Shown: in pieces, positions 1-45,232 of the stretch | Position numbering within the stretch: position 1 is the first letter of the stretch | Layout of the letters: every line of letters begins with the position of its first letter | Source: Chitinophagales bacterium | GTDB lineage: Bacteria; Bacteroidota; Bacteroidia; Chitinophagales; LD1 | DNA: 45,232 nucleotides | Direction: 5' to 3' | Assembly: GCA_025057415.1 (NCBI GenBank) | Contig: JANWXI010000014.1 | Span: forward strand, 1 to 45,232 | The notes under the pieces: generated by a model | Database searches by the model: none | Told to the model about the DNA's origin: nothing | What the model saw: only the letters and a program-made list of their open reading frames with translations | Program-made: the position numbers and the translations under genes

Positions 1-60
1 TGTGTGTTTTTTTTTTTTTTCTTTTGTGGGGGGGGGGGGCCCGGGGGCCCCCCGCCCCGT
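1..60. other. Homopolymer and G/C-palindromic low-complexity edge
   Basis: A TG stretch is followed by a run of about 14 T, then a run of about a dozen G, then alternating short C and G blocks. Nothing else in the window looks like this. It may be a genuine low-complexity tract, but long homopolymers followed by G/C palindromes at an extreme end are also typical of an assembly-edge artefact. No gene or promoter is visible here. Confidence 0.6.
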
Positions 61-164
61 GACATTCACTTATCATATTGTATTTATTCTTAATGCAAAA
101 CTACACAGCAACATCTGCATACTGTGCTGCTTTGTGTAACACAAGGGCTGCCGGGGCGCTTGCC

Positions 165-325
165 CGGGTGAGGGATGCGAAGGGCGCGAGCGCAGCGAAG
201 CGGCCGCGCCCGCACCATTGAAAAAAAACGATGCGCGGGCGCGGCGGAAGCGCAAGCGCACCCCGTAGCAAGCCCGACCCCGCTGCTGTGCGTAGCCCTG
301 CGGAGCGCAGCAGCGGGGGCACCCC
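165..325 (+). repeat. GC-rich structured intergenic repeat, copy A
   Basis: First of five copies. It opens with CGGGTGAGGGATGCG and closes with GGGGGCACCCC. Internal stems: GGGCGCG 182-188 with CGCGCCC 205-211; a competing perfect 11-bp stem, GCCGCGCCCGC 203-213 with GCGGGCGCGGC 235-245; and a distal perfect 11-bp stem, CCCCGCTGCTG 278-288 with CAGCAGCGGGG 308-318. The first two stems share bases 205-211, so they cannot form together. It lies beyond the 3' end of the tryptophan dioxygenase gene and is far more GC-rich than its flanks. ORFs across it are not conserved in frame between copies, so it is read as non-coding. Confidence 0.88.
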
Positions 326-548
326 ATAAAAACTGAATAGACGATTAATTGTATGATACTGATTAAAATTTTTGAAGTAAAAAACAGTTGATGACATCCA
401 CACAGATGAGAAAGTTAACCTGAAAGTAGTAGATATTGATACGTTTGCCTGAAAATGTGGCTGTACTGTTATCTATCGTCTCACCATCATCTTCGTGAAG
501 CGTTCACAACGGAAAGGGGCGTACTCAAGTGTGGTGTTAGCGCGGGCG

Positions 549-577
549 AAAAACACTCAGAAAAGTGTAGTGTTTTT
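549..577 (-). terminator. Probable intrinsic terminator of tryptophan dioxygenase
   Basis: AAAAACACT (549-557) pairs perfectly with AGTGTTTTT (569-577) across an 11-nt loop, giving a U-tract on either strand. It lies about 50 nt after the stop codon of the minus-strand dioxygenase gene. The rest of 326-548 is AT-rich and shows nothing I can support. Confidence 0.6.
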
Positions 578-626
578 GTGCTGTGCGGTGATGTTTCGAA
601 TGACGTTTGCTGGATGTTTTACGCTG

Positions 627-1658
627 TCAGGTTTCAAAACCCAACCTCCTGCACAATTCGGGCGAAAGTGCCGGCAGTTTACCGCGCTCAATCATGAAAG
701 AGGTAAGGGCGGCAAATTCCTTAAAGATATAATGGCTTTGAAGGGCTCCGAAGAGGTAATCTTTACCTGTACTGCCTCCTGTGCCGGTGCGGGTGCCAAT
801 CATGCGGTGTACCATATTCAAATGGCGGTAGCGCCAGTTAGAAAGCGTGTTGTCTATCTCCAACAGATTGTTGATGAGCTGGAACGGTAATTGAAATAAG
901 GGATAGTCGCGGTACAGTAAGATGAACAATGCAGCGCGACGGGCGCGGGGAGTCATCCCATAATCTGCCGATGCGTTTTCGCTCATCACGAGCAAATCAA
1001 ACTGCTCTAAATTGTAACTTTCTTCGGGCATTAAGCTCGATGCGTAAAGCGCCCGGTATGTTTGCCAAAAAGGATGCGCTGCGCCGGCGCCCCATCCTTG
1101 GGGCCAGAGCGAAGGTTCGTCAAAAAAAGGCATGCGTTCTAACCATTCATTCACCAATTGCCGAAGAGATTTGGTGTTTTCGATTTGCTCAATGCGTTGT
1201 TTGTCTTCGGGCCTCAACTGACTGGTATAGTATTCTTTGCCGTAGCGCTGGTGCATGCGCAAACCCAGCAAGGCCTCCAGCTCTTTAAACTGCACACTCT
1301 GAAAACCCGAAGCAGGACGCAGCCGGTTGCGGAAGTCCAAAAAATCCAGCGGGGTCATGGTTTCGAGTATGTCTATTTGATGTACCAGCACATCCAGTAT
1401 TACTACCACCCGATTGAGACGGTGATTGATGATGAACAAATCGGGTGAGTTATCGCTGATGGTCGGCTTACTCAGCAATTCCATTACTGATTTCACTTCA
1501 TACAGTATTTGCTTAAACCACAACTCGTAACTTTGGTGTATTACGATAAACAACATTTCATCATGTGCGTGTTCTCCCGCTTTGTCGCTTTCAAGAGTTT
1601 GCGCCTGTAAGATTTTATCTAACTGGAGGTAATCGCTGTAATAAATTCCGTTGCTCAT
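627..1658 (-). CDS. kynA: Tryptophan 2,3-dioxygenase
   Basis: Haem enzyme that opens the indole ring of L-tryptophan to N-formylkynurenine, the first step of the kynurenine pathway; cytoplasmic. Family signatures are clear: IHQSYELWFKQ near residue 41 with the active-site His, FRNRLRPASGFQS with the substrate-carboxylate Arg, RHLNMVHRMIGT carrying the proximal haem His, and GTGGSTGKDYL near the C-terminus. I chose the ATG at 1658 (343 aa). A GTG nine codons upstream is possible, but homologous N-termini start close to the GIYYSDYL segment. No other kynurenine or NAD-synthesis gene is nearby, so pathway partners must lie elsewhere. A hairpin terminator follows at 549-577. Confidence 0.96.
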   Translation of the reverse strand: MSNGIYYSDYLQLDKILQAQTLESDKAGEHAHDEMLFIVIHQSYELWFKQILYEVKSVMELLSKPTISDNSPDLFIINHRLNRVVVILDVLVHQIDILETMTPLDFLDFRNRLRPASGFQSVQFKELEALLGLRMHQRYGKEYYTSQLRPEDKQRIEQIENTKSLRQLVNEWLERMPFFDEPSLWPQGWGAGAAHPFWQTYRALYASSLMPEESYNLEQFDLLVMSENASADYGMTPRARRAALFILLYRDYPLFQLPFQLINNLLEIDNTLSNWRYRHLNMVHRMIGTRTGTGGSTGKDYLFGALQSHYIFKEFAALTSFMIERGKLPALSPELCRRLGFET

Positions 1659-1813
1659 CTTGCAATTTTCAGGCGAATATGCCACACATTTTGCAGATGT
1701 GGTTTGATTTTCATCACCTCAGGTAAATTCTCTAAAATTTTATGCAGCCGGTAACACTACAAATACAGCGCCCTGCCCATGGCAGAATCAGGACAATTAT
1801 TACATTTACCCAA

Positions 1814-1821
1814 TAAATTTA
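1814..1821 (+). promoter_or_regulatory. -7 promoter box (TAAATTTA), leaderless type
   Basis: Matches the Bacteroidota -7 consensus TAnnTTTG except at the last base and ends 5 nt before the ATG at 1827. It favours that start over the in-frame ATG at 1779. No convincing -33 box. Confidence 0.45.
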
Positions 1822-1826
1822 ATCAG

Positions 1827-3239
1827 ATGAAAAAGTTACTCGCTTCGTTTGCCGCAGTCCTGATTGTAATAGTATATATTACCTCTTGCAAAAAGAAAGA
1901 CAATGACGATATACCCGACCCCTGCCCCACACCGCCTTGTGACACACCTTATGTGCAAAACACTCCTTGGCCTAAGTGGGTATTTCAGCACTGGGTGTGG
2001 GAGGATGAAGGTACTACCGCCAGCGCACGGGCGCTGGTGGATGATTACCTGGCGCACAATATTCCCGTAGCCGCCATTGTCATTGACAGTCCCTGGGAAA
2101 CGTGCTACAACACTTTTGAATGGGACAGCACCCTTTACCCCAATGCCAAACAGATGATAGATTACTTCCACAGTAAAAACATCAAAGTGCTGATGTGGAT
2201 TACCGGTGTTATCAACGTTGATTGCCAACCCTTGTACGATTATGCCAAATCACATAATTACTTTCTGAAAAACAGCGCTAACGACCCCAATCCTAAAGTG
2301 GTAAGCTGGTGGAAGGGAGATGGCAGTTTAATTGACTTTCACAATCCACAGGCAGTGGCCTGGTGGAAAGGGCTTATGGACAAAGTATTGGATATGGGTA
2401 TTGACGGTTGGAAATGCGATGGAGCTGACTTTTACGCTTTCCCGCAGGCATACTCACCCGGGAAAGGCGGCATGGTGACGCGTCTGGAACATTCGCATGC
2501 GTACTATCGCCTGTTTCACGACTACACACGGCAAAAGCGCGGCATCAGTACTGCCATCATGAGCCGCCCGATTGACAACTACAACCTCGGTGACTTTGGC
2601 GGTGATTTGGCGGCATTCTCTCCCAAAGACATTGGCTGGAGTTGCTGGGTAGGAGACCAGGATGCCACTTTTGCCGGCCTGAAAGCCGCGCTGAACAACA
2701 TGTACTGGAGTTCTGTATATCCGTATCTGATTTTTGGCTCAGACATTGGCGGTTATCGCGAAGACAACTCCTCGCCACCGCACTTCCGCACCAAACGCCT
2801 CTTTATCCGGTGGGCCCAGTTGGGCGCTTTTTCGGGTTTAATGGAAAACGGGGGAGGTGGCGAACACCGCCCGTGGATGTTTGATGCGCAAACAGACGAC
2901 ATTTATCGCAAATTAGTTGTGATGCGCGAAAAATACCTTGTTGGGTACCTGCTGGAGCAATCAGTAGCGGCCAACAACGCCGGTAAGAGTTTGATGACTT
3001 TTCTGGATAAAAGTAAATACTCTTACCTGTTGGGTACCGATATTTTTGTAACACCTATTTTAGATGATTTCGGTACGGTGACGATTAATTTCCCTGCCGG
3101 AAATGACAAGTGGGTGTATCTGTACGACAAAACAAAGGTGTATGACGGAGGCACTTCAATTACCAAGACATTCCCGATTGATGAGTTTCCGGTATTTGTG
3201 CGGCAGGGAACACCACTGGCAAACGTAATAACTCCTTAG
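1827..3239 (+). CDS. GH31 family alpha-glycosidase, lipoprotein
   Basis: Predicted retaining alpha-glycosidase (GH31, alpha-glucosidase/xylosidase superfamily) anchored as a lipoprotein. From the ATG at 1827 it is 470 aa, with a hydrophobic signal ending in a lipobox (ITSC, Cys21). The (beta/alpha)8 barrel follows almost at once: PWPKWVFQHWVW, VIDSPWETCYNTFEWD, VLMWITGVIN, then GIDGWKCDGAD with the nucleophile Asp (about 198). WVGDQDATF carries the likely acid/base Asp (about 277), and LIFGSDIGGY follows. The usual N-terminal mutarotase-like beta-sandwich of GH31 enzymes is missing, so substrate is not predictable. The next gene starts 12 nt downstream and is probably co-transcribed. An in-frame ATG at 1779 would put 16 extra residues before the signal peptide and is disfavoured. 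Confidence 0.9.
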   Translation: MKKLLASFAAVLIVIVYITSCKKKDNDDIPDPCPTPPCDTPYVQNTPWPKWVFQHWVWEDEGTTASARALVDDYLAHNIPVAAIVIDSPWETCYNTFEWDSTLYPNAKQMIDYFHSKNIKVLMWITGVINVDCQPLYDYAKSHNYFLKNSANDPNPKVVSWWKGDGSLIDFHNPQAVAWWKGLMDKVLDMGIDGWKCDGADFYAFPQAYSPGKGGMVTRLEHSHAYYRLFHDYTRQKRGISTAIMSRPIDNYNLGDFGGDLAAFSPKDIGWSCWVGDQDATFAGLKAALNNMYWSSVYPYLIFGSDIGGYREDNSSPPHFRTKRLFIRWAQLGAFSGLMENGGGGEHRPWMFDAQTDDIYRKLVVMREKYLVGYLLEQSVAANNAGKSLMTFLDKSKYSYLLGTDIFVTPILDDFGTVTINFPAGNDKWVYLYDKTKVYDGGTSITKTFPIDEFPVFVRQGTPLANVITP

Positions 3240-3251
3240 TGTAAACCGGGC

Positions 3252-4019
3252 ATGCGCGTCACATTTTTGGGAACGGGCACATCGGGCGGTGTGCCGCTTA
3301 TCGGGTGTCGCTGTGAGGTGTGCCTTTCAACCGATCCGCGCGATAAACGACTGCGCACCTCGATAATGATAGAAGAAGAGGACCTGCGCATTGTGGTGGA
3401 TTGTGGTCCCGATTTTCGTCAGCAGATGTTACGGACGGGAGTGGACCGATTGGATGCCATCCTGTTTACCCATGCACACAAAGATCACACAGGCGGTATA
3501 GACGATATTCGTTCCTTCAACTTTATTATGGGCAAGCCCCTCGATTTTTACTGTGACTATGCTACTGAACTCGGCATCAAGGAGCAATATGCTTATGCCT
3601 TCAGCGAAACCGACTATCCCTATTTACCCAAAATGACTTTTCACCGCATAGATGACGAGCATACGTTTTACATCCGCCACCTCGCTATTACCCCCATACG
3701 CGTAATGCACGGGCCGATGCCTGTGCTGGGTTTCCGTTTTGGCGAAAAATTTACTTATATCACTGATGCCAAAACAATAACGCCTGAGGAGCGCCGTAAA
3801 ATAACAGGCACAAAAATACTTGTGCTCAATGCCCTGCGCGAAACCGAACACTACTCACACTTTACTATCCGGCAAGCCATAGAAATAGTGGAGGACATTC
3901 GTCCTGAAACCTGTTACTTCATTCACATGAGTCATCAGTTTGGTCTGCACGCGCAAATGGAAAAGAAACTTCCGCCAAACATTAAAATTTCTTATGATGG
4001 GTTGCAAATCCTTATCTGA
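3252..4019 (+). CDS. MBL-fold hydrolase, PhnP-like phosphodiesterase family
   Basis: Metallo-beta-lactamase-fold hydrolase of the PhnP-like group (phosphoribosyl 1,2-cyclic phosphate phosphodiesterase and relatives). The N-terminus GTGTSGGVPLIGCRCEVC has the family's structural zinc loop (Cys19, Cys21, Cys24), and FTHAHKDHTGG (His74, His76, Asp78, His79) is the dinuclear metal site. Later HGPMPVLGFRFG and FIHMSHQFGLH supply further ligands. At 255 aa the length is normal and no signal peptide is present, so it is cytosolic. No phosphonate-use genes are nearby, so a general cyclic-phosphate or nuclease-like role is as likely as a C-P lyase role. Its end faces the glycosyltransferase gene 8 nt away. 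Confidence 0.88.
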   Translation: MRVTFLGTGTSGGVPLIGCRCEVCLSTDPRDKRLRTSIMIEEEDLRIVVDCGPDFRQQMLRTGVDRLDAILFTHAHKDHTGGIDDIRSFNFIMGKPLDFYCDYATELGIKEQYAYAFSETDYPYLPKMTFHRIDDEHTFYIRHLAITPIRVMHGPMPVLGFRFGEKFTYITDAKTITPEERRKITGTKILVLNALRETEHYSHFTIRQAIEIVEDIRPETCYFIHMSHQFGLHAQMEKKLPPNIKISYDGLQILI

Positions 4020-4027
4020 ACATCGGG

Positions 4028-4780
4028 TTACATCTTCTCGGCATATTTATACTTTAAGTAGGTATATTGATAAGCGTACATGCCCATCAACCAACCCACT
4101 TTACCGTCTCTCCAGGCGCCTTTGAATAAGTACCATTTAAACCACGCAGCCACCGGACTGACAATTCTTTTGTACCAACTCCGGTTTTTGTGGCGGCTTA
4201 CTATTTCGGCTGCCGATAAGCGTGCATAACGGTGCAACTTGTGTTGCATTTCCCATTTTGTATTGAAGGTGTAATGATAAATCGGTTCCTCAATGCGTTG
4301 TGCGTTGCGCTGGCCATGGGGAGTTTCGTGTACGATTGCGCTGCGTTCATCAAACTTTACTACCTGCCGGTTGAGCAGGCGCACCGGATAATCGGGGCAA
4401 ACTACCGGGTAGCATACGTGAACTTTTTTACCCAATACAAACCATTCTCTGCGTATTTCGTAGCAATCAGCCGTAAAGCCGGCAGCTTTCAGTTTTTTGA
4501 TTTTCTCTATAAGTTCATCAGAGGGTACTTCATCGCTGTCAAAAAACAATACATGGTCGTAACGACACTTTGCCTGAGCAAAGGCACGTTGCTCGCGGTA
4601 ATTATCAAAAGAGCGATATAGAATGCGACATCCGAACTCTTTGCCAATCTTGTAGGTGTCGTCTGCGCTCCCGCTGTCAACCAGCAGTATTTCATCTGCC
4701 ACCTTGGCGACCTGTTGTAAAATGGCTGGCAGGTGTTTTTCGCTGTTGTAAGTCAGTATATAGCAAGAGAGGTATTGCAT
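4028..4780 (-). CDS. Family 2 glycosyltransferase (WaaE/KdtX-like)
   Basis: GT2 inverting glycosyltransferase of 250 aa. It begins with the GT-A nucleotide-binding strand (SCYILTYNSEKHL), continues with ILLVDSGSADDT (residues 31-42), and has the metal-binding DSD at 81-83 in FFDSDEVPSDEL. The order of motifs and the HETPHG and IYHYTFNT segments resemble LPS-core beta-glucosyltransferases of the WaaE type. The C-terminus is basic and aromatic and probably peripheral to the membrane. A role in envelope polysaccharide or LPS core is inferred from family only. It follows the TSUP gene with a 4-nt gap, so the two are probably co-transcribed, although no functional link is evident. Confidence 0.88.
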   Translation of the reverse strand: MQYLSCYILTYNSEKHLPAILQQVAKVADEILLVDSGSADDTYKIGKEFGCRILYRSFDNYREQRAFAQAKCRYDHVLFFDSDEVPSDELIEKIKKLKAAGFTADCYEIRREWFVLGKKVHVCYPVVCPDYPVRLLNRQVVKFDERSAIVHETPHGQRNAQRIEEPIYHYTFNTKWEMQHKLHRYARLSAAEIVSRHKNRSWYKRIVSPVAAWFKWYLFKGAWRDGKVGWLMGMYAYQYTYLKYKYAEKM

Positions 4781-4784
4781 GGTA

Positions 4785-5537
4785 TTACTTCCCGAACCAA
4801 AGGTATGCAGCCATGGCTATAATCAGCAGTACAATCACACGTTTAATCCACACTTCTTCGGCACGGATGCTCCATTTTACGCCCACGTATGCACCTGCCC
4901 CCATGGCGGCAGCCATCAACAACCCATGCAGCCACAGTACGTGACCTTTCCATAAAAATACAGCCAGCGCCGCAAGGGTGTAAATCAACATGATTACCGA
5001 TTTGAAATAGTTTGTTTTCAGTATGTCGAAACGATGAATGAGCATGCAACCCGCCATTAAAAAGAAGCCCGTACCCGCCTGGATAAATCCTCCGTAAACC
5101 CCTATAAAAAAATAAACTACCGCACCGAGTAACTTGTACTTTAAATCGGTGCGCTCATGGTGTTGTTGTTTGTATTTTAATGGATTGGTGATGGTGATAA
5201 TCAAAAACATCACCATTACTACCGATAGTATTTTTGTAAAAAGCTCATCGGAGATTTGCAACGAGAACCACGCACCCAACATTGCGCCCGGTACTGTAGC
5301 TGCGCTCAGCCAAAATACATAAGGATCATGCGCTATGCCGTTCTGGCGAAAAGTAAGTGTTGAAGAGAAATTTTGTGCCAGTATAGCAATCCGGTTTGTA
5401 GCATTGGCCTCGGCTGGTGTAAGTCCGGCAAACATGAATGCCGGGAGCGTGAATAGAGAACCCGCAGCCGAAACGGCATTCGTAAATCCGCCAGCAAAGC
5501 CCGCCGCTAATACAATCAATACACTCGTAATATCCAT
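4785..5537 (-). CDS. TSUP family (TauE/SafE-like) membrane transporter
   Basis: About eight hydrophobic segments in 250 aa, with the TSUP hallmark GGFTNAVSAAGSLFTLPAF at the N-terminus and a second half-repeat, GVYGGFIQAGTGFFLMA, around the middle. The family exports or imports small organic or sulfur anions such as sulfite and sulfoacetate; the substrate here is unknown. The ATG at 5537 begins MDITSVLIVLAAGF and is preferred. A longer in-frame reading up to 5633 would add 32 Cys/His-rich residues with no membrane character. A -7-like box (TATTCTTG, minus strand 5552-5545) lies 7 nt upstream of this start. The glycosyltransferase gene follows 4 nt after. Confidence 0.9.
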   Translation of the reverse strand: MDITSVLIVLAAGFAGGFTNAVSAAGSLFTLPAFMFAGLTPAEANATNRIAILAQNFSSTLTFRQNGIAHDPYVFWLSAATVPGAMLGAWFSLQISDELFTKILSVVMVMFLIITITNPLKYKQQHHERTDLKYKLLGAVVYFFIGVYGGFIQAGTGFFLMAGCMLIHRFDILKTNYFKSVIMLIYTLAALAVFLWKGHVLWLHGLLMAAAMGAGAYVGVKWSIRAEEVWIKRVIVLLIIAMAAYLWFGK

Positions 5538-5681
5538 GCGGGTGCAAGAATATGACAATCGTTTCAAATCGTGGTCATGTTCAAATACCGGCTGTACGTT
5601 TAACTGCTCACAACAAGTTCTGGTAAGGTACAAATAAATTGTTAAACCAACCTGATAATCAGAGAGGGCATACGATATTGC

Positions 5682-5689
5682 TATTTTTG
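5682..5689 (+). promoter_or_regulatory. -7 promoter box (TATTTTTG), leaderless type
   Basis: Exact match to TAnnTTTG ending 5 nt before the ATG at 5695, which predicts transcription starting at or next to the start codon. A -33 TTTG at the usual distance is not clear. Confidence 0.55.
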
Positions 5690-5694
5690 CCGGG

Positions 5695-6360
5695 ATGGGT
5701 GAGCGTACCGCATTACTTCTGGGTGCAACCGGCCTTACGGGCCAGGCATGTCTGCAATTGCTGCTTGAATGTAGCGCTTATAATAAGGTGATAACCATTA
5801 CGCGCCGTCCCCTGTATATGCGTGAGCCCAAACACCGGAACATCGTCATTGATTTTAGCGATATTGAAAACACTTTTCCTGTCTGTAAACCCGATGACGT
5901 GTACTGCACGCTCGGCACCACGATGGCGCAGGCGCGGTCGCGCGAAAAATTTTATGAAACAGATTTTCATATTCCCCTGCGCATAGCCCGCGTTACACTA
6001 CAGCAGGGTGCTAAGCGTTTCATATTATGTTCAGCGACTGGCGCTAGTCCTCGTTCTATGTTTTTTTACAACCGTGTAAAAGGTGAACTGGAACAGTCCT
6101 TGCAGCAATTGCCCTTTGAAGCCATCCACATATTTCGTCCATCACTGCTCCTCGGCAAACGTACCGAAAAACGCACGGGAGAGAGAGTTGCGCAATTACT
6201 GCTGCCGAAGGTAAGTTTTTTGTTAAAGGGTCCTCTGAAACGGTACCGGGGCACTCCTGTCTCAGAGCTGGCACAAAAAATGGTTAGTGCAGGAATAAGT
6301 GACCTATCAGGTATTCACATTTATGAAAACGAAAGAATTATCCATTACGATAACAATTAA
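5695..6360 (+). CDS. HTATIP2/TIP30-like NAD(P)-binding reductase
   Basis: Atypical short-chain dehydrogenase of 221 aa. The Rossmann dinucleotide motif GATGLTG is at residues 10-16, a YCTLGTTMAQARSREKF block is near 70-86, and the catalytic-type YxxxK is Tyr125-Lys129 (YNRVKGELE). The pattern matches the HTATIP2-like subgroup of NAD(P)H-binding proteins common in Bacteroidota, whose physiological substrates are mostly unknown. No signal peptide, so cytosolic. It is followed 14 nt later by the CapA-like gene, but that gene has its own -7 box overlapping the stop region, so the pair may be only partly co-transcribed. Confidence 0.85.
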   Translation: MGERTALLLGATGLTGQACLQLLLECSAYNKVITITRRPLYMREPKHRNIVIDFSDIENTFPVCKPDDVYCTLGTTMAQARSREKFYETDFHIPLRIARVTLQQGAKRFILCSATGASPRSMFFYNRVKGELEQSLQQLPFEAIHIFRPSLLLGKRTEKRTGERVAQLLLPKVSFLLKGPLKRYRGTPVSELAQKMVSAGISDLSGIHIYENERIIHYDNN

Positions 6361-6365
6361 TTTTG
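6358..6365 (+). promoter_or_regulatory. -7 promoter box (TAATTTTG) of the CapA-like gene
   Basis: Exact TAnnTTTG match overlapping the stop codon of the preceding reductase and ending 9 nt before the ATG at 6375. It would give a leader of only a few nucleotides. Confidence 0.45.
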
Positions 6366-6374
6366 CCCGCGGTA

Positions 6375-8801
6375 ATGAAACAGATACTGAAATTCTTTAT
6401 TTGGTGTTATGCGGTAATATTTTGCTCTCCGGGTATCGTGCATGCGCAGCAACCCGCTGCGGTCCCTGAAGTGAAACTTCGTTTTCTGAAACCCAAAAGC
6501 CATGATGAGGAGGATATACGGATTGAGCGCGACAGCATCCGGGTGTTGCGTTTAATGATTGCGGGCAATGTGTATCAAACCGAGCGACACATAAACTATT
6601 GTTTTGATGAAGCCGCCGGCCGTTACAACTTCCGGGACGTGTTGAAGTACATTCAGCCCATATTGGGTTTGGGCGATGTGACGATAGCTAACCTGAAAAC
6701 TTCATTTGGCGGAGATGAGCGAAATATGCACAGTGCACCGGATGAATTTGCCCTGGCGCTCAAATACTCGGGCATCAACGTACTGATGCATGCCAATATG
6801 CATGCGGCACACATAGATAAATCAACGCTCTCGCGCACCCGCGAACTGATTTACGATTTGGGCATGTACCATACCGGCGCATATGTGGATAACATGCAGC
6901 GGCTGGGAAATTTTCCGCTCATCATCAACAAAAAGGGATTTCGCATTGCCATTCTTAACTATGCCATTCTGCAGAACCGCCCCAGCATTTCGCGCAATTT
7001 TATCATCAACGAAGCAGACAAACTTTACATTGAGCGCGACTTGCGCATGGCGCGTATCAGTAACCCCGATTTTACAATTGTTTATTTTGACTGGGGTAAT
7101 AATCTTCAAAATATCCCCTCGGCAAGTCAGATAGAGTTAGCGCAGTACTGTTTTCAGCAGGGTGCAGATATGGTGGTGGGTACTCATCCTAATGCTCCCA
7201 TGCGCATCGATTACATCCCCTACTATAAAAATGGCTCCATCACAGACGGTATCGTGGCGTATTCGCTCGGAAACCTTATTGCCAGTAACGATGAGATTTA
7301 CAACCGAAACGGTTACGTGCTCGATATAGAGTTAGTGAAAAATAATTTCACCAACGAAACCCGCCTGGGCGAGTGGGGGGTAATTCCGGTTTACACACAT
7401 TATGATACCGTGATAGCCAAAGGCAAAATGAAATTTTTTTCTGTACCGTGTTCTTCGGTGGAGAGTGGTGAAATACTGCCCGATATGCCGTATATCGAAA
7501 AGCGGAGAGCGGTAAACAGCGCGTATAACATCCGGCAGTTAATGGGCGCTGCGGCTGATGAAATACAATACAACCTCAATGAAAATATCGCCAACAACGT
7601 AATGGAGACCATAGACCTTACCCATGCAGCCCTTAACAATCGTTACAGCCAAAAGCGAGAGAAAGATGTACCGCGAGGTAATCCTCCTGTATTACCTGTT
7701 GCAACGGTGGGCAGTAACAATCCGCCATCTCTGGCAGCGATTTACGGAAGCGATGCACCGGGTGCTGTTACCGGCACACCTTCAGCAACAACCGCTACAC
7801 AGTCCTCAACCTCTGGAGCAAATTCGCCATCTGCCGGCGTTCCGGTGTCGTCTGTAAATTCAACCGCGGTCACTTCCAGTGTACACGTTAACTCTTCGGT
7901 CTCAATGGCACACGTTGAGGGACCTTACTCATCCTCGTCCGGTTCAACGGTTTCATCAAAAGCAACTGAAGATACGCATACGGTAAAACATTTTTCACCT
8001 GCGGGGGATAGGGCTGCGAATGTGGCGCAAGATGCGCAAAACACAGTTGCGGAAAATCTCCGCCGCATTTACCCGGGTGAAGGTTACACATCGGAAGCTG
8101 GCGCAAATAAACATTCCAGTGAAAATTCTGTGGCGGGGGCACCTGTGCCCGTTTCACACAGCCAACTTGCTGACAATACTCAAAATCGCAGTAGCCGATA
8201 TGACTACCGATCAACTGCTACATCTGACAACACTTCAAAGTATTCTACAAGCGTCCAGGATACACGGAACCCCCAGTCAGCAAATCGCCCTGATAACTCA
8301 TCCCACGTCCATGCAGAAAATACGCGCACACACCAAAACACAAATGAAGGTCAATCGGCTACACGAAATGTTACTCATGAAAACAAACCAAATTCAGGGA
8401 CAGGTATCAATAAAGTAAACTCCGCTACTACTGACCCGGCAGACCGTGCAGAAAAAATTAATATAAATAAAGCTACTCCGGATGTTCTCGTTAATGATAA
8501 ACCCCTGTCTGTTGACCCGGGCATCAAAAAGATCAATGAGCTAAACGTAAAGTTAGTGGTGGATACATTTTACCGCATTCAGTTTTACGCACTGCAAAGA
8601 ATGATACCATTGGATACTAATTACTACACACATCTCAAGGGTTATGAGGTGATAGAGGAGGACGGTAAGTTTAAGTATCTGCTGGGAAAGTACCGCAGCT
8701 ATGAGGAGTGTGAGAGGTATTGGAAATCGCAGATACTTCCACGATACAAAGGAAGTTTCATCGTAAAATACGTTGATGGCAAACGCATCACCGAAAAATA
8801 A
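6375..8801 (+). CDS. CapA-fold (degenerate) secreted protein with C-terminal SPOR domain
   Basis: 808 aa in three parts. Residues 1-25 are a signal peptide ending near VHAQQ. Residues about 55-330 have the CapA/PgsA metallophosphatase layout, but the key motifs are altered: AGNVYQT (63-69) for the usual GD, NLKTS (106-110) for NLE, ANMHAAHID (140-148) for ANNHxxD, FDWGNN (238-243) for HWG, and GTHPNAP (269-275) for GxHPH. YSLGN (296-300) is intact. Residues about 430-700 are a Ser/Thr/Asn/Ala-rich disordered linker. Residues about 731-805 (YRIQFYALQ ... GKYRSYEECERY ... SFIVKYVDGKRI) look like a SPOR peptidoglycan-binding domain. I infer a non-catalytic periplasmic cell-wall protein. The ATG at 6375 is chosen over a TTG at 6363 because the signal peptide starts there. 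Confidence 0.85.
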   Translation: MKQILKFFIWCYAVIFCSPGIVHAQQPAAVPEVKLRFLKPKSHDEEDIRIERDSIRVLRLMIAGNVYQTERHINYCFDEAAGRYNFRDVLKYIQPILGLGDVTIANLKTSFGGDERNMHSAPDEFALALKYSGINVLMHANMHAAHIDKSTLSRTRELIYDLGMYHTGAYVDNMQRLGNFPLIINKKGFRIAILNYAILQNRPSISRNFIINEADKLYIERDLRMARISNPDFTIVYFDWGNNLQNIPSASQIELAQYCFQQGADMVVGTHPNAPMRIDYIPYYKNGSITDGIVAYSLGNLIASNDEIYNRNGYVLDIELVKNNFTNETRLGEWGVIPVYTHYDTVIAKGKMKFFSVPCSSVESGEILPDMPYIEKRRAVNSAYNIRQLMGAAADEIQYNLNENIANNVMETIDLTHAALNNRYSQKREKDVPRGNPPVLPVATVGSNNPPSLAAIYGSDAPGAVTGTPSATTATQSSTSGANSPSAGVPVSSVNSTAVTSSVHVNSSVSMAHVEGPYSSSSGSTVSSKATEDTHTVKHFSPAGDRAANVAQDAQNTVAENLRRIYPGEGYTSEAGANKHSSENSVAGAPVPVSHSQLADNTQNRSSRYDYRSTATSDNTSKYSTSVQDTRNPQSANRPDNSSHVHAENTRTHQNTNEGQSATRNVTHENKPNSGTGINKVNSATTDPADRAEKININKATPDVLVNDKPLSVDPGIKKINELNVKLVVDTFYRIQFYALQRMIPLDTNYYTHLKGYEVIEEDGKFKYLLGKYRSYEECERYWKSQILPRYKGSFIVKYVDGKRITEK

Positions 8802-8804
8802 ACC

Positions 8805-10067
8805 TTACTTGCGGGGTCTCACCCGTAAATGCACCAACTCTATCCGGGTGTGTGAGGCGCGAAGCACTTTTATGTGAAAATGATCTACATCTATAGTTGA
8901 GCCGGGTTCGGGGATGTCTTCCATAGCATGAATCAGGTAACCGCTCAACGTAGTGTATTCTCCTTGAGGGATGTCTAATTCATACTCATTGTTCAGATAG
9001 TCAACTTCCAGGCGTCCGCTGAAAATATACTCTGTTTCTGTCAGGCGTTTTTCCACTAATTCCTCCGTGTCGTGCTCATCCTCTATTTCACCAAAAATTT
9101 CTTCTATCAAATCTTCCAGCGTAATAATGCCGGCTGTGCCGCCATACTCATCAACCGCCCAGGCGATGTTTTTGCGCTCGCGAATGAATTGCAAAAGCAA
9201 ATCGCGAGCCGTCATGGTAACCGGTACTACCTGTATGGGGCGTATGAGAGAGCGGATGCTGTCTGACTGTTTCAGTAAATCGTGGTGATGTACGTAACCG
9301 AGTATATGGTCTATAGTTTCTTCATATACCAACAGGCGTGACAGCTTTGTTTCCACAAACATTTTTCGCAATTCCTCTATGGGCTCCCGTACATCTATGG
9401 CCTGTATTTCGGTGCGGGGCACCATGCAATTACGCACTTTAACATCTTTCAGGTAAAGCGCCTTTTCAAAAATCTCTGAGTTCAGATTATCGATCTCTTC
9501 CCCGTTTACCTCGTCTTGTATAGCTGTTTCTTTCACCAGATATTCCAAATCTGCTTTGGTAAATACGGGTTTTCCCTCTGTGGGTTCAATGCCGGTAGTG
9601 GTTCTGATGATGCGGTGCGCCAGGGTGTGAAAAAGCCCCGCCAGGGGTGAAAGCAACCAGTAAAACAACTGCACCGGATAGGCAAAAATCAACAGCGATT
9701 GATCGGAGTTTACGCGAAACAATATTTTAGGTATTAACTCGCCTAACAATAAAATGATGAAGGTGGTAATAACCGTTTGTGCCACTAACCATGTGATGGG
9801 GTTAGGATTGTCCACTCCTAACCGCTCTGGGGTGAAATAGCGCTCAGCTATCGTTCCAAACACGACCACACCAATATTCAACCCTACCAGCATAGCGCTG
9901 ATGAATCGCGAGGGATTGTTGTTGAAATTTGAGATAATACCCGCAGCCGTGCTGCCTTTTTCTTTGAGCAGCTCTATGCGCAGTTTATTAGCCGAGACAA
10001 AAGCAATTTCAATGCCCGAGAAAAATGCAATCCAAAGCAAAGCAAGCGCCAGACCGAGAAATTCCAT
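8805..10067 (-). CDS. CNNM/CorC (hemolysin C-like) membrane protein
   Basis: 420-aa member of the CNNM/CorC family of putative Mg2+/Co2+ transporters. The N-terminal half is the DUF21/CNNM transmembrane domain, starting LGLALALLWIAFFSGIEIAF. The middle is a CBS pair (VRNCMVPRTEIQAIDV; DEYGGTAGIITLEDLIEE). The C-terminus is the CorC_HlyC domain (IFSGRLEVDYLNNEY ... YTTLSGYLIH). The domain set and length are complete. In Bacteroidota relatives are often called gliding-motility GldE or hemolysin; nothing here allows a choice. The 3' end faces the CapA-like gene with only 3 nt between stop codons. Confidence 0.93.
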   Translation of the reverse strand: MEFLGLALALLWIAFFSGIEIAFVSANKLRIELLKEKGSTAAGIISNFNNNPSRFISAMLVGLNIGVVVFGTIAERYFTPERLGVDNPNPITWLVAQTVITTFIILLLGELIPKILFRVNSDQSLLIFAYPVQLFYWLLSPLAGLFHTLAHRIIRTTTGIEPTEGKPVFTKADLEYLVKETAIQDEVNGEEIDNLNSEIFEKALYLKDVKVRNCMVPRTEIQAIDVREPIEELRKMFVETKLSRLLVYEETIDHILGYVHHHDLLKQSDSIRSLIRPIQVVPVTMTARDLLLQFIRERKNIAWAVDEYGGTAGIITLEDLIEEIFGEIEDEHDTEELVEKRLTETEYIFSGRLEVDYLNNEYELDIPQGEYTTLSGYLIHAMEDIPEPGSTIDVDHFHIKVLRASHTRIELVHLRVRPRK

Positions 10068-10399
10068 GATGTACTTAACGCAAGTAAAAATAAACTTTTC
10101 CGGTTGTAAAGGATACTGCCGTTCTAAGAGGGTACACTACTTATTTGTGTTAGATATTGTTAACTGTCAATTACATAAATCGAAAAAGATAACCTAAGAA
10201 TACTTTGAATATCAAGCAAGAACCAACAAAATAAATCAATACACAGATCTGTTTATTGAACGCTGTCATCCTATTCAGTTATCCGCTATATCCGTAATAC
10301 GAAGAAACTTATCCATAAATGTTGTGTGTAATACAAAGTGCAAACAAACATGCAATATAATATGAAACATTATTTTAGCCCACCAATAACGTTGCTGTA
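10068..10399. other. AT-rich intergenic region between divergent genes
   Basis: About 330 nt separating the minus-strand CNNM gene from the plus-strand holin-like gene. It must carry both promoters. A TATTTTTA box lies on the minus strand about 20 nt before the CNNM start and TAACGTTG lies 5 nt before the plus-strand start. I see no conserved hairpin, ORF or RNA gene in the remainder. Confidence 0.5.
10387..10394 (+). promoter_or_regulatory. -7-like box (TAACGTTG), leaderless type
   Basis: One mismatch to TAnnTTTG; ends 5 nt before the ATG at 10400. Confidence 0.4.
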
Positions 10400-10801
10400 A
10401 TGAATTTTATCATTCGACTCATTTTGAATGCTATTGCGGTAGTGCTTACGGCTTTTTTGTTAAAAGACGGAGTGCACCTGGATGGTTTTGGCACAGCCGT
10501 AATACTGGCAGCGCTACTCGTGGTGTTGAACGTGAGTGTAAAACCTGTGCTGATTTTTTTGACCATCCCAGCTACAATCTTAACACTGGGACTCTTTCTG
10601 CTCGTCATTAATGCCATCATCATCTTAATAGCCGACTGGATTATCCCCTCGGGCTTTGAAGTAAAGAGTTTTTGGTGGGCGCTGCTCTTCAGTTTGGTAT
10701 TGTCACTGGTCAACAGCATTTTTGAGCGCCTAACGGTAAAAAAAGAACACCGGAGCGACTCTTTTCAGATTTATGACAAAGACGGTAAAAGGATAATATG
10801 A
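10400..10801 (+). CDS. Phage_holin_4_2 / YvlD-type membrane protein
   Basis: 133-aa protein with four hydrophobic segments and the family's conserved centre (LLVVLNVSVKPVLIFLTIP, then TLGLFLLVINAIIILIADWI) and a charged C-terminal tail. Despite the family name, such proteins are chromosomal envelope proteins in most bacteria, and no phage genes surround this one. Function unknown; possibly envelope stress. It stands alone with its own predicted promoter and precedes the M43 protease gene in the same direction. Confidence 0.88.
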   Translation: MNFIIRLILNAIAVVLTAFLLKDGVHLDGFGTAVILAALLVVLNVSVKPVLIFLTIPATILTLGLFLLVINAIIILIADWIIPSGFEVKSFWWALLFSLVLSLVNSIFERLTVKKEHRSDSFQIYDKDGKRII

Positions 10802-10840
10802 CTATCATCCACATCCGGAGTTTTCCTGCAACCCAAATCT

Positions 10841-10848
10841 TATATTTT
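10841..10848 (+). promoter_or_regulatory. -7-like box (TATATTTT) upstream of the M43 protease
   Basis: One mismatch to TAnnTTTG, 35 nt before the ATG at 10884. A T-rich tract (TTTT) at 10821 sits at about the right distance for a -33 element. Confidence 0.4.
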
Positions 10849-10883
10849 CGCCTCTATCATGGTGGAGAATTAATGCTGATGTG

Positions 10884-12932
10884 ATGCGATACATATTACC
10901 TTGCGTTTCATTTTTCTTAAGTTTTTTGCTCAGTGCTCAACCTCATGAGCACTGCGCCTTCGACCGGTTTGTGCGTGAATACCTTCAGCAACACCCTGAT
11001 GCACTCAGCCGATGGGAAAAACATCACGAAAGCGTACGCGAATACTTAAACAATACCCCCGATGGCCAACGCTCCACTATCATTAAAATTCCCGTGGTAT
11101 TTCATGTTATTCATAGCGGTGAAGCAATAGGCGTGGGCAAAAACATCTCCCAGGCGCAAATTGAATCGCAAATTGAAGTGCTGAACGAATGTTATCGTAA
11201 GCGCAATGCCGACACTGCGCTGGTACCCTCTTGGTTCAAAGACCGAATTGCCGATGTGGGCATAGAGTTTTGTTTAGCCCAGTACGCGCCTAACGGCACA
11301 CCCACCACGGGCATTACCCGTCATCAGTTTAACAACACCAATAACTTTGATACAAATATCAAACCGCTCACACAATGGGACCACACGCGTTATTTAAACA
11401 TATGGACTACGGTACTTAACAATACTATACTCGGCTATGCTACTCCGCCGGGGCTTTTTCCCAACAATCAGGATGGTGTGGTAATTGACTATCGCTATGT
11501 AGGCAGAGCGCCCGCTAACCCGTTTAATACCAATTACAAGCTCGGAAAAACTGCTGTACACGAGGTGGGGCACTGGCTCGGATTGTTCCACACGTTTCAG
11601 GATAGCTGCGCCGGTAATACACCCGCCACTTGTGCTTTAGCCGGTGATCGGATATGCGATACGCCCCCCACCAAAGAAGCCAACTACGGTTCCCCCAGCT
11701 TAACGCAAAACACCTGCATCGAAACACCCGTAGATGAGTACGATATGTGGATGAATTATATGGATTACACAGATGATGAGAACTTATACATGTTTACACT
11801 CGGCCAGCGTGATGTAATGCGTGCCACTTTGTTTACAACGCGGCTCTCCATTCAAAGCAGTTTATCCTGCACCGATACATTCAATACTTTCACGGTTAGC
11901 GGACGTGTGGTGGACGCTGCAAACACCAACGTAGGCATCCCGAATGCCAAAGTACTTTTTGATGGTGTAAGCGACTTTGAAACCACTGCCGATGCAAACG
12001 GTTACTTTACCATCAACGGGTTGTATGAGGGCCATTACGACATCATTGCCGGTAAATGGGGCTGCCGTACTTCGGCTTACGGAATCAATCAGCACGTAAC
12101 CCCCCAAAGCGGATTTTTCACTATACCGCTTAAAACCAAACACTACTATGATGATTTTACCTTTAACTTTAACTGGAATACTTCCACTACTGCCAGCAAT
12201 GGCTTATGGACACGCGCCACACCCATCGGCACCACCTGGAACGGAGAACCAGCTAATCCGTCTGCAGATGTACCAGACGACTACTCAACCCGTTGTTTTG
12301 TGACCGGAAATGCAGCGGGCCCGCCGGCTACAGCCAATGTAGATAACGGCTCTGTAATACTTATATCCCCCTCGTTTGACTTAACCGGATTTAACAACCC
12401 ATACATACGCTACCGGCGCTGGTTTTTCAGCGGCTCGCAAAATGGCAATACGCCTGACGACCAAATGGTCATTCGCCTCAACAACGGTTCTTCAAATGTC
12501 ATATTAGAAGCCGTAACCGCCAGCGAAAATCAATGGGTGAAAAAAGAGTTTCGCGTAAGTGATTACATCCCCATTACCAACAATATGCGCATTACGATAG
12601 AAGTGAGTGACCTCAGCAGCGGAAATTCCAATCTCGTTGAGGGAGGTTTTGATGTGTTTGAGGCGTTGAATGAGAGCGCCTTGCCCGCTGAAGATATAAC
12701 TATAGAGAATGACGTTGAAATATATCCTAACCCCACCGCCGGTAAGGTTTATCTGCACATGGATGCGAAGCCAGATTATCCTTTCTTCGTTTATGATATT
12801 TACGGACGTGAAGTATTCAAATCATATACTACCGGTAACAATACGGAGGTTGATCTAACACCTTTTCCCCAGGGCATTTACCTGCTCCAAACAGGTGCCG
12901 TTAAAAAAATACTAAAAATTGTACGGCAATAA
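10884..12932 (+). CDS. Secreted M43 (pappalysin-type) metalloprotease with T9SS type A domain
   Basis: 682-aa secreted zinc protease. Signal peptide 1-18 (FFLSFLLSAQ). The catalytic site is HEVGHWLGLFH (His226, Glu227, His230, His236) with a Met-turn-like WMNYMDYTDD further on, as in cytophagalysin/pappalysin family M43. Around residues 330-400 a carboxypeptidase-regulatory-like beta-sandwich follows (SGRVVDAANTNVGIPNAK), then a jelly-roll-like region, and the last 75 residues are a type A T9SS sorting domain (VEIYPNPTAGKVYL ... QGIYLLQTG ... KILKIV). Expected to be exported across the outer membrane and cell-surface bound or released. The ATG at 10884 is preferred over the GTG one codon earlier. 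Confidence 0.93.
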   Translation: MRYILPCVSFFLSFLLSAQPHEHCAFDRFVREYLQQHPDALSRWEKHHESVREYLNNTPDGQRSTIIKIPVVFHVIHSGEAIGVGKNISQAQIESQIEVLNECYRKRNADTALVPSWFKDRIADVGIEFCLAQYAPNGTPTTGITRHQFNNTNNFDTNIKPLTQWDHTRYLNIWTTVLNNTILGYATPPGLFPNNQDGVVIDYRYVGRAPANPFNTNYKLGKTAVHEVGHWLGLFHTFQDSCAGNTPATCALAGDRICDTPPTKEANYGSPSLTQNTCIETPVDEYDMWMNYMDYTDDENLYMFTLGQRDVMRATLFTTRLSIQSSLSCTDTFNTFTVSGRVVDAANTNVGIPNAKVLFDGVSDFETTADANGYFTINGLYEGHYDIIAGKWGCRTSAYGINQHVTPQSGFFTIPLKTKHYYDDFTFNFNWNTSTTASNGLWTRATPIGTTWNGEPANPSADVPDDYSTRCFVTGNAAGPPATANVDNGSVILISPSFDLTGFNNPYIRYRRWFFSGSQNGNTPDDQMVIRLNNGSSNVILEAVTASENQWVKKEFRVSDYIPITNNMRITIEVSDLSSGNSNLVEGGFDVFEALNESALPAEDITIENDVEIYPNPTAGKVYLHMDAKPDYPFFVYDIYGREVFKSYTTGNNTEVDLTPFPQGIYLLQTGAVKKILKIVRQ

Positions 12933-13005
12933 TTAAACCGGCGTATTTGATTGCATTCTAATAATTTACCTAAAACACAAATTGAGTTTCGTAAAAAAGA
13001 ATTAT

Positions 13006-13536
13006 ATGAGAAAAATAATATGTGCGCTTGCATTAACCCTTTTACTATCTTCCTGCAGAAATCTTGTTCCATACACAGATGCCATGCGTAAACAACATGG
13101 CTGGGATGAATCACAATTGAAGAAAATTCAGTTCTATGTATCTGAGGATATTATTCTGCGGCGCGAATTGACGCAGGGTACAACCGAAATCGTCAGTGGT
13201 AAAATAAAAAAAGTAAACGGTAAACGGATCGAAGAAATCATTATACGGCAGGGCACTCCCGGTGTGCTGACCGATATGCCCAAAGAAAACAAAATGCTGG
13301 TGAGTTTTGAGATTGATGATAGTCACTACTTAAGTTTTGGTGTAAACCCTAACATGGGCGACAAATACGTACTATTGGCGAGCGAATGGGATAACGGTAG
13401 CGGCAAAGTGCATTATCACAACAAAGTATATTACACAAATCCCGACAGCCGCTTTGCATTTTTACTCGTGGACTTACGCAGAATTCAGAAAATGAAAATC
13501 AAACAACGCGTGGCAAGCGGGCGGAGGGTAAATTAG
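13006..13536 (+). CDS. Small lipoprotein of unknown function
   Basis: 176 aa starting at the ATG at 13006 (MRKIICALALTLLLSSC), a classic lipoprotein signal with Cys17. A TTG start 8 codons upstream would only lengthen the charged end of the signal. The mature part is beta-rich with segments such as KKIQFYVSEDIILRREL and KMLVSFEIDDSHYLSFGV and a basic C-terminus. It looks like a small surface lipoprotein of the kind frequent in Bacteroidota. I do not recognise a named family. It follows the M43 protease by 73 nt and faces the helical-protein gene. Confidence 0.8.
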   Translation: MRKIICALALTLLLSSCRNLVPYTDAMRKQHGWDESQLKKIQFYVSEDIILRRELTQGTTEIVSGKIKKVNGKRIEEIIIRQGTPGVLTDMPKENKMLVSFEIDDSHYLSFGVNPNMGDKYVLLASEWDNGSGKVHYHNKVYYTNPDSRFAFLLVDLRRIQKMKIKQRVASGRRVN

Positions 13537-13603
13537 AGAAAGCGAGCTTTGTGTTAGCCGTTGCAAACTGGTCTCAAACTATTTTTATTATCCCCTGAAA
13601 TAA

Positions 13604-15151
13604 TCAAGCAGTAATTTTGCGCTCAATGGGAAGCTCAAACTGACGAAAATATTCTTCCATAATTCTCTTTGACTTGTAAAAGGCAGGATTACTGCATGCC
13701 CGCTCGTAGTTGAGGGCGAGTTTACGCACGTATTGTTTGCGGCCGGTGCTGAGCCATTGCGAAAGGTAATATATTGTATGAATGTCTAAATCGTTGTCAT
13801 CGAAGACGGGTCTTCCGCGAATAATCTTAATGTAGCGTTTGTACGTCTCGTTACATTTAGCATAATTTTTCAATGCGAAATAACCCAGCATCAATACAGC
13901 AAAAATACTATCTAAACTACCCAACAGGTTCACCTGCTGATACTGAGTAAGCAGCGCCTCCAGTTCTTCAGTGCTTCGCTGTATGGAAGTACCTCCCTGG
14001 AGTGCCAGTAGTGTCGCATATAACATACGCAGGGCAATGCGATCGTTCGTTAAAAATTTTGCATCGGGCAGGTTGTTCATTAAGGTATTGCAGCGCGATA
14101 GTAATTCATCAAGTTCACGCTTATGAGATAAAGAGAGAATAACCTGATAATCAGGGCGGTGCAGATAATGGTGGTACTCCGATAGCAAATAAGTAGTGCG
14201 AATAGTGATGATGAACATCTCGGGTATGTTCGGATAATATTTCCAATAGCGGATTCGGGAATAATGACGGGTTAATTCATTGAGCTGTTTTTTGCCCTCT
14301 GCAGTATTAAGGTCAGTTAAGCTGGAGTTTAATTTCATAAACCCGACGCTGGTCTTGAGATCCAGCAAGTAAGGAAAGATTACGTAAGCGTGATTATGCA
14401 GCTCGCGCTCCAGCTCACGTATGTACGTTAGGGTTGTTTTGTTTGAAAAGTCCATGCGATTGTGGTAATATGCCTCATATATGAGTGCATAATTAGCCAG
14501 CGCACGTATTACGGCTTTAGGGTGAGTAAGAAACTGTCGCACATATTCTTTTTTCTCTTCAAATTCGGACGCAAAACGATTCCGCAAGGTAATATTGAAT
14601 ACGGTGCGGGAAATGTAAATAAGCTGATTGACAATGCGTTCATATTCTAAGGTTTGAAATAAACGATTGTTCCATTTTATACCGCTGTTTGTATCTTTGA
14701 AAAGGTATGCCTGCTGTACAGCGTATTTAAGACAAGCGATGAGGGTCTGAAAATCCTCGATTTTTTCAGCTACTTCTATAAGCATCTCCGCCAGAAAAAC
14801 AGCTTCGGCAATTTTTCCTTGATTGGTGAGGTGCTGTATGCGGACTACATTGCACATCAGATAGCTTGGATAGTGTATAGCCAGGTATCCTGACTGGCGA
14901 AACGTATGTGCGCACAATTGATTAAAGTTCTGACGGTGCTGCCGGTCATAAGAACCATACACTGCGGTGCATAACTCTTCGTGGCGGTGAAACATCGGCA
15001 AACCCTGCCGTATCGTTCGCAGCAATTTAACAGACATGGCAGATCCATTCTCATGTAAGTAGGTTAACATAAATTGAAAATGCTCTTCGCTGAGCAATGC
15101 CACCCACTTTTGAATAAACAGTAATTCGGTATGCGAAACCGGGTTAAACAT
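13604..15151 (-). CDS. Uncharacterised all-helical (TPR-like) protein
   Basis: 515 aa, no signal peptide and no membrane segment. Nearly the whole chain reads as amphipathic helices with repeated alanine/tyrosine-rich pairs (ALANYALIYEAYYH, IFAVLMLGYFALKNYAKC), suggesting a TPR-like or other alpha-solenoid scaffold. The N-terminal 45 residues (WVALLSEEHFQFMLTYLHEN ...) look like a separate helical cap. I recognise no catalytic motif or named family. It is transcribed after the enoyl-CoA hydratase gene with an 85-nt gap. Likely a cytosolic protein-interaction protein, but this rests on sequence appearance only. Confidence 0.75.
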   Translation of the reverse strand: MFNPVSHTELLFIQKWVALLSEEHFQFMLTYLHENGSAMSVKLLRTIRQGLPMFHRHEELCTAVYGSYDRQHRQNFNQLCAHTFRQSGYLAIHYPSYLMCNVVRIQHLTNQGKIAEAVFLAEMLIEVAEKIEDFQTLIACLKYAVQQAYLFKDTNSGIKWNNRLFQTLEYERIVNQLIYISRTVFNITLRNRFASEFEEKKEYVRQFLTHPKAVIRALANYALIYEAYYHNRMDFSNKTTLTYIRELERELHNHAYVIFPYLLDLKTSVGFMKLNSSLTDLNTAEGKKQLNELTRHYSRIRYWKYYPNIPEMFIITIRTTYLLSEYHHYLHRPDYQVILSLSHKRELDELLSRCNTLMNNLPDAKFLTNDRIALRMLYATLLALQGGTSIQRSTEELEALLTQYQQVNLLGSLDSIFAVLMLGYFALKNYAKCNETYKRYIKIIRGRPVFDDNDLDIHTIYYLSQWLSTGRKQYVRKLALNYERACSNPAFYKSKRIMEEYFRQFELPIERKITA

Positions 15152-15236
15152 GCAGGTATTGCTTGTTCGACATCTAATCTATACAATTTTTGTATATACA
15201 ACAAATCGCAGCGGCCAACAGTATTGCTGCGACGGA

Positions 15237-16019
15237 TTATTTTCCCTTGAAGACCGCCGGGCGTTTTTCAATAAATGCCCTCACCCCTTCAGCATAGTCC
15301 TCGCTGCGCCCGGCTATTTCCTGTCCGTAATATTCCTGGGTGAGCATCTCGGTGAGCGAAGCAGTATAGGCCTTGTTGAGTAGTTTTTTAGTTAATGCAT
15401 ACGCTTTGGTAGGGCCTTGTGCATAACGGTTGGCAAGTTCGGCAACGGCAGCATCCAACGTATCGGGTGGCACTACCTGATAAACGATGCCCCATTGCTG
15501 AGCTTCCGCAGCGCTGATGCGTGTGGTGAGCGTAATCCACTCAAATGCTTTTTGGTAACCCACCAGCCGGGGTAAGAAGAAGGATGAGCCAGAATCGGGT
15601 ACCAGGCCTACATTGGCAAACACTTCAATCAAGGTGGCATTCTCCGCAGCGATGATAATATCACAGGCAAGCGCCAGCGATGCGCCGGCTCCTGCTGCCA
15701 CACCGTTTAAACGACAAATAACGGGTTTAGGCATTTCGCGAATAGCGAGTATCATGGGGTTGTATCTGCGCAAAACACTATCGCCCAAACTGCGCTTGCC
15801 CACCTCGCCTTTAATATCTTTCAGATCTTGCCCGCTGCAAAATGCCTTGCCCGCGCCGGTGATTACTACCACCCGGACGGCTTCGTCTTTCCCTGCTTTC
15901 TTCAGAGCGTCAATAAACTCTGCGCTTAACTCTTCATTAAACGAGTTAAAAACTTCCGGACGGTTCAGCGTAATGGTGCAAATACCGTTTTCCGTATTAT
16001 ATAATACCGTGTTATACAT
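15237..16019 (-). CDS. Enoyl-CoA hydratase/isomerase, PaaG-like
   Basis: 260-aa crotonase-fold protein. Oxyanion-hole segments are CSGQDLKDIKG (near 62) and NGVAAGAGASLALACD (near 105-120). VGLVPDSGSSFFLPR (about 137-151) carries the Asp seen in PaaG-type isomerases in place of the Glu of ordinary enoyl-CoA hydratases, which supports 2-(1,2-epoxyphenyl)acetyl-CoA isomerase/PaaG or a related delta3-delta2 isomerase. The length is normal. The rest of the phenylacetate (paa) set is absent from the window, so a role in general fatty-acyl-CoA metabolism is also possible. Confidence 0.88.
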   Translation of the reverse strand: MYNTVLYNTENGICTITLNRPEVFNSFNEELSAEFIDALKKAGKDEAVRVVVITGAGKAFCSGQDLKDIKGEVGKRSLGDSVLRRYNPMILAIREMPKPVICRLNGVAAGAGASLALACDIIIAAENATLIEVFANVGLVPDSGSSFFLPRLVGYQKAFEWITLTTRISAAEAQQWGIVYQVVPPDTLDAAVAELANRYAQGPTKAYALTKKLLNKAYTASLTEMLTQEYYGQEIAGRSEDYAEGVRAFIEKRPAVFKGK

Positions 16020-16060
16020 ATCGTTTCAGATTTGCAGCGAATGTAGGAAAGGAAACGAAA

Positions 16061-16921
16061 TCATTTATTCCCGCGCGCAACAGTGAAAAAACCATCTAAA
16101 CCCATGTAAAATATAAGTGCTGTTGAAATCACCACCAGCGCCTCGCCCGGTTTCATCACATGATACCACACGTTGCGTATTTCATGCAGCCGCCACATCG
16201 GTTCGGGTGATTTACGCTCGTTAAGAACAAGAAGTGTGTTTTCGCATACCAGGTTTGCATATGTAGCAATAACACAATAATAGAGCAGTACAAAAATCAG
16301 CGCGATGCCCCCCAACATAACGAAAAATTCGGTACGTCGGTAAAAAGGAGTGCTCTTGTCACTTTCCACTCCGTAAATCTTTAATATGCTCATCATCAAA
16401 CCACAACCAAAAATATCCATCAAAATATCATTAAACTCAAAATATGTATTGAATGCCGGATACAGTGAGGTGTATTGATACCATTCATCTATCAGCATGA
16501 ACGGTACTGTTAGAATGATGGCAGCTCCAAAACGACTAACAAACGGAAAAACTAATAAAACCAGAAACGCATACTCTAATGAATGGATGAATTCTATATT
16601 AGAGTCAAACATAAAACAGGAATGTACTAAAGTGAAAAGAAAGGTGGCAATAAGGTAAAACCAGCCACGCAAATTGGGAGTAGTTGATCTTACATGTAAA
16701 TAAATCATTACAACACAGAACAACATAAATATAATAAACCCCGCAGCTACTATGGTATTTGAAGTGCTTACTCCTATTATACGTTCTGTATGCAGATACC
16801 ATTTTACGAAATATTCGTGCATGAAAAGGACAAAAAGAAAATACAGAACCAACAATACAGCGTTCACCAAGGGGTGTTTTCGCAAATAATCCAACAAACG
16901 ATGTAGGTTGAGTGACTGCAT
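16061..16921 (-). CDS. VanZ-like polytopic membrane protein
   Basis: 286 aa with about seven hydrophobic segments. The pair DEWYQY ... FNDILMDIFGCGLMM around residues 143-177 recalls the VanZ-like family core, where a helix end with E/D-x-x-Q is followed by an S/N-D-x-x-x-N/D-x-x-G motif. The similarity is weak and the protein is longer than typical VanZ proteins. Function unknown; no signal peptide separate from the first helix. It is the middle of three same-strand genes with short gaps, together with the enoyl-CoA hydratase and the gene at 17002. Confidence 0.7.
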   Translation of the reverse strand: MQSLNLHRLLDYLRKHPLVNAVLLVLYFLFVLFMHEYFVKWYLHTERIIGVSTSNTIVAAGFIIFMLFCVVMIYLHVRSTTPNLRGWFYLIATFLFTLVHSCFMFDSNIEFIHSLEYAFLVLLVFPFVSRFGAAIILTVPFMLIDEWYQYTSLYPAFNTYFEFNDILMDIFGCGLMMSILKIYGVESDKSTPFYRRTEFFVMLGGIALIFVLLYYCVIATYANLVCENTLLVLNERKSPEPMWRLHEIRNVWYHVMKPGEALVVISTALIFYMGLDGFFTVARGNK

Positions 16922-17001
16922 GCAAACATGAAAATAAAAATTTAAGGATACTCACGTCAACACCTGCAGATATGTATTGTGCTGACGGTAGTCATCAGAT
17001 G

Positions 17002-17724
17002 CTAAATTCCAAAACGCTGCCGGAGTATTTTTTGAAAGAGACGTACCGTTTGAGAGTCGGCTTTCCAACCGTTTTCTTCCGCTAACCTTTGGAAGGTTGC
17101 TTCGGCTTTCTCATAAGCATCGCAGTTTTCTAAGGCAGCAAGGGCATTTTGGTATGCCTCGCTGTTACCTTTAAATAGCTCTGAAGTGATAGCAATTCGC
17201 TTGTTTAAATCTATAAGCGATTTAAGCGATGCGCCGGATAATTTTTCATTAAGCGCCCGGGTATTGCGTTTTAATTTGTCATTGAGCGATGAGGTGTCGC
17301 CAGCCAATTCGTTAATGGTTTTAGATACCGAAACTGAAGTTTCGTGTGGCTCGCTTTTCGCATTTTTTAAATCGGCAGGAACGCTTTTATCAATCGTAGT
17401 TTTATTTGCGGTATGTTCGGAGTGTGTTTCCGGTGCAGAAGTGTGAATACCCGAAACGCTCTCAGTTGGTTTTAAAGTATTTTTAACATCCACGTTGTTG
17501 TCTGTTGAAGCTTTGGTTTCATGGCGTGTTACTGTCATTTCTGAATTGTCATGTCGCGTTTCGGAAGGTGAGACCGTTTGTTTTTTTACCTTTTCTATGT
17601 GCTCATATAACTCGCGCAAATACTGTTGCAGCAGGTCTAATTCCAGCGAAGACAAATGCGGAAAGTTCCGTTGCTGCGTGAGAGCGTTTATTTTTTGCAG
17701 TAAATCATTTACAAGTTCGCGCAT
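17002..17724 (-). CDS. Conserved cytoplasmic protein of unknown function
   Basis: 240 aa in three parts: an N-terminal coiled-coil-like helical stretch (residues 1-50), a Ser/Thr/His/Glu-rich disordered linker (about 50-140), and a helical C-terminal domain (about 155-240: SLIDLNKRIAITSELFKGN ... RLFQKILRQRFG). The C-terminal segment resembles a conserved Bacteroidota domain of unknown function; I cannot name it. No signal or membrane segment. It is divergent from thymidine kinase, with 66 nt between the starts. Confidence 0.72.
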   Translation of the reverse strand: MRELVNDLLQKINALTQQRNFPHLSSLELDLLQQYLRELYEHIEKVKKQTVSPSETRHDNSEMTVTRHETKASTDNNVDVKNTLKPTESVSGIHTSAPETHSEHTANKTTIDKSVPADLKNAKSEPHETSVSVSKTINELAGDTSSLNDKLKRNTRALNEKLSGASLKSLIDLNKRIAITSELFKGNSEAYQNALAALENCDAYEKAEATFQRLAEENGWKADSQTVRLFQKILRQRFGI

Positions 17725-17790
17725 AATGCTTATTTTGTGCTAACATACATAACGTATCGTTAACCATTATAGCATAATTTACACCGGCTT

Positions 17791-18360
17791 ATGTTTATTG
17801 AACCTGTCAGCGGGGTGTATCGCAAGGGGTGGATTGAGGTAATCTGCGGAAGTATGTTTTCGGGGAAAACCGAAGAACTCATCCGCCGGCTGCGGCGTGC
17901 GCAGATTGCCAACCGGCGCGTAGAGATTTTTAAACCCTTGGTGGATACCCGTTATCATGAGCAAAATATCGTGTCGCACGATGCCAACTCTATTCGCTCT
18001 ACGCCGGTTTCTCACTCTGATAATATCCTTTTGTATGCGGAAGGCGTGGACGTGGTGGGAATAGACGAGGCGCAGTTTTTGGATATGGAGTTGCCGGATG
18101 TGTGCGAAAAACTCGCCCGCAAAGGGGTGCGGGTTATTGTAGCCGGCCTGGACATGGATTACGAGGGAAAACCCTTCGGACCCATCCCCAATCTTTTAGC
18201 CATAGCCGATTATATTACAAAGGTGAATGCCATCTGTGTAAAGTGTGGCGATATTGCGCATTTCAGCTACCGCACCGTACCCGATAAAAGCCGGGTGCTG
18301 CTGGGCGAAAAAGACCGCTATGAGCCGCGCTGCCGGGCGTGCTATTACAAAGGCGATTAG
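17791..18360 (+). CDS. tdk: Thymidine kinase
   Basis: Type II thymidine kinase of 189 aa, salvaging thymidine to dTMP. The Walker A P-loop is [11 protein letters not shown] (near residue 15). The Walker B/catalytic region is [11 protein letters not shown] with the general-base Glu. [14 protein letters not shown] is the family nucleoside-binding block, and two Cys pairs (CVKCGD and RCRACY) form the structural zinc site. Complete and of normal length. Its stop overlaps the convergent M3 peptidase stop by a few bases. Confidence 0.97.
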
Positions 18361-20054
18361 CCCAACTTCGGTTCAAGGCCGTTTAGATATTCCTCAATTT
18401 CTCCCATTAACGGCTGTAGTAGTCCCCTTTCAAACGGTGACCGCAAGCGCGCAAGTTTTACCAGCCCCAAAAACGAATCGCTTCCGCCGGCTTTGCACAA
18501 GCGAAGATAATCTGCCCAGGCGCCCTGAAAATCGCGCAGCGAGCGACTCCACATCTGAAATGCACACACCTGTGCCAGGCAATAATCAATATAATAAAAC
18601 GGGCTTCGGTAGATATGCAATTGCCTTTGCCATAAACCGCCGCGTTCCAGATACTCATCGCCATCATAATCTACCCAGGGCCGGTATTTCTGCTCCATGG
18701 CTAACCATACGCGCTTGCGTTCATCGGGCGTCAAATCCGGATTTTCATAAATGATGTGCTGAAATTCATCTACTGCCACTCCGTAGGGCAAAAATAGCAC
18801 ACACCCCGCCAGATGCATGTAAATGTATTTATCGGCATTTTCTTCAAAAAACAACTTCATCCACGGATAGGTAAGGTGCTCCATACTCATGCTGTGTATC
18901 TCACATGCCTCCAGCGTAGGGAATAAGTATTCCCCTAATTCATAATCGCGGCTTTGAAAGCATTGAAACGCATGCCCTGCCTCGTGCGTAAGCACGTCCA
19001 CATCGCCTGTGGTACCGTTGAAATTAGCGAAGATGAACGGTGCTTTATACTTCTCAAACATAGTACAGTAACCCCCGGCGGCTTTCCCTTTGCGGTTCTC
19101 TAAGTCCATCAACTCATGATTCACCATAAACTCAAAGAACTCCTTGGTTTCGGGGCTTAGCTCGGCATACATCTGCCGCCCCTTGGCTACTATCTCAGCA
19201 GGGCTGCCTTTGGGCTTAGGATTACCCGAAGGAAAATAAAAAGCCAAATCATAAATCTTCAGTTTCTCTACGCCTATGCGTTGGCGTTGCTTTTCGCGCA
19301 GCGCTGCTGCCAAAGGCACCACGTGCGTTTCTATTTCGTTGCGGAATGTTGCCACATCAGCAGCCGTATAATCTGTGCGGTTCATGCGGTAATAACCCAG
19401 CTCTACAAAATTTTGGTAACCCAGTTTGCGAGCCATGCCATGGCGCAACCGCACCAAACGATCAAAAATGGAGTCCAAAGTTTTTTCATGCTCTTTGAAA
19501 AAAGATTGAGTGGCAGCATTTGCTTGCCGGCGCACCTCCCGGTCAGGATCATGTGCAAAGGCAGCCAAAGCCGATAGCGTGCGTTTACGGCCCTGAAACT
19601 CCACCTCTGCGCTGGCAATCAGTTTGGTGTATTCGGTGCCAAGTTTATTCTCCTCTTTCAAATCATCAATAATAGACGGGTCAAAGCTCTTTACGCTCAC
19701 ATCGGCAAGTTTAAATAACTGGTTACCGAACTTCTGGCGTAACTCATCCTTAAATTTAGAATTGCCAAGCGCCTTGTAAAGGCGAATGTTCAATTCTTTG
19801 AATATGGGCTCAGTTTCATCAAAAAACTCCTGCTCCGCTTCATAATAAGCATCGGTGGTGTTTAATGAATTGCGAACAGATGCAATGCTTGCATACGTCT
19901 GGTACTCTTTGCGCAGATCGTTGATGCGATACAAGGTTTCCTTTTGCTGTGCTCCATCCGGTGCGCTCTCAAAGCGCTCCAGCAGTAGTTCAAATTCACG
20001 GCACACATCCTTCATGCTGGGCCTGCGATAGGGCATCTCACTGAACTTTACCAT
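18357..20054 (-). CDS. M3 family oligoendopeptidase
   Basis: 565-aa M3B-type zinc oligopeptidase (PepF-like), cytosolic, degrading short peptides. The zinc site is HEAGH (His357, Glu358, His361) in [14 protein letters not shown]. The third ligand is probably Glu385 in [14 protein letters not shown], and the substrate-binding Tyr/His block near the C-terminus is [16 protein letters not shown]. No signal peptide. A second ATG six codons in is an alternative start. The only clear promoter-like element is TATGTTTG on the minus strand 56-63 nt upstream. Confidence 0.94.
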
Positions 20055-20109
20055 TCGTATAAGCGTATTTTAAGAGGTTAAATAAAATTGCAGATAACTT
20101 AACGGCCGG

Positions 20110-20117
20110 CAAACATA
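20110..20117 (-). promoter_or_regulatory. -7 box (TATGTTTG) of the M3 peptidase gene
   Basis: Exact TAnnTTTG match on the minus strand; the start codon at 20054 is about 55 nt downstream. No good -33 TTTG at 17-23 nt spacing. Confidence 0.35.
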
Positions 20118-20176
20118 ATGGCTTTCTTTTATTTTGGTAGCCGCAATAAAATGCCCCAATAAGATGTAAGATAAAG

Positions 20177-20683
20177 TCAATCTTCCATCAGCATGCTACT
20201 CTTGTATTTGTACAGCTGCCACCATGAAATTATCAGACGGATATTGAACGCCACAATCATGATAAGCGCTGCGGTGTTGCTGAAAATGAGTTGTGTAGAA
20301 AGATATTTAAAAAAGCGCTCCTTCACATCGTGATACATAATCACACCCTCGCGCGGAAAACCAAAGTCCTCCGTAAAAAAATTATCTAACAATGAAAGGA
20401 ATTTTTGCTCATAGCTGGCAAAGTAAAAGAACAAAGCAATGTTGGCTGTGAAAAGCAAAAATCGCGTTGCATTCCCGTGCAAAAACGGCAACGACATCAT
20501 CGAAATCGTATAGCGGAAATACGTAATAGCCACGAATATGATAGCAAAATTGATGCGGTAGTACAAATAATATACAGTGCGGTCAATCGGATAAAGTATG
20601 GCTATGGCTATGAGCGCGGTGATAGCCCACCACATCAATTCCTGCAACAGATAATAAATATTTATGCGATTAAAAAACGACAT
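20177..20683 (-). CDS. Small four-helix membrane protein, unknown
   Basis: 168 aa with four hydrophobic segments (near 13-30, 45-60, 75-90 and 133-155) and a short acidic end. Rich in Tyr, Phe and Ile; no motif that I recognise. Its ATG overlaps the stop of the upstream TPR lipoprotein in a TGATG arrangement, so the two are translationally coupled and probably act together at the inner membrane. Confidence 0.75.
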   Translation of the reverse strand: MSFFNRINIYYLLQELMWWAITALIAIAILYPIDRTVYYLYYRINFAIIFVAITYFRYTISMMSLPFLHGNATRFLLFTANIALFFYFASYEQKFLSLLDNFFTEDFGFPREGVIMYHDVKERFFKYLSTQLIFSNTAALIMIVAFNIRLIISWWQLYKYKSSMLMED

Positions 20684-21384
20684 CAGTAGCGATTTCTGCG
20701 AAACAAAGAGTCAACGGTAAATTTTCCGTTCAATACATCTTTAAAAAAAATTGTATCCGTCATCCCCGATGCCACCGTCATATTATATAACTTTTCGGCA
20801 AGTTCTTTACGACCGAATTTGTGCGCCACCAGGCACAAGCCGCTGTAAACCATTGGTAGCGAGTCATTGCGCGCAAGCGCGCTATCCAGGTGAGCGAGCG
20901 CTTCTGCTTCATCTTTCAATTTTGTGTAGAGTAGCGCCAAACCAAAGTGCCCGTGAGGCGTACTATCGCCCAGTGCGAGTGCAGCGCTGTAATAATGACG
21001 TGCAGAGTCAAGCTTATTCAATATATTGTAAATTGCGCCCGCACCCAAATACGCATGCACATACTTGCGGTCGTAAGCAATCGCGCGCTTGTAAGCTGCC
21101 AGCGCACTGTCGTAACAGTGCGCGTCATACAACAATCGCCCGTAAAATGTAAGTGCCGATACATCATCAGGATGTAGCGCCAAATGCCGCACCGTGGCGT
21201 TCACCAAGCTGTCATACGGCAATTGCCGGTAATTACGCATCAAATCATAAAATGCTCTGTACTCCTTAATTTCTTTATCCATCACCTCCTCGCGACTTTT
21301 ACGCTCGCCACACGCCGCGATAAATACAAACGCAAAACACACCATCCCTATAAAGTTACGACCAGCAAAATCACGCATTTTCAT
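20683..21384 (-). CDS. TPR-repeat lipoprotein
   Basis: 233 aa with a signal ending in a lipobox (IAAC, Cys25), then a short linker and about four tetratricopeptide repeats (ALTFYGRLLYDAHCYDSALA, AYLGAGAIYNILNKLDSARH, GHFGLALLYTKLKDEAEALA, VYSGLCLVAHKFGRKELAEK). Likely a periplasm-facing or outer-membrane scaffold. Coupled by a 1-nt overlap to the small membrane protein downstream. Repeat copy B lies upstream, 138 nt before the start. Confidence 0.85.
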   Translation of the reverse strand: MKMRDFAGRNFIGMVCFAFVFIAACGERKSREEVMDKEIKEYRAFYDLMRNYRQLPYDSLVNATVRHLALHPDDVSALTFYGRLLYDAHCYDSALAAYKRAIAYDRKYVHAYLGAGAIYNILNKLDSARHYYSAALALGDSTPHGHFGLALLYTKLKDEAEALAHLDSALARNDSLPMVYSGLCLVAHKFGRKELAEKLYNMTVASGMTDTIFFKDVLNGKFTVDSLFRRNRY

Positions 21385-22064
21385 ATTAAGTATATTTTAA
21401 ATATAAAAAAGACATCATACAAAAACCGTGCCCCGGGCGAAAGTAAAAGGAAATACGAGAATTGTTCAAAACGAAAAAACATAATCATCAATAAAATAAC
21501 GGCACCACCGCAATTTTGTTTTGGGGGTGCCCCCTCCGCTTCGCTCTGCGCTGCTTCGCTTCGCTGCGGGGTCGGGCTTGCTTCGGGGTACGCATTCGCT
21601 CCCGTGCTCCACTCCGTTTCGCACCGCTTCGCTGCGCTCGCGCCCTCCGCATCCCTCACCCGACTTGCGCGCACCGATTCAACATTACTACCGGGCAATT
21701 TGCTATACGTAACTAAGTAATCTAAACTGCTTATGTACGCCTTCACAGTTTAACACAAACATAGCGCCCGTTGCAGGCCGATGCGCAATTTGGCATAACC
21801 CCACGCGGTATTCACATCTTTATCAAAATATATCTGAATAATAAACCATCATCTGATGAATGCGCTGCAGCGCATGTCCGTACACCAAAAAATTATAGTA
21901 ATTAGAGCGTACAAAATCTTAATAGACCATTGCGGTGTCAATAAAATTCAATACGGTTTCTGCCCGCCAAACTATCTTAATGTATCAACCCGATAACTCT
22001 GTGGTGCGGTAGTCGCATTACGAATATAGTGGCATAATGTAGCTGAAATTTCAGCAAATTACAA
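21385..22064. other. Long intergenic region holding repeat copy B and two palindromes
   Basis: 680 nt between two minus-strand genes. It contains repeat copy B (21523-21662), a perfect 16-bp palindrome ATGCGCTGCAGCGCAT (21860-21875) preceded by TCATCTGATGA, and a perfect 14-bp palindrome GCTGAAATTTCAGC (22042-22055) 10 nt beyond the T9SS gene's stop codon. None is followed by a clear U-tract. No credible gene in it. Confidence 0.6.
21523..21662 (-). repeat. GC-rich structured intergenic repeat, copy B (divergent, reverse)
   Basis: Reverse-orientation copy: GGGGTGCCCCC near 21524-21534, and the inverted constant end CGCATCCCTCACCCG at 21648-21662. The 5' conserved block (GAGCGCAGCGAAGCGG) and the GTACCCCG-AGCAAGCCCGACCCCGC block are retained, but the hairpin arms are degenerate (no CGCGCCC partner and a poor distal stem), so this is probably a decaying copy. 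Confidence 0.8.
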
Positions 22065-23924
22065 TTATTCAATTTTCAAAAAACGTGTTGTATACACTCC
22101 CGAATCGGTTGCCAGGCGCAACAAATAAGTACCGTTTGTCAGATGGGTTACATCTACAAAGGTATTAGAGGTTAGAACCTCATATCGCTCCACTTCTCTG
22201 CCCTGCAGGTCTGTGATGTGCAAGAGGGCATGCTTAACTTTACCGGGCATCAATACATTTATCTGATTGTTTGCCGGATTAGGGAATACACTAATGCTGC
22301 GGACTTTATGCGCATCGCTAATAGCGCTGTAACTATCGCCAAACACTTTTCCGATGTGGTTTAGATTATTTTCTCCAAAGGCCATTTGTTGGTCAATAAA
22401 TAATCCGCCAAAGAGCATTCCTTCTGCCGAAGTAGCCAGGCAATTAACAGGCGCGTCAAGCATCAGCATGGGGCCATATACATTATATTCGGGGAAGGTT
22501 CCATTGTGTAGTACATCGTTAAATTTCATCAGATGTCCCCCGTAGTATCCAATGCCCATGCCAACGTTGTACGCAAAATCTCCTGCAATGTACAAGGTGC
22601 TGTCCACCGCCAGGAGCGCTTTAACACTGTTTCCATGAAATGCGGCTTGCCAAACCGGCGTAGTATCGTTTTTGAGATGAACCACCCAGTCGCCATCATC
22701 AAAGCGGGCAATGGCACAAACCGATGCGCTGTCGCAGGCGGCGTACAGCTTGCCGCGGTATGTCTGCAAATCATTTACGGGCGTAAGGGTACCCAAACCC
22801 AGAGAACTCATGGCAGAGCCATTATATACCGCGACATGAAACCTCGGCACACCGGTATTCAGTTCAAAATTACCGCCTATGGTCAAAAGGTTGCTCCACA
22901 CTTCCAGCGTGCGCACCTCAGCACCGGTTAAAAATCCCTGGCTTACATTTATCCAGTTGGTCCCGTCCCATTTCGCCAGCAAGCCGGTAAACCTGCCGCC
23001 GGCATAGATATTACCCTGATACACAGCCAGCGTTAGTACAGTATTATCAAGTTGCCCCAGCGGAGACCACTGGCCATTTGCCGGATTGTAAACCGCCACA
23101 TTTGATACATTTACACCTCCCGCTTGGGTAAACTGCCCACCCACATATAGTAAGTTATTATGATATAAAAGTGCGTGCACTGTACCGTTTACTCCTCCGT
23201 TTACAGATTCCCACGACCAGCCCGTTGAACCGTTTACCCATTTCCCGATGTTATTACAGGGTACCCCGCTGGTTGATGCCGTAAAAGAGCCGCCCACCCA
23301 TACGGTGCCGTTTGCTGGATCTACCGTAACTACATTCACTACCCCGTTTAGTCCGCCATCCAAATCGTATGTGGGCATAGAAGCAGGGTAAGCCGGCTGT
23401 ATCCATGCCAACTCATCCACCGTAAAACCGTGGATGTATGCCCACGCCTCCACTCCGCGTGTTTTGATTTGATGCACATAAGCAAATTTCTCATTAGCAT
23501 CAATGCGTTTTGCCAACTCTCCGTAACCACTGCGCAGCATCAGATATCCTACGGCACAGTGCGTGCCGCGCCGGTCAATGAATATGGGATTTTTGTAAGG
23601 CAAGTAGTCATTGATAGGATAGATACCCGCCTTGTAGTAGCCGCGAAGCTCATCAAGCAAACGAAGGCGATTTTGTTTTTGGGCTTCGGTAAGTGTGGCG
23701 GTGCTCCGGTTGCGCAGGGTCATCTCTACTAATGTGAGATGTGCTGTTATCCACTCAGTGAAGTTGCGCGGTTGTCCCGAAAAACTCCGCCAGTACCGCT
23801 CTGCATCAGGTTGTTTAATCCATTCTTTGTTGACCTCCAACAGGCGGGTGAATGTCTCCTCCGAGGCAAAATGACAGAGCGGTATAAGACAGAAAAGTAA
23901 TATGGCTAAGGATGTTTTTTTCAT
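22065..23924 (-). CDS. Secreted T9SS type A protein with beta-propeller-like repeats
   Basis: 619 aa. Signal peptide 1-20. Residues about 25-185 are a helical N-terminal domain with a distinctive RRGTHCAVGYLMLRSGYGEL block followed by YVHQIKTRG and FTVDELAWIQPAYP, which I know only as a recurring Bacteroidota secreted-protein domain. Residues about 190-520 contain Kelch/delta-60-like strands (NGTVWVGGSFTAS, NNLLYVGGQFTQAG, GNIYAGGRFTG, TLYIAGDFAYN) that form a probable propeller. The last 75 residues are a type A sorting domain (ISVFPNPANNQINVLMPGK ... NGTYLLRLATD). Probably a cell-surface or released protein of unknown ligand. Confidence 0.88.
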   Translation of the reverse strand: MKKTSLAILLFCLIPLCHFASEETFTRLLEVNKEWIKQPDAERYWRSFSGQPRNFTEWITAHLTLVEMTLRNRSTATLTEAQKQNRLRLLDELRGYYKAGIYPINDYLPYKNPIFIDRRGTHCAVGYLMLRSGYGELAKRIDANEKFAYVHQIKTRGVEAWAYIHGFTVDELAWIQPAYPASMPTYDLDGGLNGVVNVVTVDPANGTVWVGGSFTASTSGVPCNNIGKWVNGSTGWSWESVNGGVNGTVHALLYHNNLLYVGGQFTQAGGVNVSNVAVYNPANGQWSPLGQLDNTVLTLAVYQGNIYAGGRFTGLLAKWDGTNWINVSQGFLTGAEVRTLEVWSNLLTIGGNFELNTGVPRFHVAVYNGSAMSSLGLGTLTPVNDLQTYRGKLYAACDSASVCAIARFDDGDWVVHLKNDTTPVWQAAFHGNSVKALLAVDSTLYIAGDFAYNVGMGIGYYGGHLMKFNDVLHNGTFPEYNVYGPMLMLDAPVNCLATSAEGMLFGGLFIDQQMAFGENNLNHIGKVFGDSYSAISDAHKVRSISVFPNPANNQINVLMPGKVKHALLHITDLQGREVERYEVLTSNTFVDVTHLTNGTYLLRLATDSGVYTTRFLKIE

Positions 23925-24240
23925 GGTGTGAAGAGTTAATTTAATTCAATAACGTATAAAATCTTGCAGGGGTTTCTCCAAAGGTAGTATATAAATTTTA
24001 ATTAGCGAATTATCAAATGATAGATGGCTAGTACCGCCACCCGCTTGTAACGATGTGTGATGCAGTTTTTGAAGTCCGAATTTAGCCAGCCCGTAACGTG
24101 TACATATTTGTATAATGGGGTACTATTAACCATGCCTTACAGGATTGTTGCCACAGGTAATTTCAGGCGCGATGTCTTTACTTTAGCAACAAAGAGCATG
24201 TGATAGCGTGAATGTGGAGAGCAGTTTTAAAAAACCGGTG
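23925..24240. other. Intergenic region between two minus-strand genes
   Basis: 316 nt, AT-rich. It holds the promoter of the T9SS gene (TACCTTTG on the minus strand at 23979-23986). I see no other supported feature in the rest. Confidence 0.5.
23979..23986 (-). promoter_or_regulatory. -7 box (TACCTTTG) of the T9SS propeller gene
   Basis: Exact TAnnTTTG match on the minus strand, about 54 nt before the start at 23924. The nearest TTTG upstream is about 27 nt away, longer than the usual spacer. Confidence 0.4.
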
Positions 24241-25296
24241 TTAACCTTTTCGCTTTTTTGCCCCAACGGGTTTCCGCCACCCCATGAGTATGGCGCTCTC
24301 CTCCACAATGCCGATAATACTCCGGTAATTGAGCGGAAATTCAAGCAATACATGTAGCATGCTGAGAAAATACAGCGCCAGCAGCCCCACATAATAATCA
24401 TACGCATATAACGCTACCGAGGCAAGCCATATCGCTACAACGGCTGCAAGTCGAGCCCGGGGTACCTGATGCCATTTGATAACCTCTGTTTTTGAAAACC
24501 AGTTCAGATAATGATATGTGTATGCAAATGCTATAAACCGCATTATCCCCAAGCCCTCGGGCGATTGAAATACCATTTCGCGGGTATATTGCCCCAGGTT
24601 AAATAGCTGGATAATTGCTTCGTTGAGTTGAATAAAGCCGCTGCTGATGAGCGCTTGCTGCGCTTTGGGGCTTACGGAGTAAAAACCAAATACCGGCTGC
24701 CACACAAAAAAACTCAGAGCACAAAGCACAAATACTGCGAGAGATGCGTATCCGGTTTTACTTTTGTTTTTCAGCGCACCGTACAAAATAAACAGCCCGG
24801 TAAAAATGAAAACATGGATCAGCGTAGGCAGGAAAATTCCGAAAATATATATAAACGGTTTTTCATGCATTAGGGCAAACCCCACCAAAAAAGCCGCCAT
24901 GAGGAAGATGGCCTTGTACACCCAATCTTTGAGCCATACCAGCGCCAGTGAACCGGCAAACGTGCCGAAAATAAGGGCCTGGGTTATGCTGAAACCCCTC
25001 GGCCCGATTACTCCATGCATCCACTCGTATGCGCGGTTAAAGCCCGCTGTGTCTTTCAGCATGTAAACCAGTGATACGATGGTAAGAATGATGCAGGGAA
25101 TTAACAGCCAGTAGTAATCTTTTTTGCCTGTGGTAAAGTATCCGCGCTGGTGCAGCCAGCTTATTTCGGTAAGGTAATGCAAGGGTCCGAGCACGGCATA
25201 CGAAAACAGAAATACTTCAAAAGGCAACACATAAGCTGCCATGGCAGCCAGTACCATCAACACCATGTTGGCTATGTCAATCCGGGAGGTATTCAC
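24241..25296 (-). CDS. Polytopic membrane protein with conserved-looking His residues
   Basis: 351 aa with about nine hydrophobic segments and a basic tail (GAKKRKG). Histidines sit inside or next to helices: GPLHYLTEISWLHQRG (near 37-52), PTLIHVFIFTG, YTYHYLNWFSK and MLHVLLEFPLN. Regularly placed membrane His residues can bind metal, as in Brp/Blh-type carotenoid oxygenases, but I do not see that family's signature and do not assign it. It is the last gene of a compact minus-strand run, 11 nt after ybaB. Confidence 0.75.
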   Translation of the reverse strand: MNTSRIDIANMVLMVLAAMAAYVLPFEVFLFSYAVLGPLHYLTEISWLHQRGYFTTGKKDYYWLLIPCIILTIVSLVYMLKDTAGFNRAYEWMHGVIGPRGFSITQALIFGTFAGSLALVWLKDWVYKAIFLMAAFLVGFALMHEKPFIYIFGIFLPTLIHVFIFTGLFILYGALKNKSKTGYASLAVFVLCALSFFVWQPVFGFYSVSPKAQQALISSGFIQLNEAIIQLFNLGQYTREMVFQSPEGLGIMRFIAFAYTYHYLNWFSKTEVIKWHQVPRARLAAVVAIWLASVALYAYDYYVGLLALYFLSMLHVLLEFPLNYRSIIGIVEESAILMGWRKPVGAKKRKG

Positions 25297-25307
25297 GATG
25301 CGCCAAA

Positions 25308-25592
25308 TTAACCAAGACCCGGGAGATTTGGCAAGTACCCTTTCATCTCTTGCTGCATAGCACTATCTGCTTTGGCGAGCACATCGTTCAGAGCTGCCGT
25401 CAGTTGGTGTTGCAAAGCAGCCACATCGTCAGTTTTCAGGATTTCCACTCTTTTTATTTTGCGGTCGCCTGTTGCTACAATTTTTACGTATTCATTTACG
25501 CTCTCTACCTCTAACGCCTCAAGGCGCTTGCGGCTTTCCTCCATTTTTTGCTGTAATTCCTGCAACTGTTTTAACTTGTCAAAAAATCCCAT
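25308..25592 (-). CDS. YbaB/EbfC family nucleoid-associated protein
   Basis: 94-aa DNA-binding protein (nucleoid-associated, dimeric). N-terminal helix with FDKLKQLQELQQKMEESRKR, central beta-strand block VKIVATGDRKIKRVEI, C-terminal helix QHQLTAALNDVLAKADSAMQ. Somewhat shorter than the E. coli protein, which is usual outside Gammaproteobacteria. The common dnaX or recR neighbours are absent. Lies between the antiporter and the His-bearing membrane gene on the same strand. Confidence 0.92.
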   Translation of the reverse strand: MGFFDKLKQLQELQQKMEESRKRLEALEVESVNEYVKIVATGDRKIKRVEILKTDDVAALQHQLTAALNDVLAKADSAMQQEMKGYLPNLPGLG

Positions 25593-25654
25593 ACGAAGAA
25601 TTTTATATGTGAAAAATAGTTCAGGTTGCTAAAGCCGGCTGTGGCAAGTATCTT

Positions 25655-26584
25655 TCATGCTACAGTAATTTTAAATATAAACAATGCGTACAACAATACA
25701 AACAAAGCCCCCTCCCAGGGCGACATCCTCTTGTCATGGGTGAGAAGGTAAAAGAATAAACCGGCGCTCAACATCACGGGAAGCGAAAAATTTTGCAGCG
25801 CAGCGGGTACTTCAATACTCCCGAAAACTGAGGCAATGCCGGCTACGCCCATCGCATTAAAAACACATGAGCCGAGTACGTTGCCGATAGCCATTTCAGC
25901 TTTACCCTCTCGAATGGCGCTGATATTTACGGCTAATTCCGGTAAGGTGGTACCCAGCGAGAGCACAGTCAATGCCACGATGGAAGCGGATATGTTCAAA
26001 TCTTTCGCCAGGGATGCCAGGTTATTGACTACCAACTCGGCTCCGAAATATATACCGGTAGCTGCTGCCACCAAAATGACAAATTGTAAAGCCGGAAATT
26101 GCTTCGTCCTTGCTGTACTGCCGTGGTTTTCCTGCCGCTCATTGTATATCAAATAAAATGAATATATAAGAAAGCCGATAATGCCGAAAACGCCTTCGCC
26201 AAAGCTGATTTTACCATCCACACAAAACAGTGTAAACATGAAAAAGCCCCCTAACAGAAAATGCAGGTCAATGAAGATGTATTTACTGCCCAGCACAATA
26301 TCCTGCCGGTTAATGACGGCTACTAAACCCGTGAGCAGAAGCAGGTTTGAAATATTGGCGCCAATTACGTTTCCCGATACAATTTCTGATACGCCGTGGT
26401 GTACAGATAAAATTGCGGAGATTAATTCTGGCAGAGATGTGCCGATGCCCACGATGAATACGCCAATCACAAATTCGGGAAAGCCGATAAATGCTCCGAT
26501 TTTCTCAGCAGCGCGGGTAAAGAACCTGGCGCTCAACAGCAATAACCCCAGCCCCAAAATAAACAGCAAAGCGTGTAAGAACAT
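25655..26584 (-). CDS. Calcium/sodium antiporter, YrbG-like
   Basis: Inner-membrane CaCA-superfamily exchanger of 309 aa with ten predicted helices in two inverted halves. The alpha-1 repeat is GIGTSLPELISAI ... GNVIGANISNLLLLTG and the alpha-2 repeat is VLSLGTTLPELAVNISA ... GNVLGSCVFNAMGVAG, both with the ion-binding Glu/Asn residues. I start it at the ATG at 26584; the codon just before is TTG. The upstream AI-2E-family gene ends 4 nt before this start, so they are probably co-transcribed. Confidence 0.93.
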   Translation of the reverse strand: MFLHALLFILGLGLLLLSARFFTRAAEKIGAFIGFPEFVIGVFIVGIGTSLPELISAILSVHHGVSEIVSGNVIGANISNLLLLTGLVAVINRQDIVLGSKYIFIDLHFLLGGFFMFTLFCVDGKISFGEGVFGIIGFLIYSFYLIYNERQENHGSTARTKQFPALQFVILVAAATGIYFGAELVVNNLASLAKDLNISASIVALTVLSLGTTLPELAVNISAIREGKAEMAIGNVLGSCVFNAMGVAGIASVFGSIEVPAALQNFSLPVMLSAGLFFYLLTHDKRMSPWEGALFVLLYALFIFKITVA

Positions 26585-26588
26585 CAAT

Positions 26589-27638
26589 TTACTTTTTGTA
26601 TATGTATTCGTTTCTGTAAATCTTCAATAATATGATAAAGTATGAAATCAGCAGCGGACCGAAGATGATTCCCACAAAGCCGAAAACATTCAGCCCCAAC
26701 ACCACTCCAAAAAACGTTATGAGCGGATGCACATCCCCCAGCTTTTTTTGCACGACAAACCTGAATACATTGTCAATGTTGGTAATCACCAAAGCCCCGT
26801 AAATCAGCAGAGCTGCTGCCTGCCAGGTATTGCCGGCAATAAACATCACAATACCTATCGGCAACCACACGATGGCGGTACCTACAACCGGCAACACACT
26901 CATGATACCGGTGATAACAGCCCAGAAAAACGGTTCATTGACACCAAACACCAGATAACCGATGTAAGCTGTAATGGCCTGTAATACGGCAAGTATTCCT
27001 ATGCCAATACTGTTGCTTACGGTCATATTTTTTAACTCGGTGAGCAGGAGGGCGTCATTTTCGTCATCAAAGGGCATGTTACGGCGCACTGTGTCCTCTA
27101 ATTTCCGGGCGCTGGTCAGCATAAAATAAAGGATGAAGTACAAGACAAAAATATCGGTTACTAACCCGGCTGTTGCGGATAAAAAGCGCGGTAAAATATC
27201 GGCAACAAAGGTGGTGACCTGGCGGATGGTGTCTTCCGTAAGCAGATTAACGCCAAGGTAACCTTCTATGTACTCACTCCATTGCTCCAGGATCATAAGC
27301 GCATCGCGGTAGTGCTGTATCAGAAAACCAATTTTATTGGATAGCATGAGCGTGACAAGCAACACAGGCAGTACCATTACGATAAACGATAACAACATAA
27401 GCGAAAATGCCGCAATGTGTCTGTTCCACCTGCGGCGGGACTTCTCTGTCAGGTAGAAGTAAGGTTTGCGCAGCAAAACATAAAAAACAACCGCACCCAG
27501 AAATGCGCTAATGAAGCTGCGCAGCATCCAAAATAAGAAACCGCCCAACGCAAATAACAGGATGAGAAAAAGCGTTTGCTTGAGTTTATGCGGATTGAGT
27601 TGCACAGCCCAATGATACGAAGCATTTTGAAAATACAT
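26589..27638 (-). CDS. AI-2E family (PerM-like) membrane transporter
   Basis: 349 aa with eight predicted helices. N-terminal helix pairs (LILLFALGGFLFWMLRSFIS), a central soluble stretch (residues about 115-170), and the family-typical C-terminal block ITGIMSVLPVVGTAIVWLP ... GALVITNIDNVFRFVVQKKLG ... LGLNVFGFVGIIFGPLL. Family members export diverse substrates including AI-2 and Na+/Li+; the substrate is unknown here. The start at 27638 lies only 12 nt from the divergent nitronate monooxygenase start. A GTG at codon 12 is an alternative. Confidence 0.9.
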   Translation of the reverse strand: MYFQNASYHWAVQLNPHKLKQTLFLILLFALGGFLFWMLRSFISAFLGAVVFYVLLRKPYFYLTEKSRRRWNRHIAAFSLMLLSFIVMVLPVLLVTLMLSNKIGFLIQHYRDALMILEQWSEYIEGYLGVNLLTEDTIRQVTTFVADILPRFLSATAGLVTDIFVLYFILYFMLTSARKLEDTVRRNMPFDDENDALLLTELKNMTVSNSIGIGILAVLQAITAYIGYLVFGVNEPFFWAVITGIMSVLPVVGTAIVWLPIGIVMFIAGNTWQAAALLIYGALVITNIDNVFRFVVQKKLGDVHPLITFFGVVLGLNVFGFVGIIFGPLLISYFIILLKIYRNEYIYKK

Positions 27639-27646
27639 TAACCTTG
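27639..27646 (+). promoter_or_regulatory. -7-like box (TAACCTTG), leaderless type
   Basis: One mismatch to TAnnTTTG, ending 4 nt before the ATG at 27651. It occupies most of the 12-nt gap between two divergent start codons. Confidence 0.4.
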
Positions 27647-27650
27647 CGGC

Positions 27651-28592
27651 ATGAAAAATCGCGTAACGGAGTTATTTGGTATTGAGTATCCTATCGTGCA
27701 GGCGGGTATGATCTGGTGTAGCGGGTGGGAGCTCGCCTCGGCTGTGAGCAACGCAGGAGCGCTGGGGATCATTGGTAGCGGAAGTATGTATCCTCACATT
27801 TTGCAGGAGCATATCCGGAAATGCAAAGCCGCAACCGCAAAACCCTTTGCTGTTAATGTTCCGTTGCTTTATCCGGATATAGATAAACACATTCAGATTA
27901 TTATTGATGAAAAGGTGCCTGTGGTGTTTACCAGCGCTGGAAATCCGAAAACCTGGACCGGACACCTGAAACAACACGGTATAAAAGTGGTACATGTGGT
28001 ATCCTCATCCAAATTTGCAAAAAAGGCAGAGGAAGCGGGCTGCGATGCAGTGGTGTGTGAGGGTTTCGAGGCAGGCGGGCACAATGGTCGCGAAGAAACC
28101 ACCACGATGGTTCTCATACCGCAGGTCCGGGCAGCCACCACGCTGCCGTTGATAGCCGCCGGGGGTATTGCCACCGGGCGAGGCATGCTGGCAGCCATGG
28201 CTCTCGGTGCCGAAGGCGTGCAAATCGGTACGCGCTTTGTTGCCACCCCGGAATCATCGGCTCATGAAAACTTCAAACAAAAAGTAATCAGCTTACAGGA
28301 GGGCGACACGCTCCTTTGCATGAAAAAAGTTGTACCCGTGCGTTTGGTCAAAAATCAGTTTCAGCAACGAATACAGGAAGCCGAAGACCGCGGCGCCACC
28401 AAAGAAGAGTTAATACAAATACTGGGTCGCGCACGTGCCAAAAGAGGAATGTTTGAAGGCGACCTTCAGGAAGGCGAGCTGGAAATCGGGCAGGTTGCAT
28501 CGTTGGTGCGGCAAATAAAACCGGCTGCCGAAGTAGTTCGCGAAATCTGGCAGGAGTTTATTGTGGCAAAAGAGGAATTGTGCCGTATGTAA
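27651..28592 (+). CDS. Nitronate monooxygenase / FabK-like FMN enzyme
   Basis: 313-aa TIM-barrel FMN protein. IEYPIVQAGMIWCSGWELASA at the N-terminus, the substrate/FMN loop CEGFEAGGHNG with the catalytic His, AAGGIATGRGMLAAMALGAEGVQIGTRF for phosphate binding. The block TTTMVLIPQV after the GGHNG motif is shared between nitronate monooxygenases (NMO/NPD) and FMN-dependent enoyl-ACP reductase FabK, so fatty-acid reduction remains possible. SerA follows on the same strand after 16 nt with its own -7-like box. Confidence 0.85.
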   Translation: MKNRVTELFGIEYPIVQAGMIWCSGWELASAVSNAGALGIIGSGSMYPHILQEHIRKCKAATAKPFAVNVPLLYPDIDKHIQIIIDEKVPVVFTSAGNPKTWTGHLKQHGIKVVHVVSSSKFAKKAEEAGCDAVVCEGFEAGGHNGREETTTMVLIPQVRAATTLPLIAAGGIATGRGMLAAMALGAEGVQIGTRFVATPESSAHENFKQKVISLQEGDTLLCMKKVVPVRLVKNQFQQRIQEAEDRGATKEELIQILGRARAKRGMFEGDLQEGELEIGQVASLVRQIKPAAEVVREIWQEFIVAKEELCRM

Positions 28593-28596
28593 AAAA

Positions 28597-28604
28597 CATA
28601 TTTG
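28597..28604 (+). promoter_or_regulatory. -7-like box (CATATTTG), leaderless type
   Basis: One mismatch to TAnnTTTG; ends 4 nt before the ATG at 28609 and supports that start. Confidence 0.45.
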
Positions 28605-28608
28605 CTTT

Positions 28609-29844
28609 ATGTCAAAACCAGTTACATCATATCCCAAAGACAAAATAAAAATACTGCTGCTCGAAAATATCAGCGAGGTAGCAGTGCAGGAGTTTTACGA
28701 TGCCGGTTATCATCAGGTTAAGCGTCTGCCGGTTGCGCTCGATGAACGGACGCTCATGCAGGAAATACGGGACGTACACCTGCTGGGCATTCGCAGCAAG
28801 ACGCAGATAACGGAAAAAGTACTCAACAGAGCCGACAGGTTATTAGGCATAGGTTGTTACTGTATAGGAGTGAACCAGGTGAACTTGAAATCGGCTACGC
28901 AACACGGTGTGGCCGTTTTCAATGCGCCGCATGCCAATACGCGCAGCGTGGCCGAGTTGGTTATCGGGCTTAGCATCATGCTCATACGCAAAATACCCGA
29001 CAAGAACAAAGCTGCTCACGATGGCGTGTGGCTGAAGGACGCGAAAGGATGCTTTGAACTGCGCGGTAAAACTATGGGCATTGTTGGCTACGGCAACATC
29101 GGTTCGCAAGTGAGTGTTTTGGCAGAGGCCATGGGAATGGATGTGATTTATTACGATATAGAACCCAAGTTGCCGCACGGCAACGCAAAGCAAATGCGTT
29201 CCCTTAGGGATGTACTGCGCAGAAGCCACGTGGTGACGCTACATGTCCCCGGTGGTCCCGGCACGCGCAATCTTATTAACGCGGGCGCTATTACCGATAT
29301 GCGTAAAGGAGCCATCCTCATCAACTACAGCCGGGGCGATGTAGTGGACCTGCACGCGCTGCGCGAGGCGCTGCTCAGCGGTCACCTGAGCGGCGCAGCC
29401 ATTGATGTGTTTCCGGAAGAACCGGAAAAAAACGGCGCGGTTTTTACATCTGTGTTGCAAAACATTCCCAACGTGATCCTCACACCCCATATCGGAGGCA
29501 GTACCGAGGAGGCACAACACAACATCGGCCTTGACGTGACCGCCAAGCTCCTCAACTACCTTGAAAAGGGCAGCACCAACGGGTCACACTCCATACCCCC
29601 GCTCAATCTCAGCATGCAGGATAACACACACCGCATTTTGCATATTCACCGCAATGTACCGGGCGTATTGGGCGAGATAAACTCCCGTCTCTCTACGCAT
29701 GGCATCAACATATTAGGTCAGTACCTCAAAACAAACGATGAAATAGGTTATGTAGTGTTGGATGTGGATACGCAGCTTTCACGCGAGGCATTTGCGCTGC
29801 TGAAGGATGTAAAACACACTATCAAAGTTCGGTTGCTGTACTAA
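28609..29844 (+). CDS. serA: D-3-phosphoglycerate dehydrogenase
   Basis: First enzyme of serine biosynthesis (3-phosphoglycerate to 3-phosphohydroxypyruvate, NAD-dependent). 411 aa from the ATG at 28609, almost the length of E. coli SerA. LLGIGCYCIGVNQVNL, the NAD motif GIVGYGNIGSQV, catalytic-region motifs NYSRGDVVD, DVFPEEPEKN and TPHIGGSTEEAQ, and a C-terminal ACT domain (HRNVPGVLGEINSRL) for serine feedback. An upstream in-frame start at 28561 would overlap the previous gene and adds a Cys-rich stretch without family similarity, so it is rejected. Confidence 0.96.
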   Translation: MSKPVTSYPKDKIKILLLENISEVAVQEFYDAGYHQVKRLPVALDERTLMQEIRDVHLLGIRSKTQITEKVLNRADRLLGIGCYCIGVNQVNLKSATQHGVAVFNAPHANTRSVAELVIGLSIMLIRKIPDKNKAAHDGVWLKDAKGCFELRGKTMGIVGYGNIGSQVSVLAEAMGMDVIYYDIEPKLPHGNAKQMRSLRDVLRRSHVVTLHVPGGPGTRNLINAGAITDMRKGAILINYSRGDVVDLHALREALLSGHLSGAAIDVFPEEPEKNGAVFTSVLQNIPNVILTPHIGGSTEEAQHNIGLDVTAKLLNYLEKGSTNGSHSIPPLNLSMQDNTHRILHIHRNVPGVLGEINSRLSTHGINILGQYLKTNDEIGYVVLDVDTQLSREAFALLKDVKHTIKVRLLY

Positions 29845-29903
29845 AAATGCTTAGGCGAGGCGGTATAATTTTTAATCGAAAGGTCTAACCACTCCTCTTT
29901 AAT

Positions 29904-30055
29904 CGGGTGAGGGATGCGAAGGGCGCGAGCGCAGCGAAGCGGCCGCGCCCGTACCTTTGAAAATAAAACAACACACGGGCGGGGCGGAAGCGAATGCGTA
30001 CCCCGTAGCAAGCCCGACCCCGCTGCCTTGCATTGCTTGGCAGCGGGGGCACCCC
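29904..30055 (+). repeat. GC-rich structured intergenic repeat, copy C
   Basis: Constant ends CGGGTGAGGGATGCG and GGGGGCACCCC. Stem GGGCGCG 29921-29927 with CGCGCCC 29944-29950. The competing stem GCCGCGCCCGT with ACGGGCGGGGC has one mismatch. The distal stem is CCCCGCTGCC 30018-30027 with GGCAGCGGGG 30039-30048, perfect, with a different tip from copy A's, showing paired change. Confidence 0.88.
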
Positions 30056-30283
30056 CTAAAAAAAAATAATTGAAGCAGGCGTTTAGTTTTAAGTGAGCAA
30101 AATTTGAATTCTTGAAGTATCGGGGTTGTGTTTTCTTTTTTCAGCGATTGATTGAAAGTAAGTTCTGTAACCCTCATAAAATTTTTTTAGAATGAATACG
30201 ACATAAAACATAACTAAGGTTATTGTCTATCGTATGTCAGATAATGTTTTTATGTAAACACATTAAAAATTTCTCTGAAATTC

Positions 30284-30291
30284 TACTTTTA
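30284..30291 (+). promoter_or_regulatory. -7-like box (TACTTTTA), leaderless type
   Basis: One mismatch to TAnnTTTG; ends 4 nt before the fabF ATG at 30296. Confidence 0.4.
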
Positions 30292-30295
30292 CCGC

Positions 30296-31552
30296 ATGGA
30301 ATTAAAGCGCGTAGTCGTAACCGGTTTGGGAGCCCTTACACCTATCGGAAATACCGTTGAGGAATTTTGGAAAAATTTGCTGGCAGGCGTTAGCGGCGCC
30401 GGGCCAATTACCCGATTTGATACCGAAAAGTTTCGCACCCGTTTTGCCTGTGAGGTCAAAAATTTTGACCCTACCCTGTATATTGACCGCAAAGAAGTGA
30501 AGCGGCTGGACCGCTTTGCCCAATACGCTATGGCTTGCAGCGAGGAGGCCATTAAAGACAGCGGTATAGATGTTGAAAAAGTGAATAAAGATCGTGTGGG
30601 AGTGATATGGGCATCGGGCATTGGCGGACTGGATGTGTTTCATGAAGAAATCATCGCGTATGCAAAAGGCGATGGCACACCGCGGTTCAATCCGTTTTAC
30701 GTGGCAAAAATGATTATTGATATTGCCGCAGGGCACATCAGTATGAAGTACGGTTTTCGCGGTCCGAATTTTGCCCCGGTAGCGGCATGCGCATCCTCCA
30801 ATATTGCCTTGATAGATGCATTTAACCTCATACGCCTTGGCAAAGCCGATGTGCTGGTCACCGGCGGGTCCGAAGCTCCCATCAGCCCCGGTGGTGTGGG
30901 CGGCTTTAACGCCATGCGGGCGCTTAGTGAGCGCAACGACTCTCCGGCCACTGCTTCGCGTCCTTACGATAAGGACCGCGATGGTTTCGTGATGGGAGAG
31001 GGGGGCGCCTGTATCATTCTCGAAGAGATGGAACACGCGCTTGCGCGCGGAGCAAAAATTTATTGCGAATTGGCAGGCGGTGGCTTGAGCGCTGACGCGC
31101 ATCACCTTACGGCTCCGCACCCCGAAGGAGTGGGCGCAGCCAATGTAATGCGCTTTGCTCTGGAAGATGCCGGCATGAAACCCGAAGAAGTGGATTACAT
31201 CAACACCCATGGCACCTCCACTCCGTTGGGTGATGTGGCAGAGTTACTTGCCATCAAAAAAGTTTTTGGCGAGCATGCCTATAAGCTGAATATATCGGCT
31301 ACCAAAAGTATGACCGGACACCTGCTGGGTGCAGCTGGCGCCATAGAAGCCGTTGCCAGCATTTTAGCAATAAAACATAACACTATACCCCCCACCATCA
31401 ATCACTTTACCGATGATCCCGAAATTGACAACAATCTGAACCTCACTTTCAATGCACCGCAACACCGCACGGTAAATGTAGCGCTCAGCAACGGCTTTGG
31501 TTTTGGCGGGCATAATGCCACAGTAATATTCAAACGATTTGCGGGGCGTTAA
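30296..31552 (+). CDS. fabF: Beta-ketoacyl-ACP synthase II
   Basis: Condensing enzyme of type II fatty-acid synthesis, elongating acyl-ACP with malonyl-ACP; cytosolic dimer. 418 aa, normal. Catalytic triad: Cys165 in VAACASSN, His305 in NTHGTSTPLGD, His342 in SMTGHLLGAAG with Lys337. The C-terminal NGFGFGGHNA oxyanion segment is intact. No fabH, acpP or other fab gene is beside it, which is unusual because acpP-fabF is a frequent pair in Bacteroidota. It converges on pbpC with 2 nt between stop codons. Confidence 0.96.
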   Translation: MELKRVVVTGLGALTPIGNTVEEFWKNLLAGVSGAGPITRFDTEKFRTRFACEVKNFDPTLYIDRKEVKRLDRFAQYAMACSEEAIKDSGIDVEKVNKDRVGVIWASGIGGLDVFHEEIIAYAKGDGTPRFNPFYVAKMIIDIAAGHISMKYGFRGPNFAPVAACASSNIALIDAFNLIRLGKADVLVTGGSEAPISPGGVGGFNAMRALSERNDSPATASRPYDKDRDGFVMGEGGACIILEEMEHALARGAKIYCELAGGGLSADAHHLTAPHPEGVGAANVMRFALEDAGMKPEEVDYINTHGTSTPLGDVAELLAIKKVFGEHAYKLNISATKSMTGHLLGAAGAIEAVASILAIKHNTIPPTINHFTDDPEIDNNLNLTFNAPQHRTVNVALSNGFGFGGHNATVIFKRFAGR

Positions 31553-31554
31553 TA

Positions 31555-33897
31555 CTAATAGTCAACGTACTTAACGGTAATACGGATGTGGGTCGTGCGC
31601 CCCTTTGAGTCGGTGCACGAAATTTTTTGCTCTCCCTCAGCGGGAGTAAAAAACATTGCAGCCCCGGCTTTGCTTTTTTGAAGGAGCCGGTCGTTGATAT
31701 ACCAATAAACTTCGTGCACATCAGAAGGCGTATTGCATTTCAGTTGCAGCGGCTCGGGATTATTTTTACTAATGAGGTATTCAGTACCATTAACCGGAAA
31801 AACGATTTGCGGGGCTTGATTTTGAGAAATAATTTCGCAATCGGGGTTGTGCGGCGGAATACGCACGTATGCGATGTGGTTTTCATCATAGTATCGCTGC
31901 ATTTCGGGCAAAATGTTTGGGTATAGTTTTTCTTTGTAACCGGCAGGGGGCAAGCAATTTTTACAGTAGGATATCTTTTCATCTGCGCTTACAGCCACGC
32001 TGATTTCATGTGTACAAATGGTGTTAGGTGAAACGAGCGGTAAAAAGTAATCCATCACCGTGGCATGGCAAAATTCATTGGGTGGCATACCTGTGGCAGA
32101 ACAAACCAGGCGAATGCCACATTCGCGCGGCATCTCATACCATTTGGCAGTGGAGTTGTAATCAATCGTATTGAATATTTTGAACAACAAAGGCGTAGCA
32201 ATAGAGGCGCCGGTCAATTCCGGTACTCCCTCTCCGGAGAAATTCCCCACCCATACTCCTACCGTATAGTTGCGGTTGTAACCAATGCTCCACGCATCTC
32301 TTCGGCCGTAGCTCGTGCCCGTTTTCCAGGCAATGCGGGGGGTGTGCGCGCTGCTCATCCACGAGGCGGGCATATCAGGCCTTGTGGTTTTGGCGAGTAT
32401 TTCCGTAATCATGAATGCTGCAGAGTGGCTGAGAATCTGCAAGTAGCCCGAAGAGGTATCGGTGGTTTTGGCGAAACGTATCGGCAAATATCGCCCTTCG
32501 TTTGCCAACACCGAATACAATGCAGTTAATTCTTCCAGAGTGGCTCCGCACCCGCCAAGCGCCAAACTGAGACCGAGATGTTCTTTGCGTGCCTTTATCT
32601 GCCCGAAACCGCAGGCGATGAGTTTTTCAATCATCACATCTTTACCAAGAGCATGCAGCGATTTCACGGCCGGGATATTGAGCGAGTTTTCCAGGGCAAA
32701 TTCCACCGTAACATATCCGTTGTATTTACTGTCAAAATTTTCGGGGGCGTACCCGTTTATATTGATAGGCACATCTGTAATTACCTGCTTGGGAGTAAGT
32801 AATCCTGCATCCATGCAAAGGCCATAGATGAGTGGTTTGAGGGTACTGCCCGGTTGGCGCACGGCAGCCGCTCCGTTTACCTGTCCGCCGTCGGTCTGGT
32901 CAAAAAAATCTGCAGAGCCCACATACGCTACCACGCCGTGGGTGCGGTTGTCAATCACCACCACCGCAGCGTGATGTATGTTCAAGGCACGCAACGGCGT
33001 TACATAATCGCTTACGAGTTTTTCGATTTTTTGCTGAGTTTGCAACTGCAGGTAGGTTTGTATTATATCTTTTTTATATAAATTTCTCACTCTATATGAG
33101 AAGTGAGGGGCGTAGCGCGGCGCGGGTTTCCGGCTCACGGTTAAGGGTTCTGCCAGCGCATCGGCAATGACGGTTTTATCAAACAGTCCATCTTTCTCAA
33201 AACGGAGCAGCCAACGGTTACGTTCTTCAGTAATCAGGTCATTTCGCTCGCCCGGTTTCAGCGAGGTGGGGCGGTTGGGGATGATACTCAATGCCGTGAT
33301 TTCGGCCAGCGAGAGGTGGTCGGGATTTTTATTAAAGTATAGCCATGAGGCGCTCTTTACCCCTTCGATGTTGCCGCTGTAGGGTATTTTATTGAGGTAG
33401 AGTTGTAAAATTTCGTCTTTGGTGTATTTCCACTCCAGTTGAAATGCCCTGAACATTTCAATAATTTTACTGACATAAGTGCGCCGGCGCGGTTCCAGCA
33501 GGCGCGCCACCTGCATGGTGATGGTAGAGGCGCCGGATGTGCGCTTACCGCGAAGAGCGTTCATTACCAGCGCGCGCAATACTGAAACCGGATTCACACC
33601 GGGATGGTAGTAGAAGTATTTGTCTTCTTTGTGCAAAATCGTTTTGCGCAAAAGCGGTGAAACCTCGTGCAGCTCGGTTTTGAATCGCCATTTCTCGTCT
33701 GTAGTAAGAAAAGCGTGTACCATATCTCCACTGTGATCGAGGATGATGGTAGAATACTCGGGCGGCGGAGGCAAGGGGAAAATCACATTCAGCGATAGAA
33801 ATATGAGAAACCCTGCTAACAGAAACATCGCCCCGCGCAACAAGAATGGTTGCAGGCGCCGTGCCAATGCACCGAGTGAGGATACTACCCCGCGCAT
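31555..33897 (-). CDS. pbpC: Penicillin-binding protein 1C
   Basis: 780-aa bifunctional peptidoglycan synthase, inner-membrane anchored by the helix at 21-40. GT51 glycosyltransferase: catalytic Glu91 in HKEDKYFYYHPG, GASTITMQVARLL, and KYTKDEILQLYLNKIPYSGN. Penicillin-binding transpeptidase: SxxK in RQPGSTLKPLIYG, SxN in ALENSLNIPAVK, KTG in IAWKTGTSYGRRDAW. The C-terminal BiPBP_C Ig-like domain ends the chain (FTPAEGEQKISCTDSKG), the mark of the PBP1C class. The alpha-2-macroglobulin partner often next to pbpC is absent. It follows the MltD-like gene by 57 nt on the same strand, a synthesis-plus-cleavage pair. Confidence 0.96.
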   Translation of the reverse strand: MRGVVSSLGALARRLQPFLLRGAMFLLAGFLIFLSLNVIFPLPPPPEYSTIILDHSGDMVHAFLTTDEKWRFKTELHEVSPLLRKTILHKEDKYFYYHPGVNPVSVLRALVMNALRGKRTSGASTITMQVARLLEPRRRTYVSKIIEMFRAFQLEWKYTKDEILQLYLNKIPYSGNIEGVKSASWLYFNKNPDHLSLAEITALSIIPNRPTSLKPGERNDLITEERNRWLLRFEKDGLFDKTVIADALAEPLTVSRKPAPRYAPHFSYRVRNLYKKDIIQTYLQLQTQQKIEKLVSDYVTPLRALNIHHAAVVVIDNRTHGVVAYVGSADFFDQTDGGQVNGAAAVRQPGSTLKPLIYGLCMDAGLLTPKQVITDVPININGYAPENFDSKYNGYVTVEFALENSLNIPAVKSLHALGKDVMIEKLIACGFGQIKARKEHLGLSLALGGCGATLEELTALYSVLANEGRYLPIRFAKTTDTSSGYLQILSHSAAFMITEILAKTTRPDMPASWMSSAHTPRIAWKTGTSYGRRDAWSIGYNRNYTVGVWVGNFSGEGVPELTGASIATPLLFKIFNTIDYNSTAKWYEMPRECGIRLVCSATGMPPNEFCHATVMDYFLPLVSPNTICTHEISVAVSADEKISYCKNCLPPAGYKEKLYPNILPEMQRYYDENHIAYVRIPPHNPDCEIISQNQAPQIVFPVNGTEYLISKNNPEPLQLKCNTPSDVHEVYWYINDRLLQKSKAGAAMFFTPAEGEQKISCTDSKGRTTHIRITVKYVDY

Positions 33898-33954
33898 AAT
33901 GCCGGTAAAAATGTCTGCCAGTAATGAAACAAAGTAAAAAACTTGCCGGCGGGA

Positions 33955-35550
33955 TTACAGAAATATTTTCAATACATCACCCACCCGGATGGGGCGTGAG
34001 CTAATATGAGAGTTATCGGCTTTTATTTTTTCAACAGTAACTCCCTGATAACGCTGTGATATACTCCACAGGGTATCACCGGGTTGTACCACATGTAACA
34101 CGCAGCGGGGTTTCTGTTCGGTTGAAACTGTTTCTGCTTCAGTTTCGCTTGCGTTTTCAGTGGTTTGTTCCTCCTCTGCCGGCTCATTATGTTCCAATTC
34201 TGTATGAATGTCAGGCAGGAGGGTTGTGTCCTTCTCGAGTATACGCGGTGCGAATGCCTGAGCATAAGTATTGTTGATGATAGCGGGATTGGTTTGCGGC
34301 AAGTAAATTTTCAGTTTTTGACCGTGGTATAGTTTTGTGCTCCGCAACCCGTTCCATTTTTTGATAGAAGCAACTGCCACACCGTGTTTAGAGGCAATCT
34401 GGGTTATCGTTTCGTTTTTGCGCACTTTGTAGTAAATTACCTTGGGTGCCGATGCAGCAATGATTGCTTCGGTATCAGCATAGTAGATAGAAGTATCGTT
34501 CAGTATGGTTTTTTCATTTGCAATGAATGAGGCAACGCACTTTACGGGTAAGTTCAGCGGAAAACCGCTCTCTACATACGGTACAATACCGCGTTTCAGC
34601 GAAGGGTTGATGAATTGCAGTTCATCCTCACCGATACCGAGTACCGAGGCGATGTGTTTGAGTGTTACCTTACCTCTGAACATTACGGTATCAATGGCAT
34701 AAAGGTCGTAGCGTGGTGTCTGGGGAAGGATTTTAAAATCTTTGTGGTAGTGCAGTACGTATAGCGCAGCAATAAAACTGGGCACGTAGTTGCGTGTTTC
34801 AGCCGGCAGGTAGTGCATGATGGCCCAGAAGTTTTTAATGCCGCCTGCGCGTACAATGGCTTTGTTTACATTACCGGGTCCGGAGTTATATGCAGCAAGT
34901 ACCAAAGCCCAGTCGCCATACATTTTGTAAAGATCCTTCAGGTATGCTGCGGCTGCCTCGGTGGCTTTGCGGGGATCTCTGCGCTCATCCACGTATGTAT
35001 CGGCATGTACCCCGTACATCTGCCCGGTGGTGTACATCAGTTGCCATAGTCCGGTAGCGCCGGCACGCGACACAGCAATGGGGTTAAATGCCGATTCGAT
35101 TACCGGAAGGTACTTTAACTCTAAAGGCAAGCCGTGCTTGTCTAAGATCTCTTCAAACAGTGGGAAATAAACCTGGGCATTCGCTAAGCATCGGCTCATC
35201 AGCCCCCTGCGTTTGTAGGCAAAGGTTTCTAAAAATGGCTTCACGGCGCTGTTGTACGTAAGCGGAAACTCAGCAGGTATTTGTTTCATCTTTTCGGTAA
35301 TCTGAGCATCAGTATAGTGAGGCACCTGGTCGGGGGTGAGCAGGATGCTCTTGACTACCTGCGCATCGCTGACGAAAAATTTATCGCGTGTGAACAGGGA
35401 GTTGCTCATGCTGTCCAGAGCTGCAATCACCGGGTCAACTCCCTGGTGCGAGGAGAAGTAAGAAGTTTGGGCGAAAATGCCACTTGTGCAACTACACAAA
35501 TATGCCAGCAGCATCACGTATGTTGCTCGTAAGCTTTTTTTCGTTGCCAT
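33955..35550 (-). CDS. mltD: MltD-like lytic transglycosylase with two LysM domains
   Basis: 531-aa periplasmic or lipid-free secreted murein hydrolase. Signal peptide near residues 1-28. The SLT/MltD catalytic domain is around residues 130-270, with ESAFNPIAVSRAGATGLWQLM carrying the catalytic Glu, then VLAAYNSGPGNVNKA. LysM 1 is YYKVRKNETITQIASKHGV (about residues 370-415). A Glu/Thr-rich linker follows, then LysM 2, HVVQPGDTLWSISQRYQG, at the C-terminus. It cleaves glycan strands and probably works with PBP1C encoded downstream. Confidence 0.94.
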   Translation of the reverse strand: MATKKSLRATYVMLLAYLCSCTSGIFAQTSYFSSHQGVDPVIAALDSMSNSLFTRDKFFVSDAQVVKSILLTPDQVPHYTDAQITEKMKQIPAEFPLTYNSAVKPFLETFAYKRRGLMSRCLANAQVYFPLFEEILDKHGLPLELKYLPVIESAFNPIAVSRAGATGLWQLMYTTGQMYGVHADTYVDERRDPRKATEAAAAYLKDLYKMYGDWALVLAAYNSGPGNVNKAIVRAGGIKNFWAIMHYLPAETRNYVPSFIAALYVLHYHKDFKILPQTPRYDLYAIDTVMFRGKVTLKHIASVLGIGEDELQFINPSLKRGIVPYVESGFPLNLPVKCVASFIANEKTILNDTSIYYADTEAIIAASAPKVIYYKVRKNETITQIASKHGVAVASIKKWNGLRSTKLYHGQKLKIYLPQTNPAIINNTYAQAFAPRILEKDTTLLPDIHTELEHNEPAEEEQTTENASETEAETVSTEQKPRCVLHVVQPGDTLWSISQRYQGVTVEKIKADNSHISSRPIRVGDVLKIFL

Positions 35551-35710
35551 AACTGCGATAATAACGAATTCTGCAGTACAAAAATTTTAAATCATATACG
35601 CTTTTGACCGTATCCACAACATATCGCAGGTAAATAACGTGCTTTTCGCCCTATAAATTTAAGTTTTCCACTATTTTTAATGAAAATATAATCTGTGCAG
35701 GATATTGTAC

Positions 35711-35745
35711 AAAAAACAAAAAGCCCCTCTTTCCCAGAGTGGGCT
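35711..35745 (-). terminator. Intrinsic terminator of the PKD/T9SS gene
   Basis: AGCCC-CTCT pairs with AGAG-GGGCT through a single bulged T and a 5-nt loop (35722-35745). On the minus strand it is followed by TTTTTGTTTTTT. It lies about 28 nt beyond the stop of the gene at 35773. Confidence 0.8.
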
Positions 35746-35772
35746 GTTTTGTTTGAAGATAGTATTTTGATA

Positions 35773-36999
35773 TCAGTGGATGAGTTGTACTTTCTTTACT
35801 TCGCGAAGATTTTCACCGGTAATTTCTACCAGATACACTCCGTTTGTGAGATGATCAAGTTGCACAGAGTGTGCATTTGACTCAGCCGTTGATTGTGATG
35901 CAAGGCGGCCATCTAAACCGTACACATTTAACCGTGTCAGCTGTGTGTTATTGGCAAATACCGTAATTGTTTTACCAGTCACTTGAATACGCACATTGTT
36001 GTTTTCTACATCGTTTGTGCCGGAGGTAATTTCATTCACAAATACTGTGGTTGTAGTTTGGTCCATGCAGCCATACTGGTTAGAAGCTTTCATTTTAACG
36101 GTGTAAGTGCCGGGTTCATAGTAAGCAATAGTAGGGTTGGCAACACCGTAGATGAGAGTGCCGTCGCCAAAGTCCCATTCAAACTGATTGGCATTTTGTG
36201 CCAGGGCGTGAAAATCAATCTCCTCGCCTATTGTAACTTCATGATCAGATACCTGAATATTGGCAGTAACAACAATACCGCTTACGCTGAACGGACGAGT
36301 TACCGTATAACCGTTATAGCTTAGCAGCAACATGTATTCACCGCTGGGTAATGAAGTAAACGTCACGGTTGAATTTACATTAGTATGTGACCCTATAAGG
36401 TTGTTTTGCGTGTCGTACAAATTGCAGTACGTCCAGGTAATGGAGTTGTCAACCTGCACGGTGATAGAGCCATTATTATCGCTGCAGCCGGCATTCGTTG
36501 ATGAGAAGGAAGCCGGAGTAGAAACATGCAAAAAGAAACGTCCTGTAGTTGGCTCGTTGGCATCCAGCGTGGTAGTGTAAGCGCCACTGCGCAGGTCGTG
36601 GAAAGTCCCGTTTAATTTATCCTCCAGGCGAATGATAGATGTCGGGTCAAAGTTGTCCAGTAACATCGGGATGATGAAATATTGATCCGTTTGGTCGACA
36701 TCTGCTCCGATAGCAACTACCTCGGTTTGATAAAGTGTACCGATACCGTTTATAGAGCAGGGAGTGTTATCAGAAGTGACACTCCACAAAACAGGCACAC
36801 CCGCTACACCGCTGAAAGTTTTTTGCGCATCTTCCAGATAAACATAATTCGGATTGATGGCGTGGTCAAAGTAAATTGTGGTTTGATCCAGTTGGCCTGT
36901 AGTGGATGACTGCAGGCGAAGTTGCACGGTCTTTTTGTCCTGGGTTGCCCATGCCAGGTTGGCTACTAGTAGTGTGAGTGTGATTATTGGGGTTTTCAT
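35773..36999 (-). CDS. Secreted PKD-domain protein with T9SS type A sorting domain
   Basis: 408 aa. Signal peptide 1-18 (LTLLVANLAWA). Residues about 20-150 are beta-rich and unassigned (LRLQSSTTGQLDQTTIYFD). About 155-245 is an Ig/SprB-like beta-sandwich with Cys residues. About 245-325 is a PKD domain (FEWDFGDGTLIYGVANPTI ... GTYTVKMKASN). The last 75 residues are a type A sorting domain (LTRLNVYGLDGRLASQ ... TNGVYLVEITGENLREVKKV). Expected on the cell surface; ligand unknown. Confidence 0.88.
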   Translation of the reverse strand: MKTPIITLTLLVANLAWATQDKKTVQLRLQSSTTGQLDQTTIYFDHAINPNYVYLEDAQKTFSGVAGVPVLWSVTSDNTPCSINGIGTLYQTEVVAIGADVDQTDQYFIIPMLLDNFDPTSIIRLEDKLNGTFHDLRSGAYTTTLDANEPTTGRFFLHVSTPASFSSTNAGCSDNNGSITVQVDNSITWTYCNLYDTQNNLIGSHTNVNSTVTFTSLPSGEYMLLLSYNGYTVTRPFSVSGIVVTANIQVSDHEVTIGEEIDFHALAQNANQFEWDFGDGTLIYGVANPTIAYYEPGTYTVKMKASNQYGCMDQTTTTVFVNEITSGTNDVENNNVRIQVTGKTITVFANNTQLTRLNVYGLDGRLASQSTAESNAHSVQLDHLTNGVYLVEITGENLREVKKVQLIH

Positions 37000-37267
37000 A
37001 TTGGGGTGGTCTTTAGTGTGTCTTTTATCCCTTCAACCCCGTGTTCCTTGTATATCGCAGGCAGGTTCCGATGCCTTTGATTACCTGTTTTTACGCACCA
37101 ACGGCATAAAAGTTACAGGTTACTCAATTTTTTGAGGAAGGAGTCAGAATAAAAATTCGGAATACTACCGGTTAGTTTGAATCTTTGTGTATTATCTTTT
37201 GTGTTTTATTGCATTTACTTATAACACAATGTGGCAATTAATTTTACTGATTTTTGTTGTTTGTTAT

Positions 37268-37402
37268 GGGGTGCCCCCGCTGCTGTGCTCCGCAGATCTG
37301 TGTGCAGCAGCGGGGTCGGGCTGACCCGCTCCAAGTCCTCGCCGCGCCCGCGCTAAAAGCGCGGGCGCGGGCTGCGGGCTTTCCGCTCGCATCCCTCACC
37401 CG
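37268..37402 (-). repeat. GC-rich structured intergenic repeat, copy D (reverse)
   Basis: Inverted copy with GGGGTGCCCCC at 37268-37278 and CGCATCCCTCACCCG at the other end. The distal stem CCCCGCTGCTG 37275-37285 with CAGCAGCGGGG 37305-37315 is perfect, and the central stem has 13 perfect pairs, 37342-37354 with 37358-37370, closed by an AAA loop. The 5' block of the family is partly replaced, so only the stems and ends are shared. Confidence 0.83.
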
Positions 37403-37480
37403 GCAATCTCGATTAAAAAATTACATCATCCATATAAGAAAAGGTAAAGCATCTTGCAGCCTTCTGGCAACTACTTTTTT

Positions 37481-37508
37481 GCGCGCCCGTACTGCAGGCA
37501 TGGGCGCG
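37481..37508 (+). repeat. Remnant of the structured repeat between copies D and E
   Basis: CGCGCCC (37482-37488) pairs with GGGCGCG (37502-37508) around a 13-nt loop and is followed by GAGAAG, like the central hairpin plus GGCGGAAG of copies A, C and E. No constant ends remain. Probably a decayed or partial copy. Confidence 0.45.
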
Positions 37509-37578
37509 GAGAAGAGTAGAATTGTGACTAGAAACAATAGTAGTCAAACGACTTTTCGCCCTATTACTCCTCTGCAAT

Positions 37579-37740
37579 CGGGTGAGGGATGCGTAGGGCG
37601 CGAGCGCAGCGAAGCGGCCGCGCCCGCACCGCTGATAAACAATCAACGCGTGGGCGCGGCGGAAGCGACAGCGTACCCCGTAGCACGCCCCACCCCGCTG
37701 CGGCGCGTGAGGTACGAGCGCGCCGCAGCGGGGGCACCCC
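37579..37740 (+). repeat. GC-rich structured intergenic repeat, copy E
   Basis: Complete copy with CGGGTGAGGGATGCG and GGGGCACCCC ends. Stem GGGCGCG 37596-37602 with CGCGCCC 37619-37625; competing stem 37617-37627 with 37650-37660 (10 pairs plus one G-U). The distal stem is the longest in the window: CCCCGCTGCGGCGCG 37693-37707 with CGCGCCGCAGCGGGG 37719-37733, 15 perfect pairs. The flanks resemble those of copy C. Confidence 0.88.
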
Positions 37741-38008
37741 ATAATGAAAAAAATGATTGAAGTAGTGGTTAAGTTATCATAGTATAAATTTATCCCGATG
37801 ATTTGAGAATATTTGTGAAGAGTAAAAATGTCGTATTAAATTAAAGTACATTAAACGGTTTTAACTGAAATGTTTTTCAGCCATAACGCAATGTATTTGC
37901 GTGGTTGGTTTTTTTACGGAGTATATATACGCCTATATCAATCAGTTTTATTACTGTCACCAAAACGGGCAGTTTTACGCTGATAGGAAGTTGCAGAAGT
38001 TATGTAAT

Positions 38009-38016
38009 TATATTTG
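38009..38016 (+). promoter_or_regulatory. -7 promoter box (TATATTTG), leaderless type
   Basis: Exact match ending 4 nt before the GTG at 38021. It is the best evidence that the gene starts at that GTG and not at the GTG at 37901. Confidence 0.55.
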
Positions 38017-38020
38017 TTGC

Positions 38021-38854
38021 GTGCGCGTAGCCATAACGGGGGCAAATGGGTTTATAGGGTCGCAACTGGCTGCTTACTTAGAGGCACGGGGCGACACTGT
38101 ACAGCGTTGGGTGCGAAAGCCCCGAGGGGAGAACACCCGCAAGTTTGAGCTGAAGGACACCCATAACATACCATCTGTGGCGGGCTTGGATGCTCTGGTA
38201 CATACTGCATACATGCCGTATAGCCCACGCAATAAAAATGCATACGAAATCAACGTAAAGATGGCAGGCGCGCTGGCTGCAAGCTGTGGAGCCGCGGGGG
38301 TGCATTTTGTATTTCTATCCTCGCTTTCTGCGCATGAAGGTGCTACATCTGTGTATGGTCTGCAGAAAAGGGCTTGTGAGAGGAGTGTGCTGACTCACGG
38401 AGGGTTGGTCATCAGGCCGGGTTTAGTGATTGGTAGCGCGGGGCTTTATAAACGCATCAGCGATGCACTGAAGCGCTCGCGTATTGTGCCCATCATAGAC
38501 GGTGGCCGCCAGCCCGTGCAGGTAGTGGCTATTGAAGATTTAGTGAAAGCCATCGCCAAAAGTATTGACCAGCGCGCCACAGGTATCCTCACGATTGCAA
38601 CCGAAAGGGCATATACGATGCGAGAGTTTTATCAGCTGGTTGGGCGCAGTTTGGGAGTTACACCGCTGTTTCTGCCGGTTCCTTATAGTTTAATCTATGG
38701 GGCTTTGTGGCTTTTAGAAAAAACAGGCATACCATCAGCAGCAGGCACCGATAATCTGAAAGGATTAAAAAACAGTGTGGTACATCGGGTGCGCGATTCA
38801 CTGGAGCAGTTGCAAATAGAGGTGAAAGGGCTGGAGGAAATATTGTGTGTTTGA
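38021..38854 (+). CDS. NAD-dependent nucleoside-sugar epimerase/dehydratase family protein
   Basis: 277 aa from the GTG at 38021. The Rossmann motif ITGANGFIGSQL is at the very N-terminus, as expected for this family. VFLSSLSAHEGATSVYGLQKRACE contains the Ser and Tyr-x-x-x-Lys catalytic residues. RPGLVIG and the C-terminal ATERAYTMREFYQLVGRSLG match SDR-e epimerases. The sugar or steroid substrate is not predictable. The ORF extends upstream to 37901 but those 40 residues have no Rossmann content and would place the glycine motif abnormally deep. Confidence 0.85.
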   Translation: MRVAITGANGFIGSQLAAYLEARGDTVQRWVRKPRGENTRKFELKDTHNIPSVAGLDALVHTAYMPYSPRNKNAYEINVKMAGALAASCGAAGVHFVFLSSLSAHEGATSVYGLQKRACERSVLTHGGLVIRPGLVIGSAGLYKRISDALKRSRIVPIIDGGRQPVQVVAIEDLVKAIAKSIDQRATGILTIATERAYTMREFYQLVGRSLGVTPLFLPVPYSLIYGALWLLEKTGIPSAAGTDNLKGLKNSVVHRVRDSLEQLQIEVKGLEEILCV

Positions 38855-38910
38855 TAAGGTTAAACGCTGCTTGTTCATATACAGGTTTTATCACCTCTGC
38901 GAAAACATCT

Positions 38911-38918
38911 TACATTTG
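38911..38918 (+). promoter_or_regulatory. -7 promoter box (TACATTTG) of aconitase
   Basis: Exact TAnnTTTG match 38 nt before the ATG at 38957. A TTTTA at about 38886 sits near the expected -33 position. Confidence 0.5.
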
Positions 38919-38956
38919 TCCCCCGATTATAATCGTTAACATTTAATCCTTCTACA

Positions 38957-41224
38957 ATGGCATTTGATATTGATATGATACGGAAGGTATATGCCGAGTT
39001 ACCTTCCCGGATGGCGGCTGTGCGCTCTGTGCTGAAACGCCCCCTCACGCTTACGGAAAAAATTCTTTACACACACCTGCATGCCCAGCAGCAAATAGCT
39101 GACTTTGAGCGCGGCAAGAGCTATGTTGATTTTGCACCCGACCGTGTAGCCATGCAGGACGCCACTGCCCAAATGGCGCTTTTACAGTTTATGCAGGCGG
39201 GTCGTCCGCGGGTGGCAGTGCCTACCACGGTTCATTGCGACCACCTCATTACTGCCAAAGATGGCTCTAAAACTGACCTGGCGGCGGCCATCTCCGGAAA
39301 CAAGGAGGTGTATGACTTTCTGGCCTCCGTTTCTAATAAGTACGGTATCGGTTTCTGGAAACCCGGCGCTGGTATTATCCACCAGATTATTCTGGAGAAT
39401 TATGCCTTCCCGGGTGGAATGATGATAGGCACCGATAGCCACACCGTAAACGCTGGCGGACTCGGAATGATAGCCATTGGCGTGGGCGGTGCAGATGCCT
39501 GCGATGTTATGGCCGGGCTACCCTGGGAACTGAAATGGCCTAAACTCATCGGTGTAAAACTCACCGGAAAACTGAACGGCTGGACTTCTCCCAAAGATGT
39601 AATTCTCAAAGTGGCTGGCATTCTGACTGTTAAAGGCGGCACAGGCGCCGTAGTAGAGTATTTTGGTGAAGGCGCCTTAGCCATGAGTTGTACCGGTAAA
39701 GGGACCATTTGCAACATGGGTGCCGAAATAGGCGCTACTACCTCTACCTTTGGCTATGACGACAGCATGCGCCGTTACCTCATTGCCACCGGACGTGCCG
39801 ATGTGGCTGAAGCGGCCGACTCCGTAAAGGAGCACCTTACCGCTGACCCCGAAGTGTACGCCAACCCCGAAAAGTATTTTGACCAGCTTATTGAGATTAA
39901 CTTGAGCGAGCTTGAGCCGCATATCAACGGTCCGTTTACGCCCGACCTCGCTACCCCAATTTCTAAAATGAAAGAAGCTGCTGCTGTAAACAATTGGCCT
40001 ACCGAAGTAAAAGTGGGTCTTATTGGCAGTTGTACCAACTCTTCTTATGAAGACATTTCGCGTGCCGTTTCACTGGCAAGGCAGGCGGTTGAAAAAAATC
40101 TGAAAGCAAAAGCCGAGTTCAGCATCACGCCCGGCTCTGAACAGATACGTTACACCATTGAACGCGACGGGTTTATTGAAGTATTCAATAAAATAGGAGC
40201 CACGGTTTACGCCAACGCATGCGGGCCTTGCATCGGTATGTGGGCAAGGGCGGGCGCTGATAAGAAAGAAAAGAACACCATCGTTCATTCTTTTAACCGA
40301 AACTTTGCTGCCCGCCAGGACGGTAACCCCAACACGTATGCCTTTGTGGCATCGCCCGAAATTACCACAGCCCTTGCCATTGCAGGAGATTTGACCTTTA
40401 ACCCCATCACCGATACACTGGTAAATGAAAAGGGAGAGCAGGTAAAATTAGACCCGCCCGTGGGCGATGAGCTGCCTGTGAAAGGTTTTGCCGTGGAAGA
40501 TAACGGTTATGTGGCACCAGCCGAAGACGGCAGTAAAGTTGAAGTGATCGTTTCCCCCACTTCTGACCGCCTCCAGTTGCTTGAGCCGTTCCCCGCCTGG
40601 GAGGGCACTGACCTATTCGGCTTACGTCTGCTCATTAAAGTAAAAGGAAAGTGCACAACCGACCATATTTCTATGGCAGGTCCCTGGCTCAAATACCGCG
40701 GCCATTTAGACAACATCAGCAACAACCTTCTCATCGGTGCAGTCAATTACTTTAATAACAAAACCAACTCCGTGAAAAATCAACTCACGGGACAATATGA
40801 TGAAGTACCCAAAGTGCAGCGCGCATACAAAGCCGCCGGCATAGGTTCGGTAGTGGTGGGTGATGAAAACTACGGGGAGGGTTCAAGCCGCGAACATGCC
40901 GCCATGGAGCCACGTCACCTGGGAGTGCGCGCTATTCTGGTTAAGTCATTTGCCCGCATTCATGAAACAAACCTTAAAAAACAGGGCATGCTCGCACTTA
41001 CGTTTGTTAACAAAGAAGATTATGATAAAATACAGGAGGACGATGTGATAGACATTCTCGGCCTCACTACGTTTGCTCCGGGCAAAAATCTCACTGTTCG
41101 CCTCACACATTCAGATGGCACTACGGAGAGTTTTGAGGTATCGCACTCTTACAACGAACAACAAATTGAGTGGTTTAAAGCTGGCGGAGCGCTGAACATA
41201 ATCCGCGCCAGTTTGGCGAAGTAA
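38957..41224 (+). CDS. acnA: Aconitate hydratase (mitochondrial-type AcnA)
   Basis: Citrate to isocitrate isomerase of the TCA cycle with a [4Fe-4S] cluster; cytosolic. 755 aa, the length of the mitochondrial-type (ACO2-like) family. Cluster ligands: [10 protein letters not shown] (first Cys) and ACGPCIGMW (two Cys). Catalytic motifs: [26 protein letters not shown], and [12 protein letters not shown]. The C-terminal swivel domain has [20 protein letters not shown] and [17 protein letters not shown]. Single-gene unit with its own promoter and a possible hairpin after the stop. Confidence 0.97.
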
Positions 41225-41230
41225 CAGACG

Positions 41231-41256
41231 GTTATAACAGCTTTTATTGTTGTAAC
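41231..41256 (+). terminator. Weak hairpin after aconitase
   Basis: GTTATAACA (41231-41239) pairs with TGTTGTAAC (41248-41256), 8 pairs plus one G-U, and is followed by CGCTTTTT. The U-run is short and the stem is AT-rich, so it is only a possible terminator. Confidence 0.4.
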
Positions 41257-41437
41257 ATTCGCTTTTTACGGCATATTGCCGAAGTTCACATAACTTTCAT
41301 GTGCGGTAACACAAGAGGGTGTGGTGTATATTGAATGGATTGTTTCATCCGCATACACAAGTACTAATTCGATGTATGTTGAGATGCTGCTTGTATAGGG
41401 ATTACGGGCGCTACATTTAGCTTTGAGTTTTGCACGT

Positions 41438-41468
41438 TTTGCAATTCTGTTACATAATGCTATATTTG
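41438..41468 (+). promoter_or_regulatory. Bacteroidota promoter (-33 TTTG, -7 TATATTTG) of rpmE2
   Basis: TTTG at 41438-41441, 19-nt spacer, then TATATTTG at 41461-41468. This is the clearest full promoter in the window. The ATG of rpmE2 follows 22 nt later. Confidence 0.75.
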
Positions 41469-41490
41469 CCGCCCTTAAAATTTCGCAATC

Positions 41491-41775
41491 ATGAAAAAAG
41501 ACATACACCCGACCAATTACCGCTTGGTGGTATTCAAGGATATATCCTTAGACAAGGCGTGGTTGGGCAAAAGCACTGCTAATACCAAAGAGACCATCGT
41601 TTGGGAAGACGGCAAAGAATATCCGCTTATAAAATTGGAAATCTCCAACGAAAGCCATCCGTTTTATACCGGTAAAATGAAATATGTTGATACGGCTGGT
41701 CGTATTGACAAGTTCAAGAAAAAATACACTAAGAAATCTAAGGCAACTGCCTCTAACGAGGAAAACAAACAGTAA
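41491..41775 (+). CDS. rpmE2: 50S ribosomal protein L31, type B
   Basis: 94 aa; bL31 of the zinc-free type B. Begins [17 protein letters not shown] and has the conserved [21 protein letters not shown]. No cysteines, so it lacks the zinc site of type A and is the form used under zinc limitation or as the only form in many Bacteroidota. Basic tail with Lys-rich end. Followed by a strong terminator. Confidence 0.97.
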
Positions 41776-41777
41776 AG

Positions 41778-41799
41778 AAACCCCCGCAAGGGGGTTTTT
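41778..41799 (+). terminator. Rho-independent terminator of rpmE2
   Basis: CCCCC-GCAA-GGGGG stem-loop (41781-41794), extended by the A residues before it pairing with the T residues after, followed by TTTTT. It separates L31 from the GlmU-like gene. Confidence 0.88.
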
Positions 41800-41815
41800 A
41801 ATTTCCGTTATTTCT

Positions 41816-41823
41816 CATCTTTA
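41816..41823 (+). promoter_or_regulatory. Possible -7-like box (CATCTTTA), leaderless type
   Basis: Weak (two mismatches to TAnnTTTG), but ends 4 nt before the ATG at 41828, as in the other leaderless-type starts. It follows the L31 terminator directly. Confidence 0.3.
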
Positions 41824-41827
41824 CGGC

Positions 41828-43030
41828 ATGAACTTCGTGCTGTTTGACCCGTTACCTATCCGGCAACGCTTGCTGCCTTTCACCTATACGCGTACGGTGG
41901 CAGATATTCGCCTGGGTATCCTCACCATTCGCGAAAAATGGGAGAGATGCCTGCAGGCAAAAGCCCACTCCCTGACAGAACACTATCTGACTTCTAAGTA
42001 TGCTGCATGTCCCGATGCAGAGGGTACTCTGTACATAAATGGCAGTATATTGCCTGATGAGAAACTGCTCGATGCCATCCGGGGGCTGGGCGCCATGCAG
42101 GCATTGATGAGCCATAATATGCTCATCGCTTTTAAATCAGAAAAACAACACCTCAACTACGAAAACTACGAGGGAATTGCACGTGGCTTCACGCATATAC
42201 CGTATGCGCATCCGGTCATACAGCTCAAAAACATATATGATATATTTTCTATGAACCACACCGCCCTGAAAGATGATTTCCGGCTAATCACAAGCGGGCG
42301 GACCTCACAAAAAATAAGCAGCACCAATACGGTAATCGGGTCTGAAACGGAAATATTTCTGGAGGAAGGAGCAGTGGTAGAGGCGAGTATCCTGAATACA
42401 AAAAACGGCCCCATTTACATCGGGCATCATGCAGAGGTTATGGAGGGTTGTGCCATACGGGGTGGATTTGCCCTGTGTGAACACGGCACGCTCAAAATGA
42501 GTGCGAAAGTATATGGAGCCACCACTCTGGGTCCACATTGCAAGGCGGGCGGAGAGTTAAACAACGTTGTAATGTTTGGATACAGCAACAAAGCACATGA
42601 TGGATTTTTGGGAAACTCGGTGATAGGCGAATGGTGCAACCTCGGTGCCGATACCAACAACAGCAACCTGAAAAACAATTATGGTATTGTGGAAATTTTC
42701 AGTTATGCCGAAAATAAGTCCGTTAGCACCGGCTTGCAGTTTTGCGGGCTTTTCATGGGTGACCATAGCAAGAGCGGCATCAATACCATGTTCAATACCG
42801 GTACGGTAGTAGGCGTAAGCGCTAATATATTTGGCGGAGATTTTCCTCCTAAATTCATTCCGTCATTTTCGTGGGGAGGCGCTCAATGGCTGCGCACCTT
42901 TACGTTTGATAAGGCCATAGAAGTGGCGACAAGGGTAATGGAGCGCCGGGGAATTGTGCTGAGTGATGCCGACAAGGCAATTCTGCGCGAAGTATATCAG
43001 CGCGATGCCGTGTATCGCGAAAAGTTTTAA
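41828..43030 (+). CDS. GlmU-like sugar nucleotidyltransferase/acyltransferase family protein
   Basis: 400 aa from the ATG at 41828. The N-terminal third has the family motif LLPFTYTRTVADIRLGIL ... EKW (about residues 15-40), part of a sugar-nucleotidyltransferase-like domain without the classical GxGxR loop. The C-terminal two-thirds is a left-handed beta-helix of hexapeptide repeats (GAVVEASILNTKNGPIYIG, GEWCNLGADTNNSNLKNN). This is the Bacteroidota 'GlmU family protein' of uncertain substrate, not canonical GlmU. The ORF extends upstream to 41684 but overlaps L31 and its terminator, so that start is rejected. Confidence 0.87.
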   Translation: MNFVLFDPLPIRQRLLPFTYTRTVADIRLGILTIREKWERCLQAKAHSLTEHYLTSKYAACPDAEGTLYINGSILPDEKLLDAIRGLGAMQALMSHNMLIAFKSEKQHLNYENYEGIARGFTHIPYAHPVIQLKNIYDIFSMNHTALKDDFRLITSGRTSQKISSTNTVIGSETEIFLEEGAVVEASILNTKNGPIYIGHHAEVMEGCAIRGGFALCEHGTLKMSAKVYGATTLGPHCKAGGELNNVVMFGYSNKAHDGFLGNSVIGEWCNLGADTNNSNLKNNYGIVEIFSYAENKSVSTGLQFCGLFMGDHSKSGINTMFNTGTVVGVSANIFGGDFPPKFIPSFSWGGAQWLRTFTFDKAIEVATRVMERRGIVLSDADKAILREVYQRDAVYREKF

Positions 43031-43038
43031 AAAGAGAT

Positions 43039-45232
43039 TCAGCGCATCAAGGTAACGCTGCCCTTAAACATTTCCTCGCTGCGGTTATTCAAATACACCA
43101 GGTTAATCAAGTAAACAAATACCTGAGGCGCCTGCTGTACACCTTTGTATGAGCCGTCCCACCGGAAATACATATCGTTGCTCTCATATACTTTTTCTCC
43201 GGTGCGGTTAAAGATAGCCACATGGAAGTGTTTCCACGCCTCTTTGTTGCCATATACTTCAAAGTAATCGTTTACCCCATCGCCATTGGGCGTAAACACA
43301 TTAGGAACAAATATAATACCATCGCTTATGACGATGATGCGTACTTGTGCTGTATCGGTACAACCTTTTTCGTCATAGGCAGTTACCGTGTAAATGAAAT
43401 CCTGGTATGGGGCGGCAAGAGGGTCGGGACAATCGGTACATGACAGATAATCGGCAGGGGTCCACAACCAGGTAGTGACGTTTCCGTTTATGGCAGAGGC
43501 GTTTAGTTGCACGTGCTGCCCGAGGCGTACACTATCAATCGGATTAAGTAATATGGTAAGCGGTGGCGGGTTTTGCAGGGTTGTTTGGTCTGTTACGGTG
43601 CAACCATTCGCATCGGTTACGGTTATAGAATAATATCCCGGGCCGATTTGTGAAAGGTTAGCCGAGTTTGAGCCGTTGTTCCAGGCAAATGAATATCCCG
43701 GAGTGCCACCTGTAAGATTTACTGCAATGGCGCCATCGCTGTAACCGTGGCAGGTAATCTCCTGCGCAGAAAGTGATAACTGAAGCATGGGCGGCTCGTT
43801 TACAGTGTAACTCGCAGAGCCGGTACATTGGTTAGCATCGGTAAAGGTAACCGTATAGGTATTGGCAGAAATGCCGTTCAAATCTTCTGTTTGTAAATTA
43901 TTGCTCCAGTTGTATTGGAAAGGTATTTGTCCGCTTTGCGGAGTGAGCTGGATAGCTCCGTTACTACCGCCGTAACAAGATACATTCGTAACGGTAGAAC
44001 TTACAGAAGGCGAGGCAAAAACGGTTACATTTTGTGTAACGCTGTTCGCGCAACCCATCACAAATTGCATTTGGAGTGTGACGCTGTAAGTACCACTGGA
44101 TGCATACTGGTGTGAACCTGAAAAAGCTGAGGCAGTGTTGCCATCTCCGAAACTCCATTGCGAAAGCGTGTAAGGGTGAGTGGTAGTATCCGTCAGGTTA
44201 ATAAATGTGGTGGCATTTCCGGGGCAAACCGGGGCAGCCGTAAATGACACCGGCGGAAGGGGCATCACATAGACGTTGCCGGTGGCGGTATCATAACATG
44301 ATTGTGCGGTGGCTACCATGAGCGTTGCTGCGTAATTTCCGGCAGCGGGATAGGTGTGTTGTACCGTTGCACCTTGAGCTGTGCCTCCGTCACCGAAGTG
44401 CCACCAGTGATTTTGTATGTTATTGGCTGGAGTGGAAGTGCTCGTCAGTGTTGTGGCTTGGCCATGGCAAACACTATCGCTGGTAAAGGAAGCTACTGGC
44501 TTGTCATGCACTACAACCGGTTTTGTTAAACTATCTGCGCAGTTGTTGCCATATTGCAACACAAGTTTTACCTGGTAAGTTCCATCGCTGCCGTATGTGT
44601 GTGAGGGGTTTTGAGCATTGGATGTGTTGCCGTCCCCAAAATTCCAGTGGTATGATTGAATGTTTGTGTTGTATGGATTGGCTGTTTGGTTGGTGAATAA
44701 AGTTGGGTTGCCCTCGCAAACGGCAGGAGCGGTAAAATCAAGGTTTGTACCCATGATAACATTAACCGGATGCGATAGGGTATCTTTACAATTAAAATTG
44801 GTGGTGACAACAAGCGTAATGAGATAGGTGTTGCTGAGCGAATAGGTGTGTGTCGGGTTCGCCAGGGTTGAGGAGGTACCGTCACCGAAAGTCCACAGGT
44901 ATGTGTAAGTACCGATGAGCGACTGGGAGTTATTTGTGGGCTGCACGGTACCTGTGTTACATACATCATTTACAGTAAAGTCGGCCACCGGCTTGTTGTG
45001 AACGGTAACGGGTTTGGTTAAACTGTCTGCACAATTATTACCGTAGTTAAGCACAAGTTTAACATGGTAGGTGCCGTCTGCCGCATACGTGTGGGAAGTG
45101 TTTTGTTGTGTAGAGGTATTGCCGTCCCCGAAATTCCAGTGGTATGAGAAGATGTTGGTATTGTATGGATTTGTTGTTTGATTAGTGAAGATAGTTGTAT
45201 TTCCCTCACAAACAGGCGGAGCGGAGAAATCT
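43039..45232 (-). CDS. Gliding-motility-type (T9SS type B) PKD/SprB-repeat adhesin, 5' end outside window
   Basis: C-terminal 730 residues of a larger protein; the reading frame is still open at 45232. At least five PKD domains (YHWNFGDGNTS, YLWTFGDGTSS, YHWNFGDGNTS, WWHFGDGGTAQ, WSFGDGNTAS), then two SprB-like repeats (NVSCYGGSNGAIQL, EITCHGYSDGAIAVNL), an Ig-like segment, and the gliding-associated C-terminal domain (FVPNVFTPNGDGVNDYFEVY ... NRTGEKVYES ... LNNRSEEMFKGSVTL), a type B T9SS signal. A GTG at 45054 is only an internal valine, not the start. Expected to be exported by the T9SS and to act as a surface adhesin. Confidence 0.93.
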   Translation of the reverse strand, partial: DFSAPPVCEGNTTIFTNQTTNPYNTNIFSYHWNFGDGNTSTQQNTSHTYAADGTYHVKLVLNYGNNCADSLTKPVTVHNKPVADFTVNDVCNTGTVQPTNNSQSLIGTYTYLWTFGDGTSSTLANPTHTYSLSNTYLITLVVTTNFNCKDTLSHPVNVIMGTNLDFTAPAVCEGNPTLFTNQTANPYNTNIQSYHWNFGDGNTSNAQNPSHTYGSDGTYQVKLVLQYGNNCADSLTKPVVVHDKPVASFTSDSVCHGQATTLTSTSTPANNIQNHWWHFGDGGTAQGATVQHTYPAAGNYAATLMVATAQSCYDTATGNVYVMPLPPVSFTAAPVCPGNATTFINLTDTTTHPYTLSQWSFGDGNTASAFSGSHQYASSGTYSVTLQMQFVMGCANSVTQNVTVFASPSVSSTVTNVSCYGGSNGAIQLTPQSGQIPFQYNWSNNLQTEDLNGISANTYTVTFTDANQCTGSASYTVNEPPMLQLSLSAQEITCHGYSDGAIAVNLTGGTPGYSFAWNNGSNSANLSQIGPGYYSITVTDANGCTVTDQTTLQNPPPLTILLNPIDSVRLGQHVQLNASAINGNVTTWLWTPADYLSCTDCPDPLAAPYQDFIYTVTAYDEKGCTDTAQVRIIVISDGIIFVPNVFTPNGDGVNDYFEVYGNKEAWKHFHVAIFNRTGEKVYESNDMYFRWDGSYKGVQQAPQVFVYLINLVYLNNRSEEMFKGSVTLMR

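What the first reader, a model, noticed from the sequence alone, without database searches (positions are those of the whole stretch)
165..37740. Five-copy GC-rich intergenic element with co-varying hairpins
Copies A (165-325), B (21523-21662 reverse), C (29904-30055), D (37268-37402 reverse) and E (37579-37740) share a start CGGGTGAGGGATGCG and an end GGGGCACCCC but differ inside. The distal stem has a constant base (CCCCGCTGC) and a variable tip that stays paired: 11 bp in A and D, 10 bp in C, 15 bp in E, with different loops. The central stem also persists: 11 bp in A, 10 of 11 in C, 10 plus a G-U in E, 13 bp in D. Paired changes argue for selection on structure, as RNA or as DNA cruciform. 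In A, C and E a second stem (GGGCGCG/CGCGCCC) shares bases with the central stem, so two folds are mutually exclusive. All copies lie between genes. I recognise no named family.
Basis: partly seen in the sequence, partly recalled or inferred. Interest (0 to 1): 0.8.

Follow-up and report, generated by a model that had tools for sequence, protein, structure and literature searches.

The report
Expanded Flavo-1-like folded repeat family
The five repeats belong to a family of more than two hundred folded, intergenic copies seen so far in one bacterial species, an enlarged and reshuffled branch of a poorly understood RNA motif called Flavo-1, and they look more like a spreading repeat than like an ordinary small-RNA gene.

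Summary
The start motif occurs 237 times in this genome, against 2 for the reversed control; I read 109 complete copies. Stems covary: distal-hairpin arms pair better with their own partner than with swapped ones (4, 0 and 0 of 20,000 permutations), and an inner helix changes C-G to T-A in step. The proposed mutually exclusive second fold is not supported.

"No named family" is partly wrong. Rfam finds nothing in the window, but a model of my copies finds relatives in other genomes, one of which Rfam calls Flavo-1, RF01705, at 62.4 bits. A model built only from relatives' Flavo-1 loci hits copy D at E 1.9e-7.

So this is a diverged, enlarged Flavo-1 branch: exchangeable cores and hairpin tips in a constant frame, about 235 copies here, none called by Rfam's model, and absent from four comparable gaps of the nearest relative. 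I read it as a proliferating, probably non-autonomous repeat whose single-stranded fold is selected. How it spreads is unknown; transcription could not be tested.

The parts
165..325 (+). Copy A: long core (L), tip T2, ATAA-type 3' end
21523..21662 (-). Copy B: short core (S), degenerate T2-like tip with a broken distal stem, CAAA-type 3' end
29904..30055 (+). Copy C: long core, tip T1, CTAAA-type 3' end
37268..37402 (-). Copy D: D core, closest to canonical Flavo-1; model R2 (relatives only) matches 37401-37300 over the model's full length
37579..37740 (+). Copy E: long core, tip T3 with apical GYGAGGNACGAGC, ATAA-type 3' end
45..164 (+). 5' flanking repeat of copy A (class ending GGGCTGCCGGAGCGCTTGCC), shared with other copies over about 120 nt; outer limit approximate
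37479..37578 (+). 5' flanking repeat of copy E (class with a GC-rich hairpin and ending TTACTCCTCTGCAAT); outer limit approximate

Best explanation
The copies are a species-specific, high-copy, enlarged branch of the Flavo-1 structured motif. Each copy is a closed multi-branched fold of one strand: an outer helix (GGGTG/CACCC), an inner helix (GGG-TGC/GCA-CCC), an exchangeable core, an exchangeable 3' hairpin and an A-rich 3' end. Shown: copy number, covariation, frame shared with Flavo-1, exchange of modules, patchy copy number among genomes, absence from comparable gaps of the nearest relative, avoidance of genes. Inferred: the copies spread in this lineage as a non-autonomous repeat, the folded single strand (RNA or single-stranded DNA) being recognised by machinery acting in trans. 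The mobilising enzyme and any present activity are not shown.
For: 237 motif hits, both strands, against 2 control hits. 0 of 59 relatives match by sequence at E 0.001. Covariation (relatives: 30 of 40 loci have a perfect 5-bp outer partner, swapped mean 8.2, maximum 17 in 2000 swaps). Cores and tips are combined freely. Flavo-1 link. Flavo-1 is patchy and often multicopy: 19 of 30 family genomes at E 0.01, 70 in G019, 0 here; 52 of 119 order genomes at E 1e-4. Three element gaps are much shorter in G004, and a fourth of equal size has no Flavo-1 match.
Against: No copy reaches the Rfam gathering score and RF01705 gives 0 hits at E 0.01 here. Only D-core copies match R2 clearly; C scores E 0.26, A and B nothing at E 10, E only a 35-nt fragment at E 7.3. 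No target duplication, no RAYT above cut-off here. No copy was seen to move. Non-random placement near gene ends and a 27:11 antisense bias in tandem genes also fit a regulatory role.
Confidence: 0.6

Rival explanations
1. Extragenic regulatory or mRNA-protecting structure: copies at gene ends stabilise 3' ends, insulate neighbours or bind a protein, as proposed for REP/BIME sequences (recalled), and are kept for that use.
For: The 3' side faces a gene stop in 43 of 80 copies, 24 of them at 44-86 nt; strong hairpins; antisense bias 27:11 in tandem genes (p 0.014).
Against: 37 of 80 face a gene start instead; neighbours are unrelated, 23 of 155 having any paralogue in the set; no T run follows the hairpin in sense; absent from comparable gaps of G004.
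Confidence: 0.22
2. A family of independent trans-acting small RNAs, as Rfam's type label for Flavo-1 (Gene; sRNA) implies.
For: Rfam type label; conserved fold and a conserved loop in T3 tips.
Against: About 235 copies in varied contexts; in Flavobacterium psychrophilum Flavo-1 hits lay in sense or antisense of transcribed regions and many in none (PMC9723704, passage seen). Not testable here.
Confidence: 0.08
3. Mutation alone: palindrome correction by template switching and gene conversion between copies makes stems look selected.
For: One copy (C130_42285) carries a T2 tip in inverted orientation; arms change together.
Against: The inner helix covaries although its strands lie about 95 nt apart with other stems between; T3 loops stay while stems change; the outer helix covaries between genera.
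Confidence: 0.08

Closest known systems
Flavo-1 RNA motif (Rfam RF01705)
   Same: Frame (..GAGGGAT...AGCCCGACC..), the D core, placement in Bacteroidota and patchy multicopy distribution
   Different: RF01705 calls no copy here. Most copies read have replaced cores (L 70, S 21, other 4, against D 14 of 109); the outer helix and 3' hairpin are not paired positions of the Rfam model as printed; copy number is about 235
REP sequences with RAYT transposases
   Same: High-copy intergenic palindromic repeats on both strands
   Different: Elements are 86-185 nt and multi-branched, GTAG is replaced by GTAAC together with its partner, no RAYT above cut-off here, and the G019 RAYT unit ends in its own repeat
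MITEs
   Same: Short non-coding interspersed repeats
   Different: Ends complementary over only 5 bp, no target duplication, internal covarying folds

Membership tests
Flavo-1 (RF01705) | Score of 42 bits or more with the Rfam model | tested here: not met
   No match at gathering in the window, none for D/E at E 5, 0 in the genome at E 0.01
Flavo-1 (RF01705) | Core and frame as in relatives' Flavo-1 loci | tested here: met
   Copy D and sister D-core copies by R2, built without this genome; for the L and S cores only through the shared frame
Flavo-1 (RF01705) | Expressed small RNA | not testable with these tools
   No RNA data available
REP/RAYT | Cognate RAYT gene in the genome or flanked by the element | tested here: not met
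   One sub-cut-off IS200-like remnant here; the duplicated RAYT unit of G019 excludes the elements
MITE | Target-site duplication | tested here: not met
   99 copies: no clear excess over shuffled pairs at k 3-9 (0.081 against 0.057 at k 3, 0.030 against 0.022 at k 4, none beyond)
Intrinsic terminator | Hairpin followed by a T run in sense | tested here: not met
   The 12 nt after the element are A-rich, about 60% A at +5 to +12; not tested experimentally

The most novel reading that the evidence does not exclude
Flavo-1 as a whole is not a small-RNA gene family but a structure-dependent mobile element of Bacteroidota: the folded single strand is what is copied and inserted, the A-rich 3' end marks the junction, and copies exchange whole stems and loops as modules, in this species up to about 235 copies.
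Probability: 0.3. Interest if true: 0.85.

Novelty: new variant of a known kind. Interest (0 to 1): 0.6.

Why it matters
Flavo-1 was tabulated in 2010 as a candidate structured RNA (row seen) and is typed as a small RNA in Rfam; a transcriptome study found its hits uninformative about function (passage seen). A genome in which a Flavo-1 branch has grown to about 235 copies with interchangeable parts, together with an outer helix and 3' hairpin outside the Rfam model, is a natural mutagenesis set. It defines a fuller element, makes 'small RNA or mobile repeat' testable by strain comparison and RNA-seq, and shows a case in which the current model calls no copy at all.

Tried and rejected
Viral contigs, exact pattern: 0 hits; plasmids: no match. 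Elements as rearrangement breakpoints: neighbours conserved in G004 in 4 of 38 element gaps against 3 of 19 element-free gaps of 250 nt or more, so no excess (only a third of G004 was at hand). Carried 5' cargo: the unshared 5' flanks gave no sign of sequence copied from elsewhere in the fifth of the genome I held; many of the non-element matches printed lie at contig ends. RAYT as mobiliser: of 18 RAYT-like loci fetched, 3 hold an element at E below 0.01 within about 2 kb or to the contig end (L430, L431, L433), but these three, and the IS200-type L434, had been chosen because an element was already known nearby; none of the other 15 does. In G019 the duplicated RAYT unit ends in its own inverted repeat. 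Only four of the RAYT-like proteins were checked with NCBIfam, all over its cut-off. Mutually exclusive folds: not supported.

Dropped rows: 27 of 107 copies lacked a called neighbour and were left out of the context counts; the long-core alignment used 59 of 103 complete copies; model R1 used 32 sequences and R2 22 of 26 relatives' loci; one of 41 relatives' loci had no core match; L377 and L380, near contig starts, were printed from the wrong place and left out; 17 of 107 copies had no readable inner-helix partner. About half of the roughly 237 copies here were never read. Covariation counts are not corrected for relatedness.

Full report
WHAT WAS CHECKED. The five copies are present with the stated ends. 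The window is contig C55 of a 3.22-Mb, 196-contig genome. A gene with a Por_Secre_tail domain points to Bacteroidota (from general knowledge). Genome G236 of the same order has the start motif at C1:1496002, the same place as in the named Chitinophagales record behind L103, so the order is probably Chitinophagales (inference).

HOW MANY. The start motif with up to one mismatch occurs 129 times forward and 108 reverse, with 1 and 1 for the reversed control; CGGGTGAGGGATGYG gives 122 and 106 against 0 and 1. By sequence, 0 of 59 relatives match at E 0.001, 17 of them congeneric. Among 298 genomes of the order, this one included, no other has more than 4 motif hits. I extracted 113 copies, 109 complete, from 707 kb.

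ANATOMY. The frame is nearly constant: CGGGTGAGGGATGYG at the 5' side, usually GTARCNAGCCCGACC before the 3' hairpin, GGGGCACCCC at the end, then mostly C+A/T+AA or ATAA. Cores and tips are combined: core L (70 copies: 21 with tip T1, 29 T2, 17 T3, 3 other), S (21: 8, 7, 6), D (14: 10, 1, 2, 1 unread), others (4: 2, 0, 2) (classes set by my own patterns). T3 tips keep an apical GYGAGGNACGAGC while the stem below varies; the same loop caps the core hairpin of Flavo-1 loci L420 (G019) and L386 (G021), as read. Of 104 copies with a 5' flank of 40 nt or more, 53 share it with no other copy; the rest fall into a few 5' repeat classes, the largest linking 43.

COVARIATION. Hairpin arms pair better with their own partner than with a swapped one of the same tip class: T1 4, T2 0, T3 0 of 20,000 permutations (19, 37 and 25 distinct hairpins). 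In the inner helix the base after ATG is C opposite G in 76 copies, T opposite A in 10, T opposite G in 2; 2 C copies are shifted by one base and 17 could not be read (107 copies; Fisher with the shifted ones counted against, 7e-10). In 59 long-core copies the central stem swaps G-C for C-G in 9 and C-G for T-A in 8. The tool's own count on 32 copies finds 7 of 38 pairs with a change on both sides, and a small covariation term (-0.6). None of this is corrected for relatedness. The proposed alternative stem breaks in 13 of 59 at one pair, the partner base being C in all 59. G.T cells outnumber A.C cells 22 to 10 (p 0.05), a weak hint that the sense strand folds.

WHAT IT IS. A covariance model of 32 copies (R1) over 30 genomes of the family hits, besides this genome, G019 seven times, G004 once and G014 once at E 0.01. 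Those loci show the same frame with other outer pairs, GCGTG/CACGC and GCGCG/CGCGC among them. Rfam calls the G014 locus Flavo-1 at 62.4 bits, gathering score 42. RF01705 is patchy and often multicopy: 19 of 30 family genomes at E 0.01 (13 over the cut-off), 70 in G019, 27 in G010, 18 in G017, 0 here; 52 of 119 order genomes at E 1e-4 (scored to at most 36 per genome).

LINK TO FLAVO-1. In G019, L359 holds both kinds: an S-core element and a Flavo-1-like locus (29.9 bits, below the cut-off) share ACAATGCCGCGTGAAGGAT. The D core of the window (AGCGGAAAGCCCGCAG...GAGGACTTG.AGCGG) recurs in that locus and in L391 of G004, itself a sub-cut-off Flavo-1 match (36.9 bits). R2, built from 22 relatives' loci without this genome, matches copy D over the model's full length (31.4 bits, E 1.9e-7, best in the window). 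In the whole genome it gives 22 matches at E up to 1; besides copy D, 12 are D-core copies I had read before, one of them only at E 0.97, and three more, read afterwards, show the same frame and core; the other six I did not inspect. Copy C comes second in the window at E 0.26, not significant; A and B do not appear at E 10, and E only as a 35-nt fragment at E 7.3. L and S copies therefore join Flavo-1 only through the shared frame. As the gathering score is not met, I call this a diverged branch, not a filed member.

EXTENDED FLAVO-1. Relatives' loci show an outer helix and, in many, a 3' hairpin outside the paired positions of the Rfam model. A perfect 5-bp partner of the outer strand is found in 30 of 40 loci, against a mean of 8.2 and maximum of 17 in 2000 swaps. 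After the element, 12 of 33 relatives' loci begin CCAAA, CCCAAA or CATAA; A is 54% at +4 to +7 and 31% at +21 to +40. In this genome A is 86% at +3 to +4, 60% at +5 to +12 and 24% at +61 to +100.

PLACE IN THE GENOME. 80 of 107 copies had both neighbours called. The 3' side faces a gene stop in 43, 24 of them at 44-86 nt, and a gene start in 37; the 5' side faces a start in 53 and an end in 27; in tandem genes 27 are antisense and 11 sense (p 0.014). Gaps with an element keep a median of 375 nt once the element is subtracted, against 41 nt for gaps without one. 23 of 155 neighbours have any paralogue in the set. No copy lies in a credible gene.

GAIN OR LOSS. In the nearest relative at hand, G004, five element gaps had both neighbours within 8 kb: three are much shorter in G004 (680 here against a projected 101 nt; 901 against 39; 349 against 73), one has the same size (980 against 1022) and no Rfam match at E 1, one has other genes in between. 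Of 14 element-free gaps of 100 nt or more, 12 differ by less than 80 nt. Adjacency is lost in 34 of 38 element gaps and 16 of 19 element-free gaps of 250 nt or more, so I claim nothing about rearrangement.

HOW IT MAY WORK. Best reading: a proliferating, non-autonomous repeat under selection to fold. Shown: numbers, fold, modules, patchiness, avoidance of genes. Inferred: spread in trans through a single-stranded intermediate. There is no target duplication and no RAYT above cut-off here. In G019 two near-identical RAYT copies lie near elements, but the duplicated unit ends in its own inverted repeat, which speaks against RAYT. Transcription could not be tested.

LITERATURE. 'Flavo-1' as a whole word is in 3 papers of the library, RF01705 in 4. 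I saw only matching passages: PMC2864571 (a table row), PMC9723704 (hits in sense or antisense of transcribed regions, many in none, no clue to function), PMC9029176 (two mentions). These searches and three broader ones (listings only) showed me no report of Flavo-1 as a repeat or mobile element; the library holds open-licence papers only.

Noticed in passing
L430 and L431 (G019:C7, G019:C14), 1672-2363: Two near-identical (92%) RAYT units bounded by their own inverted repeat; each has a Flavo-1-like element starting at position 2446, 83-86 nt beyond the same end and in the same orientation, although the elements and the sequence between differ.
   Followed up: partly
C130_42285+ of G000 (contig C130): Its T2 hairpin tip is the reverse complement of the usual T2 tip, suggesting an inversion of the tip.
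   Followed up: no
L134 / G000:C116:15926-16051: Remnant of an IS200-like TnpA (54-60 aa), below the Pfam cut-off.
   Followed up: partly
window 24241-29844: The genes here lie elsewhere in G004 (contig C6) while the genes on both sides are contiguous on G004 C22; copy C sits at one border, no copy at the other.
   Followed up: partly
window 1-60: Long homopolymer runs at the contig end, possibly an assembly fault inside the 5' repeat of copy A.
   Followed up: no
109 complete copies read in G000: GCGNAGC occurs 270 times and GCGNNAGC 212 times on the sense strand, against 32 and 1 on the other strand and about 20 each after shuffling: small GNA/GNNA loops may recur.
   Followed up: no
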